From the NCBI RefSeq assembly GCF_027924405.1, contig NZ_AP026978.1:3286001-3350000 (forward strand): a DNA stretch of 64,000 bases. Reading direction: 5' to 3'. Every line of letters begins with the position of its first letter. The stretch's first letter is position 1. Both the position numbers and the translations under genes were made by a program. Positions 1 to 64,000 of this stretch are shown in pieces. This stretch comes from Nocardia sputorum (GTDB lineage Bacteria > Actinomycetota > Actinomycetes > Mycobacteriales > Mycobacteriaceae). The notes below the pieces were generated by a model. It was given only the letters and a program-made list of their open reading frames with translations, was not told where the DNA came from and searched no databases.

Positions 1-846
1 CTCGACGGTCGTGCCACGCTCGTCACCGATACCGGCATCATCGACCTCGCCAACGCCTCCGACGGCGTCCTGCCCAGTGATCCCGATCAGGCCGTCGCGC
101 ACATACGGCAGATCCGCGCTTGGTTCAGCGGCAATCGGCCCCATGTCGATACCCGTGTGACGGGCGCGCAGTTGCTCGCCGATCTGACACGGCTCGGGCC
201 GCCGGTGCGTGCGCCGCGCCAGATCTTCGCCGTCGGGCTGAACTACGCCGACCACAGTGACGAAACCGGGCTCGCCCTGCCCGAGAACCCACTGGTGTTC
301 ACCAAATTCGCCTCCGCGATCACCGGACCCGGTGACGCGATCCCATTGCCTACCGACGCCTGCGACTGGGAGGTGGAACTCGTCGCCGCGATCGGTGTCG
401 GCGGACGTCACATCGCTACCGAACAGGCCCTCGACCACGTCGCCGGATTCTGCATCGGTCAGGACATCTCCGAGCGCCGATCACAAATGGCCGGCACCCC
501 ACCGCAATTCAGCCTCGCCAAAAGTTACGAGCGGTTCGCGCCGATCGGCCCATGGCTGACCACTCTCGACGAACTCGACGACCCCAACGATCTGGCCATC
601 GAAGCCGTCCTCGACGGCGAGACCGTGCAATCGGGCCGCACCAAGCAGATGATTTTCGACGTCGCCACGCTGGTCTCCCACCTGTCAGGCATCTGCGAGT
701 TGTTCCCCGGCGATCTGATCTTCACCGGCACCCCGGCCGGTGTCGGCTATTCCCGCACCCCGGCACGGTTCCTCGCCCCGGGCAACATGCTGCGCTCGAC
801 GATCGAGGGCCTCGGCGAGCTGCGCAACCCCTGCACAGTCCCATAG
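1..846 (+). CDS. Fumarylacetoacetate hydrolase family protein, 5' truncated by window edge
   Basis: The reading frame is open from base 1, so the true start lies outside the window; 281 residues are visible. This is the FAH-type fold used for C-C bond hydrolysis, hydration or isomerisation of 2-oxo/enol acids in aromatic and steroid catabolism. The core shows the NYADH region, a metal-binding E-x-E in WEVELVAAIG, the acidic GQDISERR segment and the C-terminal IFTGTPAGVGYSRTP loop. The exact substrate (2-hydroxyhepta-2,4-dienedioate isomerase, acylpyruvase or hydratase type) cannot be told from sequence. The partner genes are out of view. The next element downstream is a transposase relic on the other strand, so the operon, if any, extends leftward. 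Confidence 0.88.
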   Translation, partial: LDGRATLVTDTGIIDLANASDGVLPSDPDQAVAHIRQIRAWFSGNRPHVDTRVTGAQLLADLTRLGPPVRAPRQIFAVGLNYADHSDETGLALPENPLVFTKFASAITGPGDAIPLPTDACDWEVELVAAIGVGGRHIATEQALDHVAGFCIGQDISERRSQMAGTPPQFSLAKSYERFAPIGPWLTTLDELDDPNDLAIEAVLDGETVQSGRTKQMIFDVATLVSHLSGICELFPGDLIFTGTPAGVGYSRTPARFLAPGNMLRSTIEGLGELRNPCTVP

Positions 847-959
847 CGACGCGAAGACCTCGACAGACCGGCAACACGGGACGCAAATACGGCGGCAACT
901 CGCGCCGGTCGGGAACGAAGCGCGGGGTTCGGATCGAGACAGGTCGCCGCCCTGCTGTC

Positions 960-1319
960 CGATGGGATCAGGTTGAGAACCCGGTCTCCGAAGCGGCGGA
1001 TCATGCCCGCGACGTACGGGGTGATGGTGGCCAGGCCCTGCGGGTCCACCGGATGCCTCTCGGCGGCCAGTGCGTTCGTGGCATCGGCGATGTCCAGGGC
1101 CGTGGAGTAGATCGCGCAGTCGGCGACCAGCTCGTTGGGCGTCACCGCCTTTCCTGATGATCCGGATCGGTGTGGCCGATCAGCTTTGCCCCCGGACATC
1201 AGCCCCGCGGCGAATCTGTGGAGCGCCTCCACCCGGTTGGTGACCGCCGTGATCCGGTCCCGCAACGTCGATGCGGACGGGAACCGCAGCAACGTGAGTG
1301 TCCCGACAACTCGGCCCAC
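960..1319 (-). pseudogene. Tn3-family transposase, C-terminal relic
   Basis: Reading the minus strand from 1319 gives about 115 residues of the C-terminal part of a Tn3-type DDE transposase. It begins at the conserved ELGRVVRT-like segment (here MGRVVGTLTLLRF), continues through AVTNRVEALHRF, LVADCAIYSTALDIADA and ALAAERHPVDPQGLATITPY, and ends near IRRFGDRVLNL. The rest of the roughly 1000-residue protein is missing, there is no stop at the usual place, and I see no 38-bp terminal repeat nearby. I take this as a decayed end of an old insertion. The family assignment rests on remembered motif similarity. Confidence 0.75.
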
Positions 1320-1373
1320 GGGGAATTCTGATATGTCAGGGGGCTTCTTCCGATCGAAATTCTCGGTGAGTGG

Positions 1374-2012
1374 TCAGTTCGTGGTAAAAGGGGTGAGGTC
1401 GCCGGTCAGCACGCCGTCCCGGATCGGCATGCAGGTGTGCGGGAATTCCTGGACGACCTCGACACCCAGGGTGTCGAGACGATCGAGCAGTTCGGGTAGG
1501 TGCTTCATGGCGCCGGTCGGCAGATCGTGGATGACGACCAAGCTCCACTGCTGGTCGCTGATCTGGTCGAGGCAGCGCCGCACCCACCGGTCGGGCTCAT
1601 CCCAGTCGTGCGGGATCGCCGACCACAGCACGCAGGTGTAGCGGTTTCGGCACAGGTAATCGATAGCCGCGGTGCTGAACACCCGGCGGCTCAGCACACC
1701 ACCACCGGCGTAGGGGCGGAACAGTTTGCCCGGATGCGCCAAAGAACCCAATAGCTGCTGGGCCGCACCGATCTCGCGGTCGGGCAGATCCGGATCGTCG
1801 CTGTCGCCGAACTGCACCGAGTGGCTCATAGTGTGGTTGCCGATCCAATGCCCCTCGCGGACAGCGCGTTCCGCCAGCGCACGTTCGTTCTCACCCGCGA
1901 GCCGATCACCGATGACAAAGAAACTCGACTTGATGCCGCGCTCCGAGAGAACGTCGAGCACCTCGGCCGTCGCCTCGGTCGGCCCGTTGTCGAAACTGAG
2001 GGTGAGCTTCAC
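1374..2012 (-). CDS. Polysaccharide deacetylase (NodB/CE4) family protein
   Basis: A 212-residue single-domain NodB-homology protein. The GTG start at 2012 is set by a 4-bp GTGA overlap with the stop of the upstream TetR gene, which implies translational coupling. Family motifs are visible: motif 1 SFDNGP near the N-terminus, motif 2 HTMSH, a degenerate motif 3 FRPYAGGG, motif 4 HDWDEPD and motif 5 SLVVIHD. CE4 enzymes remove N- or O-acetyl groups from polysaccharides with a metal held by Asp-His-His. Here the second Asp of the usual TFDDGP is Asn, so one metal ligand is altered. No signal peptide is seen, so a cytoplasmic role on a small substrate is possible. Confidence 0.85.
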   Translation of the reverse strand: MKLTLSFDNGPTEATAEVLDVLSERGIKSSFFVIGDRLAGENERALAERAVREGHWIGNHTMSHSVQFGDSDDPDLPDREIGAAQQLLGSLAHPGKLFRPYAGGGVLSRRVFSTAAIDYLCRNRYTCVLWSAIPHDWDEPDRWVRRCLDQISDQQWSLVVIHDLPTGAMKHLPELLDRLDTLGVEVVQEFPHTCMPIRDGVLTGDLTPFTTN

Positions 2013-2683
2013 GCGATAGTCCCATCGTTGTTCCAGGCACCCCGGGCGCGCAGTCCCGCCACGATCATGTCCGCCACGAACTCCGCGTGCTGCCGCACCG
2101 CATCCGGACCCAGGGGGTCGAGGGGGTCGAGCATCCGTGCGAACGGCACCTGGCTGAACGGCGAGGTCCCCCCGTGCGCGACAAGGAAATGCAGACTGCG
2201 CACATCGGCGCTGGTCATCACCCCGGCATCGACGAGCACCTTCAGTGGCGCGGTCAGTCGCGTGTAGAGCGGTTGCACGTGCACCTCGAACAGGTAGTCC
2301 AATCGAGCACTGGCCGCCGCGCCCTCCACCGAGACCAGGCGCAGGATTTCGGGGTGGCGTGCGTGCACCTCGAGGAATCGCACGATCGCCAGGCGAGCGG
2401 CGTCGAGAACGCCGACCGCGGCCAACTCCAACTCCAGATCGAGTTCCTCGGCGACCGCGCTGAAGGCCCGGTCCACCGCCGCGCGCCACAGCCCCTCCTT
2501 GGAACCGAAGCGCTGATGTATCAGATTGTGACTTACGCCCAGCTCCCGGTTGAGCGCGGCGACGGAGGTGCCCTCAAAGCCCTGCTCGGCGAACATCGCC
2601 AGCGCCCGAGCCAGGATGTCGTTCGTCGCGGCGGGTGAGTCCTCCGCCGACGAGGGGCGCCCGCGGCGCTTGGCAGTGGTCAT
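2009..2683 (-). CDS. TetR/AcrR family transcriptional regulator
   Basis: A 224-residue regulator. An arginine-rich N-terminus (KRRGRPSS) leads into a TetR helix-turn-helix: ILARALAMFAEQGFEGTSV, then LNRELGVSHNLIHQRFGSKEGL. The C-terminal ligand domain shows no recognisable ligand class. It is co-transcribed with the deacetylase behind it and divergent from the membrane protein at 2783. Two copies of a 16-bp palindrome in the 99-bp gap, one near each start codon, are the obvious operators, so it probably represses both itself and the divergent gene. Confidence 0.9.
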   Translation of the reverse strand: MTTAKRRGRPSSAEDSPAATNDILARALAMFAEQGFEGTSVAALNRELGVSHNLIHQRFGSKEGLWRAAVDRAFSAVAEELDLELELAAVGVLDAARLAIVRFLEVHARHPEILRLVSVEGAAASARLDYLFEVHVQPLYTRLTAPLKVLVDAGVMTSADVRSLHFLVAHGGTSPFSQVPFARMLDPLDPLGPDAVRQHAEFVADMIVAGLRARGAWNNDGTIA

Positions 2684-2704
2684 GCGGCCAGTCTAGAACA
2701 AAAT

Positions 2705-2720
2705 ATTGACGATCATCAAT
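2705..2720. promoter_or_regulatory. Probable TetR operator, copy 1
   Basis: The sequence ATTGACGATCATCAAT is an almost perfect palindrome (ATTGA-N6-TCAAT arms), 22 bp upstream of the TetR start. It matches the second copy at 2751-2766 in 14 of 16 positions. Binding here would block the TetR/deacetylase promoter. Assignment to this TetR is inferred from position and repetition. Confidence 0.65.
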
Positions 2721-2750
2721 TTTTCTGGCTAATCTAGGTTGTCTCAGTTA

Positions 2751-2766
2751 ATTGATGGTCATCAAT
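2751..2766. promoter_or_regulatory. Probable TetR operator, copy 2
   Basis: The sequence ATTGATGGTCATCAAT has arms ATTGATG/CATCAAT with a single central mismatch pair. It lies 17 bp before the ATG of the gene at 2783, immediately ahead of its AGGAGG ribosome-binding site (2771-2776), where a bound repressor would block transcription. It is the same motif as 2705-2720. Confidence 0.65.
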
Positions 2767-2782
2767 TTTAGGAGGATGGACC

Positions 2783-3418
2783 ATGACACGGCAACGTAGC
2801 CGTCGACCGCGTGCGCAGCGATCCGCGCTTCGGCCATTCGGTGTGCTGGCGACCCTGGGCGGGACCGGGCACAACTGGTTCGAACGCTGGGCGGGGGTCG
2901 GGGTGTTCTTGGAACCGTGGCTGGGCAGGCGGGCCACCAACGTCCTGTGGGCGGTGGCACCGGCCTTGCTGCTGCGCAGCGCTCGTCCGCGCGGTCGAGC
3001 CGACGAAGCGGTACTGGCGTTCAACGCCGGTGTATCGATCGCATCGGTAGTTGTCCACTTCGTGGACTGGCCGTGGTCGCGCCGACTAGGCATCTTCCCT
3101 TGGCTGGATGAGGCCGAGGGCATGGACCACAATCTGCTGCCTCCCTATAACGCGGTGCTGTGGCTGTGGGGAATCGGCGGCGTGGGAGCGGTCTTGACCG
3201 AGACACGGCGCGCCGATCTGAAATTCGTCGCGGCCGGTCTGCTCACCGGGCCGCTGCTGCTGGCTTCGGCGCGCCACCACTTCGTCTGGGCGCGCGAACA
3301 GGCCAACCACACCTCCGGTGAGGACGGCCAGTGGAGTTCGGCGTTCATCGACACCCCGGACCGGACCGAGCCGGGCCGTCCCGGATCCGCGCTCGACGTA
3401 CCACCCGCTGACCGATGA
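2783..3418 (+). CDS. Putative integral membrane protein of unknown function
   Basis: A 211-residue protein preceded by a strong AGGAGG ribosome-binding site. After a basic N-terminus (RQRSRRPRAQR) there are about four hydrophobic segments: around residues 55-70 (NVLWAVAPALLLRS), 78-95 (AVLAFNAGVSIASVVVHF), 122-140 (YNAVLWLWGIGGVGAVL) and 148-165 (AAGLLTGPLLLASA). The tail is polar and proline-rich. I do not recognise the family. Its promoter carries one of two copies of the divergent TetR's palindrome, so it is probably the main target of that repressor, perhaps an efflux accessory or membrane-adaptation protein; that role is speculation. Confidence 0.7.
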   Translation: MTRQRSRRPRAQRSALRPFGVLATLGGTGHNWFERWAGVGVFLEPWLGRRATNVLWAVAPALLLRSARPRGRADEAVLAFNAGVSIASVVVHFVDWPWSRRLGIFPWLDEAEGMDHNLLPPYNAVLWLWGIGGVGAVLTETRRADLKFVAAGLLTGPLLLASARHHFVWAREQANHTSGEDGQWSSAFIDTPDRTEPGRPGSALDVPPADR

Positions 3419-3513
3419 GCCCATTTCACATCCGCTCCAACACGGCGCCATCCGCCACCGACGTACTGCTGTGACGTACCGCCATGGGGTTTCGTTGCCG
3501 TTCAACCGCAGCG

Positions 3514-3600
3514 GTGGATCAGAAGAAGCTGGCCCCGCCGCTGCTGGCCCAGGTAAAACAGCAGGGCGTGGAGCTGCCCGGCCCAGGCGGGCTGCCGACC
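3514..3600 (+). pseudogene. IS256-type (mutator) transposase, N-terminal fragment
   Basis: About 29 codons read VDQKKLAPPLLAQVKQQGVE then LPGPGGLPT. This resembles the start of IS256-family transposases (VDQxxLxxxLLxxAxxxGxxLxGPGGLLxxLT). The similarity stops abruptly at 3600 with no trace of the catalytic domain. The match is short, so the call is tentative. Confidence 0.35.
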
Positions 3601-4472
3601 TCACGCCCTGCGGTGAGCGGTGCAGCGAGTCCGACGTGCGTTCACGCCATCGGAATGCGGATCCGATGTCGTCGACGACACATTAGACGATCTCTCGCTG
3701 CAACATTGCAACCATATTTGTTGCCGTATAGCATTAGGCAGGATTCCGCTCCATGGCACGACCCGCACCCCCGACTGTGAGACCTCATGGCTGCGACAGC
3801 GACGCGAACCATCACCCCCCTGGACCTGGCCGCCTCCCCATCGGTGCCTGGTCCCAGAAGGTCGATCCAGCGCGGGGCGCGCGCCGATTCGCCGGGTCGG
3901 CAACCAACCTGCCGGTGCGCGAAGCCGGTGTCGAGGCATCCCCTCTCGGGCGGAGATCGAAAGTCCCACGATTGTGGCCTGCCGACATCGGGTGATGTGC
4001 ATCTGCGGATGTGGTTGGCGGGCATCGCTTTCGACTACACCGCCTCGGCGGCGGCAGTGGGAAATCTCCTTCACGATTGGAGGAAATCGCGATGGTGCAC
4101 GATTGAATTGCTCCAAAATCCGAGCGCCGCGCACCCACCGCCGCGGCTGCCGTGTGAACGGCTGTTCCTCGGGCCGTAGCTGGTCACCTCGAAGGGTTAT
4201 CGAGGGCCATGGCCGATCGGGTGCGTCCGTCCGCCGCGATGACGATCGGATAATAGCCCTGTCGAAGTTGAGGCCGGTTGAGGTCGCAAGCCGTCGGGGC
4301 GGCCGTCCTCGGTGACTCGGTGAGCAGTCCGTGCGTGGGTCGGCGGTCCGCATGCGGCAGACCGCTCGTGAGAATCGGCGTGGTGGCCGAGACGGCTACC
4401 GAAGACTTGCGTGCCACCCGTCGAGCGTCGGCTCTGTAATTCACCGCAAGGTTCGACACCCGCATCATCACG
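3601..4472. other. Non-coding or decayed stretch, no gene recognised
   Basis: Open frames exist on both strands here, but none has a recognisable domain, a convincing ribosome-binding site or typical composition. Their protein sequences are arginine/serine-rich in the way of out-of-frame GC-rich DNA. The local base composition is patchier than in flanking genes. Together with the transposase fragments on either side this suggests the scar of past insertions and deletions. Confidence 0.5.
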
Positions 4473-5294
4473 ATGCGGTTTGGCGACATGGCCCCCACCG
4501 ACGACGCGACGAAGCGTCTCTACCGCGACGAGGCGCACGCGATAAACGCACGCGATGTGCGTTTCGACTTCGATTCGGTGCCGATGCACTACATCCCCGG
4601 TGAGGTGCTGGCGACCCACATCGTCAACGTCATGCATCTGGTGCTGCCCGAGAGGGAGCGGGCGATGGCCGCGGCGCTGTCGGAGGCGCTGCCCTGCATC
4701 GAGGACGAACGGCTGCGGTTGGAGGTGGTGGGATTCATCGGCCAGGAGACGATGCACGCCAATAGTCACGAAGCCGCGCGGAGCCACCTGCAGTCCATCG
4801 GTCTGGGCGTGGACTCCTACGCCGCCAAGATCGCCTGGCTGGTCGATCGCGTGCTGGGTGATCACTGGTTGGGCGGACGCGCGAAACAGCAATGGCTCAA
4901 AGAGCGGCTGGGCTTGTTCGCCGGTATGGAGCACTACACCGCGGTGCTGGGGGAATGGCTGCTCGATGCCGAAGTTCTCGAGGCCAGGGGTATGCATCCG
5001 GCGATGCTGGATCTGGTGCGCTGGCATGGCGCCGAGGAGGTCGAGCATCGCAGCGACCCCTCCCCGGATAAGGGCCGGTTCTGGCTGTGGCAGTTCTGGC
5101 GCGCCACCCGGCGCGGGGTGATCCCGAGCTGGACGGTGTTCTTCACCGAACTCCCGCGGTATCTGCGGCCCGGATTCCACCCGTCTCAGCTCGGGTCGAT
5201 GGACATCGATGGACACCGCGCTGCGATACCTGGCGCATTCCCCGGCGCCGCGACCGGGCAGGACATGGCGGCCGCACGGGCGGCGGAGACCTAG
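4473..5294 (+). CDS. Metal-dependent hydrolase-like protein (PF10118 type), shortened and frameshifted
   Basis: The 273-residue frame matches the predicted metal-dependent hydrolase family through FIGQETMHANSHE (an E-x2-H region) and RWHGAEEVEHRS. In relatives, the EEIEH motif is followed by VAFDVY and about 50 residues with a membrane-like stretch. Here the sequence jumps straight to WLWQFWRATRRGVIPSW, so an internal block appears lost. A 10-bp tandem duplication at 5196-5215 then shifts the frame before the usual C-terminus: the +1 frame still reads GSMDTALRYLAHSPAPR, which is what the family expects. Probably non-functional. The start at 4473 is uncertain; ATG at 4488 is an alternative. 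It converges on the next gene with a 4-bp overlap. Confidence 0.6.
   Translation: MRFGDMAPTDDATKRLYRDEAHAINARDVRFDFDSVPMHYIPGEVLATHIVNVMHLVLPERERAMAAALSEALPCIEDERLRLEVVGFIGQETMHANSHEAARSHLQSIGLGVDSYAAKIAWLVDRVLGDHWLGGRAKQQWLKERLGLFAGMEHYTAVLGEWLLDAEVLEARGMHPAMLDLVRWHGAEEVEHRSDPSPDKGRFWLWQFWRATRRGVIPSWTVFFTELPRYLRPGFHPSQLGSMDIDGHRAAIPGAFPGAATGQDMAAARAAET
5196..5215 (+). repeat. 10-bp tandem duplication causing a frameshift
   Basis: TCGATGGACA occurs twice head to tail (5196-5205 and 5206-5215). Removing one copy restores a frame encoding a family-typical C-terminus, GSMDTALRYLAHSPA. This is a recent-looking slippage mutation inside the hydrolase-like gene. Confidence 0.85.
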
Positions 5295-6214
5295 CTTGCG
5301 AATTCGCGATGGAGTTCGGGAAGGAACGTGGCCAGATGGTTCATTTCCTGTCCGCAGTGCAGCAGAAGCTCGCGGGCCATATCCAGCCCGAGTATCAGAT
5401 CGGCGGGATCGACGGCGGCTCCGCGCGCTACCGCCCGCGCGGCCTGCCCCGCATCGGGAACGCGCGGACCGTACAGATTCAGATAGAACCGACTGCGCAT
5501 CTCGCACCCGCCGGGCACGGGGCGGACCTGATGCGCCAGCCACCCCACATCCAGCGGAGCCACGCTGCTGCCCACCCGGCCGGAAATGATCGTGTGACCA
5601 TCGGGCACTTCCAGGCCCAGCAACGCCGGGTCATGAAAGCTGATGGCCAATTGCTGCAGCTTGGCGCCGATGTACTCATCGACATAGACCGTGTTGCCGA
5701 TGTACTTGTCACGGTCACCGAGCCCCGCGGCGGTCCGCGACTGTGTGGCACCGACATACAGATGGGCATCGGGATGCCAGAGTTTGTAGCGAGCCGGCTC
5801 GGCGATATGCCAGCCGAACCACCAGTCCCACATCGCCGCACTGACCCTCGGCATCACCGTCCGCACGGCAACCCACATCACGCCCGAGCGCGTATGCCCG
5901 TATCCGGTCTCCACCGGGGAGTATCCGCTCGGGCTCAGATCGCCGGGCAGACAGTCGAACTCCGGAATCAGCTGCGGATCAGTAGCCCGCCCCGCATAGG
6001 CCACGGCGACCTCTGCGGGTGCGGGCAGCGTGCGCTCGGTGAAGAACCGCGCATAGGGCAGGAGCCGGTCCTCGGGGCAATACCCCCGGTAACGCGTCTC
6101 TCCCCCAGGGGCGGCATGCCCGGCGCCGGTCGATTCTTCGATCATCAATATCGCCCCCACAGTCGTGATCATCGACAGCATCGCGCGCCGCGACACCCAC
6201 CAGCTTCTCAACAC
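5291..6214 (-). CDS. DAPG hydrolase (PhlG)-family protein
   Basis: A 307-residue protein related to PhlG, the C-C hydrolase that removes an acetyl group from 2,4-diacetylphloroglucinol. Family hallmarks seen here are WDWWFGWHIAEPARYKLWHP, HTIISGRVG and the C-terminal HCGQEMNHLATFLPELHREF, which contain the His and Glu residues expected to hold the metal. The N-terminus (SRRAMLSMITTVGAILM, then AGHAA) resembles a twin-arginine or other export signal, so the enzyme may act outside the membrane. The start is a GTG at 6214 without a clear Shine-Dalgarno; an internal ATG before LSMITTV is possible. It is divergent from the TetR at 6566, its likely regulator. Confidence 0.75.
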   Translation of the reverse strand: MLRSWWVSRRAMLSMITTVGAILMIEESTGAGHAAPGGETRYRGYCPEDRLLPYARFFTERTLPAPAEVAVAYAGRATDPQLIPEFDCLPGDLSPSGYSPVETGYGHTRSGVMWVAVRTVMPRVSAAMWDWWFGWHIAEPARYKLWHPDAHLYVGATQSRTAAGLGDRDKYIGNTVYVDEYIGAKLQQLAISFHDPALLGLEVPDGHTIISGRVGSSVAPLDVGWLAHQVRPVPGGCEMRSRFYLNLYGPRVPDAGQAARAVARGAAVDPADLILGLDMARELLLHCGQEMNHLATFLPELHREFAS

Positions 6215-6565
6215 ATGTTGAAATTAGAAGAGGTGCGTCGGCACCGCTGGCTGTCGACCAAGCTCTGTGACACAACACAGAGCCCTGAGCTCGCGCACTG
6301 GCCAGCACCCCACATGACCTCGCCCGCCAGCCTGACGACGGCCTCGATCCGGTCTCTCCGCGACCAGGCGTCGATGCCTTCCGGTGCGTCGACTGGCCCG
6401 TTCACCGACACGTCGCGTACGCCCGATTTCCGCGGCACCGGATCACAACTGGCCACTTCAAGGCCGCGTCTCGATCGCGCCGGTCGCTGGTCGTGCCTCT
6501 GGCTTCCCCCGTTTTCGACGACCAGCAGCGATGGCGGTGCTGCAGCTGCGCTCTACGATGCCGTC

Positions 6566-7165
6566 ATGAGCGAGCCCACCCGTCCGGACGTGGCCCGGCG
6601 GCGCCGCAGCATCGCCTCGGCGGCGATCGAGGTGCTCGCCGACCACGGCGTGCGCGGCCTCACCCACCGGGCAGTCGACGCCGCGGCCGGGATGAGCCCC
6701 GGCGCGGTCAACTATCACGCGCCCACCCGCGGCAAGCTCATCGCCCTGGCTGTAAAAGAGCTGTTCTCCCGCGACTACGAACTCGTTGTCACCCACTTCA
6801 CCGATGTGTCGGCCCTCGACCCGACCTCGATCCCGCAACTGGCCGAACTCATGGCCTCCTTGATCGAAGCCATGACCACCGGACCGGCACGTCGGCGGAC
6901 TCTGGCAAGACACCTCCTACTGGGCGAAGCCCAGTTCCACCCACAACTGCGGGACCTGTTCGATCAGCAACGTCGAGCCTTCGTGCAGTTCACTCAACGG
7001 CTGCTCGAAACGCTCGAGGTGCCCGAACCTGCTCCGACCGCCGAGGCCGTTACCGTCGTCGTCGACGGACTGATCCAACGCCAAGTCATGATCGGCGCCG
7101 CCCCCTTACCGCCGGCCGAATTGCGTCAAGTCCTCACCCGACTGCTACTGCCCTGGAACCAATGA
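6566..7165 (+). CDS. TetR family transcriptional regulator
   Basis: A 199-residue TetR protein. The DNA-binding domain is clear: RRRRSIASAAIEVLADHGVR, then GLTHRAVDAAAGMSPGAVNY and HAPTRGKLIALAV, followed by a C-terminal domain of the TetR_C_6 kind. The ATG at 6566 is the first plausible start for the domain; the frame is open further upstream but without domain content. The 351-bp gap to the divergent PhlG-like gene contains a CAACA-CA-TGTTG palindrome (6209-6220) overlapping that gene's start, a weak operator candidate. A drug- or phenolic-responsive repressor of the hydrolase is the simplest reading. Confidence 0.85.
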   Translation: MSEPTRPDVARRRRSIASAAIEVLADHGVRGLTHRAVDAAAGMSPGAVNYHAPTRGKLIALAVKELFSRDYELVVTHFTDVSALDPTSIPQLAELMASLIEAMTTGPARRRTLARHLLLGEAQFHPQLRDLFDQQRRAFVQFTQRLLETLEVPEPAPTAEAVTVVVDGLIQRQVMIGAAPLPPAELRQVLTRLLLPWNQ

Positions 7166-7219
7166 TGCTGATCGTGCCCGATGGTCGCCGTGGCGACGCT
7201 GGCAGGTAATCGGCATCAA

Positions 7220-7285
7220 GTTCTGACGGACAAGCAGTGGCAGTTGCTCGACCTGCTTCTACCGAAATCCGATGGCCACGATTTG
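7220..7285 (+). pseudogene. IS5-type transposase, N-terminal fragment
   Basis: Twenty-two codons read VLTDKQWQLLDLLLPKSDGH, the standard opening of IS5-family transposases (LTDxQWxxLxPLLP). No DDE domain or terminal inverted repeats follow. A remnant only. Confidence 0.5.
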
Positions 7286-7639
7286 GTGCCACCCCTCACG
7301 CAGCGAAGCCCGCTATTCGAGTTGGCTCGATAGTCTCGGACTCTCTCAATAGTGCAATCGTGAATGATATTCGACGTCGGGACATACTCTCCGTGCTTCT
7401 GCTGTCGAATGGTCAGGGCGACCAGCCCTGAACGAACGGCCGAACTCGTCATCGCGGGGAGAGCGAAGTACAGCGTCCCGGGGTGCTCGTCGGGCAGGAC
7501 GTGCACCCGCTCGACCGGCTCGTCTGCCTGGCCCTCGCTGGTCGACCAGAATGGTTGTCGGACAGCTGGACAACGTGCTGCGGGGCCGAGTGGACGGACG
7601 AGCGAAGCAGTCGTCGAGGAGGTCACAGGAATATGCGCG

Positions 7640-8044
7640 GGGTCGGTCAATGACCACGATCTGGGGCTGTTCCAGTCCAGGGATCGTGCTGCCCCGGCAG
7701 CCGGCACCGTTGGGCTGTATCACGTCGCCTGGGAGGGCGCGACGTTGTCCGAGTTCGCGGCTGTCTGGGAACGTCTCGTGTGTGCGGGTGCCGAGACCGG
7801 TGCCTCCGGCCACGGCTCGACCAAGGCGCTGTACGGTCACGATCCCGACGGTATCGAGTTCGAGGTGTGCTGGCTGGTTCCGGACGAACACGTCGAGGAG
7901 GCGCTGCGGCCGGGCGCCGCTATGACCGCTCCGTTGGATATCGCGGCCGAGATCGCGCGCTACGGTGCCACCACCCCAGGCGGCCCGCGCACCGACGCGA
8001 CTGTGTGGGAGCGCGTGGCGGCGAGGCTCGCCGCGGGGCGGTGA
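7640..8044 (+). pseudogene. VOC/glyoxalase-family dioxygenase-like protein, N-terminally truncated
   Basis: About 134 codons match the second half of a VOC (vicinal oxygen chelate) protein: NDHDLGLF, TVGLYHVAWEGATLSEFAAV, GHGSTKALYGHDPDGIEFEV with the metal-binding His and Glu of the C-terminal module, then a long tail. The first beta-alpha-beta-beta-beta module is absent. Upstream DNA (7290-7640) does not encode it in any frame and follows an IS5 relic. Probably truncated by insertion and deletion, although translation from an internal start cannot be excluded. Confidence 0.6.
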
Positions 8045-8052
8045 CGCTGCCC

Positions 8053-8430
8053 TCAGCGGGCTGAGATGACGAAATCGCCGGGGCTCCAGAAGGCACGCAT
8101 ACTGGTGATTCGCCCGTCGGTGTCGAAGGTCATGACATCGATGGGCTCTACGGTGATCACCTGGTCCGGCGTCGTCGTGGTGACTCGCATGTGGAATGCC
8201 GCCCACGTGTCCGAAGCCCGGATTACCAGCAGCTCCGCGCTGTTGTCGACGGCGTCGAGCGGCCCGTAGAAGGCGGCGATGGCGTCGCGTCCACGCCGGA
8301 CTTCCCCGCCTACGGGGTCTTCCACAGTGGCGTCGTCGGCGTAAAGGGCGGCGATGTCCGCCGAGGTGCCGGTGGACAGGCGGGACACGTACTCGCGCAC
8401 CACCGCGGTGATCTGCTCGACCGATGACAT
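8053..8430 (-). CDS. ksi: Steroid Delta5-3-ketosteroid isomerase (KSI), NTF2 fold
   Basis: A 125-residue protein with the full KSI catalytic set when started at the ATG at 8430: Tyr14 (REYVSR), Asp38 (TVEDPVGG) and Asp98 (EPIDVMTF), matching Tyr14/Asp38/Asp99 of the Comamonas enzyme. It moves the double bond of Delta5-3-ketosteroids to Delta4 by an Asp-mediated proton shuttle with an oxyanion hole. An AAAGGA ribosome-binding site lies just upstream. Its promoter carries the same dyad (8509-8523, centre 86 bp from the start) as the distant KstD, BVMO and Hsa genes. That links this isolated gene to the steroid cluster more than 25 kb away despite the debris around it. Confidence 0.9.
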   Translation of the reverse strand: MSSVEQITAVVREYVSRLSTGTSADIAALYADDATVEDPVGGEVRRGRDAIAAFYGPLDAVDNSAELLVIRASDTWAAFHMRVTTTTPDQVITVEPIDVMTFDTDGRITSMRAFWSPGDFVISAR

Positions 8431-8472
8431 GGAGTCCTTTCCCGGCGGCGCTCTCGCCACCTCGACCTGCTC

Positions 8473-8523
8473 ATGGCAGCAGACCGGCTCCCACGTGTGG
8501 GGGATGCGTTCCGCTCGGTGGGA
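8473..8523 (-). promoter_or_regulatory. Steroid-cluster promoter: 15-bp dyad plus -10-like hexamer (KSI gene)
   Basis: In gene orientation the dyad reads TCCCACCGAGCGGAA (8523-8509). A hexamer TGCCAT (8478-8473) has its second base 39 nt from the dyad centre, the spacing seen at the KstD, KshB and BVMO promoters. The hexamer deviates from TANNNT but matches that of the NTF2-like gene at 21231 (TGTCAT). Confidence 0.5.
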
Positions 8524-8757
8524 GTGGCCCGGCGAATTGCCGTCGGCCCTCATGACTGAAATTTGTCACCGCGACTGTCGAAGACCTTCGAATGCTGCCG
8601 CGTATGCGGTGCGAACGACTGTTCGCAGCTTGGGCGGTGAAGGTACGCATAACGCGCCGGGGCGGCAGGTGGTGCCGCCGTGTAGTCTCCACACCGCCTG
8701 GTGGACTGCACCGTTGTCAGCCAGCCTCGCTGCCCCGGCGCTACCAGGGACACCACG

Positions 8758-8888
8758 GTCCGAGCAGCCCAAGAGCTCCAGGACATGCTCTCCCACGCCG
8801 GCTTCACTCAGCTCCGAGTCAAGCCCTCGACCGCGACCCGCCCGTTGCGTGTGTGCTCGTCACCAACCGGACCGGCACGACCTCATGA
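8758..8888 (+). pseudogene. SAM-dependent methyltransferase, frameshifted C-terminal scrap
   Basis: One frame reads AQELQDMLSHAGFTQLRV, and the adjacent frame continues ALDRDPPVACVLVTNRTGTT and stop at 8888. Together these resemble the last 40 residues of a class I methyltransferase (ELxxMLxxAGFTxxRVxxLDLDPPVACVL). A frameshift falls between the two parts and nothing upstream is recognisable. The rest of 8524-8952 holds no gene I can support. Confidence 0.4.
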
Positions 8889-8952
8889 CCGCCGACAGCA
8901 CGCCAGCCCCGGTAGTGCCGAATGCGTGACTGAAGAAGGCCGGGCCCGCCGG

Positions 8953-9852
8953 TCAGGCGTCGCCGTAGGTGTTCACCAGGTCCTTGATATCGACGGTGGC
9001 TGCGAGGATCTCGGAGCCCAGGGCTGTCACCGCCTCGGCGGTCAGTGGTTGCACCACGACTGCGGTGATGGTCAGGGGGATGACGCCGGTGCCGGCGAGG
9101 ACGGGTGCCGAGATGGTCGCGACGGTGTGGTCGTTGCCGTCGATGAGCTCGTCGTCGAGAAAGTCGACAACGGTCAGATCGGCGACGGCGCCGGCCAGGC
9201 GCGCGGTGATGGCGTCGATCTCGCCGCTCAGTGCGTGCAGGGCGGCATAGACGCGGCCGAAGGCATGGCTACGCCGTTCGATGGCGTATCCGCGGTCTCG
9301 GACCCGCGCGAGAACCCTGGTCATGCGAGTGACGAAGGCCGGTTCGGTCGGACCCACTCGATCGAGCCAGGCCTGTTGCGCTTCGGGTGTGCTGAAGGCG
9401 ATGTACTCCCGGCCGAACGGTGCGACCAGCGGCACCGTGAATCCGGCGGTTATCGCGGGGGATGCGGCTGTCGACCCGGCTGTGTCGATGACGACGAGCG
9501 CGTCGCCCTGGGGCTGGAACAGCAGCACCTCGCAGCCGATTGTGGCGGCGAGTTCCCCGAGCCGGGCGCGTATGCGGCGGGAGGTGGCGCCGGCCGGGCG
9601 TGCGAGGGCGGCGATCGCCGGTCCCCAGCTGTAGTGACCGCTGTCGTGGTCGCGCACGATCCAGTCGTGACCGACGAGCGCGGACAGGATCGCGTGCGCA
9701 GTGGCGCGGCTGATACCGAGAGTGCGCTCGATCTCGGCCAGCGAGTAGGACCGCTGCGGTGTGCTGCCCAGCAGTTCCATGATCGCGACGACGCGATCGG
9801 TCGGTGGCGACGGGGATTGCCGTTCGGTCCGCTGCGGTGCGTCGGTGGTCAT
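8953..9852 (-). CDS. IclR family transcriptional regulator of the sulfate/alcohol cassette
   Basis: A 299-residue protein from the ATG at 9852. The N-terminal winged helix is clear (DRVVAIMELLGST, then SLAEIERTLGISRATAHAIL and SALVGHDWIVR), followed by an IclR effector domain. It is encoded just beyond the alcohol dehydrogenase on the same strand. A 16-bp sequence, ACGTCGGATATTCGAC, lies 13 bp upstream of its start and recurs exactly, in inverted orientation, before the sulfotransferase at 11066. This regulator therefore very probably controls itself and the whole 11066-18012 operon, and perhaps the divergent dehydrogenase. The effector is unknown. Confidence 0.9.
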   Translation of the reverse strand: MTTDAPQRTERQSPSPPTDRVVAIMELLGSTPQRSYSLAEIERTLGISRATAHAILSALVGHDWIVRDHDSGHYSWGPAIAALARPAGATSRRIRARLGELAATIGCEVLLFQPQGDALVVIDTAGSTAASPAITAGFTVPLVAPFGREYIAFSTPEAQQAWLDRVGPTEPAFVTRMTRVLARVRDRGYAIERRSHAFGRVYAALHALSGEIDAITARLAGAVADLTVVDFLDDELIDGNDHTVATISAPVLAGTGVIPLTITAVVVQPLTAEAVTALGSEILAATVDIKDLVNTYGDA

Positions 9853-9864
9853 GGCGCGAACTAT

Positions 9865-9880
9865 ACGTCGGATATTCGAC
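9865..9880. promoter_or_regulatory. IclR operator, copy 1
   Basis: ACGTCGGATATTCGAC with dyad symmetry (GTCGRATATYCGAC core) sits just upstream of the IclR start codon. An identical 16-mer occurs in reverse orientation at 11025-11040. Autoregulation is inferred. Confidence 0.75.
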
Positions 9881-9908
9881 GCGTCAGAGTGAGCGTCGAG
9901 TGCGGCCG

Positions 9909-10931
9909 TCACTGGTTGATCTCGATCAGAATCTTGCCGCACTCACGGTTCTGTTTCAGGGTGTTCAACGCGTCGTCGATGCTTTCGAGCGGGAAGCGGT
10001 GGCTGATGAGCGGGGTGAGGTCCCGTCGCTCGAGCAGGTCGATGGCGTCGCGGAAGCGGGGCGGGTACTCGATGGAGCCGCGGATGGTGAGCTCGCTGGT
10101 CAGCACGTGGAGGAAGTTGACCTCTACCGGGGCATAGTGGACCGCCACCACCGAGATACGCGAGCCCCGCCCGGCATTGGCGATGATGTCGCTCAGCACC
10201 TTCCCGGCCCCGGACGCTTCGATGAAACCGGTAGTGGCAGCCGTGTCGCCGGACATCGTCGGAGTGGTGCCATGCAGCAGGCGCAGCTGCTTCCACACGT
10301 CGTCGGTGGTCGGGTCGATGGTCGCGCTCGCCCCGAGGGCCTCGGCGAGGCGGCGACGCGTGGCCGACGGTTCGATGCCGACGATGCGCTCGATACCGCG
10401 GTCGGCGAGCGTGGCGATGGCGGCCAGACCGATGGGGCCGCAGCCGAATACCGCCACCGCGTCGTCGGGCGCCAGATCGGCCTGGTCGACAGCGTGCATG
10501 CCCACCGCTACAGGCTCGGCCAGTGCAGCTATCTCGAAGGGCATGTCGTCGGGGACGGGGAACAGCCGATCGCCGGCGGCGGCATCCCGTACGAGCACGG
10601 CGTCGGCCAATCCACCTTCGGGTGAGCCGTTCCCGATGCGGCCGATGTCATCTCGGCCGGGGTGCACGACGACGCACTGCCCCGGCCGCAGGTCGGTCAC
10701 CTCCGAACCGACGATGGTGATCACACCGGACATCTCATGGCCGAGGGGCATCGGGTCGGGCCCGGGACCGGCGACGCCGCCGAGGCGGATGTAGCCGAGG
10801 TCGCTACCGCAGATTCCGCAGGCGCGCAGTTCGACGACCGCGTCCCGCGGTCCGCACTCCGGCAGCTCGACACGGTCCAGGCTGACCGCGCCCGGCCCGT
10901 GGACGCGGACCTGCTTGATGGTGGAACTCAC
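9909..10931 (-). CDS. Zinc-dependent medium-chain alcohol dehydrogenase
   Basis: A 340-residue MDR enzyme from the GTG at 10931. Catalytic zinc ligands are visible: Cys38 in ACGICGSD and the GHE pair at residues 64-66. The Rossmann motif FGCGPIGLAAIATLAD binds NAD(P). The structural-zinc four-Cys lobe of classical ADHs is not evident, as in many sorbitol- or threonine-dehydrogenase-like members. It should oxidise a secondary or primary alcohol or reduce the corresponding carbonyl. It is transcribed away from the sulfotransferase operon, and the shared intergenic region contains the IclR operator, which suggests joint control. Confidence 0.88.
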   Translation of the reverse strand: MSSTIKQVRVHGPGAVSLDRVELPECGPRDAVVELRACGICGSDLGYIRLGGVAGPGPDPMPLGHEMSGVITIVGSEVTDLRPGQCVVVHPGRDDIGRIGNGSPEGGLADAVLVRDAAAGDRLFPVPDDMPFEIAALAEPVAVGMHAVDQADLAPDDAVAVFGCGPIGLAAIATLADRGIERIVGIEPSATRRRLAEALGASATIDPTTDDVWKQLRLLHGTTPTMSGDTAATTGFIEASGAGKVLSDIIANAGRGSRISVVAVHYAPVEVNFLHVLTSELTIRGSIEYPPRFRDAIDLLERRDLTPLISHRFPLESIDDALNTLKQNRECGKILIEINQ

Positions 10932-11024
10932 TGCAACCTCCTGGTCGGGTTCGACGCCGAACTCGGATCCCTTGACGGCCCGGGTCGGTACCTGCCATAT
11001 TGGCGTCGTACTTTCGAATGCTAA

Positions 11025-11040
11025 GTCGAATATCCGACGT
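11025..11040. promoter_or_regulatory. IclR operator, copy 2
   Basis: GTCGAATATCCGACGT is the exact reverse complement of the 16-mer at 9865-9880. It lies 26 bp before the sulfotransferase start and about 94 bp before the divergent dehydrogenase. That position suits repression of the sulfotransferase operon or activation of the dehydrogenase. Confidence 0.75.
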
Positions 11041-11065
11041 ACGCAAGATGTGAAGGGGCCCCTCG

Positions 11066-12337
11066 ATGGCCGATGCCGCCCGACCGATAGTCCTGGACGA
11101 CTTGACTACCCCTCGCCTCAGCGAGGTCCAGCGGAAAGTCCTTGCCTACGCCGAAGCCAACCCGGTGAGCCTGGAGATCGACCGAATCGTCGAGGAGGCG
11201 GCGGCACAGGCCGGCGCCACCGATCTGGACGACGGTGATGGCTTCGGGCAGCGCCTCTCCGCGTATGTGGACGCAGTGGAGCAGGACGAAGGGTTGACGC
11301 AGCTCGGCCGCCGCACCCTGCGCTCGCGCGTGGTGCGATTGCTGCGCAACCGACTGTCGCTGGTGGATCTGCTGAGGCGCTATCCGGAGATCGAGTCGAT
11401 CCCGATCGAGAAGCCGATCATCGTGGTCGGAATGCCGCGCTCGGGCACCACTCATCTGGTCAACCTGATCGCCGCCGACCCCCGGCGTCGGTCGCTGCCG
11501 TACTGGGAGAGTCAGGAGCCGTTGCCGGTGCCCGGTCAGGGGCCCGGTCTCGACGGCCTCGACGTGCGCTACCGCCAGGCCAAGGACCAGCACGACGCGC
11601 TGCAAGCCAGTTCGCCGGTGCTCGCGGCGATGCACGATCGCTACCCCGAAGCGATCGAGGAGGAGGTGGAGCTGCTCGACCTCGATTGCGCGAGCTACGT
11701 TTTGGAGTGGTACGCCCGGGTGCCGGCTTGGCGGGATTTCTATCTCGGGCTGGACCAGCACAGACACTACGCGTACATGCGAAAAGTTCTGCAGGCGTTG
11801 ACGTTCCTGCGAGGCCCGCGCACATGGGTGCTGAAGTCACCGCAGCACAGTGAGCAGCTCGGTCCGCTGATGCAGACCTTCCCCGACGCCACCGTCGCCT
11901 TCACCCACCGGGATCCGGTCGCGGTGATCCAGTCCACGATCACCATGATGGCTTACCCGGATCGGCTGCGCCGTCGCAGCATCGAACCGGCGTGGTTGCT
12001 CGAGTATTGGACCGACCGGGTGCATCGGCTGCTCGGCGCCAGCGTGCGCGACCGCGATCTCGTGCCCGCCGACCGGCGCATCGATATCGGCTTCCACCAT
12101 CTGAACGGCAACGAGATCCCGCTGCTCGAGCAGCTGTACGACCGTGCCGGAGTGGAACTGACCAGCGAGGTCCGCGAACGTTTCCAGGGCTACCTCGACA
12201 ACAACCCTCGCGGCAAGCACGGGCGCATCCGATACGACCTGCCCGGGCACTTCGGCGTCACCGCCGAGGAATTGCGTACGCGCTTCGACTACTACTTCGA
12301 CGCTTTCGATGTGCGCGTCGAAGGCGCGAGTTCATAG
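11066..12337 (+). CDS. PAPS-dependent sulfotransferase (Sulfotransfer_3 type)
   Basis: A 423-residue cytoplasmic sulfotransferase that would move a sulfuryl group from PAPS to a hydroxyl acceptor. The 5'-phosphosulfate P-loop GMPRSGTTHL is at residues 122-131 and the 3'-phosphate region VAFTHRDPVAVIQS follows about 150 residues later. The 110-residue helical N-terminus is usual for this actinobacterial and mycobacterial subfamily. First gene of an operon that also makes PAPS (cysD, cysNC) and destroys PAP (cysQ), so it should be the module's committed step. The acceptor is unknown; the steroid and alcohol genes nearby make a sterol or secondary alcohol plausible. Confidence 0.9.
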   Translation: MADAARPIVLDDLTTPRLSEVQRKVLAYAEANPVSLEIDRIVEEAAAQAGATDLDDGDGFGQRLSAYVDAVEQDEGLTQLGRRTLRSRVVRLLRNRLSLVDLLRRYPEIESIPIEKPIIVVGMPRSGTTHLVNLIAADPRRRSLPYWESQEPLPVPGQGPGLDGLDVRYRQAKDQHDALQASSPVLAAMHDRYPEAIEEEVELLDLDCASYVLEWYARVPAWRDFYLGLDQHRHYAYMRKVLQALTFLRGPRTWVLKSPQHSEQLGPLMQTFPDATVAFTHRDPVAVIQSTITMMAYPDRLRRRSIEPAWLLEYWTDRVHRLLGASVRDRDLVPADRRIDIGFHHLNGNEIPLLEQLYDRAGVELTSEVRERFQGYLDNNPRGKHGRIRYDLPGHFGVTAEELRTRFDYYFDAFDVRVEGASS

Positions 12338-12373
12338 CAGCAGTGATCCGAATATTTCTGAAAGGACAATGGC

Positions 12374-13633
12374 GTGAGTAGCGAACTCGAAACATTGCCG
12401 CCGATTCACCTCAGCCGCCCGGGCGCCGACCAGATGGCCGCCGCCACCGCGGAACAGGCAACCGAAGTGGCGCCAGGGATCTGGTGCTCACCGGGACTGA
12501 GTAATGCCTACCTACTGACCACCGACAGCGGCCGCGTGGTGGTCAACACCGGCATGGGCTTCGAATCCCCTGTGCACCGTGCCAATTTCGATGCGGTGGA
12601 CGACTCGCCGATTCGTTACGTAGTGCTGACACAGGGCCACTACGACCACGTCGGTGGCCTCGATCAACTGCGAGATCCCGACACCCTCGTCGTGGCCCAG
12701 GCCGATTGGCGGCGCTGGCGCGACGACAACCAGCGCCTCGCCGCCTACCGGGCGAGCAGGAGCTCGTTCGCCTTCACCGAAAAGGTCATGGCCGGCAGAA
12801 TCGCGACCCAGAACCGTTTCGGCCATGTGCCCGATCAGAGCACCCCGAACGTCGACATCGAGGTGAACGACAATCTGACGCTGACCGTGGGCGGCCGCAC
12901 GCTCGAGCTCCTGGCCACACCCGGGGGCGAGACCACCGACTCCCTGGTCCTGTGGCTGCCAGAAGAGCGGATCTGCTTGTCTGGCAATACCTTCGGCGCA
13001 CTGTTCGGGCACATTCCGAACCTGGTCACCATGCGGGGCGACCGTTACCGCGACGCACTCGCAGTGATCGATTCCATCGACCGTGTCCGCGACCTCGACG
13101 CCGAAGTCCTTCTGACGGGACACTTCGAGCCCCTCGTCGGCGCGGAGCGGATCCGGGCGGAACTCACCCGACTGCGCGACGCTGTCGAATACCTGCACGA
13201 CGCGGTCGTCGCGGGAATGAACGCGGGCAAAGACGTCTACACCCTGATGCGCGAGATCACCCTTCCACCTGCCTTGGCGGTAGGGGAGGGCTACGGCAAG
13301 GTGCCCTGGAACGTGCGCGCGATCTGGGAGAACTACTCGGGGTGGTTCCACCACCGTTCGACAACCGAACTCTACGATGTCGCACCCGCCGAAGTCGCCG
13401 CCGACCTCGTGGAGCTGGCAGGGGCCGACGCCCTGATCGATCGGGCGGCCGCCCACCTGGAAGCCGGTCGGCCGATCCACGCACTCCACCTCGTCGAAGC
13501 GATCGTTCAGGTGCAACCCGAGCACCAAGCGGCCAAGGATCTGCTGGTCCGGGCGCACCGAAAGCTGCTGGAGGACAGCACGAACTTCTGGGAATCGGCC
13601 TGGCTCACCAAGCAGATCGGAATCCACTCGTGA
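12374..13633 (+). CDS. Alkylsulfatase-like MBL-fold metallo-hydrolase
   Basis: A 419-residue protein started at GTG 12374 behind AAAGGAC; the nearby ATG runs into a stop. Residues about 30-245 form a metallo-beta-lactamase fold and 250-400 resemble the alkylsulfatase dimerisation domain, including the helical HALHLVEAIVQVQPEHQAAK segment. SdsA1-type enzymes hydrolyse alkyl sulfates with a binuclear zinc site. Two oddities: the HxHxDH motif is TQGHYDH (residues 86-92), so its first His is Gln, and the C-terminal SCP2-like domain is missing. It may desulfate the product of the neighbouring sulfotransferase or catalyse a different hydrolysis. Confidence 0.82.
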   Translation: MSSELETLPPIHLSRPGADQMAAATAEQATEVAPGIWCSPGLSNAYLLTTDSGRVVVNTGMGFESPVHRANFDAVDDSPIRYVVLTQGHYDHVGGLDQLRDPDTLVVAQADWRRWRDDNQRLAAYRASRSSFAFTEKVMAGRIATQNRFGHVPDQSTPNVDIEVNDNLTLTVGGRTLELLATPGGETTDSLVLWLPEERICLSGNTFGALFGHIPNLVTMRGDRYRDALAVIDSIDRVRDLDAEVLLTGHFEPLVGAERIRAELTRLRDAVEYLHDAVVAGMNAGKDVYTLMREITLPPALAVGEGYGKVPWNVRAIWENYSGWFHHRSTTELYDVAPAEVAADLVELAGADALIDRAAAHLEAGRPIHALHLVEAIVQVQPEHQAAKDLLVRAHRKLLEDSTNFWESAWLTKQIGIHS

Positions 13634-14373
13634 CCAACGAAATCCGTTTCGACTTCACCGGAACCAAGGTTCTGGTCACCGGTGGGACCAGTGGTATCGG
13701 ACACGCGACCGCGCTGCTGTTCCGCGACGCGGGCGCGGATGTCATCGTGACCGGAACCCGGTCGGACGCGGCGCAGTACGACGCCGACCTGACGGGTTTG
13801 GACTACCGGCGATTGGTTCTCACCGACGAGGAGTCGATCGACGAGCTGGTCGCCGGTATCTCGACCCTCGATGTTCTGATCAACAACGCCGGGGCCAACT
13901 TCCCCGGCGGCCTCGACGAGAGGTCGCCCGAAGGTTTCGAACGCTCGGTGGCACTGAACTTGGTCGGCATGTACCGGGTGACACTGACGCTTCGGGAGAA
14001 GCTGGCCGCGTCCACCACGGCGGGTGGCGGCTGCGTGATCAATCTGGCTTCGATGGCCGCGCTGCGCGCCGTGCCGATCGTGCCGGGGTATGGGGCGGCC
14101 AAGGCGGGCGTTATCAGCCTCACCCGCAACCTCGCCGTTGCCTGGGCGGGTGAGGGGATACGGATCAACGCTGTCGCGCCGGGAACGATTCGGACCCCGA
14201 TGACGGCGCCGATGCGCCCAGAGACCGCCGCCGCGGAACTCGCGCACATACCTGTCGGGCGTTTCGGCGCTGTCGACGAGATCGCCCCCACTATCGCGTT
14301 CCTGTGCACAGCGCAGAGCTCGTACACCAGCGGTGCGGTCTTCGTCGTCGACGGCGCGTCCGACTGCGTCTGA
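13630..14373 (+). CDS. Short-chain dehydrogenase/reductase
   Basis: A 247-residue classical SDR whose GTG start overlaps the MBL gene's stop (GTGA). The NAD(P) motif [16 protein letters not shown] (residues ~80), catalytic Ser in NLASMAAL and YGAAKAG (Tyr-x3-Lys) are all present, with the usual C-terminal VVDGASD. Probably interconverts a hydroxyl and a ketone on the substrate or product of the sulfo-conjugation pathway. The acidic residue after beta-2 is not clear enough to choose NAD or NADP. Confidence 0.9.
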
Positions 14374-14428
14374 CGATCCGGCCTGCGACCTCGGAGCGTC
14401 GCATTCAATCGAAATCACTGGAGTCACC

Positions 14429-15358
14429 ATGACGACCCTGGTCCACGACGAGCCCGCAACGGGTCTCACCCACCTGCAGCGGCTGGAAGCCGACAGCATC
14501 CAGATCATCCGTGAGGCAGTCGCCGAGAGCGAGCGTCCTGTGATGCTGTACTCGATAGGCAAGGACAGCTCGGTCCTGCTGCATCTGGCGCGCAAGGCGT
14601 TCCGGCCTTCGCGTTTGCCCTTCCCGCTCCTGCACGTCGATACCACCTGGAAATTCCAGGCTATGTACGCCTTCCGCGACGCGGTTGCCGCCGAACCCGA
14701 TCTCGATCTGATCGTGCACCGCAATCCCGACTGTGTCGCCCAGGGCATCAACCCCTTCGACCACGGGTCGGCTCTGCACACCCAGATGTGGAAGACCGAA
14801 GGGCTCAAACAGGCCCTGGACGAGTACGGCTTCGATCTCGCCTTCGGCGGAGCGCGTCGCGACGAGGAGAAGTCCCGGGCCAAGGAACGTGTGTTCTCCA
14901 TTCGCTCCGAAATGCACCGTTGGGACCCGAAACGGCAGCGCCCCGAGCTGTGGCGGCTCTACAACGCGAGCAAACGCCCAGGCGAGAGCGTGCGCGTCTT
15001 CCCGCTGTCGGACTGGACCGAACTCGACATCTGGCAGTACATCCACCGTGAGCAAATTCCGCTCGTCCCTTTGTATTTCGCGGCGCCCCGGCCGGTGGTG
15101 GAGCGTGACGGGACGCTGATCATGGTCGACGACGATCGGATGCGGCTGCAGCCAGGGGAACAACCGCAGCAACGCATGGTGCGCTTCCGGACCCTGGGTT
15201 GCTACCCACTCAGCGGCGCGATTCCCAGCACCGCGACCACTCTTCCCGCCATTGTGCAGGAAATGTTGCTGACCACCAGCTCAGAGCGGCAAGGCCGGAT
15301 GATCGACCACGACGGTTCGGCGTCGATGGAGAAGAAGAAGCAAGAGGGTTACTTCTGA
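14429..15358 (+). CDS. cysD: Sulfate adenylyltransferase subunit 2 (CysD)
   Basis: A 309-residue ATP sulfurylase small subunit, a PP-loop adenylyltransferase. The [14 protein letters not shown]-loop, [28 protein letters not shown] and the C-terminal [11 protein letters not shown] and EKKKQEGYF are all characteristic. With CysN it makes APS from sulfate and ATP. The start at 14429 follows a GGAG site. The stop shares bases with the ATG of cysNC (TGATG), so the subunits are coupled. Unlike assimilatory cys loci, no sulfite or APS reductase genes accompany it, which points to PAPS supply for sulfotransfer. Confidence 0.95.
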
Positions 15359-17280
15359 TGGCGCACACCACCGACGACCTCGTCTCGACCGACATCGAAG
15401 AGTATCTGCGCCGCCACGAGCGCAAGTCGCTGTTGCGGTTTCTCACCTGTGGCAGCGTCGATGACGGCAAATCGACGCTGATCGGCCGACTGCTCTACGA
15501 CAGCAAACTCGTCTTCTCCGATCACCTCGCCCAGTTGGAGCAAGACTCCCGAACAGTCGGAACCCAGAACGGCGAACTGGATTTCGCGCTACTGGTGGAC
15601 GGATTGGCCGCCGAGCGCGAACAGGGCATCACCATCGATGTGGCCTACCGCTTCTTCTCCACCCAGAAGCGGAAGTTCATCGTCGCCGACACTCCCGGAC
15701 ACGAGCAGTACACCCGCAACATGGTCACCGGCGCCTCGACCGCCGACGCCGCGGTGATCCTCGTCGATGCCCGCAAGGGGCTCCTGACGCAGACCCGTCG
15801 ACACAGCTTCCTGGTTTCGCTGCTCGGCATCCGCCACATCGTGCTCGCGGTGAACAAACTCGATTTGGTCGGCTACTCGCAACAACGGTTCGACGAGATC
15901 GAGGCCGACTATCGCCAGTTCGCCGCCGGCATCGGCCTCACCGAAATCACCTGCATTCCGATCTCGGCGCTGCGGGGAGACAACATCACCGAGACCAGCG
16001 CCGATACACCCTGGTATACCGGGCCCACGCTCGTGGGCCACCTCGAATCGCTTCCGGTCGACGATGGCGTCAGCAGCGGGCCGTTCAGGCTGCCGGTGCA
16101 GTGGGTCAACCGGCCCGACCTCGACTTCCGCGGCTACAGCGGCCAGATCGTCGGCGGCGCCGTCCGTCCCGGCGACCGCATTCGGGTCCTGCCTTCCGGA
16201 CGCGACACCACGATCGCCCGGGTGGTCACCGCGGAGGGTGACCTCGACCTCGCCGTGGCCGGCCAGTCCGTCACAGTCGTACTCGCCGACGAGATCGATG
16301 TCAGCCGCGGGGACGTCCTGGCAGACGCGAGCGCGCCCCCCGAGGTCGCCGATCAGTTCGAAGCGCATCTGGTGTGGATGAGCGAGCGCCCGATGCTTCC
16401 CGGCCGCACCTACGAGATGAAGCTGGCCACCAGCGGCGCCGTTGCCCAGGTGGCCCGGCCGAAATACACGATCAACGTCAATACCCTCGAGCACACCGCC
16501 GCTCGCGCCCTGAGACTCAACGAGATCGGGGTCTGCGATCTGCATCTGGATCGGCGAATCCCCTTCGACCCGTACGCCGCGAACCGGGACATGGGTGGAT
16601 TCATTCTCATCGACCGGCTCACCCGCGATACCGTGGCAGCGGGGATGCTGAAGTTCGCGTTGCGCCGGGCCGGCAATATTCATTGGCAGCACGTCGACAT
16701 CGATAAGCAGGTGCGAGCGCAGGCCAAAGGACAGCAACCCGCGGTCGTGTGGTTCACCGGATTGTCCGGCGCGGGTAAGTCGACCATCGCGAATCTCGTC
16801 GAGAAGCGCCTGCACGAGCAGGGATTCCACACCTACCTGCTCGACGGAGACAACGTCCGGCACGGTCTCAACGCGGATTTGGGATTCACCGACGCCGACC
16901 GGGTCGAGAACATCCGCCGGGTGGTCGAGGTCGCCAGGTTGTTCGCCGACGCCGGACTCATCGTCCTGACCTCGTTCATCGCCCCGTTCCGCGCCGAGCG
17001 CGATCTCGCACGCGAACGCATCGGCGCAGAGGACTTCTTCGAAGTACACGTCGACGCTCCACTCGAGGTCGTCGAGTCCCGTGACCACAAGGGGCTGTAC
17101 GCCAAGGCGCGCCGCGGCGAGCTGACCAACTTCACCGGCATCGATTCCCCCTATGAGGTACCGGAATCCCCGGAGCTGCGGCTGGACTCCGGCGGAGCAC
17201 ACACCCCGGAAGCTTTGGCCGAGCAGGTCATCGATCTGTTGCGAACAGCAGGAAAACTCGATCCGGACAGTGCGCGGTAG
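15358..17280 (+). CDS. cysNC: Bifunctional sulfate adenylyltransferase subunit 1 / APS kinase (CysNC)
   Basis: A 640-residue fusion. Residues 1-440 are the CysN GTPase: G1 GSVDDGKST at 32-40, G3 DTPGHEQYT and G4 NKLD, then EF-Tu-like barrels. Residues ~455-640 are APS kinase (CysC) with P-loop GLSGAGKST at about 466 and [18 protein letters not shown] hydrolysis drives APS formation with CysD and the kinase domain converts APS to PAPS on the same chain. This is the standard actinobacterial arrangement. It follows cysD without a gap and precedes cysQ by 6 bp, inside the sulfotransferase operon. Confidence 0.95.
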
Positions 17281-17286
17281 ACGGTG

Positions 17287-18012
17287 ATGGACGACCACGC
17301 TGTTGCCGCCGAGGCGGCCGCGCAAGTCGGTCGGCGGTTGTTGGCCATTCGGGAGCAGGGCGGCGCCGCGGGTGACCGGCACGGCAACGAACTGTTGCTC
17401 GAACTCCTCCATCGCCTACGCCCCGACGATGCGGTCCTGTCCGAGGAGAGCCCCGACGATCACTCCCGGCTGGACAGACGACGCGTCTGGATCATCGACC
17501 CGCTCGACGGCACCCGTGAATACGGGGAACCGCCGCGCACCGATTGGGCAGTGCACGTCGCGCTCGCCGTCGACCATGTTCCGGTGGCCGGGGCTGTCGC
17601 TCTGCCGGGAACCGGGCTCGTTCTGCACACCGGTGAACCTCCGGCGCCACCATCGCGGTCCGCGGGTCCCCTGCGTATCGCCATCTCACGTAGCCGCCCG
17701 TCCGAGTTGGTGCGACGTGTCGTCACCTCGCTGTCGGCGATGCCCGTGCCGATGGGGTCGGCCGGGGCGAAGGCGATGGCCGTGGTGCAAGGCGTCGCCG
17801 ATGCCTACCTGCACTCCGGAGGCCAGTACGAGTGGGATTCCTGCGCCCCTGTCGCGGTCGCCGCCGCTGCGGGCCTGCACGTCTCCCGTCTGGACGGCAC
17901 TACGCTGCGTTACAACCAGGCGGACCCGTACCTGCCCGATCTGCTGATCTGCCGACCCGAGTTGGTCGAGATCATCGTCGGGGCCGTTCGAACCGAACCA
18001 GCCCGGCCGTGA
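17287..18012 (+). CDS. cysQ: 3'(2'),5'-bisphosphate nucleotidase (CysQ-like)
   Basis: A 241-residue inositol-monophosphatase-fold enzyme. The metal site is shown by LSEESPDD and IIDPLDGTREYGE, plus the C-terminal YEWDSCAPVAVAAAAG. CysQ hydrolyses PAP, the inhibitory by-product of sulfotransferases, to AMP. Its place directly behind cysNC gives the operon synthesis, use and disposal of the sulfate carrier. The ATG at 17287 is preferred; GTG at 17284 is immediately in front and in frame. Slightly shorter than many CysQ proteins but complete in motifs. Confidence 0.9.
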   Translation: MDDHAVAAEAAAQVGRRLLAIREQGGAAGDRHGNELLLELLHRLRPDDAVLSEESPDDHSRLDRRRVWIIDPLDGTREYGEPPRTDWAVHVALAVDHVPVAGAVALPGTGLVLHTGEPPAPPSRSAGPLRIAISRSRPSELVRRVVTSLSAMPVPMGSAGAKAMAVVQGVADAYLHSGGQYEWDSCAPVAVAAAAGLHVSRLDGTTLRYNQADPYLPDLLICRPELVEIIVGAVRTEPARP

Positions 18013-18014
18013 AT

Positions 18015-18029
18015 CGTGGCGACGCCACG
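18015..18029 (+). terminator. Short hairpin after the sulfate operon
   Basis: CGTGGC-GAC-GCCACG forms a perfect 6-bp stem 2 bp after the cysQ stop. There is no T-run, so it may be a weak or Rho-assisted terminator. The rest of the 303-bp gap contains only the promoter at 18075. Confidence 0.35.
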
Positions 18030-18074
18030 GGTTGAGGGCCATTCGCGTCGTCCCAGGCGAACGGCGCGGAATCC

Positions 18075-18089
18075 TCTCACTGAGTGGGA
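18075..18089 (+). promoter_or_regulatory. Steroid-cluster dyad upstream of the FAD oxidoreductase
   Basis: TCTCACTGAGTGGGA, a dyad with CAC-TGA-GTG core, matches the consensus found before the Ksh, Hsa and KstD genes. A TACTGG hexamer begins at 18122, about 41 nt from the dyad centre. The distance to the start codon (234 bp) is longer than elsewhere. Confidence 0.4.
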
Positions 18090-18315
18090 ATCTCCGAACG
18101 TCGCCGATCCGGCACTGACGATACTGGGCGCGATCGAGTTGACGAGGATGGCTGGACGGCCCTACCTGCTCGTTCCTGTGCGGTGTGTCGGCTCCGGATG
18201 AAGCCGCTTTGCCGACCGCTGCGACGCGAATCGGCTCGTCCCGCTCTCGTGCATCACCGCAGCCCTCGATCGATCGGCGGTATTGATCGCCGGTAATACG
18301 GAATAGGAGTGATAT

Positions 18316-19788
18316 ATGTCGGACGTCGGAAGTGTCCACCCGGAACAGATGGCAGCGGTCGCCGAGTGGGATTACGAAGCCGATGTGGTCGTCGTCGGTT
18401 ACGGAGTCGCCGGGGTCAGTGCGGCGATCGAGGCAGCCCGTGCGGGTGCTGACGTCCTGGTGCTCGAGCGCACCGGCGGGTGGGGCGGAGCGGCGGCGCT
18501 GTCGGGTGGGTTCATCTATCTCGGCGGAGGCACGTCGCTGCAGAAGGCGCTCGGCTTCGAGGACACGCCCGAGAACATGGAGAAATTCATGACGGCCGCC
18601 CTCGGGCCCGGCGTCGACGAGGCGAAGATCCACGATTACTGCCAGGGCAGTGTGGAGCACTTCGATTGGCTGGTCGCGCAGGGTGTCCCGTTCAAAGAGG
18701 AGTTCTGGGGCGAACCGGGCTGGGAGCCGCCTGCCGACCAGGGGCTGATGTTCTCCGGCGGCGAGAACGCCGCGCCGTACAACACCATCGCCACCCCGGC
18801 GCCGCGCGGCCACCTTCCTCAGATGGCGGACAAGCACACCGGTGAGAATGGGGGCGGCTACATGCTCATGAAGCCGCTCGCCGATATGGCCGAGTCACTG
18901 GGTGTGCGCGCCGAGTACGACCTTCGTCTGCAGCGCCTGATCGTCGGTGACGGCGGTTGTGTCGTCGGCGTCGTCGCCAAGCGCTACGGCAGGCTCGTCC
19001 ATATTCGCGCCCGCCGGGGTGTGGTGCTGGCGACCGGTAGCTTCGCCTACAACCAGCAGATGGTCGAGGCGTACACACCGCTGCTGATCAACCGGCCCGC
19101 GGCTGCCATCGAGGAGCACGACGGCATCGGCATCCGGGTCGCCCAAGCGCTCGGTGCTCAGCTGGCCCATATGGATGCCATCGAAGTTGCCATCTTCGCC
19201 GATCCGCAGATGATGGCGCGCGGAATCCTGGTCAACGGGCGCGGTCAGCGATACATCCCCGAGGACTCCTATCCCAGTCACATCGGGCAGGCGACGCTGA
19301 TCCGCCAGAGCAACCAGGCATTCCTGATCATCGATGAGTCCGCGCTGGAGGAGTCGCAGGACACGGTTTCCACGACCGCGGCGATGCGCAGTGAACCGCC
19401 CACGTGGGTAGCGGAGTCCGTGGAAGAGCTGGAGTCCGAGATGGGCTTCCCCGCTGGGGTTTTGCAGGCGACCGTGGAGGTCTACAACCGTCATGCCAAG
19501 GACGGCGCCGATCCGCTGTTGGGCAAGAAGTCCCAGTGGGTCAAGCCGATCGGGACCCCCCTGGCCGCCTACGACCTGCGCAATCGCACGGGCGGCTTCA
19601 CCCTCGGCGGTTTGAGGACCGATCTCGACTCGCGGGTTCTGCATGTGTCCGGGGAGCCCATTCCTGGTCTTTTCGCTGCGGGGCGGTGCACTTCCGGTAT
19701 CGCCGCAGGGGGTTACGTCAGCGGCGCTTCGCTCGGCGACGGCAGCTTCTACGGCCGCCGGGCCGGCCGCGCGGCCGCTGGATCCTGA
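18316..19788 (+). CDS. FAD-dependent oxidoreductase of the 3-ketosteroid dehydrogenase / fumarate reductase superfamily
   Basis: A 490-residue FAD_binding_2 flavoprotein behind a TAGGAG ribosome-binding site. The dinucleotide-binding motif GYGVAGVSAAIEAARAG is at about residues 34-50, GGWGGAAALSGGFIYLGGG follows, and the C-terminal FAD loop is GLFAAGRCTSGIAAGGYVSG. It lacks the KstD-type PDY tyrosine motif seen in the two clear KstDs of this window. It is thus a relative that may desaturate or reduce a different position, such as a Delta4-reduction or saturated-ring dehydrogenation. Followed 62 bp later by an SDR in the same direction. Confidence 0.82.
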   Translation: MSDVGSVHPEQMAAVAEWDYEADVVVVGYGVAGVSAAIEAARAGADVLVLERTGGWGGAAALSGGFIYLGGGTSLQKALGFEDTPENMEKFMTAALGPGVDEAKIHDYCQGSVEHFDWLVAQGVPFKEEFWGEPGWEPPADQGLMFSGGENAAPYNTIATPAPRGHLPQMADKHTGENGGGYMLMKPLADMAESLGVRAEYDLRLQRLIVGDGGCVVGVVAKRYGRLVHIRARRGVVLATGSFAYNQQMVEAYTPLLINRPAAAIEEHDGIGIRVAQALGAQLAHMDAIEVAIFADPQMMARGILVNGRGQRYIPEDSYPSHIGQATLIRQSNQAFLIIDESALEESQDTVSTTAAMRSEPPTWVAESVEELESEMGFPAGVLQATVEVYNRHAKDGADPLLGKKSQWVKPIGTPLAAYDLRNRTGGFTLGGLRTDLDSRVLHVSGEPIPGLFAAGRCTSGIAAGGYVSGASLGDGSFYGRRAGRAAAGS

Positions 19789-19850
19789 GGCACAGGGCAC
19801 TCCGAGACACGCAGCGGGACCGGCACGTAACGACATGGAAAGAGAGGCAC

Positions 19851-20642
19851 ATGCGACTCGAGGGAAAGGTCGTCGCTGTCACCGGCGCCGGCAACGGAAT
19901 CGGGCGGCACACAGCGCTGCGACTACTCGAACGCGGAGCACACGTCGCACTGATCGACGTGCAGGAGGGTTGGCTGCGGGAAACTCGCTCGCTGGCCGGA
20001 CCGCGGGGCAATCGGGTGTCGCTGCATGCCGCCGATGTCACCGATGTGTCCGTGGTGGACGCGTTGCCCGCCGCGGTCATCGCCGCACATGGGCAGATCG
20101 ATGCGCTGATCAATGTCGCGGGCATCATTCACCCGTTCGCTCCGGTCACAGACCTCGACCGCAGCCGGATCGAACGGGTCATGCAGGTCAATTTCTGGGG
20201 CACGGTCAACATGTGCCTGGCATTCTTGCCCGAACTGCGGCAACGGCCGCAAGCCGGGCTGGTCAACATCTCGAGCCTGTCGGCGCTGGTTCCCTTTGCC
20301 GGTCAGACCTTCTACAGCGCTACCAAGGGAGCTGTCAAACAGTTCAGCGAAGGTCTGTACCAGGAACTCTTGGACACGAATGTCGCTGTCACCACAGTTT
20401 TTCCCGGCAATATCAGCACCGCCCTGACCGGTAACTCCGGAGTCGAGATGATCGACACCGGTGGTCGCAAGGTTCCGGTCACGACACCTGAGCGAACCGC
20501 GGAGTCGATCGTCGCGGGCCTGGAGAAGGGCAGCTTCCGCGTACTCGTCGGCCGGGATGCCAGCCTGCTGGATCGGCTTGTGCGGCTCGCACCTCGGCGC
20601 GCGGCGGACGTTGTCGCCAAACAGATGAAAAGCGTGCTCTGA
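19851..20642 (+). CDS. Short-chain dehydrogenase/reductase
   Basis: A 263-residue classical SDR from the ATG at 19851 (AGAGAGG upstream). Motifs: VTGAGNGIGRHTALRL, the NVAG variant of NNAG, Ser in NISSLSALVPF, and YSATKGAVKQ (Tyr-x3-Lys). LIDVQE after beta-2 suggests NAD preference. The C-terminal extension (RKVPVTTPERTAESIV...) is seen in SDRs with broad hydrophobic substrates. Probably forms a unit with the flavoprotein upstream, oxidising an alcohol so that the ring can be desaturated. Confidence 0.88.
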   Translation: MRLEGKVVAVTGAGNGIGRHTALRLLERGAHVALIDVQEGWLRETRSLAGPRGNRVSLHAADVTDVSVVDALPAAVIAAHGQIDALINVAGIIHPFAPVTDLDRSRIERVMQVNFWGTVNMCLAFLPELRQRPQAGLVNISSLSALVPFAGQTFYSATKGAVKQFSEGLYQELLDTNVAVTTVFPGNISTALTGNSGVEMIDTGGRKVPVTTPERTAESIVAGLEKGSFRVLVGRDASLLDRLVRLAPRRAADVVAKQMKSVL

Positions 20643-20790
20643 CCATCCCGGTCGACTGACCTCGCATCGTCCACTGTGCTTGGGCGCGTGAATGGGGTGG
20701 GGTCCTGGCTCGGATGAGCGGTAGCGAGCGCGAAGGCTCGCACAACTGGCACGGGATAGTTGTGGGCGTATCCTCTCACCGGTCGTGTGC

Positions 20791-21231
20791 TCATGCGTTC
20801 TGCGGCGCTCCGAGTACGGTGATATCGCCGAGTTCGATTCGGACGTCGAAGCGGCGGTGGGTGATTCGCCAGCCCTCGGGGGTCCTCCGCAGCCGGTCGT
20901 AATAGGTGCCGATGGACTCGTACGGTTGCAGATTCGCGCGCTCACCCGCGCCGATGTGCACTACGCGGATGTAGCAACTGGACTGCGCCTTGTCGCCTTC
21001 CACGGTGATGCGGTGGTTGCCCAGCAGGTGTTGCGAGGGGCCGCACGGGTCGAGATAGCCGGAGATGATCCGGATGAGTTTCGAACGACCTTCGACCTGG
21101 AAGCCGCCGTAGTCGCCGGACGCGTCGGGGTGGAAGACCTCGTCGAGCAGCGGCCAGTTACGGGTGTCGAGTGCGTAGCTGTAGCGGTTCAGCACATCGA
21201 TGATGGCTTGATGGTCGGAATGATCGGGCAT
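20791..21231 (-). CDS. SnoaL/NTF2-like protein
   Basis: A 146-residue SnoaL_4-type alpha+beta barrel protein: VLNRYSYALDTRNWPLLDEV, FHPDASGDYGG, HLLGNHRITVEGDKAQSSCY and WRITHRRFDVRIELGD are typical. Members are isomerases, dehydratases or the small subunit of ring-hydroxylating dioxygenases; the YALD...D pattern also occurs in scytalone-dehydratase-like enzymes. Divergent from the SMP-30 gene. Its promoter has the steroid-cluster dyad with the same TGYCAT hexamer as the KSI gene, so it is likely to act on a steroid intermediate. Confidence 0.82.
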   Translation of the reverse strand: MPDHSDHQAIIDVLNRYSYALDTRNWPLLDEVFHPDASGDYGGFQVEGRSKLIRIISGYLDPCGPSQHLLGNHRITVEGDKAQSSCYIRVVHIGAGERANLQPYESIGTYYDRLRRTPEGWRITHRRFDVRIELGDITVLGAPQNA

Positions 21232-21281
21232 GGTGGAAGGTCCTTTCCGTGCGGTGCCGTCCCCCTCGTCGCAGCTCGTTC

Positions 21282-21332
21282 ATGACAGCAGGCCGGGCAG
21301 CGCGTGCACACCGCCCGTTCCGCTCGTCGGGA
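21282..21332 (-). promoter_or_regulatory. Steroid-cluster promoter (NTF2-like gene at 21231)
   Basis: In gene orientation the dyad reads TCCCGACGAGCGGAA (21332-21318). TGTCAT (21287-21282) has its second base exactly 39 nt from the dyad centre, as in the KSI promoter. Confidence 0.45.
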
Positions 21333-21357
21333 GGAGAACCACCCGGCTCGACGGTGC

Positions 21358-21407
21358 TCCCGCTGAATGGGAGCGCGGCGCTCGTGGAGTGATGCGGGCC
21401 CTATCGT
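21358..21407 (+). promoter_or_regulatory. Steroid-cluster promoter (SMP-30/P450 operon)
   Basis: Dyad TCCCGCTGAATGGGA (21358-21372) followed by TATCGT (21402-21407), whose second base is 38 nt from the dyad centre. The first 13 bases are identical to the site before the KstD at 62180. The downstream gene starts 161 bp from the dyad centre, leaving a leader of roughly 110 nt. Confidence 0.6.
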
Positions 21408-21525
21408 CCTGACATGCCAAGTCCTTGTGACCCAGTTCACGCGTGAGTTCCAGCCCGCGCGTACCGGTTTTCGCCGTCAGCGGAGCCGGCGACATCGGTC
21501 ACCGTTTCCCCGGAAGGCCCAGACA

Positions 21526-22473
21526 ATGACCAATCCCGTCGACACCGTCGCTGCCGCCGTCAACGCCGCCGGCGCCACGACCTTCGAGGCCCGCAGGGTT
21601 TCGAGCGGATACTCGTGGCCGGAGTGCCCGCGGTGGCACGAGGGCACCTTCTGGTTCTCGGACATGTACACCGGAACCCTCAAGACGCTCGACGCCGACG
21701 GCAACGCCACCGTCGTCGTCGACGCGACCGGCCGCGCCGCGGACACCGACGTCCCGATCGTGCTCGGTGGGTTCGGCTGGCTACCCGACGGCCGCCTGAT
21801 CGTGGTGTCCATGCACGAGAAGCTGGTGCTGGTGCACGGTGGCGGCGACCCCGGCGACCTGTCGGTGTACGCCGATATCTCGCAGTACTGTTCGGCCGCC
21901 GCCAACGACATGGTGGTCGACGCCGACGGCCGCGCCTACATCACCCAGCTCGGCTTCGACCTCTTCAAAGGCGAAGAGCCGAAGCCGTCGCCGCTCGTCG
22001 TGGTGGAGCCGGACGGCACTGTCGGCACCCCGGAGAAGGTGGGTCCGCTGCTGTGCGCCAACGGAATCGCGATCAGCGCCGACGGCACCAAGGTCTACAC
22101 CGCAGAGGTCATGGCCTTGAAGATCACCGTGATCGACCGCGCCGCGGACGGCACCCTCTCCAACCCACGGGAATTCGCCACCTGCCCGTTCATGCCCGAC
22201 GGCATCGGTCTCGACGCCGAAGGCGGCGTGTGGGCGGCGTTGCCGGGCGGCGGCTACGTCGCGCGCTTCACCGAGCAGGGCCTCACCGACGCGGTCCCCA
22301 TGCCGCTGGACAACGGCATCGCCTCGGCGTGCCTGCTCGGCGGCCCGGACCGGAACACGCTCTACATGACGGTCGGCTTCGAGGTCTTCGACTTCGAGAA
22401 GTCGGCACGGGAGGCCCTGGGCAGCATCTGGGTCGCCGATGTGGCGCACCGCGGCGGCGACACCCGCCCCTGA
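21526..22473 (+). CDS. SMP-30/gluconolactonase/LRE family protein
   Basis: A 315-residue six-bladed beta-propeller lactonase. Metal ligands are suggested by PECPRWHEG (Glu), LLCANGIAISADG (Asn) and FMPDGIGLDAEGGVW (Asp), and the propeller repeats are regular. The ATG at 21526 follows GGAAGG. Relatives hydrolyse sugar or steroid-type lactones. As first gene of an operon with an SDR and a P450 system, in a region that also encodes Baeyer-Villiger enzymes, it may open a lactone made during steroid D-ring or side-chain oxidation. That substrate is inferred only from context. Confidence 0.85.
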   Translation: MTNPVDTVAAAVNAAGATTFEARRVSSGYSWPECPRWHEGTFWFSDMYTGTLKTLDADGNATVVVDATGRAADTDVPIVLGGFGWLPDGRLIVVSMHEKLVLVHGGGDPGDLSVYADISQYCSAAANDMVVDADGRAYITQLGFDLFKGEEPKPSPLVVVEPDGTVGTPEKVGPLLCANGIAISADGTKVYTAEVMALKITVIDRAADGTLSNPREFATCPFMPDGIGLDAEGGVWAALPGGGYVARFTEQGLTDAVPMPLDNGIASACLLGGPDRNTLYMTVGFEVFDFEKSAREALGSIWVADVAHRGGDTRP

Positions 22474-22509
22474 TCCGACCGCCACAGCCAGGAACACGAG
22501 GAAAACACA

Positions 22510-23415
22510 ATGGCAACTCTGGATTTCAGCGATCGCGTCGTGATCGTGACCGGCGCGGGCCGCGGCATCGGCCGGGCGAACGCGCTGCTGCTCGCCTCGC
22601 GCGGCGCTGCCGTGGTGGTGGGCGACCTGGGCGCCCGCGCCGACGGTTCCGGTGTAGAGGGTGACGATCCGGCCGCGGCCGTGGTCGACGAGATCACCGC
22701 CGCAGGCGGCAAGGCCGTCGCCTGCACCGCCGACGTGTCCACCGAGGAAGGCGCACGCGCCCTGGTCGACGCCGCCGTGTCGTCGTTCGGCGCGCTCAAC
22801 GCCGTCGTCAACAACGCCGGTATCGTCCGCGCCGCGCCGTTTCGCGAGGTGCCGGACGAGGAGTACCAGCGCCACCTGAACGTGCACTACTTCGGCGCGA
22901 TGCGGCTGTGCCGTGCGGCCTGGCCGCACCTGCTCGAGGCCGCGGCTCCGCGCGTGGTCAACACCATCTCGCAGGCCATGCTCGGCAACCCGGGGATGTC
23001 GCACTACGGCGGCTCCAAGGGCGCGCTGTTCGGCCTGACCCGCAACCTCGCGCTCGAGGGCTTGGAGGCGGGCATCAAGGTCAACGCCATCGCTCCCGGC
23101 GCGAGCACCCGGATGCTCGAGGCCGCCGCCGACACGCTGACACCGGAGATCATGGACTACATGCGCACGGCGATGCTGCCCGAGCACATCGCCCCGGTCG
23201 TGGCCTACCTGGTCCATCCCGACTGTCAGGTCACCGGCGAGGTGTTCAACGTGGCCGGCGGCATCGTGAACCGGCTGGCCCTGGTCAACACCGTCGGCAT
23301 CCACGATCCCTCGCTCACCGTCGAGACCGTGGCCGAGCAGTTCGAGCAGATCATGGCGATCACGCCGCAGGCCGTGCCGCAGGTCGTCGCCCCGCCCCAG
23401 CTGCCGGTCTCCTGA
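22510..23415 (+). CDS. Short-chain dehydrogenase/reductase (17beta-HSD4-like)
   Basis: A 301-residue SDR: VTGAGRGIGRANALLL, an inserted glycine-rich loop after VVVGDLG (GARADGSGVEGDD), NNAG at about residue 100, Ser in VNTISQAML, and YGGSKGALFGL (Tyr-x3-Lys). The loop after beta-2 and the longer C-terminus are features of the MFE-2/17beta-HSD4-like SDRs that oxidise beta-hydroxy groups. Between the lactonase (36-bp gap) and the P450 (29-bp gap) in one operon, it probably oxidises an alcohol made by the P450. Confidence 0.88.
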   Translation: MATLDFSDRVVIVTGAGRGIGRANALLLASRGAAVVVGDLGARADGSGVEGDDPAAAVVDEITAAGGKAVACTADVSTEEGARALVDAAVSSFGALNAVVNNAGIVRAAPFREVPDEEYQRHLNVHYFGAMRLCRAAWPHLLEAAAPRVVNTISQAMLGNPGMSHYGGSKGALFGLTRNLALEGLEAGIKVNAIAPGASTRMLEAAADTLTPEIMDYMRTAMLPEHIAPVVAYLVHPDCQVTGEVFNVAGGIVNRLALVNTVGIHDPSLTVETVAEQFEQIMAITPQAVPQVVAPPQLPVS

Positions 23416-23444
23416 GTCCCGACGTCACCTTGGAGAGCCATCAC

Positions 23445-24671
23445 ATGAGTACAACCCAGACAGCGGCCACCGAATACCCCTTCGGTGCGGTCACTCCGGA
23501 GGAAGCGTCCGCGCGGTACCACGCCATCGCCGCGGATCGTCCGATGACGAAGATGACGTTGCCGTTCGGCGGAGACGCCTGGATCATCCATCGCAACGCC
23601 GCAGCGCGGCAGATGCTGAGCGACCCCCGGTTCGTGCGTGAGCCGTTCCGCACCGGTGAGCGCGTGACCCCGTACTTCGTGGAGTTCCCGGACTTCTTGC
23701 GGACCACTCTGCAGTTCGAGGATCCGCCGCATCACACCAAGCTGCGCAAGCTGGTGCAGCGCTCGATCTCGCCGAAGCGGGTGAAGGCCATGCGCGATTC
23801 GGCGGTGGAGTTCGCCAATCATCTGATCGACGAGATGGTCGCGAAGGGCGCGCCGACCAACCTGGTGCACGATTACGCGGTGGCGCTGCCGATCCAGATG
23901 TTGGCCAACCTGCTCGGTGTGCCGCCGGAGGACAGGCCCAAGTTCCAGAAGTGGAGCTCGTCGACCCTCGCCGTGGCGAACATGCCCGAAGAAGAGGTCG
24001 TCGCGAACATGACCGAGCTGGTCGTGTACATGATGGGGCTGATCGAGGAACGACGGAAGAACCCGCGCGAGGATCTGCTCAGCGATCTGGCCAACGCCCG
24101 CGACAAGGACGACAGCCTCACCGACGCCGAGATCCTGCCGATCGCGCTGGTGCTCATCATCGGCGGCTTCGACAACACGGCGAACTTCATTTGCGCCGGT
24201 GTGTTGTCGCTGCTGCGCAACCGCGATCAGCTCGAGCTATTTCTGCAGGACCCGGACGGCATTGCGCCGACCGCGGTCGAGGAGATCCTCCGGCACGGAC
24301 GAATGGCGCTCGGCGAAACTGTCATCGGTTCCGGTGCCCTCGTTCCGTTCGTCGCCACCGAGGACATCGAACTGGACGGTCAGCTGATCGCCCGGGGTGA
24401 AGCGGTGCTTGTCGATCCAGCCGGCGCCAATCACGACGGGGTGGCCCTCGAACGTGACGAGGTCTTCGATATCCGCCGCAGCAATAATCCCCACCTGACC
24501 CTCAGCTATGGCCTGCACCATTGCCTCGGGGCGCCGCTGGCCCGTATGGAGATGCAGGTCGGCCTTGCCGAGCTGTTCAAGCGCCTGCCGGGGCTGAAGC
24601 TCGAGGGGGAGGCCGTCGTCGACATGGACAATCTGACCCAGCCGGTCGTCGATCTGCCGGTCAGCTGGTAG
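23445..24671 (+). CDS. Cytochrome P450
   Basis: A 408-residue soluble bacterial P450. The haem-binding loop is [17 protein letters not shown] with Cys360 as thiolate ligand (the usual Phe is Tyr355). The K-helix EILR is at about 280-283. The I-helix reads [11 protein letters not shown] (239-249): acidic Asp243 is kept, but the oxygen-activating Thr that normally follows is Asn244. It would hydroxylate a hydrophobic substrate using electrons from the ferredoxin and reductase encoded next. The ATG at 23445 follows GGAGAG. I cannot place it in a CYP family. Confidence 0.92.
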
Positions 24672-24679
24672 GAGCAGCG

Positions 24680-25000
24680 ATGCCGAAAGTGTTCTACACC
24701 CAGCCCGACGGCGTGGTGAAGGTCGTCGACGGCGTCGCCGGCGACTCGGTCATGTCGACCGCTGTACGGAACGGCGTGAACGGCATCGTGGGCCAGTGCG
24801 GTGGCACGCTGTCGTGTGCCACGTGCCACGTCTACCTCGATCAAAAGGAGCTCGGGTTCTTTCCGGAGCCCACCGAGGACGAGGACGACATGCTGGACTG
24901 CACGGCATCGGACCGGCAGGACAACTCACGCCTGTCCTGCCAGCTCGAATTGTCGGAGGGGATCGACCTGCACGTGACCATCCCCGAGGAACAGGTCTGA
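24680..25000 (+). CDS. [2Fe-2S] ferredoxin, adrenodoxin/putidaredoxin type
   Basis: A 106-residue ferredoxin with cluster cysteines in QCGGTLSCATCHVY (C-x5-C-x2-C) and the fourth in RLSCQLEL about 37 residues later. The FPEPTEDEDDML region is the acidic patch used for docking to reductase and P450. It carries electrons from the flavoprotein at 25004 to the P450 at 23445. Tightly spaced: 8 bp after the P450 and 3 bp before the reductase, with AGGAGC as ribosome-binding site. Confidence 0.93.
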   Translation: MPKVFYTQPDGVVKVVDGVAGDSVMSTAVRNGVNGIVGQCGGTLSCATCHVYLDQKELGFFPEPTEDEDDMLDCTASDRQDNSRLSCQLELSEGIDLHVTIPEEQV

Positions 25001-25003
25001 ACG

Positions 25004-26287
25004 ATGACCGCAGCGCAGGACATTCCTGGTGCGGAGGCGTCGGCGCCGCACAGCGTCGTGGTCGTCGGGGCCTCGCACGCTGGTGTGCAGCTCGCCGATC
25101 GCCTCCGCGCCGAGGGCTACACCGGAGAGATCACACTGATCTCGCACGAACCACACCTTCCGTACCAGCGGCCACCGCTGTCCAAGGCATGGCTGAAGGG
25201 CGAGGCGAGCAGTGACTCGGTGCTGTTGCGCGGCGCCGCCCACTACGCGGACCAGAAGATCGAACTGATCACCGGGGCGCGGGTGGAGAAACTCGAGCGG
25301 ACCCCGGCGGGAGTGCAGGTGGAGTTCTCCCGGTACCGCGAGCGCCTCATCCGGCGGTTCGACCGGCTGGTGCTGGCGACGGGGGCGCGGGCGCGGCGGT
25401 TGACGCTGCCGGGCGCGGACCATCCCGACGTGTTGGTGTTGCGAGACCTGGACCACGCCCGGTCGCTCGCCACCCGGGTGCAGGCCGGGCCCATGGTCGT
25501 CGTCGGCGGCGGGTTCGTCGGCTTGGAGGTCGCCGCCACCGCGCGGGCACTGGGGGCGCAGGTAACCGTGATCGAGGCGGGTGAGCGGCTGCTCGCTCGC
25601 GCGGTGGGCCCGGACACGGCCGGTGTCCTGCTCGCCGCCCATCGCGCGATGGGCACCGAGGTCGTGCTGGGCGCGGCTCCGGTGGAGATCCTGCACGGGG
25701 ACAACGGGATTCGCGCGGTGCGGCTCGATGACGGCCGTGAGATACCGGCCGTGACCGTGCTGGTGGGGATCGGGGCCGAAGCGCGCACCGAGCTGGCCGA
25801 ACAGTTCGGGCTGGAATGCGATGGCGGAATCGTCGTCGACGAGCGGTGCCTGGCCTCCGACGGGTGGACGCTGGTGGTGGGTGACTGCACCACTCACGTG
25901 TCCAGCACCGGCAGCCGCTACCGGCTCGAGTCGGTGGACAACGCGGTCGAGCAGGCCAACACCGCAGCGGCGGTATTGCTGGGCAGGGCGGTCCCGGATC
26001 GGGCCGCCCCGTGGTTCTGGTCCGATCAAGGCGATCACAAGTTGCAGATCACGGGTCTCATCGGTGGCCACACTTCGATGCTGGTGCGGGTGGACCCGGA
26101 TCGCCCGCGTCGCCGGGTCGCGCTGTACTTCACCGATGACGTGCTGATCGCCGCCGAATGCTTGAATTCTCCGGCAGACTTCGTGGCATTGCGGTCAGCG
26201 CTCGGCAAGGGCCATCGTCCCGGTCCAGAGGTTCTGTCCGACAACACCGTTCCGCTCAAGAAGCTCCTGGCGCCGGTGCGCGGCTGA
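25004..26287 (+). CDS. NAD(P)H ferredoxin reductase (putidaredoxin reductase type)
   Basis: A 427-residue FAD/NADH flavoprotein. The FAD motif VVVGASHAGVQLADRL is near residue 20, YQRPPLSKAWL follows, the NADH motif VVVGGGFVGLEVAATARAL is in the middle, and the C-terminal WFWSDQGDHKLQITGL is typical of class I P450 reductases. It completes a three-component system with the ferredoxin and P450 immediately upstream. The 25-residue N-terminal extension before the FAD motif is longer than in putidaredoxin reductase. Transcription ends at the hairpin at 26297. Confidence 0.93.
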   Translation: MTAAQDIPGAEASAPHSVVVVGASHAGVQLADRLRAEGYTGEITLISHEPHLPYQRPPLSKAWLKGEASSDSVLLRGAAHYADQKIELITGARVEKLERTPAGVQVEFSRYRERLIRRFDRLVLATGARARRLTLPGADHPDVLVLRDLDHARSLATRVQAGPMVVVGGGFVGLEVAATARALGAQVTVIEAGERLLARAVGPDTAGVLLAAHRAMGTEVVLGAAPVEILHGDNGIRAVRLDDGREIPAVTVLVGIGAEARTELAEQFGLECDGGIVVDERCLASDGWTLVVGDCTTHVSSTGSRYRLESVDNAVEQANTAAAVLLGRAVPDRAAPWFWSDQGDHKLQITGLIGGHTSMLVRVDPDRPRRRVALYFTDDVLIAAECLNSPADFVALRSALGKGHRPGPEVLSDNTVPLKKLLAPVRG

Positions 26288-26296
26288 GCATCGGGC

Positions 26297-26348
26297 ACAA
26301 CATGACACCGGCCCCGGAGCATCCGCTCCGGGGCCGGTGTCATGTTGT
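26297..26348. terminator. Bidirectional terminator, perfect 24-bp hairpin
   Basis: The arms at 26297-26320 and 26325-26348 are perfectly complementary over 24 bp with a 4-nt ATCC loop. It sits between the ends of two convergent operons (10 bp after the reductase stop, 9 bp before the hydrolase stop) and would act on both strands. Confidence 0.88.
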
Positions 26349-26356
26349 CGCGCCGG

Positions 26357-27325
26357 TTACGCCTGCCGAAAACGCGCCGCCACCAGGGCACCGACCTCGG
26401 CCATCGCCGCCCGAGCGCGGGCGACCGAGGCGGTCTGCATAGCGAAGCCATGGCCCACGCCCGGGTAGCGCAGCTGTGCGGTGGGTACGCCGGCGTCGCG
26501 CAGCCGGTCGCCGTAGGCCTCGACGGCGTCGCGGATCGGATCGCCGTAGCCGACGGCGATGATGGCCTGCGGCAGATCCGCGAGCGAATTCGCCAGCGCG
26601 GGTACGCCATAGGCGTCGTCGGCGGCTGGGTCCTCGCCCAGATACAAGCCCTTCATCCAGTCGATGTCCGCAGCGGTGAGAAAGGGGGAATCGCCGAACT
26701 CGCGCATCGACGGACGCTCTGTGCGTCGTTCGACGCCGGGATAGAACAGCACCTGCTGGGCGATGGCGGGCCCGGCCAGGTCCCGGCTGCGCAGCGCGGT
26801 CGCCGCTGCCAGGCCGCCGCCCGCACTGTCGCCGCCGACGCCGATGCGGGCGGCGTCGACGCCCCATGCCGCGGCGTTCGCGCTCACCCAGCCCAGTGCC
26901 GCGTAGGCCTCGTCGTTGGCGACGGGGTAGCGATGCTCGGGTGCGAGCCGGTACTCGACGTTGAACACCACCGCACCGGTGGCGTGGGCGACATCGCGGG
27001 CGAGCCGGTCGAAGGAGCGCAGCGTGCCCATGATCATGCCGCCGCCGTGGAACCAGACGAGTGTGGGCGCCCCCGTCTTCGGGGCCGCGTACGGGCGATA
27101 GACGCGCAGCGGAATGGTGCCGTGTGGACCATCGACCACCGTGTCGTGTACCGCCGCCATCTCCGGGCCGGGCGGGCGCACGATGGACTCGAGCGAACGT
27201 CGGACCGCCTCGACACCGACGGTGCGCGCCGGGGCCGCGGCGTTGCGCTCGATCCGTTCGACGAGCACGGCGACATCGGGATCCCAGGCGAAACGGTACG
27301 GCGGATGCTCGGTCGGAACAGTCAC
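26357..27325 (-). CDS. Alpha/beta hydrolase, hormone-sensitive-lipase (HSL) family
   Basis: A 322-residue esterase/lipase-type hydrolase. The oxyanion motif FHGGGMIMG, nucleophile elbow GGDSAGGGLA and the C-terminal His in GVGHGFAMQ define the HSL family; the catalytic Asp lies in GYGDPIRDA. The GTG start at 27325 is 5 bp after the GntR stop, with a GAGGAG site inside the end of that gene. Last gene of the GntR/acyl-CoA operon, where it may release an acid or alcohol from an ester before CoA activation. Confidence 0.9.
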   Translation of the reverse strand: MTVPTEHPPYRFAWDPDVAVLVERIERNAAAPARTVGVEAVRRSLESIVRPPGPEMAAVHDTVVDGPHGTIPLRVYRPYAAPKTGAPTLVWFHGGGMIMGTLRSFDRLARDVAHATGAVVFNVEYRLAPEHRYPVANDEAYAALGWVSANAAAWGVDAARIGVGGDSAGGGLAAATALRSRDLAGPAIAQQVLFYPGVERRTERPSMREFGDSPFLTAADIDWMKGLYLGEDPAADDAYGVPALANSLADLPQAIIAVGYGDPIRDAVEAYGDRLRDAGVPTAQLRYPGVGHGFAMQTASVARARAAMAEVGALVAARFRQA

Positions 27326-27329
27326 TGCT

Positions 27330-28055
27330 CTACTCCTCGGGAACGGTGGGATCGGCCGGGTGAGCCGTAGCTGTGCGCGTGGCGCGCAACATGATCCCGG
27401 TGCTCGTCTCCCCACCTCGGCGGTGCTCGTTCATCAACTCGACGAGCCGCTCGTTGTCGTGGCGGGCGAGCGCTTCGATCATCTGGTCGTGTTCGGCCAC
27501 CACGCGGGCGCGGGCGGCCGGATCGTAGAGGTAGGCGGCGTGGTACGGCATGGCCAGCGTCCACAGCCGCCGGATCTCGGCGACCACCAGGTTCAGTGGC
27601 GATCGCTCGAAGATCGCGAAGTGGAAGGCGTGGTTGTGCAGCCGCATGGCGAGCACGTCGCCTTGCTCGGCGGCGGAGACCACCAGTTCGGCGGCCCGGC
27701 TGACCTCGGCGAGGGCGGCTTCTGGAAACGGCGGCAGCGACCGCAGCACCTCGGGCTCGAGCGCGGCACGCATGAGGTAGATCTGGTCGAAGTCCGACTG
27801 TTGTAGACGCGCCACTGTGTAGCCCACGTTGGGCTCGTGCTCGACCAAACCCTCGGCGGTGAGATGGCGCAGCGCCTCCCGGATCGGCAACCGGCTGACG
27901 CCGAGCCGCTCGGCCATCAGGACTTGGCGGATCGGCTGGCCGGGCAACAATTCCCCGGACACGATCAGGCGCTCGATTTCCTCGACGACCCGGCCGGTTG
28001 CCCGTCCGACGTCCCGCACTCCATCCGTTGCCGTGCTCTCGGCTCGCTCGCTCAC
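27330..28055 (-). CDS. GntR family regulator (FCD subfamily)
   Basis: A 241-residue FadR-like regulator. The winged helix is VVEEIERLIVSGELLPGQPI and LMAERLGVSRLPIREALRHL, and the all-helical FCD effector domain has RAALEPEVL and the metal-type HNHAFHFAIF and EHDQMIEALA histidine/aspartate positions. The GTG at 28055 overlaps the CoA-transferase stop (GTGA). It lies inside the operon it probably controls. Palindromes TTGGATCCAA and GATTGACAATC upstream of the first gene of the operon (32377-32413) are likely operators. The ligand is probably an acyl-CoA or organic acid. Confidence 0.9.
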   Translation of the reverse strand: MSERAESTATDGVRDVGRATGRVVEEIERLIVSGELLPGQPIRQVLMAERLGVSRLPIREALRHLTAEGLVEHEPNVGYTVARLQQSDFDQIYLMRAALEPEVLRSLPPFPEAALAEVSRAAELVVSAAEQGDVLAMRLHNHAFHFAIFERSPLNLVVAEIRRLWTLAMPYHAAYLYDPAARARVVAEHDQMIEALARHDNERLVELMNEHRRGGETSTGIMLRATRTATAHPADPTVPEE

Positions 28056-29311
28056 GGGTCTCCGAAGATACCAGCTGCCCGCAGCGCGGCGATCCGCTCG
28101 GCGCTGTAGCCCATGGCGCTCAGCACGCCCGCGGTGTCGGCGCCGCGCGGCACAGCGGGGCGCGGGGTGCGGTGCGGTGATCGGCTCAGCTTGACCGGTA
28201 CACCGACACCTCGATAGTCCTTCGTCTCGAGGAACAGGCCGCGATGGCGCGTCTGCGGGGCCTGCAGCGCCTCGTCCACGGTGTTGACCGGCGCGGCGGC
28301 CACGCCGACCTGCTCGAGTCGCAGGGCCAGTTCCTTCCGCGACCACGGTGCGATCCGTTCGGCCAGGATCGCGACGAGTTCCTCACGGTGGGCGTAGCGC
28401 TGCCCGTTGGTGGTGAAGCGCGGGTCATCTGCGAGTTCGGGCACCCCGAGCGTCTCGGCGAGTGAACGAAACTGACGATTGTTGGCCGCGCTGACGAAGA
28501 AGTCGCCGTCGGCGGCACGGAATACCTGGTACGGCACCACCGTCGGATGGAAGTCCCCGGTCCGCTGCGGCACGTTGCCGCTGGCGACCCAGTTGGCCGC
28601 GTGCGGATGCAGGAGGGAGATGACCGAATCCAGCAGCGCCAGATCGACCAGTTGGCCCCGGCCGCTGCGCTCGCGTTCGAGCAGCGCCAGCAGGATGCCG
28701 TTGACTGCGAAGTTGGCGGTGACGATGTCGACGATCGGCACCCCCACCCGCAGCGGATTGCCGTCCGGGTAGCCGTTGATGCTCATCAGTCCGCCGAAGG
28801 ACTGCAACACCGCGTCGTAACCGGGCAGCCCGCCCATCGGCCCGTCCACGCCGAAACCGGTGATGCGGCAGTAGATCAGGCGCGGATGCCGCTGTGCCAG
28901 CACCGTCTCGAAATCGAACCCCCAACGCGCCATGGTGCCCGCCTTGAAGTTCTCGATCACAACGTCAGCGCCGGCGAGCAGGTGTGCGAGGATATCGCGG
29001 CCTTCGTCGGTGCGCAGGTCGAGACCGATGTTGTCCTTGCTGTGGTTGAGGCTGGCGTAGTACGCGCTGCTGGCGCCCTCATCGACGAACGGCGGCCCCC
29101 AGCCGCGGGTCTCGTCGCCGCCGGGCCCCTCCACCTTGATCACCTCGGCGCCCTGGTCGGCCAGCATCTGCGCGGTGTACGGGCCGGCCAGCACGCGGCT
29201 CAGATCCAGCACGCGTAGCCCGCTCAGCACGCCGTTTGCGGTCGCGGTGTCCGCGGCGCGCCAAGCGGCGCGGCCGTCGACGCCCGTCTCGTCGGTGGTG
29301 GTGACACTCAT
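28052..29311 (-). CDS. CaiB/BaiF (family III) CoA transferase
   Basis: A 419-residue family III CoA transferase. SGLRVLDLSRVLAGPYTAQM, EVIKVEGPGGDETR, VIENFKAGTM and GYDAVLQSFGGLMSINGYPD (with the catalytic Asp that forms the acyl anhydride) are all present. It would load CoA onto a carboxylic acid from a donor acyl-CoA, or act as a racemase-type relative. ATGA overlaps couple it to both neighbours. With the two dehydrogenases and the hydratase upstream it forms a compact acid-activation and beta-oxidation set. Confidence 0.92.
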   Translation of the reverse strand: MSVTTTDETGVDGRAAWRAADTATANGVLSGLRVLDLSRVLAGPYTAQMLADQGAEVIKVEGPGGDETRGWGPPFVDEGASSAYYASLNHSKDNIGLDLRTDEGRDILAHLLAGADVVIENFKAGTMARWGFDFETVLAQRHPRLIYCRITGFGVDGPMGGLPGYDAVLQSFGGLMSINGYPDGNPLRVGVPIVDIVTANFAVNGILLALLERERSGRGQLVDLALLDSVISLLHPHAANWVASGNVPQRTGDFHPTVVPYQVFRAADGDFFVSAANNRQFRSLAETLGVPELADDPRFTTNGQRYAHREELVAILAERIAPWSRKELALRLEQVGVAAAPVNTVDEALQAPQTRHRGLFLETKDYRGVGVPVKLSRSPHRTPRPAVPRGADTAGVLSAMGYSAERIAALRAAGIFGDP

Positions 29312-30408
29312 CGTGAAGTCCTCTCTGCGGCAACGGCTCCGGTCGAATCGGTACCGGTGATCAGCTCCCACGGATCGGCGCCTCCATCGAGAATCTGCCC
29401 GGCCAGCACCTCGGCCCAATACCGCTCCGAACCGTAGCGGTCCCGCCAGCTCCACAACGCGGTGGTGGAGCGCCCGAGCATGTGCTCGGAGGTGAAGCCG
29501 AGGGCCCCGTGGATCTGGTGCCCGGCGGCGGCAACTTCCCGGGCCGACGCGGAGGTCACCACTTTGGCAGCCGCGATCGCGCTGCGCCGTGCCGCGGAAT
29601 CCTCGCTCGCGGCGTCGTGGGTCATGGCGGCCTCGGTCGCCGCCTCCATCAACGCGGTGAGCGCGGCGAGCCCGGCAAGCCGTTGCTGGATGGCCTGGAA
29701 CTTGGCGAGCGGGCGGCCGAACTGGACCCGTTCGGCGGCATAGCGCAGTGTTCGATCGCGAACCGCACCCGCCGCAGCGGTCAGCGCCACCGCGTAGGAC
29801 AGCGCGCCACGCTCGTTCAATTCTTCTATGGAAAAAGTTGATTCGTGCAGCTGGACCGGGGTCGCCTCGAAGTGGTAGTCATCGAGCGAGGCGCCGAGCA
29901 GGTCACTGCCGCGCTCCACGGTGACACCGGGCGCGTCGGCCGCGATGATCGCGACCGACGGCCGCTCGCCCGCACCGGGCGCGGGTAGTAGCACCACCAG
30001 TATGGCGGCGTCGGACCCGTGGACCACGCCGGTGACGGTGCCGTCGAGCACCGTGCCCTCGGTGGTGTCGCGCGCGGTGCAGTGGTCTCCTGCGACAGCG
30101 AGGGTTGCGGGACCGCTCGCCGGGCTGCCGGTGCACTCGGCGATTAGGCGGCCGGCCAGCATCGTGTGCTCGAGCAGCATCGTGAGCGCGCCCCGCGCGG
30201 TGACGGCGTGCACCACCGACAGCGCGTCGGCCGTGCTGCCGCCGCTGCCGCCGTGCTCCTCCCGGATGCCGATCTCGGTGAAGCCCGCCTCGGTGAGGGC
30301 GGCCCACAGCGCGCCGTCGGTTCCCGCGGCGGGGGTGGTGGTGTCGATCCCGACGCGCTCGGCCATCGCGGCGACCGCCTCGATCAATTCGGTGTTCCAG
30401 TGCGTCAT
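29308..30408 (-). CDS. Acyl-CoA dehydrogenase, short partner subunit
   Basis: A 366-residue acyl-CoA dehydrogenase family protein. The C-terminal region AAERVQFGRPLAKFQAIQQR and HQIHGALGFTSEHMLGR is clear and holds FAD-binding residues. The N-terminal half is shorter and more divergent than in the second dehydrogenase, and the typical catalytic-Glu loop is not evident. Adjacent unequal pairs like this are typical of the heteromeric alpha2beta2 dehydrogenases of steroid side-chain degradation (ChsE1-ChsE2 type). It overlaps the next gene by ATGA. Confidence 0.88.
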   Translation of the reverse strand: MTHWNTELIEAVAAMAERVGIDTTTPAAGTDGALWAALTEAGFTEIGIREEHGGSGGSTADALSVVHAVTARGALTMLLEHTMLAGRLIAECTGSPASGPATLAVAGDHCTARDTTEGTVLDGTVTGVVHGSDAAILVVLLPAPGAGERPSVAIIAADAPGVTVERGSDLLGASLDDYHFEATPVQLHESTFSIEELNERGALSYAVALTAAAGAVRDRTLRYAAERVQFGRPLAKFQAIQQRLAGLAALTALMEAATEAAMTHDAASEDSAARRSAIAAAKVVTSASAREVAAAGHQIHGALGFTSEHMLGRSTTALWSWRDRYGSERYWAEVLAGQILDGGADPWELITGTDSTGAVAAERTSR

Positions 30409-31562
30409 CGCAAACCCATTCCGCGCGCGACGATTCCGCGCAAGATCTCGTTCGTGCCGCCGCGAAGGGTGAACGCCGGGATGTGCAGAATCCCGGTCGC
30501 GAGCAGCCGGGCGAACGGGTCACCGCCCTCGCGGCGCGGTGTGACGTCCGTGCACGCGCGGATCGCCTCGACCACGTCGCCCTCGAAGGTGGAGCCGAGA
30601 TCCTTGACCATCGCCGCGAGCACGTCGGGCTTGCGCCCGGCGGCGAGCTCGGTGGTGACCGCGAGAGACATCCGGCGCAGCCCCCAAGCGCGGGCGGTGA
30701 GCGCACCGAGGGTGACCCGCTGCTGCTCGGTGGCGCCGGTGCGCCGCAGTTCGGCCGCCCAGGCGCGCAGCAGCGGCATGGTCGACAGGTAGCGCTCCGG
30801 GCCGGAGCGCTCGAAGGCCAGTTCGCTCATCACCTGTGCCCAGCCCTCGCCGCGCCTGCCCAGCAGGGCGGCCGCGGTGACGTGCGCGTCGTGGAAGACG
30901 ACCTCGTTGAAATGCGCGCCGCCATCGATGCTGCGCAGCGGGCGCACCTCGATGTCCGGATGGTCCAGGTCGACCAGGAACTGGGAGAGGCCGGCGTGGC
31001 GGTCGCCCGGGCCGCCGTCGGTGCGGGCGAGCAAGACCATCGCATGCGCCACGTGCGCGCCGGTGGTCCAGACCTTGGTGCCGCTGATCGTCCACGAGCC
31101 GTCGGGGTGTTCGATCGCCTTGGTCCGCACGGCGGCGAGGTCGGAGCCGGCGTCGGGCTCGCTCATTCCGATGGCGAAGAACAGTTCGCCCGCGGCGATG
31201 CCGGGCAGGTAGCGCTGCTTCTGCTCCTCGGTGCCGTTGGCGAGGATGCCGGGCGCCATCTGTCGGTCGGCCACCCAGTGCGCGGCGACCGGCGCGCCGT
31301 GGGCGAGCAGTTCCTCGGTGACCACGAAGCGTTCCAGCAGCGGCCGCTCGTGCCCGCCGTACCGGCGCGGCAGTGTCATGCCGAGCCAGCCGCGCGCGCC
31401 CAGCCGGGCACTGAAGACCGGGTCGAAGCCGCTCATCCAGTTGTCCGGCGCGGGGGAGAAGGCACCGGTGTCGAGTTCCGTGCGTAAGAAGGCGCGGACC
31501 TCGTCACGCAGCCGCCGCAGGGCGGCGTCGTCGATGACCGAATCGGTGACGACGGCGGTCAT
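30405..31562 (-). CDS. Acyl-CoA dehydrogenase, main subunit
   Basis: A 385-residue dehydrogenase. Family motifs are FAIGMSEPDAGSDLAAVRT, GTKVWTTGAHVAHAMVLLAR, ELAFERSGPERYL and the C-terminal TLRGGTNEILRGIVARGMGL. The start at 31562 is fixed by an ATGA overlap with the hydratase stop. It should introduce the alpha-beta double bond into the CoA thioester made by the CoA transferase, probably as a complex with the neighbouring short subunit. The GGTNEI loop without Glu is common in this steroid-side-chain clade, where the catalytic base lies elsewhere. Confidence 0.92.
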   Translation of the reverse strand: MTAVVTDSVIDDAALRRLRDEVRAFLRTELDTGAFSPAPDNWMSGFDPVFSARLGARGWLGMTLPRRYGGHERPLLERFVVTEELLAHGAPVAAHWVADRQMAPGILANGTEEQKQRYLPGIAAGELFFAIGMSEPDAGSDLAAVRTKAIEHPDGSWTISGTKVWTTGAHVAHAMVLLARTDGGPGDRHAGLSQFLVDLDHPDIEVRPLRSIDGGAHFNEVVFHDAHVTAAALLGRRGEGWAQVMSELAFERSGPERYLSTMPLLRAWAAELRRTGATEQQRVTLGALTARAWGLRRMSLAVTTELAAGRKPDVLAAMVKDLGSTFEGDVVEAIRACTDVTPRREGGDPFARLLATGILHIPAFTLRGGTNEILRGIVARGMGLR

Positions 31563-32359
31563 CGGCCCGGTCCCCGTGACGACCAAGAGCCCTCGCCCTT
31601 GCGCGACATCGACCACATCTGCACGCCCCGCTCGATTTCCAGGGCCGACGACCAGCTGACCGCAGGAGGGCCGAGCTCGAGCCGGGCGCTGTTCATGATC
31701 CGGCGGGTGAGCTCCGCATCGGTGGCGGCCGGTGCGGTCAGCTCGGCGATGCGCGCGTCCAATTCGGACTCGTCGACGGCCAGGTGGGCCAGCCCGCGGG
31801 CGACGGCCTCGGTGCCGGACAGCGAGAGGCCGCAGGCGGCCAGCGCTATGGTGCTCGACCAGCCGACGGCTCGGCCGAGCAGGGCCAGGTGCCCGCCGCC
31901 CGGGTGGATGCCGCGGGCGAGGAATCCGCTCTCCAGCCGCGCCTGCGGGGTGACCACCATGAGATCGGTGGCCAGCGCGAGGTTGAGCCCGGCGCCGACG
32001 GCGCCGCCGACTACCCGCGAGATGGTCGGGACCGGCAGCATGCCCACTCGCACGAAGGCCCCGTAGACCGCGGATGTGCGGCTCACCGCTTCCGGCGAGG
32101 CGGGGTCGGCCGAGGAGGTCGCCAGGTCCCTGGTGTCGGCGCCGCTGCAGAAGTATGAGCCTGCAGCGCGCACCACGACCGCGCCTATGCCGGGATCGGT
32201 CTCCACCCGGGCGCAGAAGTCGCCGATGAGCGCGGCCATCTCCAGGGTGATGGCGTTCTTGCGGCGAGGGTTGTTCAAGGTGAGTTGCGCGACACCGTCG
32301 GTGAAGTCGGTCAGAACCGGCGGCTCGGGCGGCGTTTCGGCCGGATTGTCTGGCGTCAT
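31559..32359 (-). CDS. Enoyl-CoA hydratase/isomerase family protein
   Basis: A 266-residue crotonase-fold protein and first gene of the minus-strand operon. Core: LNNPRRKNAITLEM, SYFCSGADTRDLA (oxyanion-hole strand) and VVGGAVGAGLNLALATDLMV. At the catalytic positions the sequence is GFLARGIHPGGGHLALL, where Gly and His replace the two Glu of classical hydratases, so isomerase, thioesterase or another crotonase activity is possible. The ATG at 32359 lies 11 bp from the likely -10 element, so the transcript may be nearly leaderless. Confidence 0.88.
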   Translation of the reverse strand: MTPDNPAETPPEPPVLTDFTDGVAQLTLNNPRRKNAITLEMAALIGDFCARVETDPGIGAVVVRAAGSYFCSGADTRDLATSSADPASPEAVSRTSAVYGAFVRVGMLPVPTISRVVGGAVGAGLNLALATDLMVVTPQARLESGFLARGIHPGGGHLALLGRAVGWSSTIALAACGLSLSGTEAVARGLAHLAVDESELDARIAELTAPAATDAELTRRIMNSARLELGPPAVSWSSALEIERGVQMWSMSRKGEGSWSSRGPGR

Positions 32360-32365
32360 ACGGGC

Positions 32366-32413
32366 ACCGTAGCAGATTGGATCCAAAATAAAATCCAACA
32401 ATGATTGACAATC
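32366..32413 (-). promoter_or_regulatory. Promoter and probable GntR operators of the acyl-CoA operon
   Basis: Reading toward the hydratase: the palindrome GATTGACAATC (32413-32403), then TTGGATCCAA (32386-32377), which is also half of a wider TTGGAT-N10-ATCCAA repeat to 32398, then TACGGT (32371-32366) as a -10 element 7 bp before the ATG. The second -10 base is 38 nt from the GATTGACAATC centre. Assignment to the operon's own GntR is inferred. Confidence 0.55.
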
Positions 32414-32494
32414 TGGCCCTAGGCCTCGGAGAGTGGGGCGGAGGCAGGACGCCACCCTGCGATTCGGTGGCGGAATCGATCGAAAGGTGAACTC

Positions 32495-33253
32495 GTGTTC
32501 GAGTTGGACGGACGGATTGCCCTGGTCACAGGCGCGGGCCAGAGCGTGGGCGAGGGGATCGCGATGGTGCTCGCGCGCCAAGGGGCGACAGTCGTGGTGA
32601 ACGACCTTTTCGCTGATCGCGCGGAGCGAGTGGCCAAGGCCATCACAGCCGAAGGGCGCAAGGCCATCGCCCGGCCCTTCGACGTCACGGACTACCAGGC
32701 GACGGTGGACGCGGTGCGCTCTGCCGAAGCTGAATTCGGCCACCACGTCGACATTCTGGTGAACAACGCGGGCATCGCCGAGGACCGTGTCATCAAGCCT
32801 TTCCGGCAACTGGACCCCGAACAGTGGCCGCCGTCGATCAACCTCAACATCTACGGCGCACTGAACTGCATCAAGGCGGTCATCGACGGTATGTGCGACA
32901 ACGGCTGGGGTCGCGTCGTGCAGATCTCGTCGGGGTCGGCACGCACCGGGCAGAACATCAATTACTCGATGTACGCGACCGGCAAGAGCGGCATCGAGGG
33001 CTTCATCCGTCACCTCGCCGCCGAGACCGGCCAGTTCGGCGTGACCGCGAATATCGTCGCCCTCGGCCTGCAGGCGAATCTGGCGGAGAAGATGTCGCCG
33101 GAGCAGCTCGAGCGGCTGATCGCGGGGATCCCGATCGGCCGGCTGGGCGACCCCTTCGAGGTCGGAGCGTTCTGCGCGTATCTGGCGTCGAACGAGGCCG
33201 GCGGGATGACCGGGCAGACCCTCGATTTCAACGGCGGATCGCAGACCCGATGA
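32495..33253 (+). CDS. Short-chain dehydrogenase/reductase
   Basis: A 252-residue SDR from GTG 32495 behind GAAAGG. Motifs: VTGAGQSVGEGIAMVL, NNAG, Ser in VQISSGSAR and YATGKSGIEGF (Tyr-x3-Lys), ending in GQTLDFNGGSQTR. VVNDLFADRAER after beta-2 suggests NAD. It is divergent from the acyl-CoA operon across a 135-bp region with GntR-type palindromes and may be the 3-hydroxyacyl-CoA or alcohol dehydrogenase that completes that pathway. Coupled by ATGA to the VOC gene. Confidence 0.9.
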   Translation: MFELDGRIALVTGAGQSVGEGIAMVLARQGATVVVNDLFADRAERVAKAITAEGRKAIARPFDVTDYQATVDAVRSAEAEFGHHVDILVNNAGIAEDRVIKPFRQLDPEQWPPSINLNIYGALNCIKAVIDGMCDNGWGRVVQISSGSARTGQNINYSMYATGKSGIEGFIRHLAAETGQFGVTANIVALGLQANLAEKMSPEQLERLIAGIPIGRLGDPFEVGAFCAYLASNEAGGMTGQTLDFNGGSQTR

Positions 33254-33651
33254 ATGGCACGCCCACAGCGCCGGTCACCCTCTCGCTCACCGCGATCCGG
33301 GTCACCGACCTCGCCAGGTCCACCGAGTTCTACACCGCCGGCTGCGGTTTCGCCCGCGAGAGCGGGTTCTCCACCGGCACGTTCGACGCGGTGATTCTGC
33401 GCGCGGGGAGGGCGGGTGTCGAACTCATCGCACCGCATGGTGATCCCGCGCCGGTCGAGCACGGCACGATGTTCGTGAAACTGGTGCTCAACACCGCGGA
33501 TGTGGTCGGCCTGCTGGCCGCGGCCTGTGCGCACGGGGGCACCGAGGAGATGCCCGCCACGACGTCCGCCAGCTTCGGCGGACGCACCATCGGCAAGGTC
33601 CGTGATCCCGACGGCCACCTGATCGAGATCGCCAGCCCTGCGCCGGAATAG
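33250..33651 (+). CDS. VOC (glyoxalase/bleomycin resistance) family protein
   Basis: A 133-residue two-module VOC protein: LSLTAIRVTDLARSTEFYTA, VELIAPHGDP, GTMFVKLVLNTADV and VRDPDGHLIEIASP. The terminal Glu in HLIEI and an upstream His are the usual metal ligands. Short VOC proteins in CoA-thioester operons can be methylmalonyl-CoA epimerases or lyases. Here function is open. The ATG overlaps the SDR stop (ATGA), so both are made together. Confidence 0.82.
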   Translation: MNGTPTAPVTLSLTAIRVTDLARSTEFYTAGCGFARESGFSTGTFDAVILRAGRAGVELIAPHGDPAPVEHGTMFVKLVLNTADVVGLLAAACAHGGTEEMPATTSASFGGRTIGKVRDPDGHLIEIASPAPE

Positions 33652-33654
33652 CCC

Positions 33655-33705
33655 GACCGCTGAGCGGGATGGCCCGGTGGGACGGCGCCGCGCGCGGGCT
33701 AGCGT
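33655..33705 (+). promoter_or_regulatory. Steroid-cluster promoter (kstD at 33748)
   Basis: Dyad GACCGCTGAGCGGGA (33655-33669) with perfect core CCGC-TGA-GCGG, then TAGCGT (33700-33705). The second -10 base is 39 nt from the dyad centre. The centre lies 86 bp before the ATG. Confidence 0.7.
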
Positions 33706-33747
33706 GACGCCGTTCACACCGAACGCAGAGATGGAGTGCAGTCGACG

Positions 33748-35313
33748 ATGACCTGGGGCAGTACCTATGACGTTGTAGTGGTGGGCTCGGGCGCCGCCGC
33801 CCTGGCCGGAGCGCTGGCCGCGACCCATCGCGGTCTGTCCACCTGCGTATTCGAGAAGACCGATCGTTTTGGCGGCACGTCGGCGTATTCCGGTGGCAGC
33901 GTGTGGATTCCGGGCAACCACGTGCTGGCCCGGCAAGGCGTCGAGGACTCCGTCGAGAAGGGCCTGGCCTACTTCTCGGCCCTGGTCGGTGACCGCACCC
34001 GGCCCGAGGTGCAGCGCGCCTACCTGCAGACCGGCCCGGTCGTCGCCGACTTCCTGGAGAACACGATCGGCATCCCGCTCGAGCACCGCCCTTTCCCGGA
34101 CTACTTCGACGCGCCGGGGCGCAGCGCCAACGGCCGCAGCATCTTCGCGCACCCGATCTCGGCGGAGGAGGTCGGTGACCGGCTCGGCGACATCCGGCCG
34201 ATGGTGCCCGTCGACCAGTTCGGCATCCAGATGGACCGGTCTGTGCTCGACGGCGGCCAGGCCTGGATCGCCAGGATGCTGCTCGCCCTCGACAGTTCCG
34301 GCCACGCCGAGCTGAAGCTGCGCACCCGCGTCACCGGACTGGTGCAGGACGAGGAAGGCCGGGTCACCGGCGTCGTCGTCACCGGCCCGGACAGCACCGA
34401 ATCCCGCATCCGGGCACGTGCCGGGGTGCTGCTGGCCGCGGGCGGTTTCGAGCGGTCGGCGCAGCTGCGCGCGAAGTGGCAAGACATGCCCAGCGCCGAC
34501 TGGACCTCCTCGCACCCCGACACCGGCTCCGGCGACGCTCTTTCGCTGGTCGAATCCGTCGGTGCAGCAACAGATCTGCTGGACCAGTCGTGGTGGTGCC
34601 CGGCCACCCTGTTCCCGAACGGGCACGCCGCCTTCACCCTCGGCCTGCGGGCCGGCATCGTCGTCGACGGCACCGGACAGCGTTTCGCCAACGAGATGCT
34701 GCCCTACGACCGGATGGGCCGCGCCATGCGCGAACGGATGCGGCAGGGCCACGGCGACGTATTCTGGTACATCTTCGACAACCGGACCGGTGACGAATTG
34801 CCCGCCATCTGCGCTCCCACGCCGAACCGGGAGGAATTGTCGGCCGCAGGCCTGTGGCACACCGCCGGCGACATCGCGGAACTGGCCTCCGCGATCGGCG
34901 TCGATACTGATCGGCTGACCGCGACCGTGCGCCGCTTCAACGACTTCGCCGAACGCGGGCGCGACCAAGACTTCGGCCGCGGCGAGGATCCGTTCGGCCG
35001 CTTCTTCGTAGGTGCCGCGTCGCCGGAACAATGCCTGCAGCCGCTGAACGGATCCCGTCTCCACGCGGTGCGCCTGGTCCTCGGCGATCTGGGCACCAAG
35101 GGCGGCGCGGTGATCGACCACGTCGGCGCCGTTGAGCGTCCCGACGGGACCGTGATCCCCGGTCTCTACGCCGCGGGCAACTCCGCGGCCTCGGTGGCCG
35201 GGCCGGTGTATCCGGGCCCGGGCGTGCCGCTGGGCTCCGGCATGGTCATGGCCTACCGCGCCGTATCCGACATGGCCGGCAAGTTCAGCGGCGCCGACGC
35301 CACCGCTTCCTGA
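33748..35313 (+). CDS. kstD: 3-ketosteroid Delta1-dehydrogenase (KstD)
   Basis: A 521-residue FAD flavoenzyme that removes the 1alpha and 2beta hydrogens of 3-ketosteroids. FAD motif VVVGSGAAALAGALAA is near residue 10. Active-site residues of Rhodococcus KstD1 align by position: Tyr119 (FPDYF), Tyr320 (LPYDR, for Tyr318), Tyr488 and Gly492 (YPGPG, for Tyr487 and Gly491). GLYAAGNSAASVAG is the C-terminal FAD loop. With KshAB it would make the unstable 9-hydroxy-1,4-diene that opens ring B. The ATG at 33748 is preferred; GTG at 33736 is in frame. Monocistronic, ending at a hairpin. Confidence 0.93.
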   Translation: MTWGSTYDVVVVGSGAAALAGALAATHRGLSTCVFEKTDRFGGTSAYSGGSVWIPGNHVLARQGVEDSVEKGLAYFSALVGDRTRPEVQRAYLQTGPVVADFLENTIGIPLEHRPFPDYFDAPGRSANGRSIFAHPISAEEVGDRLGDIRPMVPVDQFGIQMDRSVLDGGQAWIARMLLALDSSGHAELKLRTRVTGLVQDEEGRVTGVVVTGPDSTESRIRARAGVLLAAGGFERSAQLRAKWQDMPSADWTSSHPDTGSGDALSLVESVGAATDLLDQSWWCPATLFPNGHAAFTLGLRAGIVVDGTGQRFANEMLPYDRMGRAMRERMRQGHGDVFWYIFDNRTGDELPAICAPTPNREELSAAGLWHTAGDIAELASAIGVDTDRLTATVRRFNDFAERGRDQDFGRGEDPFGRFFVGAASPEQCLQPLNGSRLHAVRLVLGDLGTKGGAVIDHVGAVERPDGTVIPGLYAAGNSAASVAGPVYPGPGVPLGSGMVMAYRAVSDMAGKFSGADATAS

Positions 35314-35319
35314 CCGCAG

Positions 35320-35354
35320 GCGGGCCGCAGCGCGAACGCCGCGCCACGGCCCGC
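35320..35354 (+). terminator. Hairpin terminator after kstD
   Basis: GCGGGCCG (35320-35327) pairs with CGGCCCGC (35347-35354) across a GC-rich loop that can fold further, 6 bp after the stop. No T-run, as is usual in this GC range. The remaining 260 bp to the next gene hold no recognisable dyad or gene. Confidence 0.45.
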
Positions 35355-35615
35355 CCGTCACCGCCCGCGAGAACCGCAGCGCTGTACGTGAGTTGATGCG
35401 CCCGATCGCCGTCGTCACCGGTACCACGATCGAGATCGGCGGACACTCAACCCGGTTTCCGAAAGACGGCCTGCGGGTCGCCGATCCGGTTCGTGCGCGG
35501 TACGGCGGAACGCAGGACCTCACATCTTCCCGCACCCCGAATGGTCCGGTAGTAGGCCGAGCGGATCGACCACGTCACATGGAGCCGCTTACGTGAACCG
35601 AGATGAGGAGGTCTC

Positions 35616-36578
35616 GTGCCCGTTCCCCCGTTGGATCCCGACGTCGCGGCACGCATCGCGGCGCTCGGGTTGATACCGTCGATGCGTTCCCGCGGCATCG
35701 AGGCGGTCCGCGCGGGCGTCGAGGCCATGCCGGCGCCGGAGTCGATGCCCGCGATGGCCCAGATCGAGGACGTCACCATCTCGGGGCCCTACGGTCCGCT
35801 CGACCTGCGGGTCTATCGGCCGACGGTCGACTCCGCCGCGCCGGCGATGGTGTATCTGCACGGCGGCGGACTCGCCATGGGCTCGAACCGATCGTTCGAA
35901 CCACTGGCACGGAACCTCGCGATGTCCAGCGGTGCGACGGTCGTCGCGGTGGACTACCGGCTGGCACCCGAGTGGCCGGCCCCGGTGCAGGTGGAGGAGG
36001 CCTACGCGGCTGCCGTGTGGGTGGCTGAGCACGCTCGTGACCTGCGTGTCGACGCCGACCGCCTCGCGGTGGCCGGGGACAGCGCCGGGGGCGGTCTCGC
36101 CGCCGGAGTGACCCTGCTGGCCCGCGACCGTGGCGGCCCGGCACTGTTCGCCCAGGTACTGCTGTATCCAGGGTTGGATCGCGACATGGGGGCGGCGTCG
36201 GTGGTGGCGATGCCCAACGCGCCGATGCTGCTCCGCGAGGACATCACGTACCTGCACGAGCTCGCCGAGACCGGCGCCCCCACGCCACCGGACTGCTACC
36301 GGATTCCCGCTTACGCAACGGACCTCTCCGGTCTGCCGCAGGCGATCGTGGTGACCGCCGAGGGCGACCCGATCCGGGACTGGGGCGAGCGCTACGCCGC
36401 GCGGCTGCGCGATGCCCGCGTGCAGACCACGCTCACGCGGTATCCCGGTGTGCTGCACGGCTTCCTGATGCGGGCGGAGAACTCGGCCCGAGCGATGCTC
36501 GCGATCGCCGAGATCGGGGCTCTGCTACGTGCCAAATTCGGCCATGTACTGCCGTGGTCGGAGACCCGAGGAGACTGA
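35616..36578 (+). CDS. Alpha/beta hydrolase, HSL family esterase
   Basis: A 320-residue HSL-type hydrolase from GTG 35616 behind GAGGAGG. Oxyanion motif YLHGGGLAMG, nucleophile GDSAGGGLAAG, Asp in AEGDPIRDW and His in GVLHGFLMR. It resembles the hydrolase at 26357 and the esterase domain of the BVMO fusion at 42706, so three members of one family occur within 19 kb. It may hydrolyse a steroid ester such as one made by the second BVMO, but nothing in the sequence identifies the substrate. Monocistronic. Confidence 0.9.
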   Translation: MPVPPLDPDVAARIAALGLIPSMRSRGIEAVRAGVEAMPAPESMPAMAQIEDVTISGPYGPLDLRVYRPTVDSAAPAMVYLHGGGLAMGSNRSFEPLARNLAMSSGATVVAVDYRLAPEWPAPVQVEEAYAAAVWVAEHARDLRVDADRLAVAGDSAGGGLAAGVTLLARDRGGPALFAQVLLYPGLDRDMGAASVVAMPNAPMLLREDITYLHELAETGAPTPPDCYRIPAYATDLSGLPQAIVVTAEGDPIRDWGERYAARLRDARVQTTLTRYPGVLHGFLMRAENSARAMLAIAEIGALLRAKFGHVLPWSETRGD

Positions 36579-36847
36579 AAACCAGGCATCTCTGGGCACT
36601 GCGGCAGATCGGCGGTTCCATGGTCGCGAGGCTCGGTGAGAAGTGGGGCGTCGAGCACTATCTACGTGGTGTCCGCTGCTGATCCGAGCACAGCGGGGCG
36701 AAAGGGTGTGGCGCTATGAGCGCGGTGCCGCAAGCGGCGGCCTCGGTGGTGCCGATCGTGGCGCTGTGCCCGCTTTCCATATGGCAATTGCTCGTCTGAT
36801 CCGTGCCAGCTGTGTACGCGCCATTTGCCCGGACCCGCTATCGGTCC

Positions 36848-37651
36848 CTACGGGTGGGCGGCAAGCTCCGCGGCTGTGCAGCGATCCCAGATCTCGCGGG
36901 CGGCTACGCGGACGGGTCCGACCAGTTTGCGGTAGTCGAGCGCGGTGACCGGCGCGCAGATGGAGAGACCGGCGAGGTTGCCGTAAAGGTGGTCCGGTGG
37001 GCCGATGGAGACGCCGACGCAACCGAGGCCGGAGAACGCCTCCCCGCGATCGAAGGCAGCCCCCCGGTCCCTGATGACGGCGAACTCGTCCTCGAGCTGG
37101 GCGTCGGAGGCGATGCTCTGCGTCGTTCGCCGGACCAGCTCACCGGCGTCGGTGCGCACGAGCCCATGCGCGACGTGCGGATTGCGGGTCGTCTCGGTGA
37201 TCGCCAGCTGAACCTTGCCGACGGCGGTCAGGTGCGCGGGCACTCGCTGCCCCACGGCAGTGGGAGTCGGGCCGGAGGCGCGACCGTTGAACTTGGCGAG
37301 GTAGACCGTATCGCCGTGGTCGACCACGGCGAGCTGGATCGTGAGGCCGGTCCGGTGCGCGAATGCCTGCATGACCGGCCGCGCTCCCTGCAGCAGCCGG
37401 TTCTGATTCAGCGCGGCCTGGCCCAGCTCGTAAGCCTTGACGCCGAGTTCATAGGTCTGCTCCGGGGAGCGAGCGAGCCACCCGGCGGTGGCGAGCTGCT
37501 CGAGCAGGCGATGCGCGGACGAGCGGGGCAGACCGGTTCGGGAAGTCACCTGGGCGAGGGTCAACGGGCCCGCGCCGTTGAACGTCTCCAATACCAGCGC
37601 GATCCGCTCGACGACCGAGACCGGCACGCCCGCGGGACTTGATGTTCTCAC
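36848..37651 (-). CDS. IclR family transcriptional regulator
   Basis: A 267-residue regulator: VSVVERIALVLETF, LAQVTSRTGLPRSSAHRLLE and an IclR effector domain (AHLTAVGKVQLAI, GVSIGPPDHLYGNLAGLSI). GTG at 37651 is chosen over an in-frame GTG at 37666 because GGGAGG lies at ideal distance. It is divergent from the kshB homologue and next to the catabolic genes, so it is a prime candidate for the activator of the 15-bp dyad found across the cluster. Its own promoter holds a different repeat, GTCACATCACTGTGAC. Closely similar in layout to the second IclR at 52774. Confidence 0.9.
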   Translation of the reverse strand: MRTSSPAGVPVSVVERIALVLETFNGAGPLTLAQVTSRTGLPRSSAHRLLEQLATAGWLARSPEQTYELGVKAYELGQAALNQNRLLQGARPVMQAFAHRTGLTIQLAVVDHGDTVYLAKFNGRASGPTPTAVGQRVPAHLTAVGKVQLAITETTRNPHVAHGLVRTDAGELVRRTTQSIASDAQLEDEFAVIRDRGAAFDRGEAFSGLGCVGVSIGPPDHLYGNLAGLSICAPVTALDYRKLVGPVRVAAREIWDRCTAAELAAHP

Positions 37652-37669
37652 TCGACCTCCCAGCACCTC

Positions 37670-37685
37670 GTCACATCACTGTGAC
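37670..37685. promoter_or_regulatory. Inverted repeat in the IclR/kshB intergenic region
   Basis: GTCACA-TCAC-TGTGAC, a perfect 6-bp inverted repeat, overlaps a second one (GTGAC-GGGA-GTCAC, 37681-37694). It lies 19 bp upstream of the IclR start and is a possible autoregulatory site or a CRP/FNR-type site. It occurs once in the inspected gaps. Confidence 0.45.
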
Positions 37686-37785
37686 GGGAGTCACGGTACT
37701 ACCACGTACATGTGCGGTTCAAACGGCCCGCACCGCGTGTGTGCACCGAGGATCACACGAGAGCGCCGTCACAATCGCACAAACT

Positions 37786-37836
37786 TCCCGATCAGCGAGA
37801 CGTTCCGGACCGGACCCGCGATCCCGCGCCTAGCGT
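37786..37836 (+). promoter_or_regulatory. Steroid-cluster promoter (kshB)
   Basis: Dyad TCCCGATCAGCGAGA (37786-37800) then TAGCGT (37831-37836), second base 39 nt from the dyad centre. The TAGCGTTCC stretch closely resembles the one before the gene at 62028. Confidence 0.65.
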
Positions 37837-37897
37837 TCCGGGTGCTCCGATCCGGCCGGACCTGGAGCATGCATGATCGACACGACCAGGAGGGCGG

Positions 37898-38980
37898 ATG
37901 TCCACGGATACGAGTGCCGGTCTGGAGGCCCTCGCGGACTCGGTGACGATCACGCCGGAATCGCGCGGCCGTCGGGTCCGGGTGCTCGAGGTCGTCGAGG
38001 AGACGGCCGACGCGCGGTCCTTCGTCGTGGAGCCGCTCGACGGAACGGACACCGGCTACCAGGCCGGGCAATTCCTCACCGTCCGGGTGCCCGACGTCGG
38101 CACCGGCTCGGCACGGTGCTACTCGCTGTCGAGTTCACCAGACAGCGACGCGGCCATGAAGTTCACCGTCAAGCGGGTCGAGGGTGGCCACGGCTCCAAC
38201 TGGCTGTGCGACACCGTCTCGGCCGGCGACGAGTTGGAGGTGCTGCCGCCCGCGGGCACCTTCACCCCTGCCTCGCTGGACCAACCGGTGGTGCTGGTCG
38301 CCGGTGGCAGCGGCATCACCCCGGTGATCGCGATCGCCAAGTCGATCCTGTTCGCCGGCAGCGGCGACGTGGTGCTGATCTACGCCAACCGGGACCAGGA
38401 CTCGGTCATCTTCGGCCGCGAACTGCGAGAGCTGGAGCAGCGGTTCGCCGACCGGTTCTCGGTGATCCACGTGCTGGAGTCCGTACAGGGGTATCCGACT
38501 CGGCGCACCCTGTCGCTGCTCCTGCGTCCCTTCCTCGACCGCTCGGTCTACATCTGCGGGCCGACGCCGCTGATGGATCTCACCACCGAGGTGTGCGCGG
38601 CCGAAGGCTTCCCGGCTTCCCGGGTGCACTCGGAGCGGTTCCTCTCACTGCAGAGCGACCCGTTCACCGCCCGAACTGCCGACACCGGTCCGGACGCGGG
38701 GGGTGAGGTGGTCGCCCAGGTTCGGGTGCGCATCGACGGTGCCGAGCATGAGGTGCCATGGACGGCGGGACGCAAGTTGCTCGACGCTCTGCTCGACGCC
38801 GGCGTGGAAGCACCGTACTCGTGCCGGGAGGGCGCGTGCAGCGCCTGTGTCTGCTCACTCACCGAGGGCCGGGTGAATCTGGCCCGCAACGACATCCTGA
38901 CCGAAGACGACCTCGCCGAGGGTTACATTCTGGCCTGCCAGGCGGAACCGGTGAGCGACGAGATCGCGATCGAGTACTGA
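37898..38980 (+). CDS. kshB: Ferredoxin-NADH reductase component of 3-ketosteroid 9alpha-hydroxylase (KshB)
   Basis: A 360-residue three-domain reductase: FAD-binding barrel (RCYSLSSSPDSD), NAD domain (VLVAGGSGITPVIAIAKS, ending YICGPTPLMD) and a C-terminal plant-type [2Fe-2S] domain with YSCREGACSACVC and the last Cys in ILACQAE. It carries electrons from NADH to the Rieske oxygenase at 39112. ATG 37898 follows GGAGGG. Divergent from an IclR regulator and 131 bp ahead of kshA, which has its own copy of the promoter dyad. HmfB- or PaaE-like alternatives are less likely given the neighbour. Confidence 0.9.
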   Translation: MSTDTSAGLEALADSVTITPESRGRRVRVLEVVEETADARSFVVEPLDGTDTGYQAGQFLTVRVPDVGTGSARCYSLSSSPDSDAAMKFTVKRVEGGHGSNWLCDTVSAGDELEVLPPAGTFTPASLDQPVVLVAGGSGITPVIAIAKSILFAGSGDVVLIYANRDQDSVIFGRELRELEQRFADRFSVIHVLESVQGYPTRRTLSLLLRPFLDRSVYICGPTPLMDLTTEVCAAEGFPASRVHSERFLSLQSDPFTARTADTGPDAGGEVVAQVRVRIDGAEHEVPWTAGRKLLDALLDAGVEAPYSCREGACSACVCSLTEGRVNLARNDILTEDDLAEGYILACQAEPVSDEIAIEY

Positions 38981-39008
38981 GGACTGGCGGCACCCGATGG
39001 AATCGCCG

Positions 39009-39059
39009 TCCCACTCAGCAGGAGATCCACGTCACACCGGGAATCGCGCTTGCCAAGCT
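39009..39059 (+). promoter_or_regulatory. Steroid-cluster promoter (kshA-hsaA-hsaC operon)
   Basis: Dyad TCCCACTCAGCAGGA (39009-39023). The hexamer CAAGCT (39054-39059) has its second base 39 nt from the dyad centre but is a poor -10, so this is a weaker copy. It lies in the kshB-kshA gap. Confidence 0.45.
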
Positions 39060-39111
39060 GGTGGTAGTGCGCCGAGTTCTGCGGTCGCAGCCCATTTGAC
39101 CAGGAGGAATC

Positions 39112-40311
39112 GTGACTGCCACCCCTGCAACCGGAGACCGGGTCCGTGTCATCGACACCGGCTTGCCACCCGAGCGGTACGCCCGTGGCTGGCATTGCCT
39201 GGGCCTGGTTCGCGACTTCGCCGACCGAAAGCCCCACCAGATCTCCGCTTTCGGCACCGAGCTCGTCGTATTCGCCGGGGAGGACGGAAAGATCAACGTG
39301 CTCAACGCCTTCTGCCCCCATATGGGCGGCAACCTGGCGCACGGCACCGTGAAAGGCGACACGATCGCATGCCCTTTCCACGACTGGCGCTGGCGCGGTG
39401 ACGGCAAGTGTGCGGCAATCCCGTACGCCCGGCGGGTGCCGCCGCTGGCCCGCACCAAAGCATGGCCGACGATGGAGATCAGCGGGCAGCTGTTCGTCTG
39501 GAACGACCCGCAAGGCCGCAAGCCCCCGGCCGAGCTGACGATCCCGGAGATCCCCACCTACGGTGACCCGGGCTGGACCGATTGGGTGTGGAACTCGATC
39601 CTGGTGGAGGACTCGCACTGCCGGGAGATCGTCGACAACGTCGTGGACATGGCGCACTTCTTCTACGTGCACTACGGCATGCCGACCTATTTCCGCAACG
39701 TTTTCGAAGGGCACACCGCCACCCAACTCATGCGCTCACGGCCGCGTGCCGACGCGGTGGGGGTCAGCACGAACACCACCGACCTGAGCACCGAGAGCCG
39801 TTCCGACGCCACCTATTACGGTCCTTCCTACATGGTGGACAAGTTGTGGAGCGCCCAGTACGCCGACCGCGACGAGCCGAACATCTACCTGATCAACTGC
39901 CACTACCCGATCACCCCGACGTCGTTTCGGCTCCAGTACGGCGTGCTGGTGGAGAAGCCTGCCGGGATGGACGACGAGGCCGCCAACGCGATGGCCGCCG
40001 CTGTCGGCCGGGGTATTGCCATCGGTTTCGAGCAGGATGTCGAGATCTGGAAGAACAAGGCGCGCATCGACAATCCGCTGCTGTGCGAAGAGGATGGCCC
40101 GGTCTATCAGCTGCGCCGCTGGTACGAGCAGTTCTACGTCGACGTCGAAGACGTCAAGCCCCAGATGGTCAACCGGTTCGAGTTCGAAATCGACACCGAA
40201 CGCGCCCTGCAGAACTGGCAGGCCGAGGTGGACGCCAACCTGGCCGCGGGCCGCAGCGCTATCGCCCCCAACCTGGCGGCGAACCGCGAGGCCGCTTCCA
40301 CCGGTTCCTGA
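39112..40311 (+). CDS. kshA: Rieske oxygenase component of 3-ketosteroid 9alpha-hydroxylase (KshA)
   Basis: A 399-residue Rieske non-haem iron oxygenase. Rieske ligands are Cys68, His70 (AFCPHMGG), Cys87 and His90 (IACPFHDWRW), almost the same numbers as in Rhodococcus KshA. The mononuclear iron site is DNVVDMAHFFYVHYGMP with His182 and His187. It hydroxylates C9 of 3-ketosteroids, which together with KstD breaks ring B. GTG 39112 follows AGGAGGA. It starts a three-gene run with the HsaA and HsaC homologues (43- and 27-bp gaps), giving ring opening and catechol cleavage in one transcript. Confidence 0.94.
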   Translation: MTATPATGDRVRVIDTGLPPERYARGWHCLGLVRDFADRKPHQISAFGTELVVFAGEDGKINVLNAFCPHMGGNLAHGTVKGDTIACPFHDWRWRGDGKCAAIPYARRVPPLARTKAWPTMEISGQLFVWNDPQGRKPPAELTIPEIPTYGDPGWTDWVWNSILVEDSHCREIVDNVVDMAHFFYVHYGMPTYFRNVFEGHTATQLMRSRPRADAVGVSTNTTDLSTESRSDATYYGPSYMVDKLWSAQYADRDEPNIYLINCHYPITPTSFRLQYGVLVEKPAGMDDEAANAMAAAVGRGIAIGFEQDVEIWKNKARIDNPLLCEEDGPVYQLRRWYEQFYVDVEDVKPQMVNRFEFEIDTERALQNWQAEVDANLAAGRSAIAPNLAANREAASTGS

Positions 40312-40354
40312 CAATCCAATCCTCCCATTCAGACTTCACGGACCAGGAGTTCCG

Positions 40355-41539
40355 ATGTCCTACACCGTCCTCGACAACATCGTCGCCATCGCCGACGAGA
40401 TCCGCGCCGCCGCGGAGGAATCCGATTCGCTGGGCAGGCTGACCGACGGCATGGCCGCCCAGCTCAAGGAAGCCGGCCTCATCCGGCTGCTGCAGCGCAA
40501 GAAGTACAACGGTTACGAGGCACATCCGCGCGAGTTCGCCGAGACCGTCATGAAGACCGCGAGCATCTACGGCTCGGCGGGCTGGGTCGGCGGCATCGTC
40601 GGGGTGCACCCCTGGCAGCTTGCCTTCGCCGACCCGAAGGTGCAGGACGAGGTGCTCGGCGCGGACGGCGACACCTGGCAGGCCTCGCCCTACATGCCGG
40701 GCGGGGTCGCGGTGCCCGCCGACGGCGGCTACGTGATGAACGGGCGCTGGCAGTTCTCCTCGGGCACCGACCACTGTGACTGGATCTTCCTCGGCGCCAT
40801 GGTCGGCGGCCCGGACGGCAAGCCGCTGATGCCGCCGCAGGGCCTGCATGTCATCCTGCCCCGTTCGGATTACGAGATCGTGGCGGATTCCTGGGATGTG
40901 GTCGGGCTGCGCGGCACCGGCAGCAAGGACATCGTCGTGAAAAACGCCTTCATCCCGAGTTACCGGGTGATGGACTCGGCGAAGGTCATGGACGGCACCG
41001 CGGCCAAGGAGTACGGCGTCACCGAGACGCTGTACAAGATGCCCTGGTCGACCATGTTCCCGCTGGGCATCACCTCGGCGACCATCGGCATCTGCGAGGG
41101 CGTGCTCGCCGCCGGAATCGCCTACCAGCGCAACCGCGTCGGCGCCACCGGCACGGTCGTCAAGGACGATCCGTACGTGCTGCACGCGCTGGGTGAGTCC
41201 GCCTCGGAGATCGACGCCGCCCGTCAGCAGTTGCTCGCCAACGTCGACCGCATCTACGACAGTGTCGACCGGGGCGAGGAGATCGACTTCGAGACCCGCG
41301 CCCGGGTGCGCCGGGACCAGGCGCGTGCGGCGTGGCGCGCGGTCCGCGCCGCCGACGAGATCTTCGACCGGGCCGGTGGCAACGCGCTGCGTATGGACAA
41401 CCCGCTGCAACGGTTCTGGCGCGACGCCCACGCGGGCCTGCACCACGCCATTCACGTCACGAGCACCACCTACCACGCCGCTGCCCTGGCGTCGCTGGGC
41501 GTGGAGGTCCCGCCGGGACCGCTGCGCGTGATGATCTGA
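40355..41539 (+). CDS. hsaA: Flavin-dependent monooxygenase, oxygenase component (HsaA-like)
   Basis: A 394-residue acyl-CoA-dehydrogenase-fold, group D flavin monooxygenase, the same length as mycobacterial HsaA. Features: IYGSAGWVGGIVGVHPW, NGRWQFSSGTDHCDWIFLGA, VVGLRGTGSKDIVVKNAFIP and the terminal HAGLHHAIHVTSTTYHAAAL with the catalytic-region histidines. Using FADH2 or FMNH2 from the reductase at 49177, it would ortho-hydroxylate the seco-steroid phenol to a catechol. The ATG at 40355 follows AGGAG. It precedes the dioxygenase that would cleave that catechol. Confidence 0.9.
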   Translation: MSYTVLDNIVAIADEIRAAAEESDSLGRLTDGMAAQLKEAGLIRLLQRKKYNGYEAHPREFAETVMKTASIYGSAGWVGGIVGVHPWQLAFADPKVQDEVLGADGDTWQASPYMPGGVAVPADGGYVMNGRWQFSSGTDHCDWIFLGAMVGGPDGKPLMPPQGLHVILPRSDYEIVADSWDVVGLRGTGSKDIVVKNAFIPSYRVMDSAKVMDGTAAKEYGVTETLYKMPWSTMFPLGITSATIGICEGVLAAGIAYQRNRVGATGTVVKDDPYVLHALGESASEIDAARQQLLANVDRIYDSVDRGEEIDFETRARVRRDQARAAWRAVRAADEIFDRAGGNALRMDNPLQRFWRDAHAGLHHAIHVTSTTYHAAALASLGVEVPPGPLRVMI

Positions 41540-41566
41540 CCGGTTCGGAAAGGAACACGAGCAACG

Positions 41567-42517
41567 ATGACCGAAATCAAGGGGCTCGGCTACGTCCGGG
41601 TTCTCGCCACCGATATGGAGCGCTGGCGCGAACTCGGTTTCGAGGTATTGGGATTCGCGCCGGGCTTCGGTCCGGAAGAGGATGCCCTGCACTTCCGGAT
41701 GGACGAGCGGCCGGCCCGCATCACCGTCGAACGCGGTGACGTCGACCGGGTTACCGCCGTCGGCTGGGAGGTTCGCGACGGCCTCGCGCTGCGCCGGCTG
41801 GCCGAGCATCTGCGGTCCGCCGGATTCGAGACCACCCCGATGTCACAGGAGTTGGCCGACCGGCGCAAGGTCGAGGCCGGGTTCAGCATGAAGGATCCCG
41901 GCGGCACCCCGCTCGAGTTCTTCCACGGCCCGGTGCTCGAGCACAGCCCGGTGCTCACCAAGTATGGTCAGCGTTTCGTCACAGGACAGCAAGGCATGGG
42001 CCATGTGGTGATGCCGACGACCAACTTCGACGAGTCCTTCGCCTTCTACAACGAGACGCTGGGCTTCCTGTCTCGTGGCGCGTTCCGGATGCCCTCGCCG
42101 CCGGAGGCCCCGCCATTGCGGATCCGGTTCATGGGTGTCAATCAGCGCCACCACAGCTTGGCGATCATGCCGAGCCTGGAAGGCCGCGATCCGGGCCTGA
42201 TCCACGTGATGGTCGAGGTCGACGAACTCGACGCGGTCGGCCGCGCCTACGACCAGGTGCTGGCCCGGGACTTCCCGGTCTCCTCCACGCTGGGCAGGCA
42301 CACCAACGACAAGATGATCTCCTTCTACGTCCGGGTGCCCGGCGGCTGGGACATCGAGTACGGCTACGGCGGCAAGCTCGTCGACGAGAGCTACTACACC
42401 GCCGAAGAGATCACCGCGGACAGCTACTGGGGTCACGAGTGGATGTGGATGCGGGAGATGAAGGAAGCGCAGAAGGCCGCGGCGGCCGCGGACACGGGGG
42501 AGTCGGTCGGCGCGTGA
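41567..42517 (+). CDS. hsaC: Extradiol ring-cleavage dioxygenase (HsaC/BphC type)
   Basis: A 316-residue type I extradiol dioxygenase with two VOC modules. The iron ligands sit in the second: His146 (GMGHVVM), His213 (LIHVMVEV) and Glu264 (WDIEYGYGG). The active-site His and Tyr (HHSLAIMP, FYVRVPGG) are kept. It would meta-cleave the catechol made by HsaA/HsaB. Length and C-terminal YWGHEWMWMREMK fit the steroid-type (HsaC) rather than the biphenyl enzyme. The tail is Ala-rich and probably disordered. Last gene of the kshA operon. Confidence 0.92.
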   Translation: MTEIKGLGYVRVLATDMERWRELGFEVLGFAPGFGPEEDALHFRMDERPARITVERGDVDRVTAVGWEVRDGLALRRLAEHLRSAGFETTPMSQELADRRKVEAGFSMKDPGGTPLEFFHGPVLEHSPVLTKYGQRFVTGQQGMGHVVMPTTNFDESFAFYNETLGFLSRGAFRMPSPPEAPPLRIRFMGVNQRHHSLAIMPSLEGRDPGLIHVMVEVDELDAVGRAYDQVLARDFPVSSTLGRHTNDKMISFYVRVPGGWDIEYGYGGKLVDESYYTAEEITADSYWGHEWMWMREMKEAQKAAAAADTGESVGA

Positions 42518-42611
42518 GCGCGACCAGCATCGGATGACCAGTGCCGGGGCGGGAGTGCGCCGCCCGCCCCGGCGTCGCCGCGGGCAGTGCCGCCGGCTCG
42601 GGGAACCCGAA

Positions 42612-42662
42612 GACCGCTGGATGGGAGCGCGCCGTTCCGGAAGGCATTGCGCGACTTACGGT
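42612..42662 (+). promoter_or_regulatory. Steroid-cluster promoter (BVMO-esterase operon)
   Basis: Dyad GACCGCTGGATGGGA (42612-42626) then TACGGT (42657-42662), second base 39 nt from the dyad centre and centre 87 bp before the GTG start. Geometry is the same as for kstD. Confidence 0.65.
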
Positions 42663-42705
42663 GTGGCTCCAGCCGACGATCACCTCATCGAGGGAAGTGA
42701 ATCAA

Positions 42706-45267
42706 GTGACAACTCAGGACAGCGATTTCGACGCCGTCGTCGTCGGGGCGGGGATATCCGGCCTGTACGCGGTGTACAGGCTGCGCGGCCGCGGTATGCG
42801 CGTGCACGGCTTCGAGTCCGCCGAAGGCGTGGGCGGCACCTGGTACCACAACCGGTACCCCGGTGCGCGTTGTGATGTCGAGAGCATCGACTACTCCTAC
42901 TCCTTCGACGAGCAGTTGCAGCAGGAGTGGACCTGGTCGGAGCGGTTCGCGACGCAGGAGGAGATCCTGCGCTACCTCGATCACGTCGCCGACCGGCACG
43001 ATCTGCGCTCTGCTTACGACTTCCTGACCCGGGTGACCGCCGCTGTCTACGACGAGCAGGCCCAGCGGTGGACGATCTCCACCGACACCGGCCGCACCGT
43101 GACCGCGCGCTTCTGCATCCTGGCCACCGGTGTGCTGTCCGCGACCAACATGCCCGACATCCCGGGCCGCGACACCTTCGGCGGGGAGGTCTACCACACC
43201 GGCGAATGGCCGCACGAGTCCGTGGATCTCACCGGCAAGCGGATCGGCGTCATCGGCACCGGCTCCTCCGCCATCCAGGCCATCCCGGTGATCGCCGAGC
43301 ACGCCGAGCACCTGTATGTCTTCCAGCGCACGCCGAACTACTCGATCCCGGCGGGCAACCGCCCGCTGGATCCGGAGTTCGTGGCCGAGGTCAAGGCGAA
43401 CTACGCCGAGCGGCGCAGGCTGTCGAGAATCAGCGGCGGCGGCACCCCGAACAGCCCGTACCCCAAGGGCGCACTGGAGATCGATGCCGCCGAGCGGACC
43501 CGGATCTACGACGAGTGGTGGCAGCGCGGCGGCTACCTGTTCGCCAAGGCATTTCCGGACCAGACGACGAACCTGGCCGCCAACGACACCGCGCGCGAGT
43601 ATGTCGAGGCCAAGATCCGCGAGATGGTGCGCGATCAGGAGCTCGCCGATCAGCTGATCCCGAACGACCATCCGATCGGTACCAAGCGGATCGTCACCGA
43701 CAGCGGCTACTTCGAGACCTACAACCGCGACAACGTCACCCTGGTGAATCTGCGGCGCACGCCGATAGAGGAGATCACCGAGACGGGGGTGCGGACCACG
43801 GCGCAGTCCTACGACCTCGACGTGCTGATCTTCGCCACCGGTTTCGACGCCATGACGGGATCGTTGTCGCGCATCGATATCCGCGGCCGCGGCGGACGAG
43901 AATTGCGCGAGGACTGGTCGGCGGGCCCGCGGACCTACCTCGGGCTGGCGGTCGCCGGGTACCCGAACATGTTCATCCTGGCCGGTCCGGGCAGCCCCAG
44001 CGTGCTGGCCAACATGGTGCTGATGGCCGAGCAGCACGTGGACTGGATCGCGGGCTGCCTGGACCATCTCGACGAACACGGGCACACCACCATCGAGGCG
44101 ACCGAGGAGTCGGTCGAGGAGTGGGTGGCCGAGTGCAACGCGAAGGCGGCGGCCACGTTGTTCCCCTCCGCCAACTCTTGGTACATGGGCGCGAACATCC
44201 CGGGCAAGCCGCGGGTCTTCATGCCTTACATCGGCGGGTTCGGCAACTACAACAGCATCTGCTCGGAGGTGGCCGCCGCCGGATACAAAGGATTCGACCT
44301 CGGCGGCGCCAGGGTCCCAGCGGCGGGCTCGCGGCGACGGCCGGACCTGCACCCTGATGTCGAGGCCATGCTCGCGGCACTGGAGTCGTTCCCGGATGTG
44401 ACGCAGCACGAGGCCGCCGAACTGCGCGAGCTCATCGTGTCCCGGCGGGCGCCGCTGACGCGCCTGCCCCGCATGCGCATCGCCGAGGACCGGGTGATCG
44501 AAGGCCCTGGCGGTGATCTGGCGGTGCGCGTGTACGTGCCCGAGCGCGACGCGAAAGCGCCGCTGCCGGTGGTGGTTTTCGCGCACGGCGGCGGATTCGT
44601 CTTCTGCGATCTGGACAGCCATGACGAATTCTGCCGATCGATGGCCGACGCGGTCGGCGTCGTGGTCGTCTCGGTGGACTACCGGCGCGCGCCCGAGCAT
44701 CCCGGCCCCGCGGCGATGGAGGACATGTACGCGGCGCTGACCTGGGCGGCCGCGCATGCCGCCGAGTTCGGCGGCGACCCGGGTCGGCTCGCCGTGGCCG
44801 GTGACAGCGCGGGCGGCAATCTGGCTGCCACCGTCAGCCTGGCCGCGCGTGACCGCGGCGGGCCGCCGATCGCCGCCCAGATCTTGCTGTATCCGGTGAT
44901 CGACGACGACTTCACCACCGAGTCCTACCGGCTCTACGGCGAGGGCTACTACAACACCACCAAGGCCATGCGCTGGTACTGGCAGCAGTACGCGCCGCAC
45001 GGCACCGACAGCCCGTACCTGGTGCCGAGCCGGGCCGAATCGCTGGCTGGGCTGCCCGCGGCGGTGGTGGCGACCGCCGAGCTGGATCCGCCGTGCTCGG
45101 CGGGGGAAGACTACGCCCGGCGGCTCGCGGAGGCGGGTGTCCCGGTCACCGCTCATCGTTTCGACGGATTATTCCACGGATTCCTGACCTTCCCGAGCCT
45201 CTCGCTGACCGGTCCGGCGCGAGAGGTGCTCTGGCAGCTGATGCGCGACGTGCTGGAGGTGTCATGA
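42706..45267 (+). CDS. Baeyer-Villiger monooxygenase fused to an HSL-family esterase
   Basis: An 853-residue fusion from GTG 42706 behind AGGGA. Residues 1 to about 530 are a type I BVMO: VVVGAGISGLYAVYRL (FAD), GGTWYHNRYPGARCD, the fingerprint FGGEVYHTGEWP and a second Rossmann IGVIGTGSSAIQ (NADPH). After a short linker (GARVPAAGSRRRPDLHPD), residues ~560-853 are a complete esterase: FAHGGGFVF, GDSAGGNLAA, an Asp in ATAELDPP and His in LFHGFLTF. One chain could turn a ketone into an ester and hydrolyse it, as in progesterone to testosterone acetate to testosterone. Start of a four-gene overlapping operon. Confidence 0.93.
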   Translation: MTTQDSDFDAVVVGAGISGLYAVYRLRGRGMRVHGFESAEGVGGTWYHNRYPGARCDVESIDYSYSFDEQLQQEWTWSERFATQEEILRYLDHVADRHDLRSAYDFLTRVTAAVYDEQAQRWTISTDTGRTVTARFCILATGVLSATNMPDIPGRDTFGGEVYHTGEWPHESVDLTGKRIGVIGTGSSAIQAIPVIAEHAEHLYVFQRTPNYSIPAGNRPLDPEFVAEVKANYAERRRLSRISGGGTPNSPYPKGALEIDAAERTRIYDEWWQRGGYLFAKAFPDQTTNLAANDTAREYVEAKIREMVRDQELADQLIPNDHPIGTKRIVTDSGYFETYNRDNVTLVNLRRTPIEEITETGVRTTAQSYDLDVLIFATGFDAMTGSLSRIDIRGRGGRELREDWSAGPRTYLGLAVAGYPNMFILAGPGSPSVLANMVLMAEQHVDWIAGCLDHLDEHGHTTIEATEESVEEWVAECNAKAAATLFPSANSWYMGANIPGKPRVFMPYIGGFGNYNSICSEVAAAGYKGFDLGGARVPAAGSRRRPDLHPDVEAMLAALESFPDVTQHEAAELRELIVSRRAPLTRLPRMRIAEDRVIEGPGGDLAVRVYVPERDAKAPLPVVVFAHGGGFVFCDLDSHDEFCRSMADAVGVVVVSVDYRRAPEHPGPAAMEDMYAALTWAAAHAAEFGGDPGRLAVAGDSAGGNLAATVSLAARDRGGPPIAAQILLYPVIDDDFTTESYRLYGEGYYNTTKAMRWYWQQYAPHGTDSPYLVPSRAESLAGLPAAVVATAELDPPCSAGEDYARRLAEAGVPVTAHRFDGLFHGFLTFPSLSLTGPAREVLWQLMRDVLEVS

Positions 45268-46151
45268 CACAGCGACTTACGACGAAGATCGCCCTGGTAA
45301 CCGGCAGCAGCCGGGGGATAGGCCGGGCCATCGCGCAGCGTTTGGCCGCAGAAGGCGCGACCGTCGTCGTCACGGCCCGGTCGAACTCCCCGCGACCGTC
45401 GATCCGTGACGGCGCCACTCACGTGCTGTCCGGCTCCCTCGGGGAAACCGTGCAGCTGATCGAAGCGGCAGGCGGTCGGGCGATCGCCATCCCGGCCGAC
45501 CTGGAGGACGTCGAACAACGTGCCGGCCTTGTCGACAAGGTCGTCGAGGAACTCGGCGGCATCGACATCCTGGTCAACAACGCGGGTTTCGCGGACTACA
45601 GCGTGATCGAGAAGATGAGCGACGCGACGTTCCACCGGACCGTCCAGCACTACCTCGAGGTGCCGTTCGCGCTCTGCCGCGCCGCGATCCCGCACCTGCG
45701 CAAGCAGGGCAGCGGCTGGATCGTCAATATCGGATCATCGACCGGTCTGAGCCCCATCCGGCCGTTCCGCGAGTACAACAAAACCTCCGGCGACGTCGTG
45801 TACGCCTCGGTCAAGGCCGCGCTGCACCGCTTCACCCAGGGGCTGGCCGCGGAGTTGGTCGACGAGGGCATAGCGGTCAACGCCGTGGGACCCTCGACCG
45901 CCATCATGACTCCGGGAGCGGCGACGCTCCTTCCGGAGGACTACGACACCGAGCCGGTCGAATACCTCGCCCAAACGGTGCTGGAGATGTGCACGATGCC
46001 CGCCGTCGGCCGTACCGGCCTGGTGGCCTTCAGCTTGCACTTCCCATGGGCGACGAACACCCCGGTGATGTCGCTCGACGGGCGCACCGAACTGCCACGG
46101 CGAGAACCACCGGCATGGGCCAACCCCCACATCCTCCCGGAGGGAGTGTGA
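45264..46151 (+). CDS. Short-chain dehydrogenase/reductase
   Basis: A 295-residue SDR whose ATG overlaps the fusion gene's stop (ATGA). VTGSSRGIGRAIAQRL, TARSN after beta-2 (NADP-type Arg), an inserted RPSIRDGATHVLSGSLGET loop, NNAG, NIGSSTGLS and YASVKAALHRF are present. The insert and the long tail (SLDGRTELPRREPPAW) mark a distinct SDR subgroup. Probably oxidises the alcohol released by the BVMO-esterase, or prepares its ketone substrate. Confidence 0.88.
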   Translation: MTQRLTTKIALVTGSSRGIGRAIAQRLAAEGATVVVTARSNSPRPSIRDGATHVLSGSLGETVQLIEAAGGRAIAIPADLEDVEQRAGLVDKVVEELGGIDILVNNAGFADYSVIEKMSDATFHRTVQHYLEVPFALCRAAIPHLRKQGSGWIVNIGSSTGLSPIRPFREYNKTSGDVVYASVKAALHRFTQGLAAELVDEGIAVNAVGPSTAIMTPGAATLLPEDYDTEPVEYLAQTVLEMCTMPAVGRTGLVAFSLHFPWATNTPVMSLDGRTELPRREPPAWANPHILPEGV

Positions 46152-47035
46152 TGGCCACGACCGCACGAGAACGGTTCTCCCACGGCACGGCCGTGGTCAC
46201 CGGTGCGGCGGCAGGAATCGGCCGCGGCCTGGCCCGCCACCTCGGCGTCCTCGGCATGACCGTCGTCGTCGCCGACATCGACGAGGACCGCGCCGCCGGT
46301 GTGGCCGCGGAGATCGTCGAGCACGGCGGCAACGCCCAGGGCTTCGGGGTCGATGTCGCCGACGCGGGCGCGGTCGAGGACATGGCCGCGACGATCTTCG
46401 CCCGGCACGGCAGCGTCGAACTACTGATCAATAACGCGGGGGTCGAGTCGGCGGGACTGCTGTGGGAAATAGATCCCGCCCGGTGGCGCAGGCTCATGCA
46501 GATCAACGTGGACGGGGTCTTCTACTGCTTGAAGTCCTTCGTGCCGCGCATGATCGAGGCGGGTACCCCGGCATGCATCGCCAACCTGTCCTCGGTCGGC
46601 GGTCTGAACACCGTCGCCGTGCAGTCGCCCTACATCGTCAGCAAGTTCGCGGTGCAGGCGATGACGGAGTGCCTGTGGCAGGACCTAGCGGTCGTCGGCG
46701 CTCCCATCCAAGTCAGCGCGGTGGTGCCGCATTCGATCCGCAGCGAGATCTTCCTCGCGGCCCAGCGCGACGCGCCCACCACCGACCCGACCGCCAACGC
46801 GGTGTTCGCCGCGATGCAGCGGGACAACGTGGAGAAGGGGCTCGACCCGCTCGAGGCCGCCGAGCACATGGTCGAACAGATCGCCCGCGGCGACTTCTGG
46901 GTCTTCTCCGACGATGCCATGTGCACCGCCTCGGCGACCCGGCGCGGTGAGCAACTGCTGTCGCTCAGCCCGCCCTCCAACCCACGAGACATGCTCGCCC
47001 GGATGGGCGTGCCACTCCCGGAAGGTAGCTCATGA
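46151..47035 (+). CDS. Short-chain dehydrogenase/reductase
   Basis: A 294-residue SDR coupled to its neighbours (TGATG with the SDR before, ATGA with the BVMO after). VTGAAAGIGRGLARHL, VVADIDEDRAAG (Asp after beta-2, so NAD), NNAG, NLSSVGGLN and YIVSKFAVQAM. The C-terminal LEAAEHMVEQIARGDFWVF segment is common in SDRs acting on hydrophobic alcohols. Together with the preceding SDR it gives the operon two alcohol/ketone steps, perhaps at different steroid positions or stereochemistries. Confidence 0.88.
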   Translation: MATTARERFSHGTAVVTGAAAGIGRGLARHLGVLGMTVVVADIDEDRAAGVAAEIVEHGGNAQGFGVDVADAGAVEDMAATIFARHGSVELLINNAGVESAGLLWEIDPARWRRLMQINVDGVFYCLKSFVPRMIEAGTPACIANLSSVGGLNTVAVQSPYIVSKFAVQAMTECLWQDLAVVGAPIQVSAVVPHSIRSEIFLAAQRDAPTTDPTANAVFAAMQRDNVEKGLDPLEAAEHMVEQIARGDFWVFSDDAMCTASATRRGEQLLSLSPPSNPRDMLARMGVPLPEGSS

Positions 47036-48999
47036 CCGAGACCATCGTCGCCGGCGTCTCCGCCGCAGGCCGAGAAGCCGCGTTGCAACAGGCGATCGCG
47101 GAATGCGAGCCGGCGCCGCTTCTGATGTCGATGGTGCACGTGACCGGTGATCTCGGACTGCTCGACGAGTTCGGCGCGCGCCTGTCGCTCGAGGAGCCGG
47201 GTAACCACTACCGCACCGGCACACGGCCGACGGTACCGCCCGGCACCTATCCCGACGACGTCGCCGCCGACATCCGCGCCCGCGCCCGCGAGGTGCTCAC
47301 CCCGGATTCCGTCGCCGCGCTCGGGGTGCCGGACGACGAGTTGTTCCGCCGAATGGCGACCGTCTGCACCGCTCAGCGGGTGGATGCGGAGTTCGTGCCG
47401 ATCCTGCTGGAGCAGGCCGGATTCACCAAGGATCGACGCCACGTCCCGGTGACGGTGACACCGCCTGCCGACTTCGAAGTGATCGTGATCGGTGCGGGCA
47501 TCGTCGGCATCAACGCGGGAATCAAGCTCGGAGAGGCCGGTTTCCCCTTCACCATCTTCGAAGAACGCGAAGATATCGGCGGTACCTGGCATCGCAACAC
47601 CTATCCCGGCGCGGCGGTGGACACTCCCAGCCACTACTACTCCTACTCGTTCGAGCTCAACCCGAACTGGACCCGCTACTATCCGACCGGCCCCGAGTAC
47701 CAGAACTACCTGCTCGATGTGGTCGAGAAGTACCGGCTGCGCGAGCACATCCGATTCGGCAAGCGGGTGCGGTCGGCGACCTGGCTGGCAGAGGACAACC
47801 GCTGGGAAGTGGTGACCGAGGACCGCGACGGCATGGTCACCTGTCACCGCGCTCGCGCCGTGATCACCGCGCTCGGCATGCTCAACGCGCCCAATATTCC
47901 CCACGTGGAGGGTTTGGACACCTTCGCGGGCACGATCGCGCACACCGCCGAATGGGACACCGGCATCGACCTGCACGGCAAGCGGGTCGTGGTCCTGGGC
48001 ACCGGCTGCACGGCGGTGCAAGTCGTGGCGAGCATCGTCGACGAGGTCGACACCCTCGATGTCGTCGTTCGCAGCCCGCACTGGCTGGTGCCCGAGAAGA
48101 CCGTCGGAGGCGACGTGCCCGCGGGCGAGAAGTGGGCGATGGCCAACCTGCCCTTCTACGACAAGTGGTTCCGGCTGCGCACCTACTGGTTCGCCTCGGA
48201 CAACCTCTACCCGCTGCCGCGGATCGACAAAGAGTGGGCGGCCACCCACCTGTCCGCGTCACCCGCCAACGACATGGTGCTGCGCACCGCACTGGAGTAC
48301 TTGGACAAGAGCTTCCCGGACCGTCCCGACCTGGTCGAGAAGCTGACCCCGGACTTCCGCCCGTATGCCAAGCGAATCGTGAAGGACCCCGGCTTCTTCG
48401 CGGCACTCAACCGCGAGCATGTGACCCTGCACCGCGCCTCGTTCCAGCGTGTGACGCCCGAAGGCGTAGTCACCACGGAAGGCTCGTTCATCCCCGCCGA
48501 CGTGATCATTCTTGCCACCGGGTTCAAACTCCAGTTCACCACCACGATCGACATCACCGGCAGGGACGGCCGGACCCTGGCCGAGGTGTGGAAGGGCGGC
48601 GAGGACCCGCGCGCCTACCTGGGTGTGCAGGCGTCGGGCTTCCCGAATCTGTTCGTCACCGCCGGGCCCAACGCCGCGCCGAACCACGGCGCCGGGCACA
48701 ACATCACCGGCGAGGAACAGGTGCACTACATCATCGAGTGCCTGCAGTACCTGTTGGAGAACGACCATGCCGCCATGGACGTCGAACAGGAAGCGCTGGA
48801 CGAGTACAACCGCCGCGTCGACGAAGCGCTCGATGAAACCGTGTGGGTGCATCCGGGTGCGCAGGTCAACGGCTACTACCGCAACAGCGCGGGCCGGGCG
48901 GTCGTGCCGTGCCCGTGGCGCCTGGTCGACTACTGGACGATGCTGCGCGAGCCGCACCCCGAGGATCTGATCTTCCTTCCGCATCGGACCGCGTCATGA
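47032..48999 (+). CDS. Baeyer-Villiger monooxygenase with N-terminal extension (HAPMO-like)
   Basis: A 655-residue flavoprotein. An N-terminal extension of about 140 residues, rich in helices, precedes the FAD motif VIVIGAGIVGINAGIKL. This layout is known from 4-hydroxyacetophenone monooxygenase-type enzymes. GGTWHRNTYPGAAVD, fingerprint FAGTIAHTAEWD and NADPH motif VVVLGTGCTAVQ are present, with a C-terminal Trp/Tyr-rich tail. A second, unfused BVMO in one operon suggests a second ketone, for example C17 of androstenedione giving a D-ring lactone. Last gene of the overlapping four-gene operon. Confidence 0.92.
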   Translation: MTETIVAGVSAAGREAALQQAIAECEPAPLLMSMVHVTGDLGLLDEFGARLSLEEPGNHYRTGTRPTVPPGTYPDDVAADIRARAREVLTPDSVAALGVPDDELFRRMATVCTAQRVDAEFVPILLEQAGFTKDRRHVPVTVTPPADFEVIVIGAGIVGINAGIKLGEAGFPFTIFEEREDIGGTWHRNTYPGAAVDTPSHYYSYSFELNPNWTRYYPTGPEYQNYLLDVVEKYRLREHIRFGKRVRSATWLAEDNRWEVVTEDRDGMVTCHRARAVITALGMLNAPNIPHVEGLDTFAGTIAHTAEWDTGIDLHGKRVVVLGTGCTAVQVVASIVDEVDTLDVVVRSPHWLVPEKTVGGDVPAGEKWAMANLPFYDKWFRLRTYWFASDNLYPLPRIDKEWAATHLSASPANDMVLRTALEYLDKSFPDRPDLVEKLTPDFRPYAKRIVKDPGFFAALNREHVTLHRASFQRVTPEGVVTTEGSFIPADVIILATGFKLQFTTTIDITGRDGRTLAEVWKGGEDPRAYLGVQASGFPNLFVTAGPNAAPNHGAGHNITGEEQVHYIIECLQYLLENDHAAMDVEQEALDEYNRRVDEALDETVWVHPGAQVNGYYRNSAGRAVVPCPWRLVDYWTMLREPHPEDLIFLPHRTAS

Positions 49000-49089
49000 T
49001 GCCGAAGTTCGATTTCCGATGCGCCGGTCGGCCGTGAAACCCGCTGGTGGAAAAGTCGTCTCCGGCTGCCGCGTGCACGGCATCGGGTG

Positions 49090-49140
49090 TTCCGGCCAAC
49101 GGGAGAGGTCCGGCCCCGATGTAGTGCCGGCCGATACCGT
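49090..49140 (+). promoter_or_regulatory. Steroid-cluster promoter (hsaB-like gene)
   Basis: Dyad TTCCGGCCAACGGGA (49090-49104, imperfect) and a good TACCGT (49135-49140) with second base 39 nt from the dyad centre. Centre 80 bp before the ATG. Confidence 0.55.
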
Positions 49141-49176
49141 CACGGCGTGTGTCCATCAACCCATGAGGAGCAGGGG

Positions 49177-49731
49177 ATGACATCCATCGGCATCGACCGC
49201 GAGGCGCCCCGGGACACGGGTGGAACGGATCTTCCGGAGCTGGATCCGGCTCTGATGCGCACTGTCCTGGGGCACTTCGCCACCGGCGTTGTCGCGATCA
49301 CGGGCATCGATCCGCACAACGGGGCGCCGACGGGCCTGGCCGCGAACTCGTTCACCTCGGTGTCGCTGGATCCGCCGCTCATCGCCTTCTGTGTAGCCGC
49401 GACCAGCACTTCGTGGCCCCGGGTGCGGGCGGCGGGCCGCTATGCGGTCAACATCCTGTCCGAGGCTCAGGAGCCGGTGTGCCGGCAGCTGGCCACCCGC
49501 GGCGCCGACAAGTTCCAGGGCATCGAATGGCAGCCGTCGCCGGCGGGGGCGCCGATTCTCGCGGATTGCCTGGCTTGGATCGAAGCCGAGCTGGAGGCCG
49601 AGCATGCCGCGGGCGACCACACGATCGTGGTATCCCGGGTGCGGCACCTGTACGCCTCCGACTCGGCTCCGCTGATCTTCTTCCGCGGCCGCTACGGCAG
49701 TGTCGGCCCGAGCGCTGGTAGACCGCGATGA
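49177..49731 (+). CDS. hsaB: Flavin reductase (HsaB-like)
   Basis: A 184-residue FMN-binding split-barrel reductase: FATGVVAITGIDPHNGAPTG, LAANSFTSVSLDPPLIAFCV, TSTSWPRVRAAGRYAVNIL and the terminal PLIFFRGRYGSV. It would reduce free flavin with NADH for the HsaA-like oxygenase at 40355, from which it is separated by the BVMO operon, unlike the usual hsaACDB order. GGGGA precedes the ATG at 49177. Its stop overlaps the start of the small zinc-ribbon protein (ATGA). Confidence 0.9.
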   Translation: MTSIGIDREAPRDTGGTDLPELDPALMRTVLGHFATGVVAITGIDPHNGAPTGLAANSFTSVSLDPPLIAFCVAATSTSWPRVRAAGRYAVNILSEAQEPVCRQLATRGADKFQGIEWQPSPAGAPILADCLAWIEAELEAEHAAGDHTIVVSRVRHLYASDSAPLIFFRGRYGSVGPSAGRPR

Positions 49732-49988
49732 CGATGCGCCCGCTGGATTGCGAGCGCTGCGGCCAGCGTGTCCTGATCGAGAAATTCAGTCCCGCACACA
49801 CTTCGGTCCAGTGGACCGGTGACGCGGGCCGTTGCCCTGTGATCGCGGCCCAGCATCGGGGAGTCGGTCACCAGGAGCGCGGGTGCGACGCGCTGCACCG
49901 CAGCATCGATCGGGCGGTACGGGCGCAGGAACTGCCCGAGTCCCGTATACAGCTCCCCACCGGCGACGCTATTCCACGCCTGCACTGA
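49728..49988 (+). CDS. Small cysteine-containing (zinc-ribbon-like) conserved protein
   Basis: An 86-residue protein translationally coupled to the flavin reductase (ATGA). The N-terminus has a Cys-x2-Cys pair (LDCERCGQRVLIEKFS) and a later Cys (GRCPVIA), then HTSVQWTGDA and a C-terminal RGCDALHRSIDRAVRAQELP. I recall similar small proteins accompanying ketosteroid and aromatic monooxygenase genes in Rhodococcus and Nocardia, but no function is established that I know of. Its coupling to HsaB suggests an accessory role for the flavin monooxygenase. Real-gene evidence: overlap, coding-like composition and motif conservation. Confidence 0.75.
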   Translation: MTMRPLDCERCGQRVLIEKFSPAHTSVQWTGDAGRCPVIAAQHRGVGHQERGCDALHRSIDRAVRAQELPESRIQLPTGDAIPRLH

Positions 49989-50016
49989 GCAGGGGCGCGA
50001 CCAGCTCGAAAGGGTG

Positions 50017-50067
50017 TGCCGCTCACCGGGAACGCTGCCGGACAGTCTGTCTCGGCGGTGGCAGGCT
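50017..50067 (+). promoter_or_regulatory. Steroid-cluster promoter (hsaD-like gene), leaderless geometry
   Basis: Dyad TGCCGCTCACCGGGA (50017-50031) and CAGGCT (50062-50067) with second base 39 nt from the dyad centre. The ATG follows 6 bp after the hexamer, so the transcript would start at or next to the start codon. Confidence 0.5.
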
Positions 50068-50073
50068 CAGGCC

Positions 50074-50940
50074 ATGAGTACCTCAGTCGAATCCCGAGTA
50101 GTTCCCGAGTTGCGTGAACTGCCCACCGAGCACGGCGTCCTGCGTTACCGCGAGATCGGTGACGGTCCGCCCCTGCTGCTGTTGCACGGCTCCGGTCCCG
50201 GGGTGACGGGATGGCGCAACTTCGGAGCCAATGTCCCGGTTTTCGCGCAGCACTACCGCACACTGGTGCTGGAGTTTCCCGGTTTCGGGGTCAGCGACGA
50301 TTTCGGCGCCCCACACCCCATGATGTCCGCGCAACAGGCGGTCGGCGCCTTCCTGGACGGGCTGGACTTGGACCGCGTGCGCGTCGTCGGAAACTCCATG
50401 GGCGGGTTCGTCGCTACGGATTTCGCCCTCGCGAACCCCGACCGGGTCGATCGGCTGGTCACCATCGGCGGGATCGGAACGCCCGTCTTCAGCGCCCAGC
50501 CGGGGGAGGGGATCGTGCGGCTGAGCGAGTTCGTCGAGAACCCCACTCGTGAAGCGCTGACAGCTTGGCTGCACTCGATGGTGTACGACTCGGCTCTGGT
50601 GACGGAGGAACTGATCGAGGAGCGCTGGCAGCAGGCGACAGATCCGGCGACCCTGGAGAATTCGCGGCGCATGTACGGCAAGGCCGCCTTGGCCCGGATG
50701 GCCGAGGCGGGCCGCAACGCCGACACCGTCCCGGGGTGGGCGAAGCTGGGCCGGATCACGGTCCCGGTGCTGGTGACCTGGGGCCGGGACGATCGGGTGA
50801 GCCCGGTCGACATGGCCCTGCTGCCGATGCGCACCCTGCGCAACGGCGAGGTGCACATCTTCCCCAACTGCGGGCACTGGGTGATGATCGAGCAGAAGCA
50901 GGCATGGGAGGCCACCGTCCTGGCCTTCCTCGGTCGTTAG
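50074..50940 (+). CDS. hsaD: Meta-cleavage product hydrolase (HsaD/BphD-like alpha/beta hydrolase)
   Basis: A 288-residue C-C bond hydrolase. The oxyanion motif LLLLHGSGPGVTGWRNF, nucleophile Ser108 (VVGNSMGGFVATDFA), Asp in TWGRDDRVSP and His in NCGHWVMIEQ form the MCP-hydrolase triad. It would split the ring-cleavage product of the HsaC homologue into a propionate-bearing CD-ring acid and a hydroxydienoate. No ribosome-binding site is evident; the promoter geometry suggests leaderless translation. It converges on the Dabb gene with a 4-bp overlap of the stops. Confidence 0.9.
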   Translation: MSTSVESRVVPELRELPTEHGVLRYREIGDGPPLLLLHGSGPGVTGWRNFGANVPVFAQHYRTLVLEFPGFGVSDDFGAPHPMMSAQQAVGAFLDGLDLDRVRVVGNSMGGFVATDFALANPDRVDRLVTIGGIGTPVFSAQPGEGIVRLSEFVENPTREALTAWLHSMVYDSALVTEELIEERWQQATDPATLENSRRMYGKAALARMAEAGRNADTVPGWAKLGRITVPVLVTWGRDDRVSPVDMALLPMRTLRNGEVHIFPNCGHWVMIEQKQAWEATVLAFLGR

Positions 50941-51632
50941 CCTTCGCCCGCGGCCGGCGGCATCACCGGCGCCGCGTCGATGACCGGCGCCGGGATCGCG
51001 CAGAAGCTGTGGCAGACCCGGTCCTTGATGATCTGCTCGGGGCACTCCGGATCGAACCATCGGTCCACATGCCCCCAGTGGATCGGGTGATTCATATAGG
51101 GCCCGAGCAGGGCGTCGACATCGGCGTACTCCTGCTCCCACACGTGCGTCCACTGCGACATCCCGGTGGCGCGCCGCACCGGGCTCAGCTGCCAGGCCAG
51201 TATGGCGGGGATGTGGCGGGGCATCTGCAGCGTGGCGTGCTCGAACCGGCGGATCTCCGCCGGGTCTGCCGCGGCGTCCACGCGTAGCAGCAGCGTCCGG
51301 TATACCCGCGGCGGGCGTGATGTCCACCGCCGTCCCGCGCGCCCGTCCGCAGGCGACCCGCCCACATACTCCACTCCGTCGATGTGCCCGATCGTGGGCA
51401 CGGACATCGCCTCGTCGATCGCGGCGCGGCTGCGTCTCCACCGGGTTTCCGATGGGAACTGGAAGTGGGCGAGGACATCTCCGCCATTGCGCGCTCCCGG
51501 CAGGGTGCGAATGACCAGCGACTGCCGTGCGCCGGCCGATTCGGCCGCGGCGGTGATGCGTTTGATCGTCACCTCTGTGACCATGTCGTCGCCGGGATCG
51601 GTCAGGTGCAGCAAGCGGGTCACCTTATACAT
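50937..51632 (-). CDS. Dabb/EthD-like dimeric alpha-beta barrel protein
   Basis: A 231-residue protein that looks like two ferredoxin-like alpha/beta-barrel halves: MYKVTRLLHLTD plus AGARQSLVIRTLPGARNGGD, then VYRTLLLRVDAAADPAEIR, MPRHIPAILAWQLSPV and the Dabb-type THVWEQEYADVDALLGPYMNHPIHWGHVDRWFDPE. Related proteins bind or isomerise hydrophobic or polyketide-like molecules, so a role with a steroid or lactone intermediate is plausible but unproven. Its start overlaps the end of the preceding small gene by 8 bp. Confidence 0.75.
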   Translation of the reverse strand: MYKVTRLLHLTDPGDDMVTEVTIKRITAAAESAGARQSLVIRTLPGARNGGDVLAHFQFPSETRWRRSRAAIDEAMSVPTIGHIDGVEYVGGSPADGRAGRRWTSRPPRVYRTLLLRVDAAADPAEIRRFEHATLQMPRHIPAILAWQLSPVRRATGMSQWTHVWEQEYADVDALLGPYMNHPIHWGHVDRWFDPECPEQIIKDRVCHSFCAIPAPVIDAAPVMPPAAGEG

Positions 51633-51972
51633 CGCAAAGTCCTTCCACGTCCTCGGAACGGCTCGCCATCGACCGGGTGCGCTCGACGATCATCGGCGCC
51701 ATCGATTCCCACCACTGCGCCGGGGCGGGATCGTGGCGCGCCCGGACCGCGGCCGCCCACCAGGCCGCCGTGCCCGACACGGTCCAAGTCGCGGTGACCG
51801 TGTTCGTCTCGTCCTCGATCCAGGCCGGCGGGCTCACCAGGATTCGCTCCAGCGTCAATCCGCGTTCTCGTGCCGCGGGGGCGTACTCGTCGAGATAGGC
51901 GTCGATGAACGCCCGTGCGCTGCCGGGTCGGAGCACGACTCGGTCGATGATGTAAAGGGCTGGGTCGTCCAT
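51625..51972 (-). CDS. Small alpha-beta barrel (NIPSNAP/Dabb-like) hypothetical protein
   Basis: A 115-residue protein from the ATG at 51972, coding for ALYIIDRVVLRPGSARAFID then AYLDEYAPAARERGLTLERI and a Trp-rich middle (VSGTAAWWAAAVRARHD). The beta-alpha-beta pattern resembles NIPSNAP/Dabb domains. It is the first gene of a pair with the larger Dabb protein and its promoter has the steroid-cluster dyad, 51 bp upstream, shared with the divergent PadR gene. The -10 element is 7 bp from the ATG, so it may be leaderless. A small steroid-binding or isomerising partner is a guess. Confidence 0.72.
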   Translation of the reverse strand: MDDPALYIIDRVVLRPGSARAFIDAYLDEYAPAARERGLTLERILVSPPAWIEDETNTVTATWTVSGTAAWWAAAVRARHDPAPAQWWESMAPMIVERTRSMASRSEDVEGLCDV

Positions 51973-51979
51973 GGAACCG

Positions 51980-52068
51980 AACGTAGGCGCTGCCCCGGAA
52001 CCCGGCGGCTCGTCATCCCGGTGGCCGGGAGCCGCTGGCTCCGAATACTGTTCAACGGCTTGTAAGCT
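51980..52068. promoter_or_regulatory. Divergent steroid-cluster promoter (Dabb genes / PadR)
   Basis: One dyad, TCCCGGTGGCCGGGA (52016-52030), serves both directions. Leftward TACGTT (51985-51980) has its second base 39 nt from the dyad centre. Rightward TAAGCT (52063-52068) is at 41 nt. Both start codons follow their hexamers by only 7-8 bp. Confidence 0.6.
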
Positions 52069-52076
52069 GCACAATC

Positions 52077-52742
52077 GTGCCAGCCGACGTCGATTCCTAC
52101 CCCAACCTGCCCGCGACCAGCTGGGCCGTTCTGGGCATGTTGTCCTTCGGTGAGGAACTGACCGGCAACGATCTGAAGAAGTGGGCGGACTGGAGCATCG
52201 GCTTCTTCTATTGGAGCCCGTCGGTCAGTCAGGTCTACGCCGAGCTGAAGAAGCTCGAGGAGCTCGAGTTGGTGCGGTCCCGCCTGGTGACCGACGAAGG
52301 GGTGCGCGGGCGGCGGTTGTACGGCATCACCGATACGGGGTTGCGCGCGCTGCGGAACTGGTCTCGGAACGCCGGGGTGGACATGCCGGTGCTCAAACAC
52401 GGTGTGATGCTGCGCCTGTGGATGGGTCACCTGCACGACCCCGAGCACCTGAAGCGGATCGTGCGGACGCACATCGACAACTTGCGCGAGCAGGCGAACC
52501 GGGCCGCCGTGCACGCCGACCGGTCGGAGCCGGAGCCGGGGTGGGCGTTCACCGAGATGAGTCTGCGGTGGGCGCAGCGTCATTTCGAGGCAGAGATCGC
52601 GCTGGCCGAACAGTTGCTGGCCGATATCGACGAGGCGGCCGCGCGTTATCGTGAGCTGGCCGTCCGCGACGAGAACGATCTTCCGGTTCCCCGTCATCCT
52701 GGGGTCTGGCGCACGGTAGGGGAGGATTCCGCGAAGAGCTGA
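52077..52742 (+). CDS. PadR family transcriptional regulator
   Basis: A 221-residue protein: SWAVLGMLSFGEELTGNDLK, a winged helix with SQVYAELKKLEELELVRSRL, GVRGRRLYGITDTGLRAL and a long C-terminal helical (Vir_act_alpha_C) region for dimerisation. PadR proteins sense phenolic or lipophilic compounds. GTG 52077 is the only sensible start and the promoter geometry suggests a leaderless transcript. It sits under the same dyad as the catabolic genes, so it belongs to the regulon and might give feedback control. Confidence 0.88.
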   Translation: MPADVDSYPNLPATSWAVLGMLSFGEELTGNDLKKWADWSIGFFYWSPSVSQVYAELKKLEELELVRSRLVTDEGVRGRRLYGITDTGLRALRNWSRNAGVDMPVLKHGVMLRLWMGHLHDPEHLKRIVRTHIDNLREQANRAAVHADRSEPEPGWAFTEMSLRWAQRHFEAEIALAEQLLADIDEAAARYRELAVRDENDLPVPRHPGVWRTVGEDSAKS

Positions 52743-52757
52743 GTTCCGGTTCGCGGT

Positions 52758-52779
52758 GGCTGAGCTCTGGTGCTCAGCC
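52758..52779. terminator. Hairpin between convergent padR and iclR genes
   Basis: GGCTGAGC (52758-52765) pairs perfectly with GCTCAGCC (52772-52779) over a 6-nt loop. It overlaps the IclR stop and follows the PadR stop by 15 bp, so it may terminate both. Confidence 0.55.
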
Positions 52780-53550
52780 TTCGGCGAGCACGCTGGGGGC
52801 GGTCGGCAGTGACCGCAGGATGTTGCGGCGCTGCAGCGTAGGGGTGACTCGGCCGCCGGCGGTCATACTGCGCCAGATGGCATGTGCGGCAAGCTGGACC
52901 GGGGCGGTCATCCGGCTGTCGAAGCTCATCCGGCTGAGCGGTCCGCAGATCGACACGGCGGTCGTCGCCTCACCGACCGGCCCGATCGGTGCGGCGATAC
53001 AGCCGAATCCGTGCAGCGCGCCGTTGCGTTCGACGGCGTATCCGAGTTCCCGGGTGAGCGCGCTGCCGGGCTCGTCTCGGCCGGCGAAGGCGAGCAGGAC
53101 CTTGCCGAGCGCCGACTTCGAGGCAGGCAACCTGCCTCCGACACGGGTCGGCACGTGGGCGGCAAGGCGTCCGCCGATCTTGTCCAGATACACGACGTCG
53201 TCCCCATCGAGCACCGCAAGATGCACGACCATGCCGGTGGCTCGATAGAGGTGCTGCAGGTGCTCGCCGGATGCCGCGTGCACCCGGTCTTGATGGACGG
53301 CGAGCGACCCGAGCTCGACGAGACGGATACCGAGGCTGTAGTTGCGACCCTCCCGCCGAAGCCACCGCAGCTGGACCAACCGGTCCAGCATCCGGTGGGC
53401 GGAGGAGCGCGGCAGGCCGGTACGGGAGACGACCTCCGTCAGGCCGAGGCTGTCGCGTCCGTCGAACGCGTCGAGGACGAGCGACAGCCGGTCGAGAAGG
53501 GCGCTGGGGGTAGTCGCCTCACTGGGCCGCATGTCCTGCGCGATCGTCAT
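52774..53550 (-). CDS. IclR family transcriptional regulator
   Basis: A 258-residue IclR protein: LLDRLSLVLDAFDG, LTEVVSRTGLPRSSAHRMLD and RLVQLRWLRREGRNYSLG (winged helix), then an effector domain (LPASKSALGKVLLAF, HGFGCIAAPIGPVGEATTAV). Its DNA-recognition helix, SRTGLPRSSAHR, is identical to that of the IclR at 36848 over these residues, so the two may read the same or similar operators. It is a second candidate for the regulator of the 15-bp dyad. Its own upstream gap contains ATTTC-N6-GAAAT (53594-53609). Confidence 0.9.
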   Translation of the reverse strand: MTIAQDMRPSEATTPSALLDRLSLVLDAFDGRDSLGLTEVVSRTGLPRSSAHRMLDRLVQLRWLRREGRNYSLGIRLVELGSLAVHQDRVHAASGEHLQHLYRATGMVVHLAVLDGDDVVYLDKIGGRLAAHVPTRVGGRLPASKSALGKVLLAFAGRDEPGSALTRELGYAVERNGALHGFGCIAAPIGPVGEATTAVSICGPLSRMSFDSRMTAPVQLAAHAIWRSMTAGGRVTPTLQRRNILRSLPTAPSVLAEG

Positions 53551-53641
53551 GCGCTGACTCCTTTGTCACTATCACCAGTGCTCTGACGTGGCTATTTCTA
53601 TTAGGAAATCCTGCCACACCGCCCTTGATATGTGAAGCGGA

Positions 53642-54877
53642 TCACGAAGGAAGGTCAAGTGGCGCCCTGGTACCGGCTCCCCGTCGGTCGGTTGCCAGTG
53701 GGCACCGCGTGCCGGTGAAGATGCTGGCCGCACACAGGTTGCAGTGGATGCACAGCGATTTCTTCGACGACTCCGACTGGATACGGTTGATCAGATCCGG
53801 CTCGCGGAGCAGGGCGCGGGCCATGGCCACGAACTCGAACCCGTCGTCCATCGCGGCGTTCATTCCCGCGAGATCGGTGATGCCGCCGAGTAGGACGAGT
53901 GGCATATCGAGTTCGTCGCGGAACTGGCGTGCGTAGTCGTGGAAGTAGAGCGGTTCGTAGGGATAGTTCCGGAATACCATCTTCCCGAATAGCTTCATGC
54001 CCAGCTTGACCAGGCCGCGCTGGGTCTCGGCCATCTCGCGCACCGGCACGTCACCCCGGAACAGGTACATCGGATTCAGCAGTGAGGAGCCGCCGGTGAG
54101 TTCCAGCGCGTCGACATAACCGTCGCGCTCGATCATCTGCGCGACGGCAAGGGATTCGTCGAGCCACAGGCCGCCGGGGACGCCGTCGGCCATGTTCATC
54201 TTCGCCAGTACCGCGATTCGCCCGTCGGCGGCCTCGCCGACCGCCCGCAGGATGCGTCGGGCGAACCGCGCTCTATTGGCGAGCGAGCCGCCCCATTCGT
54301 CCTTGCGGCGGTTGATGTTCGGGCTGAGGAACGAGCTGGCCAGGTAGTTGTGCCCGAGGTGGACCTCCACCGCGTCGAATCCCGTTTCGATCGCGTGCCG
54401 GGTGGCCTGGGCGTGGGCGTCGATGATCCGGTGGATGTCGTCCTCGGTGGCGGCCCGGTCGAGGCTCATCGACAGCGGGTTGGGCCGGGTCGACGGGGCC
54501 AGGGACGGCAGGCCGGTGGAACGCGAGTTGGCAACCGGCCCTGCGTGTCCGATCTGTGCCGAGATCGCGGCACCGGTGGCGTGTACGGCGTCGGTGAGCT
54601 TGCGCAGACCTGGCAGTGCCTCGGGCCGCCAATAGATCTGGTCTCTTTCGGTGCGCCCTTCGGGTGACACGGCAAGGTAGGCGACCGTCGTCATGCCGAC
54701 CCCGCCCTCGCCGACCGCGACGTGGAAGTCGATCAGCGCGTCGGTGACCAAAGCGTCGGTCGTTACTCCCTCGAAAGTCGCGGACTTGATGATCCGGTTG
54801 CGCAACCGCACCGGACCGAGCGAGGCGGGTGCGAGAGGATCCGGCCGGGCGAATGGGGTGGCGGAGGAGGCGGTCAT
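53642..54877 (-). CDS. NADH:flavin oxidoreductase, Old Yellow Enzyme family
   Basis: A 411-residue FMN-binding TIM-barrel protein: LAPASLGPVRLRNRIIKSAT, AISAQIGHAG, FDAVEVHLGHNYLASSFLSP (catalytic His-x2-Asn variant), a WGGSLANRARF segment, and FEFVAMARALLREPDL. The C-terminal CIHCNLC and a Cys 9 residues on recall the iron-sulfur motif of larger dienoyl-CoA reductases, but the spacing is altered and the FAD/NADPH domain is absent. It probably reduces an enone, such as a Delta4-3-keto or Delta1 steroid bond. Coupled by ATGA behind a TetR gene. Confidence 0.88.
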   Translation of the reverse strand: MTASSATPFARPDPLAPASLGPVRLRNRIIKSATFEGVTTDALVTDALIDFHVAVGEGGVGMTTVAYLAVSPEGRTERDQIYWRPEALPGLRKLTDAVHATGAAISAQIGHAGPVANSRSTGLPSLAPSTRPNPLSMSLDRAATEDDIHRIIDAHAQATRHAIETGFDAVEVHLGHNYLASSFLSPNINRRKDEWGGSLANRARFARRILRAVGEAADGRIAVLAKMNMADGVPGGLWLDESLAVAQMIERDGYVDALELTGGSSLLNPMYLFRGDVPVREMAETQRGLVKLGMKLFGKMVFRNYPYEPLYFHDYARQFRDELDMPLVLLGGITDLAGMNAAMDDGFEFVAMARALLREPDLINRIQSESSKKSLCIHCNLCAASIFTGTRCPLATDRRGAGTRAPLDLPS

Positions 54878-55533
54878 GGGGAAACTCCCTGTGTGGGTTG
54901 GGATTTCTGGGGCGCAAGTCGGTCGTGCGGGATCGTCACGGGCGCGTGGATGTCCATCCACCGCAGCATCTCCTCGACCGCGTCGGCGCAGTCGCCTTGG
55001 GCGCCGGCGTCGGCCCACTCGATCAAGGCGGCGAAAGCCGCCGCCTGATACGCGGTGGCCAGCGCTCGGCAGATGGCTGCGGGGGCATCAGGGAGCCGGC
55101 TCGCGATATAGCGCGCCAGCGTCTCGATCCAGGGGCGGTAGGCCAGCGGTGCGGTGGCGGCGAGTTCGGGCTCGGAGGAGATCAGGCGCAGCCAGTCGGG
55201 CGCAACGCGCCGGACCCGAGGTTCATGCGAGACCGACTCGACGATGGCGGAGCGGATGACGAGCGAGAGCTCACCGGCGCGGGGGGCGTTGTCGAGGGCG
55301 TCTTGTAGCCGCGCCGTCGCCGGTTCCACGCCGAGCCAGGCGATTTCCGACCGCGACGAGAAGTGACGCAACAAGGTCCGTGTGCTGATTCCCGTGGCGC
55401 GCGCGAGATCGCTCCAGCTCGTCGAAGCGTAGCCGCGTTCGGACCACAGGCGCAGCGCGCTTTCGGCGACGGCCGAGCTGTCCAGTACCGAGGGTCGGCC
55501 GCGTCCACGAGAAACGGAGATCTGATCGGTCAC
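54874..55533 (-). CDS. TetR family transcriptional regulator
   Basis: A 219-residue TetR from GTG 55533: RGRGRPSVLDSSAVAESALR, LWSERGYASTSWSDLARATG and ISTRTLLRHFSSRSEIAW, then a C-terminal domain typical of mycofactocin/actinobacterial TetRs. Translationally coupled to the Old Yellow Enzyme gene and divergent from the 3alpha-HSD-like SDR; it probably controls both. The 88-bp gap includes TTTGGCGAAGTGTGTCAATA, near a GCGCC half-site, but no convincing full palindrome. The common dyad is absent here, so this pair is regulated separately. Confidence 0.88.
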   Translation of the reverse strand: MTDQISVSRGRGRPSVLDSSAVAESALRLWSERGYASTSWSDLARATGISTRTLLRHFSSRSEIAWLGVEPATARLQDALDNAPRAGELSLVIRSAIVESVSHEPRVRRVAPDWLRLISSEPELAATAPLAYRPWIETLARYIASRLPDAPAAICRALATAYQAAAFAALIEWADAGAQGDCADAVEEMLRWMDIHAPVTIPHDRLAPQKSQPTQGVSP

Positions 55534-55621
55534 TGCGACAGCCCACCATTTTTGGCGAAGTGTGTCAATATTGCGCCGCAGTCGATCGTCGATGCTGGAA
55601 CAGCGGAAAGCAGGTGCTCTG

Positions 55622-56473
55622 GTGGGTGTTTATGTCGTTACCGGGTCGGCCTCCGGGATGGGACGAGCCGTGGTGGACAAGTTGCGCGGCAGTGGGCACA
55701 CCGTGGTCGGAGTCGATCTCCGGGACGCCGAGATCGTCGCCGACCTGTCCACGGCGCAGGGGCGGCGCGCGGCCGTCGACGGTGTACTCGCCGTGGTGGA
55801 CGGGCGGTTGGACGGCGCCGTTCTCGCGGCGGGAGTCGGCCCAGTTCCCGGCGCAGAACGGCCGCGGCTCATCTACGAGGTGAACTATCGCGGGGTGGTG
55901 GAGTTGCTCGAGGGCTGGCGGTCGGCGCTGGCTGCGGCGACCGAGGCCAAGGTGGTCGTTTTCGGCAGCAACGCGACCACCACGACGCCCGCGGTGCCCA
56001 GCCGGGCGATCCGCTCGCTGTTGGCCGGCGACGTCGACACAGCATTACGAGCGATCCGCATCTTCGGCAAGAACGCGCCCGCCCTCGCCTACGCGGCCTC
56101 CAAGATCGCGGTGACTCGCTGGGTGCGGCGCCACGCTGTGACAGCCGGGTGGGCGGGTGCGGGAATCCGGCTCAATGTGCTGGCTCCGGGCGCCGTGCTG
56201 ACCCCGCTACTGGAGCAGCAACTCGCCACGCCCGCCGAAGCCGAGGCGATCCGCCGGTTCCCGATACCGATCGGCGGATTCGGCGACGCAGGCGATCTCG
56301 CCGAGTGGGCTGTGTTCATGCTGTCCGGCTCCGCGCGCTTCCTCTGCGGAAGCGTGGTGTTCGTCGACGGGGGTAGCGACGCGTACTTCCGGGCCGACGA
56401 CTGGCCGCGCGCCGTCCCGCTGCGCAGGCTCCCCGGTTACCTGCGGCGCTTCGGCGGTTCCGGCACTCGCTGA
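55622..56473 (+). CDS. 3alpha-hydroxysteroid dehydrogenase/carbonyl reductase-like SDR
   Basis: A 283-residue SDR from GTG 55622; an earlier in-frame start at 55562 would add 20 residues without homology. VYVVTGSASGMGRAVVDKL, short second half-Rossmann (GVDLRDAEIVADL), LAAGVG in place of NNAG and LAYAASKIAVTRWVRRHAVT. The truncated nucleotide-binding region, the long insert before the catalytic YAASK (FGKNAPALAY), and GIRLNVLAPGAVLTPLL with VFVDGGSDAYFR resemble Comamonas 3alpha-HSD/carbonyl reductase. It would oxidise a 3alpha-hydroxyl to the 3-ketone required by KstD. Divergent from a TetR/OYE pair. Confidence 0.85.
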   Translation: MGVYVVTGSASGMGRAVVDKLRGSGHTVVGVDLRDAEIVADLSTAQGRRAAVDGVLAVVDGRLDGAVLAAGVGPVPGAERPRLIYEVNYRGVVELLEGWRSALAAATEAKVVVFGSNATTTTPAVPSRAIRSLLAGDVDTALRAIRIFGKNAPALAYAASKIAVTRWVRRHAVTAGWAGAGIRLNVLAPGAVLTPLLEQQLATPAEAEAIRRFPIPIGGFGDAGDLAEWAVFMLSGSARFLCGSVVFVDGGSDAYFRADDWPRAVPLRRLPGYLRRFGGSGTR

Positions 56474-56510
56474 CCCGGATCCTCTTTTCCGGCGCTTCCG
56501 CCACCGATTG

Positions 56511-56525
56511 TCCCGGTCACCGGGA
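56511..56525 (+). promoter_or_regulatory. Steroid-cluster dyad (ABC transporter operon)
   Basis: TCCCGGTCACCGGGA, a perfect inverted repeat (TCCCGG-TCA-CCGGGA), 141 bp from the transporter start. Downstream CATAAT (56558-56563) is an acceptable -10, with its second base 41 nt from the dyad centre. Confidence 0.55.
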
Positions 56526-56658
56526 AGTGCCCTTCGGGGACGGCGGCGGAGTGCGCACATAATTCTCCGCCCACATCGGCAGTGATGTGGCTCACGCGAG
56601 GACCTTTTCGTCGGGACGACCCGGTGCGGCCTCGCCTTCGGAGAAGGAGAACCAGATC

Positions 56659-57903
56659 ATGAGACTTGGTGGTCTGAGTCGTCACCGGCGCGCCATCGCC
56701 GGCATCGGCGCGGCAGTCCTGTTCACCGCGCTCGCGGCGACGGGCTGCGCCGGCGATGACGAGTCGAACAACAGCGCGGTGGCCGGTGCGTCGACCACGG
56801 CACTCCCGGACAAGCCTGCGACGGGCACGCCGGTGCGTATCGGCTTCGTATCGACCGAGGGCGGCGCCGTGGTGTCGCTGCCGCAGATGCGTGCGGGCGC
56901 CGAGGCCGCCGTGGCTTACCTGAACAAGAACGCGGGCGGCATCGCGGGCCACCCGATCGACCTCGTGGTGTGCAAGCAGCAGGAAGAGCCGACTTCGGCG
57001 ACGAAATGCGCGAACCAGTTCGTCGAACAGAAGGTGGCCGCCGTGCTGTCCCCCGGCACCTCACAGGGCGTCACCATCCTGCCGATCGTCGCCGGTGCGG
57101 GAATTCCCTACATCACCCTCAACGGTGTCTCCCCGCAGGAGCTGACCTCGCCCGATTCCGCGGCGCTGTCCGCCGGCCTGCCCGGCACCGTGACGGCGAT
57201 GGCCACCGCGGCCAAGAGCAAGGGGATGAAGACCTTCACCTTGTTCGTGAGCGACGGTGGCGGCACCGCCGCCCTGATCGAGGCGATGGGCGGTCCGATC
57301 TTCCAGGCCGTCCAGGTGGGACTGAAGGTGGTGCCGATCCCGCTCGGCGTCCCGGATCCGACGCCGCTGGTCACCTCGGGGTTGTCCGGGAAGCCGGACG
57401 GAGTCAGCGTTGTCGCCGACGCGGGCACATGCGCTTCGGTGTACAAGGCGATCCAGACCACCGACGCGAGCGTGCAGAAGGTCTACATCCCGGTCTGCCT
57501 GGACCCGATGGTCACCGAAATCATCGGAATGAACGCGGTGGCGGGCAGCATCGGTATCACCGCGACGGACTATCTGTCGGATCGGCCGGATTCGGTGCTC
57601 TACCGCTCGGTGCTGCAGACCTACGCGCCCAAGGAAACGGTGACCGGCGCGGCGTCGACCGGCTACCAGGTCGTCATGGCGGTGGCCCAGGCCATCGGCG
57701 GCATTCAGGGCGAGGTGAACGCGGCGAGCATCAAGGAGGCGCTGCGGTCGGCGAAGAGCGTCGAGATGCCCGCCGGCGGCGGCGTCACATTTGCCTGCGA
57801 CGGCACCGCCGTGCCCATGATGCCGTCCATCTGTTCGCGCCAGATGCTGATCGGCGAACTCAACGATCAGGGCGTTCCGGTGAACCTCGAGGTGACCGGC
57901 TAG
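56659..57903 (+). CDS. ABC transporter substrate-binding lipoprotein (LivJ type)
   Basis: A 414-residue periplasmic-binding-fold protein (type I, branched-chain amino acid family). RRAIAGIGAAVLFTALAATG then Cys forms a lipoprotein signal with lipobox AATGC. The mature part begins with VRIGFVSTEGGAVVSLPQMR, then AAVAYLNKNAGGIAGHPI and KCANQFVEQKVAAVLSPGTS. The ATG at 56659 follows GAAGGAG. It should deliver a ligand to the fused permease-ATPase encoded 37 bp downstream. Family members bind amino acids, amides, aromatic acids or steroid-derived acids; the promoter dyad argues for an acid from this pathway. Confidence 0.92.
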   Translation: MRLGGLSRHRRAIAGIGAAVLFTALAATGCAGDDESNNSAVAGASTTALPDKPATGTPVRIGFVSTEGGAVVSLPQMRAGAEAAVAYLNKNAGGIAGHPIDLVVCKQQEEPTSATKCANQFVEQKVAAVLSPGTSQGVTILPIVAGAGIPYITLNGVSPQELTSPDSAALSAGLPGTVTAMATAAKSKGMKTFTLFVSDGGGTAALIEAMGGPIFQAVQVGLKVVPIPLGVPDPTPLVTSGLSGKPDGVSVVADAGTCASVYKAIQTTDASVQKVYIPVCLDPMVTEIIGMNAVAGSIGITATDYLSDRPDSVLYRSVLQTYAPKETVTGAASTGYQVVMAVAQAIGGIQGEVNAASIKEALRSAKSVEMPAGGGVTFACDGTAVPMMPSICSRQMLIGELNDQGVPVNLEVTG

Positions 57904-57940
57904 CCCGCCCGGCACCGGTGTACGGCCAGGGAGATCAGCC

Positions 57941-60721
57941 ATGACTGACCATCTTTCGTATCTTGTGCTCGGCCTCGGCAACGGGGCGGTGTACGCCGCG
58001 CTCGGGCTCGCGCTCGTGATGACGTTCAAGAGTTCCGGGGTGGTGAACTTCGCGACCGGCGCGGTCGCGCTGTATGCCGCCTACACCTATGCCCTGTTGC
58101 GCAAGGGCGAGCTGATGGTCCCGATACCGGGACTGCCCGAGACGATCGATCTCGGCGGGCCGCTCGGTGTCGTTCCCGCCATGGCGATCTCCCTGGTCGC
58201 GGCTGCGGTCCTCGGGGTGCTGTGTTACGCGTTGGTGTTCCGGCCCATGCGCAGCGCCTCGGTGATCGCCAAGGCCGTCGCCTCGATCGGGCTGATGGTC
58301 GTGATCCAGGCGCTGATCGCCCAGCGGGTGGGCACGCACCTGGTCGCGGTGAAGCCGATCTTCGCGCTCGACACCTTCTCGCTGGGTGACCGGAAGGTGC
58401 CCACCGACCGGGTCCTTCTGGCCGGGGCCATCGCCGGCCTTGCCCTGGTGGCCACCGCGGTCTTCCGCTACACCAGGTTCGGCGCGGCGACCGAGGCCGC
58501 GGCGGAGTCGGAGAAGGGCGCGTACCTGACCGGGCTGTCGCCCGACCGGATCGCGTTCGCCAACTGGGCGCTGTCGTCGGTGGTCGCAGGCATGGGCGGC
58601 ATCCTCATCGCCCCGTTGGTGGCGCTGAACCCGGTGGCGTACTCGCTGTTCATCGTGCCCGCGCTGGCGGCCACCCTGGTCGGCAACTTCAGCTCGATCT
58701 GGGCGACCGTGGCGGCCGGCATCGCCATCGGCGCGCTGCAGGCAGAGGCCACCAACTTGCAGGGGCTCTACGACTGGTGGCCGAGAGCGGGCACCGCCGA
58801 GGCGATCTCGCTGCTGCTGATCCTGGGCTTCCTGGTGGTGAAAGGCAGGCCGCTGCCGGACCGCGGCTCGGTGATCCGGCGAACCCTGGGCCGGGCGCCG
58901 CGGCCGGACAACGTCCTGCTCCCGGTGCTGGTGGCGGTGGCCGTCGCAGTCGTCGCCCTGCTGGCGACCTCGGGCAGTTGGCGCGCCGCGATCGTGAGCA
59001 GCATCATCTTCGCGGTACTCGGGCTCTCCCAGGTGGTCGTCACCGGCTACGCCGGCCAAGTGTCGCTCGCCCAGCTCACCCTCGCCGGTGTGTCGGCCTA
59101 CGCGCTGAGTGTGCTCAACCAGCATGTCGGCATCCCGTTCCCGTTCGCGCCTGTCGTGGCCGCGTTGCTGGCCACCGCAGTAGGCGTCGTGGTCGGCCTC
59201 CCGGCACTGCGGGTGCGTGGCCTGCCGCTGATCGTGGTGACCCTCGCGCTCGCGGTGTTCGTGGAGGCGTTCTGGTTCCGCAACCCCTCGCTCAACGGCG
59301 GCGTGCAGGGCGCGCCTATCGACACCCCGCGACTGTTCGGGATCGATCTGGGCATCGGCGCGGGCGAGGCCTACCCGCGTCCGGCCTTCGGGCTGCTGTG
59401 TCTGGTCGTGCTGACCGTCGTCGGACTCGGGGTGGCGTGGCTGCGCCGCAGCAGTCTCGGCACCGACATGCTCGCGGTGCGCGCCAACGAACGCTCCGCG
59501 GCAGCGGCGGGCATCGACGTCTCCCGCACCAAGCTGATCACCTTCGCCCTCGGGGCCTTCGTCGCCGGGCTCGGCGGCGCGTTGCTCGGATACCAGCAGA
59601 CCCTGGCCACCCCCGAACCGTTCACCGTATTCCTCGGGATTTCCGTGTTCGCAGTGGTCTACGTCGCGGGGATCACCTCGATCACCGGCGGCATCCTGGC
59701 CGGCGTCATGGCCCCCGGCGGGATCCTCTACCTGCTGATCGATCGGTTCCTGCACATCGGCGACTACTACGCGGTGATCAGCGGCGTCCTGCTCGTCGTG
59801 ACCGTCATGAGCAATCCGGACGGCATCGCGAGCAAGCTTCCTTCGATTCCGTGGCCCGCGCTGCGCCGCCGCACCGTGACCGGCGGACTCGGCCCGGACC
59901 TGCCTGCCACGGCACGGGCGGTCCCCGATCGGGACGAGCCGATCCTGTCGGTGCGCGACGTCGGCGTCACCTACGGCGCGGTGCAGGCAGCCACCGCCGT
60001 CACTTTCGACGTGCGCTCGGGTGAGATCGTCGGGCTCATCGGCCCCAACGGTGCGGGCAAGACGACGGTCATCGACGCGGTCACCGGTTTCGCCGCTGCG
60101 ACCGGGACGGTGTCCCTGGCAGGCGTACCACTGGCCGGGCGCCCACCACACGCGCGCAGCCGGGCCGGACTGGGCCGCACTTTCCAGGACGTCGAGTTGT
60201 ACGACGATCTGACGGTCGCCGAGAACGTCCGGGTAGGTGCGGCGCGGTCGCGATCCGAACAATCGGTCGAGCAGCGGGTCTCCCGCACGCTGGCAGTGCT
60301 CGGCATCGGCGAGCTCGCCGGACGGGAGGCCGGGCTGTTGTCGCAGGGGCAGCGTCAGCTGGTGTCGATGGCACGGGTTCTCGCCGCCGAACCCGCGGTC
60401 GCGCTGCTGGACGAGCCCGCGGCCGGGCTGGACAACGCCGAGAGCCGGTGGCTGGGCGAGAAATTGCGCGCCGTCGCCGCCGACGGCCCCGGAATCCTGC
60501 TGGTCGATCACGACATGGAGCTGGTGCTCACGGTGTGTGACCGAGTCATCGTGCTGGACCTGGGCGCCGTCATCGCCACCGGGACGCCCGAGGAGATCCG
60601 CTCCCATCCCGAGGTGCTGCGGGCCTACCTCGGCGTGCCGGCCGACACCGTCGACCTCGACCACGAAGCGGTCCCGGCGTTGCACGCCCGTCCGCTCACC
60701 ACGCAGGAGGCCCCGCTGTGA
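57941..60721 (+). CDS. LivH-LivM-LivG fusion: two ABC permease domains plus ATPase
   Basis: A 926-residue protein that joins three usually separate subunits. Residues 1-290 are a LivH permease (GLGNGAVYAALGLALVMTFK, about 8 membrane helices), ~325-630 a LivM permease (LSQVVVTGYAGQVSLAQLTL, ISVFAVVYVAGITSITGGIL) and ~665-900 an ATPase: Walker A GPNGAGKTT, signature LSQGQRQLVSMA, Walker B VALLDEPAAGLD and switch VDHDM. All three domains look intact. Fusion fixes 1:1:1 stoichiometry; the second ATPase (LivF) is separate. It lies between the binding protein and LivF. Confidence 0.93.
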   Translation: MTDHLSYLVLGLGNGAVYAALGLALVMTFKSSGVVNFATGAVALYAAYTYALLRKGELMVPIPGLPETIDLGGPLGVVPAMAISLVAAAVLGVLCYALVFRPMRSASVIAKAVASIGLMVVIQALIAQRVGTHLVAVKPIFALDTFSLGDRKVPTDRVLLAGAIAGLALVATAVFRYTRFGAATEAAAESEKGAYLTGLSPDRIAFANWALSSVVAGMGGILIAPLVALNPVAYSLFIVPALAATLVGNFSSIWATVAAGIAIGALQAEATNLQGLYDWWPRAGTAEAISLLLILGFLVVKGRPLPDRGSVIRRTLGRAPRPDNVLLPVLVAVAVAVVALLATSGSWRAAIVSSIIFAVLGLSQVVVTGYAGQVSLAQLTLAGVSAYALSVLNQHVGIPFPFAPVVAALLATAVGVVVGLPALRVRGLPLIVVTLALAVFVEAFWFRNPSLNGGVQGAPIDTPRLFGIDLGIGAGEAYPRPAFGLLCLVVLTVVGLGVAWLRRSSLGTDMLAVRANERSAAAAGIDVSRTKLITFALGAFVAGLGGALLGYQQTLATPEPFTVFLGISVFAVVYVAGITSITGGILAGVMAPGGILYLLIDRFLHIGDYYAVISGVLLVVTVMSNPDGIASKLPSIPWPALRRRTVTGGLGPDLPATARAVPDRDEPILSVRDVGVTYGAVQAATAVTFDVRSGEIVGLIGPNGAGKTTVIDAVTGFAAATGTVSLAGVPLAGRPPHARSRAGLGRTFQDVELYDDLTVAENVRVGAARSRSEQSVEQRVSRTLAVLGIGELAGREAGLLSQGQRQLVSMARVLAAEPAVALLDEPAAGLDNAESRWLGEKLRAVAADGPGILLVDHDMELVLTVCDRVIVLDLGAVIATGTPEEIRSHPEVLRAYLGVPADTVDLDHEAVPALHARPLTTQEAPL

Positions 60722-61449
60722 CCACGCTGGAATGCCGCGGTGTGACCGCGGGCTACCTGAAGGAACGCCCGTGTGTGCGCGATGTCCATCTGACTCTCGA
60801 GCAGGGCGAGATCACCTGCCTGCTCGGCCCGAACGGTGCCGGTAAGACAACTCTGCTGGAGACGCTGGCCGGGCTGCTCCCGTATACCGGCGGCGAGGTC
60901 AGGGTCAGGGGCCGGAATGTGCACAGCGGCCGCCCGCGCGACGCGGTACGGGCGGGAATGGTGCTGGTGCCCGACGATCGCGCCTTGTTCCGCCAGCTGA
61001 GCGCCCGGCAGAACCTTCTGCTGGCGATCACCGAGCGGTCGCGGCGACGCACCGGGCTGCGCCAAGTGCTGGAGTACTTCCCCGCCCTGGAGAAGCGGCT
61101 GCCGGTGGCCGCCGGGCGCCTCTCCGGCGGCGAGCAGCAGATGCTGGCCATCGCCCGAGCCATCCTGCAACGGCCCGCGGTGCTGCTCATCGATGAGCTG
61201 AGCATGGGCTTGGCCCCGGTCATCGTCAGCGAAATCCTGGATGTGCTGAAGCAACTCGCCGACACCGAGGGCACCAGCGTCCTGCTGGTGGAACAGCACG
61301 TGCACTTGGCGCTCGGCGTCGCCGACAAGGCTGTCGTCCTGGTGCACGGACAGATCGCCGACCAGGGCAGCGCGGCGGAGCTCCGCGATGACCCCGGCCG
61401 GGTCGAACGCGCTTACCTCGGCGCCGATGCGGCGGTGAGCGCGCACTGA
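60718..61449 (+). CDS. livF: ABC transporter ATP-binding protein (LivF type)
   Basis: A 243-residue ATPase starting at GTG 60718, which overlaps the fusion gene's stop. Walker A GPNGAGKTT, LSGGEQQMLAIARAIL signature, Walker B VLLIDELSMGL (Asp-Glu) and VLLVEQHVHLAL switch. VRAGMVLVPDDRALFRQLSA is characteristic of LivF. It pairs with the C-terminal ATPase domain of the LivHMG fusion. The operon ends at the hairpin 15 bp downstream. Confidence 0.93.
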   Translation: MTTLECRGVTAGYLKERPCVRDVHLTLEQGEITCLLGPNGAGKTTLLETLAGLLPYTGGEVRVRGRNVHSGRPRDAVRAGMVLVPDDRALFRQLSARQNLLLAITERSRRRTGLRQVLEYFPALEKRLPVAAGRLSGGEQQMLAIARAILQRPAVLLIDELSMGLAPVIVSEILDVLKQLADTEGTSVLLVEQHVHLALGVADKAVVLVHGQIADQGSAAELRDDPGRVERAYLGADAAVSAH

Positions 61450-61463
61450 CGCTGGAACGACGG

Positions 61464-61492
61464 GCGAGCCACCGCGTAACGCGGTGGCTCGC
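61464..61492. terminator. Terminator hairpin after livF
   Basis: A perfect 13-bp stem (GCGAGCCACCGCG at 61464-61476 pairs with 61480-61492) and TAA loop. It lies between the convergent livF and the NTF2-like gene and is followed by TGTGTTGT. Confidence 0.85.
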
Positions 61493-61512
61493 TGTGTTGT
61501 GGCAGGAACAGG

Positions 61513-62028
61513 TCAGGAGGTGGCAGCCGCGGCGGCCTGCTGCTTGCACCAGGCGAGTTCGTCCTCGCTCAAGGTGCCCAGTTCCATGGCGCGCTGGATC
61601 CACTTCGGGACCAGTTCGACGAACTCGGCCGGGTTGTAGATGTCCTCCTCCTTGGAGAATTTCCCCTCACCGGCGTAGGTCAGGATGCTGATGTTGTCCG
61701 CGCCCATCCGCGAGCCGTCGCCCGGATCACGCATCAGGTTGTTCAGCTTCACCACGATCACCCCGTTGACCTCATCGATCAGGTGCCAGTAGTCGGGGAA
61801 CGATGTCATCGCCGCGCCGGGGAACGTCGCCAGCGTCGGCTCGACCCACGCCCAGATGGCATCGCGGCCCTTCAGCACGCCGACCATCTGCTCGTGGTAC
61901 TCGGCGTCGGCGGTGAACAGGTCGACGAAATCACGCCAGCTGCCTTCGCCCGCGGCCGCGCGGGCAACGGTCGAATGCCACGTTCGGTAAGCCTTTTCCA
62001 GTTCTTCTCTGCTCCAGGTGTTGCTCAT
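61513..62028 (-). CDS. NTF2/SnoaL-like protein
   Basis: A 171-residue protein with the NTF2-like fold: WSREELEKAYRTWHSTVARA, FVDLFTADAEYHEQMVG, VLKGRDAIWAWV, and VIVVKLNNLMRDPGDGSRM. A C-terminal helical addition (VELVPKWIQRAMELGT, LSEDELAWCKQQAA) sets it apart from KSI. It is the third NTF2-fold gene in the window under the same dyad promoter. Its -10 TAGCGT ends 6 bp before the ATG, so the transcript is probably leaderless. Possible isomerase or dehydratase for a steroid intermediate. Confidence 0.82.
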   Translation of the reverse strand: MSNTWSREELEKAYRTWHSTVARAAAGEGSWRDFVDLFTADAEYHEQMVGVLKGRDAIWAWVEPTLATFPGAAMTSFPDYWHLIDEVNGVIVVKLNNLMRDPGDGSRMGADNISILTYAGEGKFSKEEDIYNPAEFVELVPKWIQRAMELGTLSEDELAWCKQQAAAAATS

Positions 62029-62034
62029 GCCCGG

Positions 62035-62086
62035 ACGCTAGCCAGCTGCTGATCCGCAGGGCAGCGGCAGTGTCCAGTGAGCGGGA
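62035..62086 (-). promoter_or_regulatory. Steroid-cluster promoter (NTF2-like gene at 62028)
   Basis: In gene orientation the dyad reads TCCCGCTCACTGGAC (62086-62072). TAGCGT (62040-62035) has its second base 40 nt from the dyad centre. The sequence TAGCGTCC resembles the kshB promoter's TAGCGTTCC. Confidence 0.6.
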
Positions 62087-62088
62087 TC

Positions 62089-62139
62089 TCCCGCTGAATG
62101 GAAAGTCGAGCCGGTCTCTGCGGGCATGGAACTTACCGT
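62089..62139 (+). promoter_or_regulatory. Steroid-cluster promoter (kstD at 62180)
   Basis: Dyad TCCCGCTGAATGGAA (62089-62103), two bases from the divergent dyad at 62072-62086, followed by TACCGT (62134-62139), second base 39 nt from the dyad centre. Centre 84 bp before the ATG. Confidence 0.65.
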
Positions 62140-62179
62140 GAGGCGTTCCAGCCGATCTCTGAGAGTGGAGTTCTCGATC

Positions 62180-63877
62180 ATGGCGAAGAAGCCGATGCCC
62201 CCGCTCACCATCGCCCGCGATACGACTGTCGATCTTCTCGTCGTGGGGTCTGGTACCGGCATGGCTGCCGCGCTCGCCGCGCACGAATCCGGACTGTCCG
62301 CTCTCATCGTGGAGAAGACCGCCTACGTCGGTGGCTCCACCGCGCGCTCCGGCGGTGCCTTCTGGATCCCCGGAAGCTCGATCCTGCCCGACAACGGGCC
62401 TGCCGCGCTGGCCGAGGCGCGGACGTACATCCAAGCGGTAGTGGGGGATTCCGCCCCTGCCGAGCGTGGCGAGGCGTTTCTCGAGTCCGGACCGTCGACG
62501 GTCGCGATGCTGGAGCGCACGACGCCGATGCGTTTCTTCTGGGCGCGGGGCTACTCCGATTACCACCCGGAGGAGCCCGGCGGCCGGGCTGAGGGCCGCA
62601 CCTGCGAGTGCCGCCCGTTCGACGCCTCGGTGCTGGGCGCGGAGCGGCCGCGGCTACGGGCAGGCGTGATGAAGGCGTCGTTCCCGATGCCGGTGACCGG
62701 CGCGGACTACAAATGGATGAACCTGGTCGCGCGCAAACCGCTCAAGGCGTTTTCCCGCATCCTGCGTCGGGCGTCGCTGGGTATCGGCGGCATGCTGATC
62801 GGTCGTGAGTACGTGGCTGGAGGGCAGGCGCTCGCGGCCGGCCTTTTCGCGGGCGTGCTGCGAGCGGGTATCCCGGTGTGGACCGAGACGAGCCTGGTAC
62901 GCCTGATCCAGGACGGCGATCGAGTGACTGGTGCGGTGCTGAGTCAAGGCGGTAGGGAGATCACCGTGACCGCGCGGAGCGGCGTGGTTCTCGCCGCCGG
63001 TGGGTTCGACCATGACATGGTGGCCCGGCACAAGTTCCAGTCGCCGAAGCTCGAGGAAGACGCCAGCCTCGGCTCCGAAGGTAACACCGGTGATGCCATC
63101 GTCGCCGCGCAGGAGCTCGGCGCCGCCATCGCGCTGATGGACCAGGCGTGGTGGTTCCCCGCCTTCGCGGCATTGCCCGGCGCCGCTCCGCAGGTCATGC
63201 TCGCCGAACGCTCCTTGCCGGGCTCGTTCGTCATCGATCAGACAGGCCGCCGATTCATAAACGAGGCGACCGACTACATGTCCTTTGGTCAGGCGCTGCT
63301 GGAGCGGGAGCGGCGCGGCGACCCGGTCGAGCAGATGTGGCTGGTGTTCGACCAGCGGTACCGCAACAGCTACATCATGGCCGGCCGCGCATTCCCGAAG
63401 CAGCCGTTGCCGGAGTCCTGGTACGAGGCCGGAATCGCCTACCGGGCCGACGATCCCGCCGCACTGGCCCGAGCGATCGGTGTGCCCGAGGCCGCCCTCA
63501 CCGAGACCTTCCGCGAGATCAACCGGTACGCCGAGAGCGGCACCGATCCGGATTTCGCGCGCGGCGAGAGCGCCTACGACCGCTACTACGGCGACCCGAC
63601 GGTTTCCCCGAACCCGAATCTGGCGCCGCTGGACACCGCGCCGTTCTATGCGGTGAAGATGGTCCTCAGCGACCTCGGTACCTGCGGTGGCGTAGTGGCC
63701 GACCGGAATGCGCGGGTGCTGCGCGAGGACGGCAGTGTCATCGAGGGCCTGTACGCCATCGGCAACACCGCCGCGAACGCTTTCGGCGCAACCTATCCCG
63801 GCGCAGGCGCCACAATCGGCCAAGGCCTCGTCTATGGCTATATCGCTGCGCGGCACGCGGCGGAACAGATGCGTTGA
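62180..63877 (+). CDS. kstD: 3-ketosteroid Delta1-dehydrogenase homologue (KstD-like, second copy)
   Basis: A 565-residue FAD enzyme of the KstD family. FAD motif LLVVGSGTGMAAALAA near residue 20; tyrosines in the KstD positions are Tyr128 (YSDYHPE), one in FINEATDYMSFG, and one in ATYPGAGATIG, followed by GLVYGYIAARHAA. It is 44 residues longer than the copy at 33748 and only moderately similar, so it likely prefers a different steroid, such as one with an altered side chain. ATG 62180 has GGAG upstream; an earlier in-frame ATG at 62126 would lie inside the promoter region. Ends at a strong hairpin. Confidence 0.92.
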   Translation: MAKKPMPPLTIARDTTVDLLVVGSGTGMAAALAAHESGLSALIVEKTAYVGGSTARSGGAFWIPGSSILPDNGPAALAEARTYIQAVVGDSAPAERGEAFLESGPSTVAMLERTTPMRFFWARGYSDYHPEEPGGRAEGRTCECRPFDASVLGAERPRLRAGVMKASFPMPVTGADYKWMNLVARKPLKAFSRILRRASLGIGGMLIGREYVAGGQALAAGLFAGVLRAGIPVWTETSLVRLIQDGDRVTGAVLSQGGREITVTARSGVVLAAGGFDHDMVARHKFQSPKLEEDASLGSEGNTGDAIVAAQELGAAIALMDQAWWFPAFAALPGAAPQVMLAERSLPGSFVIDQTGRRFINEATDYMSFGQALLERERRGDPVEQMWLVFDQRYRNSYIMAGRAFPKQPLPESWYEAGIAYRADDPAALARAIGVPEAALTETFREINRYAESGTDPDFARGESAYDRYYGDPTVSPNPNLAPLDTAPFYAVKMVLSDLGTCGGVVADRNARVLREDGSVIEGLYAIGNTAANAFGATYPGAGATIGQGLVYGYIAARHAAEQMR

Positions 63878-63883
63878 CGACCC

Positions 63884-63915
63884 GCGCCGTCGCTCGGCAC
63901 ACCGAACGACGGCGC
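63884..63915 (+). terminator. Terminator hairpin after the second kstD
   Basis: GCGCCGTCG (63884-63892) pairs with CGACGGCGC (63907-63915), and the loop can pair internally (TCGG with CCGA). It lies 7 bp after the stop. The last 85 bases of the window hold no recognisable gene. Confidence 0.65.
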
Positions 63916-64000
63916 TCGGCGGGAGACCCGTTGCGGAGGCGCCAGCGGGCGGCCCTGATGGTCGGTGGGTGTCACCGGTGATCATGCGCGCGATATCTGC

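Follow-up and report, generated by a model that had tools for sequence, protein, structure and literature searches.

The window, by which we mean the whole 64,000-nucleotide stretch analysed, carries steroid genes of the KstD, KshA, KshB, HsaB and HsaD types together with genes for putative regulators. IclR-A (36848..37666, minus strand; Pfam HTH_IclR and IclR_C) is divergent from kshB. IclR-B (52774..53550, minus strand) has HTH_IclR and a partial IclR_C, being about 30 residues short of the usual effector domain, and co-occurs with the modules described below. A PadR-family gene (52077..52742, plus strand; Pfam PadR) has a dyad at 52016 in the gap ahead of it. The bipartite promoter element upstream of steroid genes in this Nocardia genome is real and is also present outside the window. 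In its refined form, it consists of TCCCGNTSANCGGGA, then 30 nt (29–32), then a TASCGT -10 hexamer, without a -35. Scans of the window for tRNAs, Rfam families and tandem repeats returned nothing bearing on it.

Fourteen copies of the dyad had been reported in a first-pass annotation; orthologous upstream regions support 11 of them (42612 marginally), but not 8509, 18075 and 21318. The module at 21358..21407 (plus strand; dyad 21358–21372, gap 29, -10 TATCGT at 21402–21407) lies before SMP-30, P450 and reductase genes and scores 26.8 bits as a training site, with both ortholog upstreams above 20 bits. Before the KstD-like gene at 33736, the training site at 33655..33705 (plus strand, gap 30, TAGCGT) reaches 23.9 bits; its ortholog upstreams give at least 20 bits in four of eight, 15.9–17.9 in three more and 9.6 in Rhodococcus jostii RHA1. 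The training site between the divergent IclR-A and kshB genes (37786..37836, plus strand, gap 30, TAGCGT; 27.5 bits) is present in all six kshB ortholog upstreams, RHA1 included. At 49090..49140 (plus strand, gap 30, TACCGT; training site, 24.3 bits), before an HsaB-like flavin reductase gene, the module recurs in three of five ortholog upstreams, again including RHA1. The minus-strand module at 51980..52030 (dyad 52016–52030, gap 30, -10 TACGTT at 51985–51980, ATG at 51972; training site, 23.0 bits) serves a pair of Dabb-domain genes and reaches at least 20 bits in 13 of 17 IclR-B loci; on the PadR-facing side of the same dyad, none of 11 ortholog upstreams exceeds 20 bits and seven have a dyad of at least 14. 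The copies at 62072 and 62089 are not a tandem but a divergent pair with one promoter per direction. The first faces left (62035..62086, minus strand; dyad 62072–62086, gap 31, -10 TAGCGT at 62040–62035, then 6 nt to the ATG at 62028 of a SnoaL-like gene) and scores 21.5 bits outside training, with two of three ortholog upstreams above 20 bits and the third at 20.0. The second (62089..62139, plus strand, gap 30, TACCGT; training site, 27.2 bits) precedes the KstD gene at 62126 and recurs in five of five ortholog upstreams, including that of RHA1.

Other supported sites depart from the consensus. Before kshA, the dyad at 39009..39059 (plus strand) is followed at gap 30, exactly 39 nt from the dyad centre, by a degenerate CAAGCT, for 11.0 bits in all; a dyad of at least 14 bits occurs in 7 of 13 KshA ortholog upstreams (three of them the kshB-type dyad), and four more reach 13.9. 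The perfect dyad at 56511..56563 (plus strand; CATAAT at gap 32, at 41 nt; 15.6 bits), before an ABC substrate-binding protein gene, is retained in six of six ortholog upstreams and its CATAAT at gap 32 in five of six, with no total above 20. Both had been listed as possible chance copies, as had 18075, which stays unsupported. At 50017..50067 (plus strand; training site, 17.9 bits), a weak CAGGCT at gap 30, again exactly 39, stands 6 nt before the ATG (50074) of an HsaD-like hydrolase gene; four of five ortholog upstreams have a dyad of at least 14, none a total above 20. The marginal module before the BVMO1-hydrolase gene (42612..42662, plus strand; degenerate dyad, gap 30, TACGGT) scores 16.9 bits despite being a training site, and among seven ortholog upstreams, no dyad reaches 14 and no total exceeds 20, three modules scoring 15.7–19.0 and one 8.7. 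Of the two BVMO genes proposed to be switched on, BVMO1 has only this marginal module and BVMO2 (47032) none of its own. Nor do all copies lie in gaps, as had been described: 8509, 42612, 49090, 50017 and 52016 are each within the longest ORF called for their gene, although for these five, later start codons fit better.

For 8509, the single upstream examined (RHA1) has a different, 17.4-bit module; for 18075, one of two upstreams has a dyad, at 14.1 bits; and for 21318, upstreams were examined jointly with 21358. On the minus strand, 8509 and 21318 have TGNCAT hexamers at 39 nt; these were rejected because their ATG is out of frame with the ORF. As targets, neither the FAD dehydrogenase gene at 18316 nor the ketosteroid-isomerase-like gene (8053), the latter put forward earlier, finds support in ortholog upstreams.

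In 37 non-redundant gap-30 modules, the dyad logo reads T-C-C-C-G-N-T-S-A-N-C-G-G-G-A, and a -35 signal is absent. A site at constant distance upstream of the -10, with a weak or absent -35, is a trait of IclR-type activated promoters, and the element shows it (gap 29–32, no -35 signal). The start codon most often lies 6 nt past the -10 (8 of 57 modules), so that the dyad centre would sit at about -50. A shared promoter with fixed spacing and an IclR-like dyad, as first described, is borne out, its centring near -50 being a predicted position. At 8 of the 14 reported sites, the second base of a strict TANNNT lies 38–40 nt from the dyad centre: at exactly 39 for 33655, 37786, 42612, 49090, 52016 (minus strand) and 62089, at 38 for 21358 and at 40 for 62072 on the minus strand. 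By chance, a TANNNT would fall at exactly 39 with a probability of 0.0008 per position. The six hexamers originally placed at 39 (33655, 37786, 42612, 49090, 50017 and 52016) are all there, although that of 50017 is not a strict TANNNT. A -10-like hexamer had been counted at 13 of the 14; allowing one mismatch to TANNNT at 38–41 nt on the strand assigned at the time, we find 11, the exceptions being 8509, 21318 and 62072, and 21.5% of random positions give such a loose match.

At up to three mismatches, the dyad alone has 15 matches in the window against 5.7 expected, a count reached in 1 of 100 shuffles; 42612, 49090 and 62072, with 4–5 mismatches each, are not among them. Genome-wide, at up to two mismatches, it occurs at 81 places against 20 with a reversed control. 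Genomes that have the regulator and genomes that lack it give similar counts at up to two mismatches; the dyad alone is therefore weak evidence, and we dropped it as such. The spacing behaves otherwise. A module model trained on 13 sites from this genome finds 70 places at 22 bits or more (not all independent) in the tier-2 stretches (502 kb surrounding related IclR genes, from 21 other Nocardia genomes); across 44 wrong spacings the mean is 0.75. At the same threshold, there are none in 400 kb of own-genome background and none in the 650 kb of 33 further KshA loci; an equal frequency elsewhere, named beforehand as something that would count against the element, is thus not seen for the bipartite form. 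With every gap from 0 to 89 allowed in genomes outside training, 47 tier-2 dyad-strands have 0, 0, 12, 8 and 1 strong -10 matches at gaps 28–32 (other gaps: mean 0.15, maximum 3), and 65 tier-1 dyad-strands have 0, 3, 10, 1 and 0 (other gaps: mean 0.14, maximum 2).

The element extends to one Rhodococcus cluster, on pRHL1 of RHA1, where four orthologous promoters carry the module. An IclR-B ortholog (54%) is encoded there, divergently oriented to a KstD gene that has a module, and the 40-kb RHA1 stretch yielded no separate IclR-A ortholog. The association has exceptions: genome G070 has IclR-B yet one module in 60 kb, and G089 and G030 have a tier-2 IclR and no module in the 20 kb examined. 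In R. erythropolis R138 (IclR-A 67%, no B ortholog), two sites exceed 18 bits, no more than the two found at the wrong spacing with most matches; in R. opacus 1CP the figures are one and one, and R. qingshengii has no such site. A search of 198 genomes for the R. ruber kstD2 promoter, whose start has been mapped, gave no match; the genus covered may not include that species.

IclR genes lie in or adjoin the regulated cluster in the window (IclR-A and IclR-B), in tier-2 stretches and in RHA1. The recognition helix GLPRSSAHR is shared by IclR-A, IclR-B, the RHA1 IclR-B and eight of nine aligned tier-2 proteins. It is not unique to IclR-B: an IclR of locus L145 also has it, and IclR-C differs by one residue. 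Neither L145 nor L146, two KshA loci whose IclR homologues reach 42–43%, has a module. IclR-C (L011:14226) was rejected as the regulator, being matched in 15 of 118 genomes, with no site above 18 bits at eight of ten loci (about 1.5 kb of flank each). The dyad resembles the IclR group-1 operator and its occurrence appears to track IclR-B-type regulators. Judged by sequence, IclR-B is the best candidate binder, which narrows the earlier choice among the proteins at 36848, 52774 and 52077 to the IclR-B type, with IclR-A sharing its helix.

We therefore consider it likely that the element is a promoter which depends on an activator and serves a steroid regulon outside KstR control, bound at about -50 by an IclR-B-type protein. 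What follows on IclR-B as the binder, on activation as against repression, on the ligand and on where transcription starts is inferred. A dimer or tetramer of the IclR-B type, probably also of the paralogue IclR-A, would bind TCCCGNTSANCGGGA near -50, next to a promoter with a TASCGT -10 and no -35, and, in the presence of a steroid or a steroid catabolite, would recruit RNA polymerase; for some targets, leaderless mRNAs starting at +1 would be expected. A broader and more tentative proposal is that this is a third general actinobacterial steroid regulon beside KstR and KstR2, in which the IclR paralogues (A, B, D and tier-2) of Nocardia, Rhodococcus and possibly Streptomyces have a single operator and a single promoter geometry in common. 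IclR-B, having lost part of its ligand domain, would then act at these sites jointly with a paralogue that senses the ligand.

The same IclR could instead be a repressor or dual regulator that occupies the dyad without ligand and is released on steroid binding. The family includes repressors, activators and dual regulators according to the part of PMC8222616 consulted, and an unknown repressor is proposed for kshA1/kshA2 of R. ruber in the corresponding part of PMC8228715. We nevertheless hold repression to be unlikely: the dyad keeps a gap of 29–32 nt to the -10, always from the same side and lying upstream of where a -35 would be, and no -35 signal is seen. A repressor would presumably not need such rigidity. 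Less probable still is the PadR-family protein (52077) as the binder. Its gene accompanies IclR-B in most module-bearing clusters and is 72% identical in RHA1, but modules are present where no PadR was detected (for example, L118, L208 and L206, where stretch ends could hide the gene), and among D-type IclR stretches, PadR is found in 11 of 11 and the module in only 4 of 11. The dyad also looks like the IclR-type consensus, from which PadR operators differ.

An alternative sigma factor using the dyad as an upstream element would account for the constant distance to a conserved TASCGT and the missing -35, but 30 nt far exceeds the usual promoter spacer of 16–19 nt, and the upstream half takes the form of an activator-type palindrome; we regard this as very improbable. 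Slightest of all is the probability of chance or GC-driven palindromes chosen by eye. The dyad alone is common genome-wide in numbers independent of the regulator and three of 14 sites are unsupported, yet the wrong-spacing controls, the background scans and conservation in other genomes refute chance for the bipartite element; for 8509, 18075 and 21318, chance still stands.

Among soil bacteria, Nocardia and a Rhodococcus relative thus have one two-part switch before many steroid genes, by which an IclR-type protein probably turns on a pathway outside the known KstR control. That regulators besides KstR and KstR2 must exist is stated for kshA1/kshA2 in the available part of the R. ruber study (PMC8228715), and the same need is expressed, in the portion seen, for cluster D of N. 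simplex. Now that the operator and the promoter geometry are defined and a candidate regulator is named, such questions, including what the pRHL1 cluster of RHA1 does, are directly testable; the element also gives a list of genes probably belonging to one pathway and may supply steroid-responsive promoters for biotechnology.

Like the KstR and KstR2 regulons, the present one would cover 3-ketosteroid catabolism genes (KstD, KshA, KshB and Hsa-type enzymes) in actinobacteria. KstR and KstR2, however, are TetR repressors with other operators, neither of which exceeds chance in the window, and none of the 33 further KshA loci has the new module. In the window, the KstR operator TNNAACNNGTTNNA has no perfect match and five one-mismatch matches against 3.8 expected, and the KstR2 operator AAGCAAGNNCTTGCTT has none at up to three mismatches, in line with the first-pass statement that KstR and KstR2 use different operators. 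The IclR group-1 operators, as given in the part of Suvorova and Gelfand 2021 (PMC8222616) consulted, have the consensus GKTYCRYW3-4RYGRAMC (e.g. NdgR/LtbR) and are likewise odd-length palindromes near gene starts and beside IclR genes; in a by-eye comparison with group 1 alone, the core of the gap-30 logo matches and the outer arm mostly has C for T. According to that paper, control in the family generally extends to the regulator's own expression and to one or two operons next to it, whereas here there are several promoters per cluster and a rigid -10 distance. Pimelobacter (Nocardioides) simplex also has a steroid-inducible island in which an IclR gene, SRTF2, adjoins a ketosteroid dehydrogenase gene; the operator studied, a palindrome of 22 bp, belongs to the TetR-type SRTF1, and that of SRTF2 is not given in the available part of PMC7062782. 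A further related system is the A/B-ring cluster on the RHA1 plasmid pRHL1, whose function is called unknown and whose regulator is not named in the part of PMC4810484 consulted: it is orthologous to the present cluster, with its four modules at orthologous promoters.

On its own, the dyad showed modest enrichment in the window (G000:C1:3286001-3350000, part of a single-contig genome of 7.43 Mb), with 15 matches at up to 3 mismatches vs 5.7 expected, and genome-wide dyad counts were similar whether or not a genome carried the IclR regulators. Therefore, the case for the repeated bipartite promoter proposed in the first-pass annotation rests on the dyad combined with a -10 hexamer at fixed spacing, and in that form it held up. 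We built a weight model from 13 source-genome sites (dyad read as a palindrome, gap of 28–32, -10) and scanned 864 kb of the genome; the high scores of these 13 sites are no proof, since they form the training set. Scores of at least 19 bits were confined to the window, the region to its right (3351–3368 kb), 3094–3096 kb and 2906 kb, and the highest score in 400 kb of background was 17.7, with about half of the background stretches, together with L001, L011, L019 and L020, picked for dyads already seen there. Above 22 bits, the window contained 6 matches at the right spacing vs a mean of 0.25 and a maximum of 3 at wrong spacings. With the module threshold at 22 bits, set after the first scans, no module was found in 20 own-background stretches or in 15 other flanks of the source genome.

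Among 118 Nocardia genomes, source included, orthologues of IclR-A (36848-37666, minus strand; 97% identical to a protein of Nocardia araoensis NBRC 100135) were present in 16 (at least 79% identity) and those of IclR-B (52774-53550, minus strand) in 17 (at least 78%). The tier-1 stretches of these genomes, 466 kb in total, yielded 41 modules of at least 22 bits, with modules in 23 of the 24, vs a wrong-spacing mean of 1.41 and maximum of 5. A related, tier-2 IclR occurred in 22 further genomes, in 20 of which the good match covered only the first 150–170 residues (67–71%); those of G114 and G098 matched over most of their length (63% and 56%). The best KshA match lay within about 4 kb of such an IclR gene in 19 of 23 genomes (the 22 plus G070); the two were on different contigs in G013 and G032 and apart in G070 and G114. 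Tier-2 stretches (26 from 21 genomes, 502 kb) contained 70 modules; at 44 wrong spacings, the mean was 0.75 and no spacing gave more than 4. The 70 are not independent, given that certain genomes hardly differ in these stretches (L173/L175) and that both strands were counted for a few dyads. Modules were present in 22 of the 26 stretches and 19 of the 21 genomes, the scanned stretches of G089 and G030 having none. KshA loci elsewhere, from a search covering 24 of the 79 genomes without an IclR-B or tier-2 match, had none (0/20 and 0/13), so the element is not equally frequent outside these regions; an IclR match was absent at 31 of these 33 loci and reached 42–43% at L145 and L146. Stretches with a D-type IclR had a module in 4 of 11 cases, and those of G070 in one of three.

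Reducing 131 modules to less than 60% sharing over 80 nt left 57, with gaps of 29 (n=5), 30 (n=37), 31 (n=14) and 32 (n=1) in a scan limited to 28–32; when all gaps of 0–89 were opened, the peak stayed at 29–32. The 37 gap-30 modules gave the consensus TCCCGNTSANCGGGA-N30-TASCGT, and no -35 signal was found in their spacer. At 8 of the 57 sites, a start codon (frame of at least 90 codons) lay exactly 6 nt past the -10, the top count among distances 0–59 (next, 6 at 53). Window examples are 62072 (minus strand, ATG 62028) and 50017 (ATG 50074), while 52016 (minus strand) has 7 nt to ATG 51972. Taking a start codon at this 6-nt distance as +1 puts the dyad centre at -50. The promoter element can be regarded as largely established on computational grounds.

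The regulon seems to continue about 20 kb right of the window (L011:1318-18453 and L012:240), where KstD-like, acyl-CoA dehydrogenase-like and other genes follow, and a further IclR gene, IclR-C, lies at L011:14226. Some 380 kb away, a module of 27.7 bits (L019:10872-10886, minus strand) lies before a gene for a NIT-domain histidine kinase; it appears to be leaderless. Near PEP-utilising-enzyme genes, L001:1464 and L001:1611 form a dyad pair 147 bp apart without a good -10 at the usual distance; G080 and G084 have a similar pair, 114 bp apart.

Individual sites were assessed in orthologue upstreams from tier-1 relatives, RHA1 and R138 (identity cut-off 68%, or 45% for the two Rhodococcus; identical upstreams merged), with dyads counted as the best within 280 nt at any gap. 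Scores above 20 bits were obtained for kshB (37786; 6/6), KstD 62126 (62089; 5/5), Dabb (52016; 4/5), SMP-30 (21358; 2/2), HsaB (49090; 3/5), SnoaL 61513 (62072; 2/3, the third printed as 20.0) and KstD 33736 (33655; 4/8, three more at 15.9–17.9). For HsaD (50017) the dyad was kept in 4 of 5 upstreams with a poor -10, and support for BVMO1 (42612) was marginal. The copies at 8509 (ketosteroid-isomerase-like gene), 18075 (FAD dehydrogenase) and 21318 (SMP-30/P450) drew no support from orthologues. Among the three copies suspected earlier of being chance, the doubt persists for 18075, but the dyad was kept at 39009 (KshA, 7/13, three of them the kshB-type dyad) and 56511 (ABC binding protein, 6/6), with a poor -10 at both. 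In ten upstreams used as controls, for which no site had been reported, no module exceeded 20 bits; one of them, that of IclR-B, had dyads of at least 14 bits in 8 of 13 orthologue upstreams.

Two gene arrangements in the window deserve mention. BVMO and hormone-sensitive-lipase-type hydrolase domains share one unbroken ORF (42541-45267) in the source genome and G039 (L100); at least one stop separates the two matches in R. erythropolis R138 and in 10 further tier-1 stretches of Nocardia. Sulfotransferase, alkyl-sulfatase-like, PAPS-reductase-domain, GTPase/APS-kinase and inositol-phosphatase-like genes are grouped next to the steroid genes (11066-18012), perhaps for steroid sulfate turnover.

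Outside Nocardia, the RHA1 pRHL1 cluster (L205) encodes orthologues of KshA (77%), KshB (66%), HsaB (70%), HsaD (65%), PadR (72%), KstD 62126 (73%) and IclR-B (54%), with modules at four orthologous promoters: kshB (25.9 bits), HsaB (22.7), Dabb (21.2) and KstD (27.9). At a threshold of 18, it contained 7 modules vs a wrong-spacing mean of 1.23 (maximum 3), and Streptomyces NBC_00841 (L208) contained 4 vs 0.82 (maximum 2). R. erythropolis R138 (L206; 2 sites vs a wrong-spacing maximum of 2), R. opacus 1CP (L207; 1 vs 1) and R. qingshengii (L209; 0) gave no support. Across the order, 32 of 298 genomes carried IclR-B homologues (E ≤ 1e-40); they belong to 5 of 76 genera, Nocardia among them.

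The first-pass annotation offered IclR-A, IclR-B and PadR (52077-52742, plus strand) as candidate binders. PadR, although conserved in the RHA1 cluster, is a possible binder that fits worse. As to gene layout, the module sits between divergent IclR-A and kshB in the source genome, and between divergent IclR-B and KstD in RHA1, L112 and L119. The IclR-A upstream shares the kshB dyad, with 3 of 13 orthologue upstreams above 20 bits in its own direction, and at 13 of 16 loci the gap upstream of IclR-A scores at least 18 with gap 30, pointing away from IclR-A. In the remaining three (G027, G103 and G108) the dyad is still present and kshB was not found in the stretch; at least two scoring genomes (G096 and G003) likewise lack kshB there, the next gene being KshA. 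The recognition helix GLPRSSAHR is identical in IclR-A, IclR-B, RHA1 IclR-B and 8 of 9 aligned tier-2 proteins, differs by one residue in IclR-C and reads GLPRSTVHR in the D-type, but it alone decides nothing, because an IclR of module-free L145 also has GLPRSSAHR. About 30 effector-domain residues kept in tier-2 relatives are absent from IclR-B, two aligned Nocardia orthologues and the RHA1 orthologue. An IclR protein would be the candidate regulator, presumably acting as an activator. We consider the full mechanism, an IclR-activated steroid regulon, probable; our confidence was lowered slightly by the module-free locus with the same helix and by the three non-Nocardia records that do not exceed controls.

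In the open-access literature, as far as its available portions go, we found no report of this operator or of a steroid regulon under IclR control whose site has been defined. IclR genes neighbouring steroid genes have been annotated in R. equi (PMC8281962) and R. ruber (PMC6498646). For R. ruber kstD2, PMC5348764 places the start 48 bp before the codon, with a TAGCCT that its authors judged rather far from the start. Compared by eye, the dyad itself resembles the IclR group-1 consensus, as given in PMC8222616.
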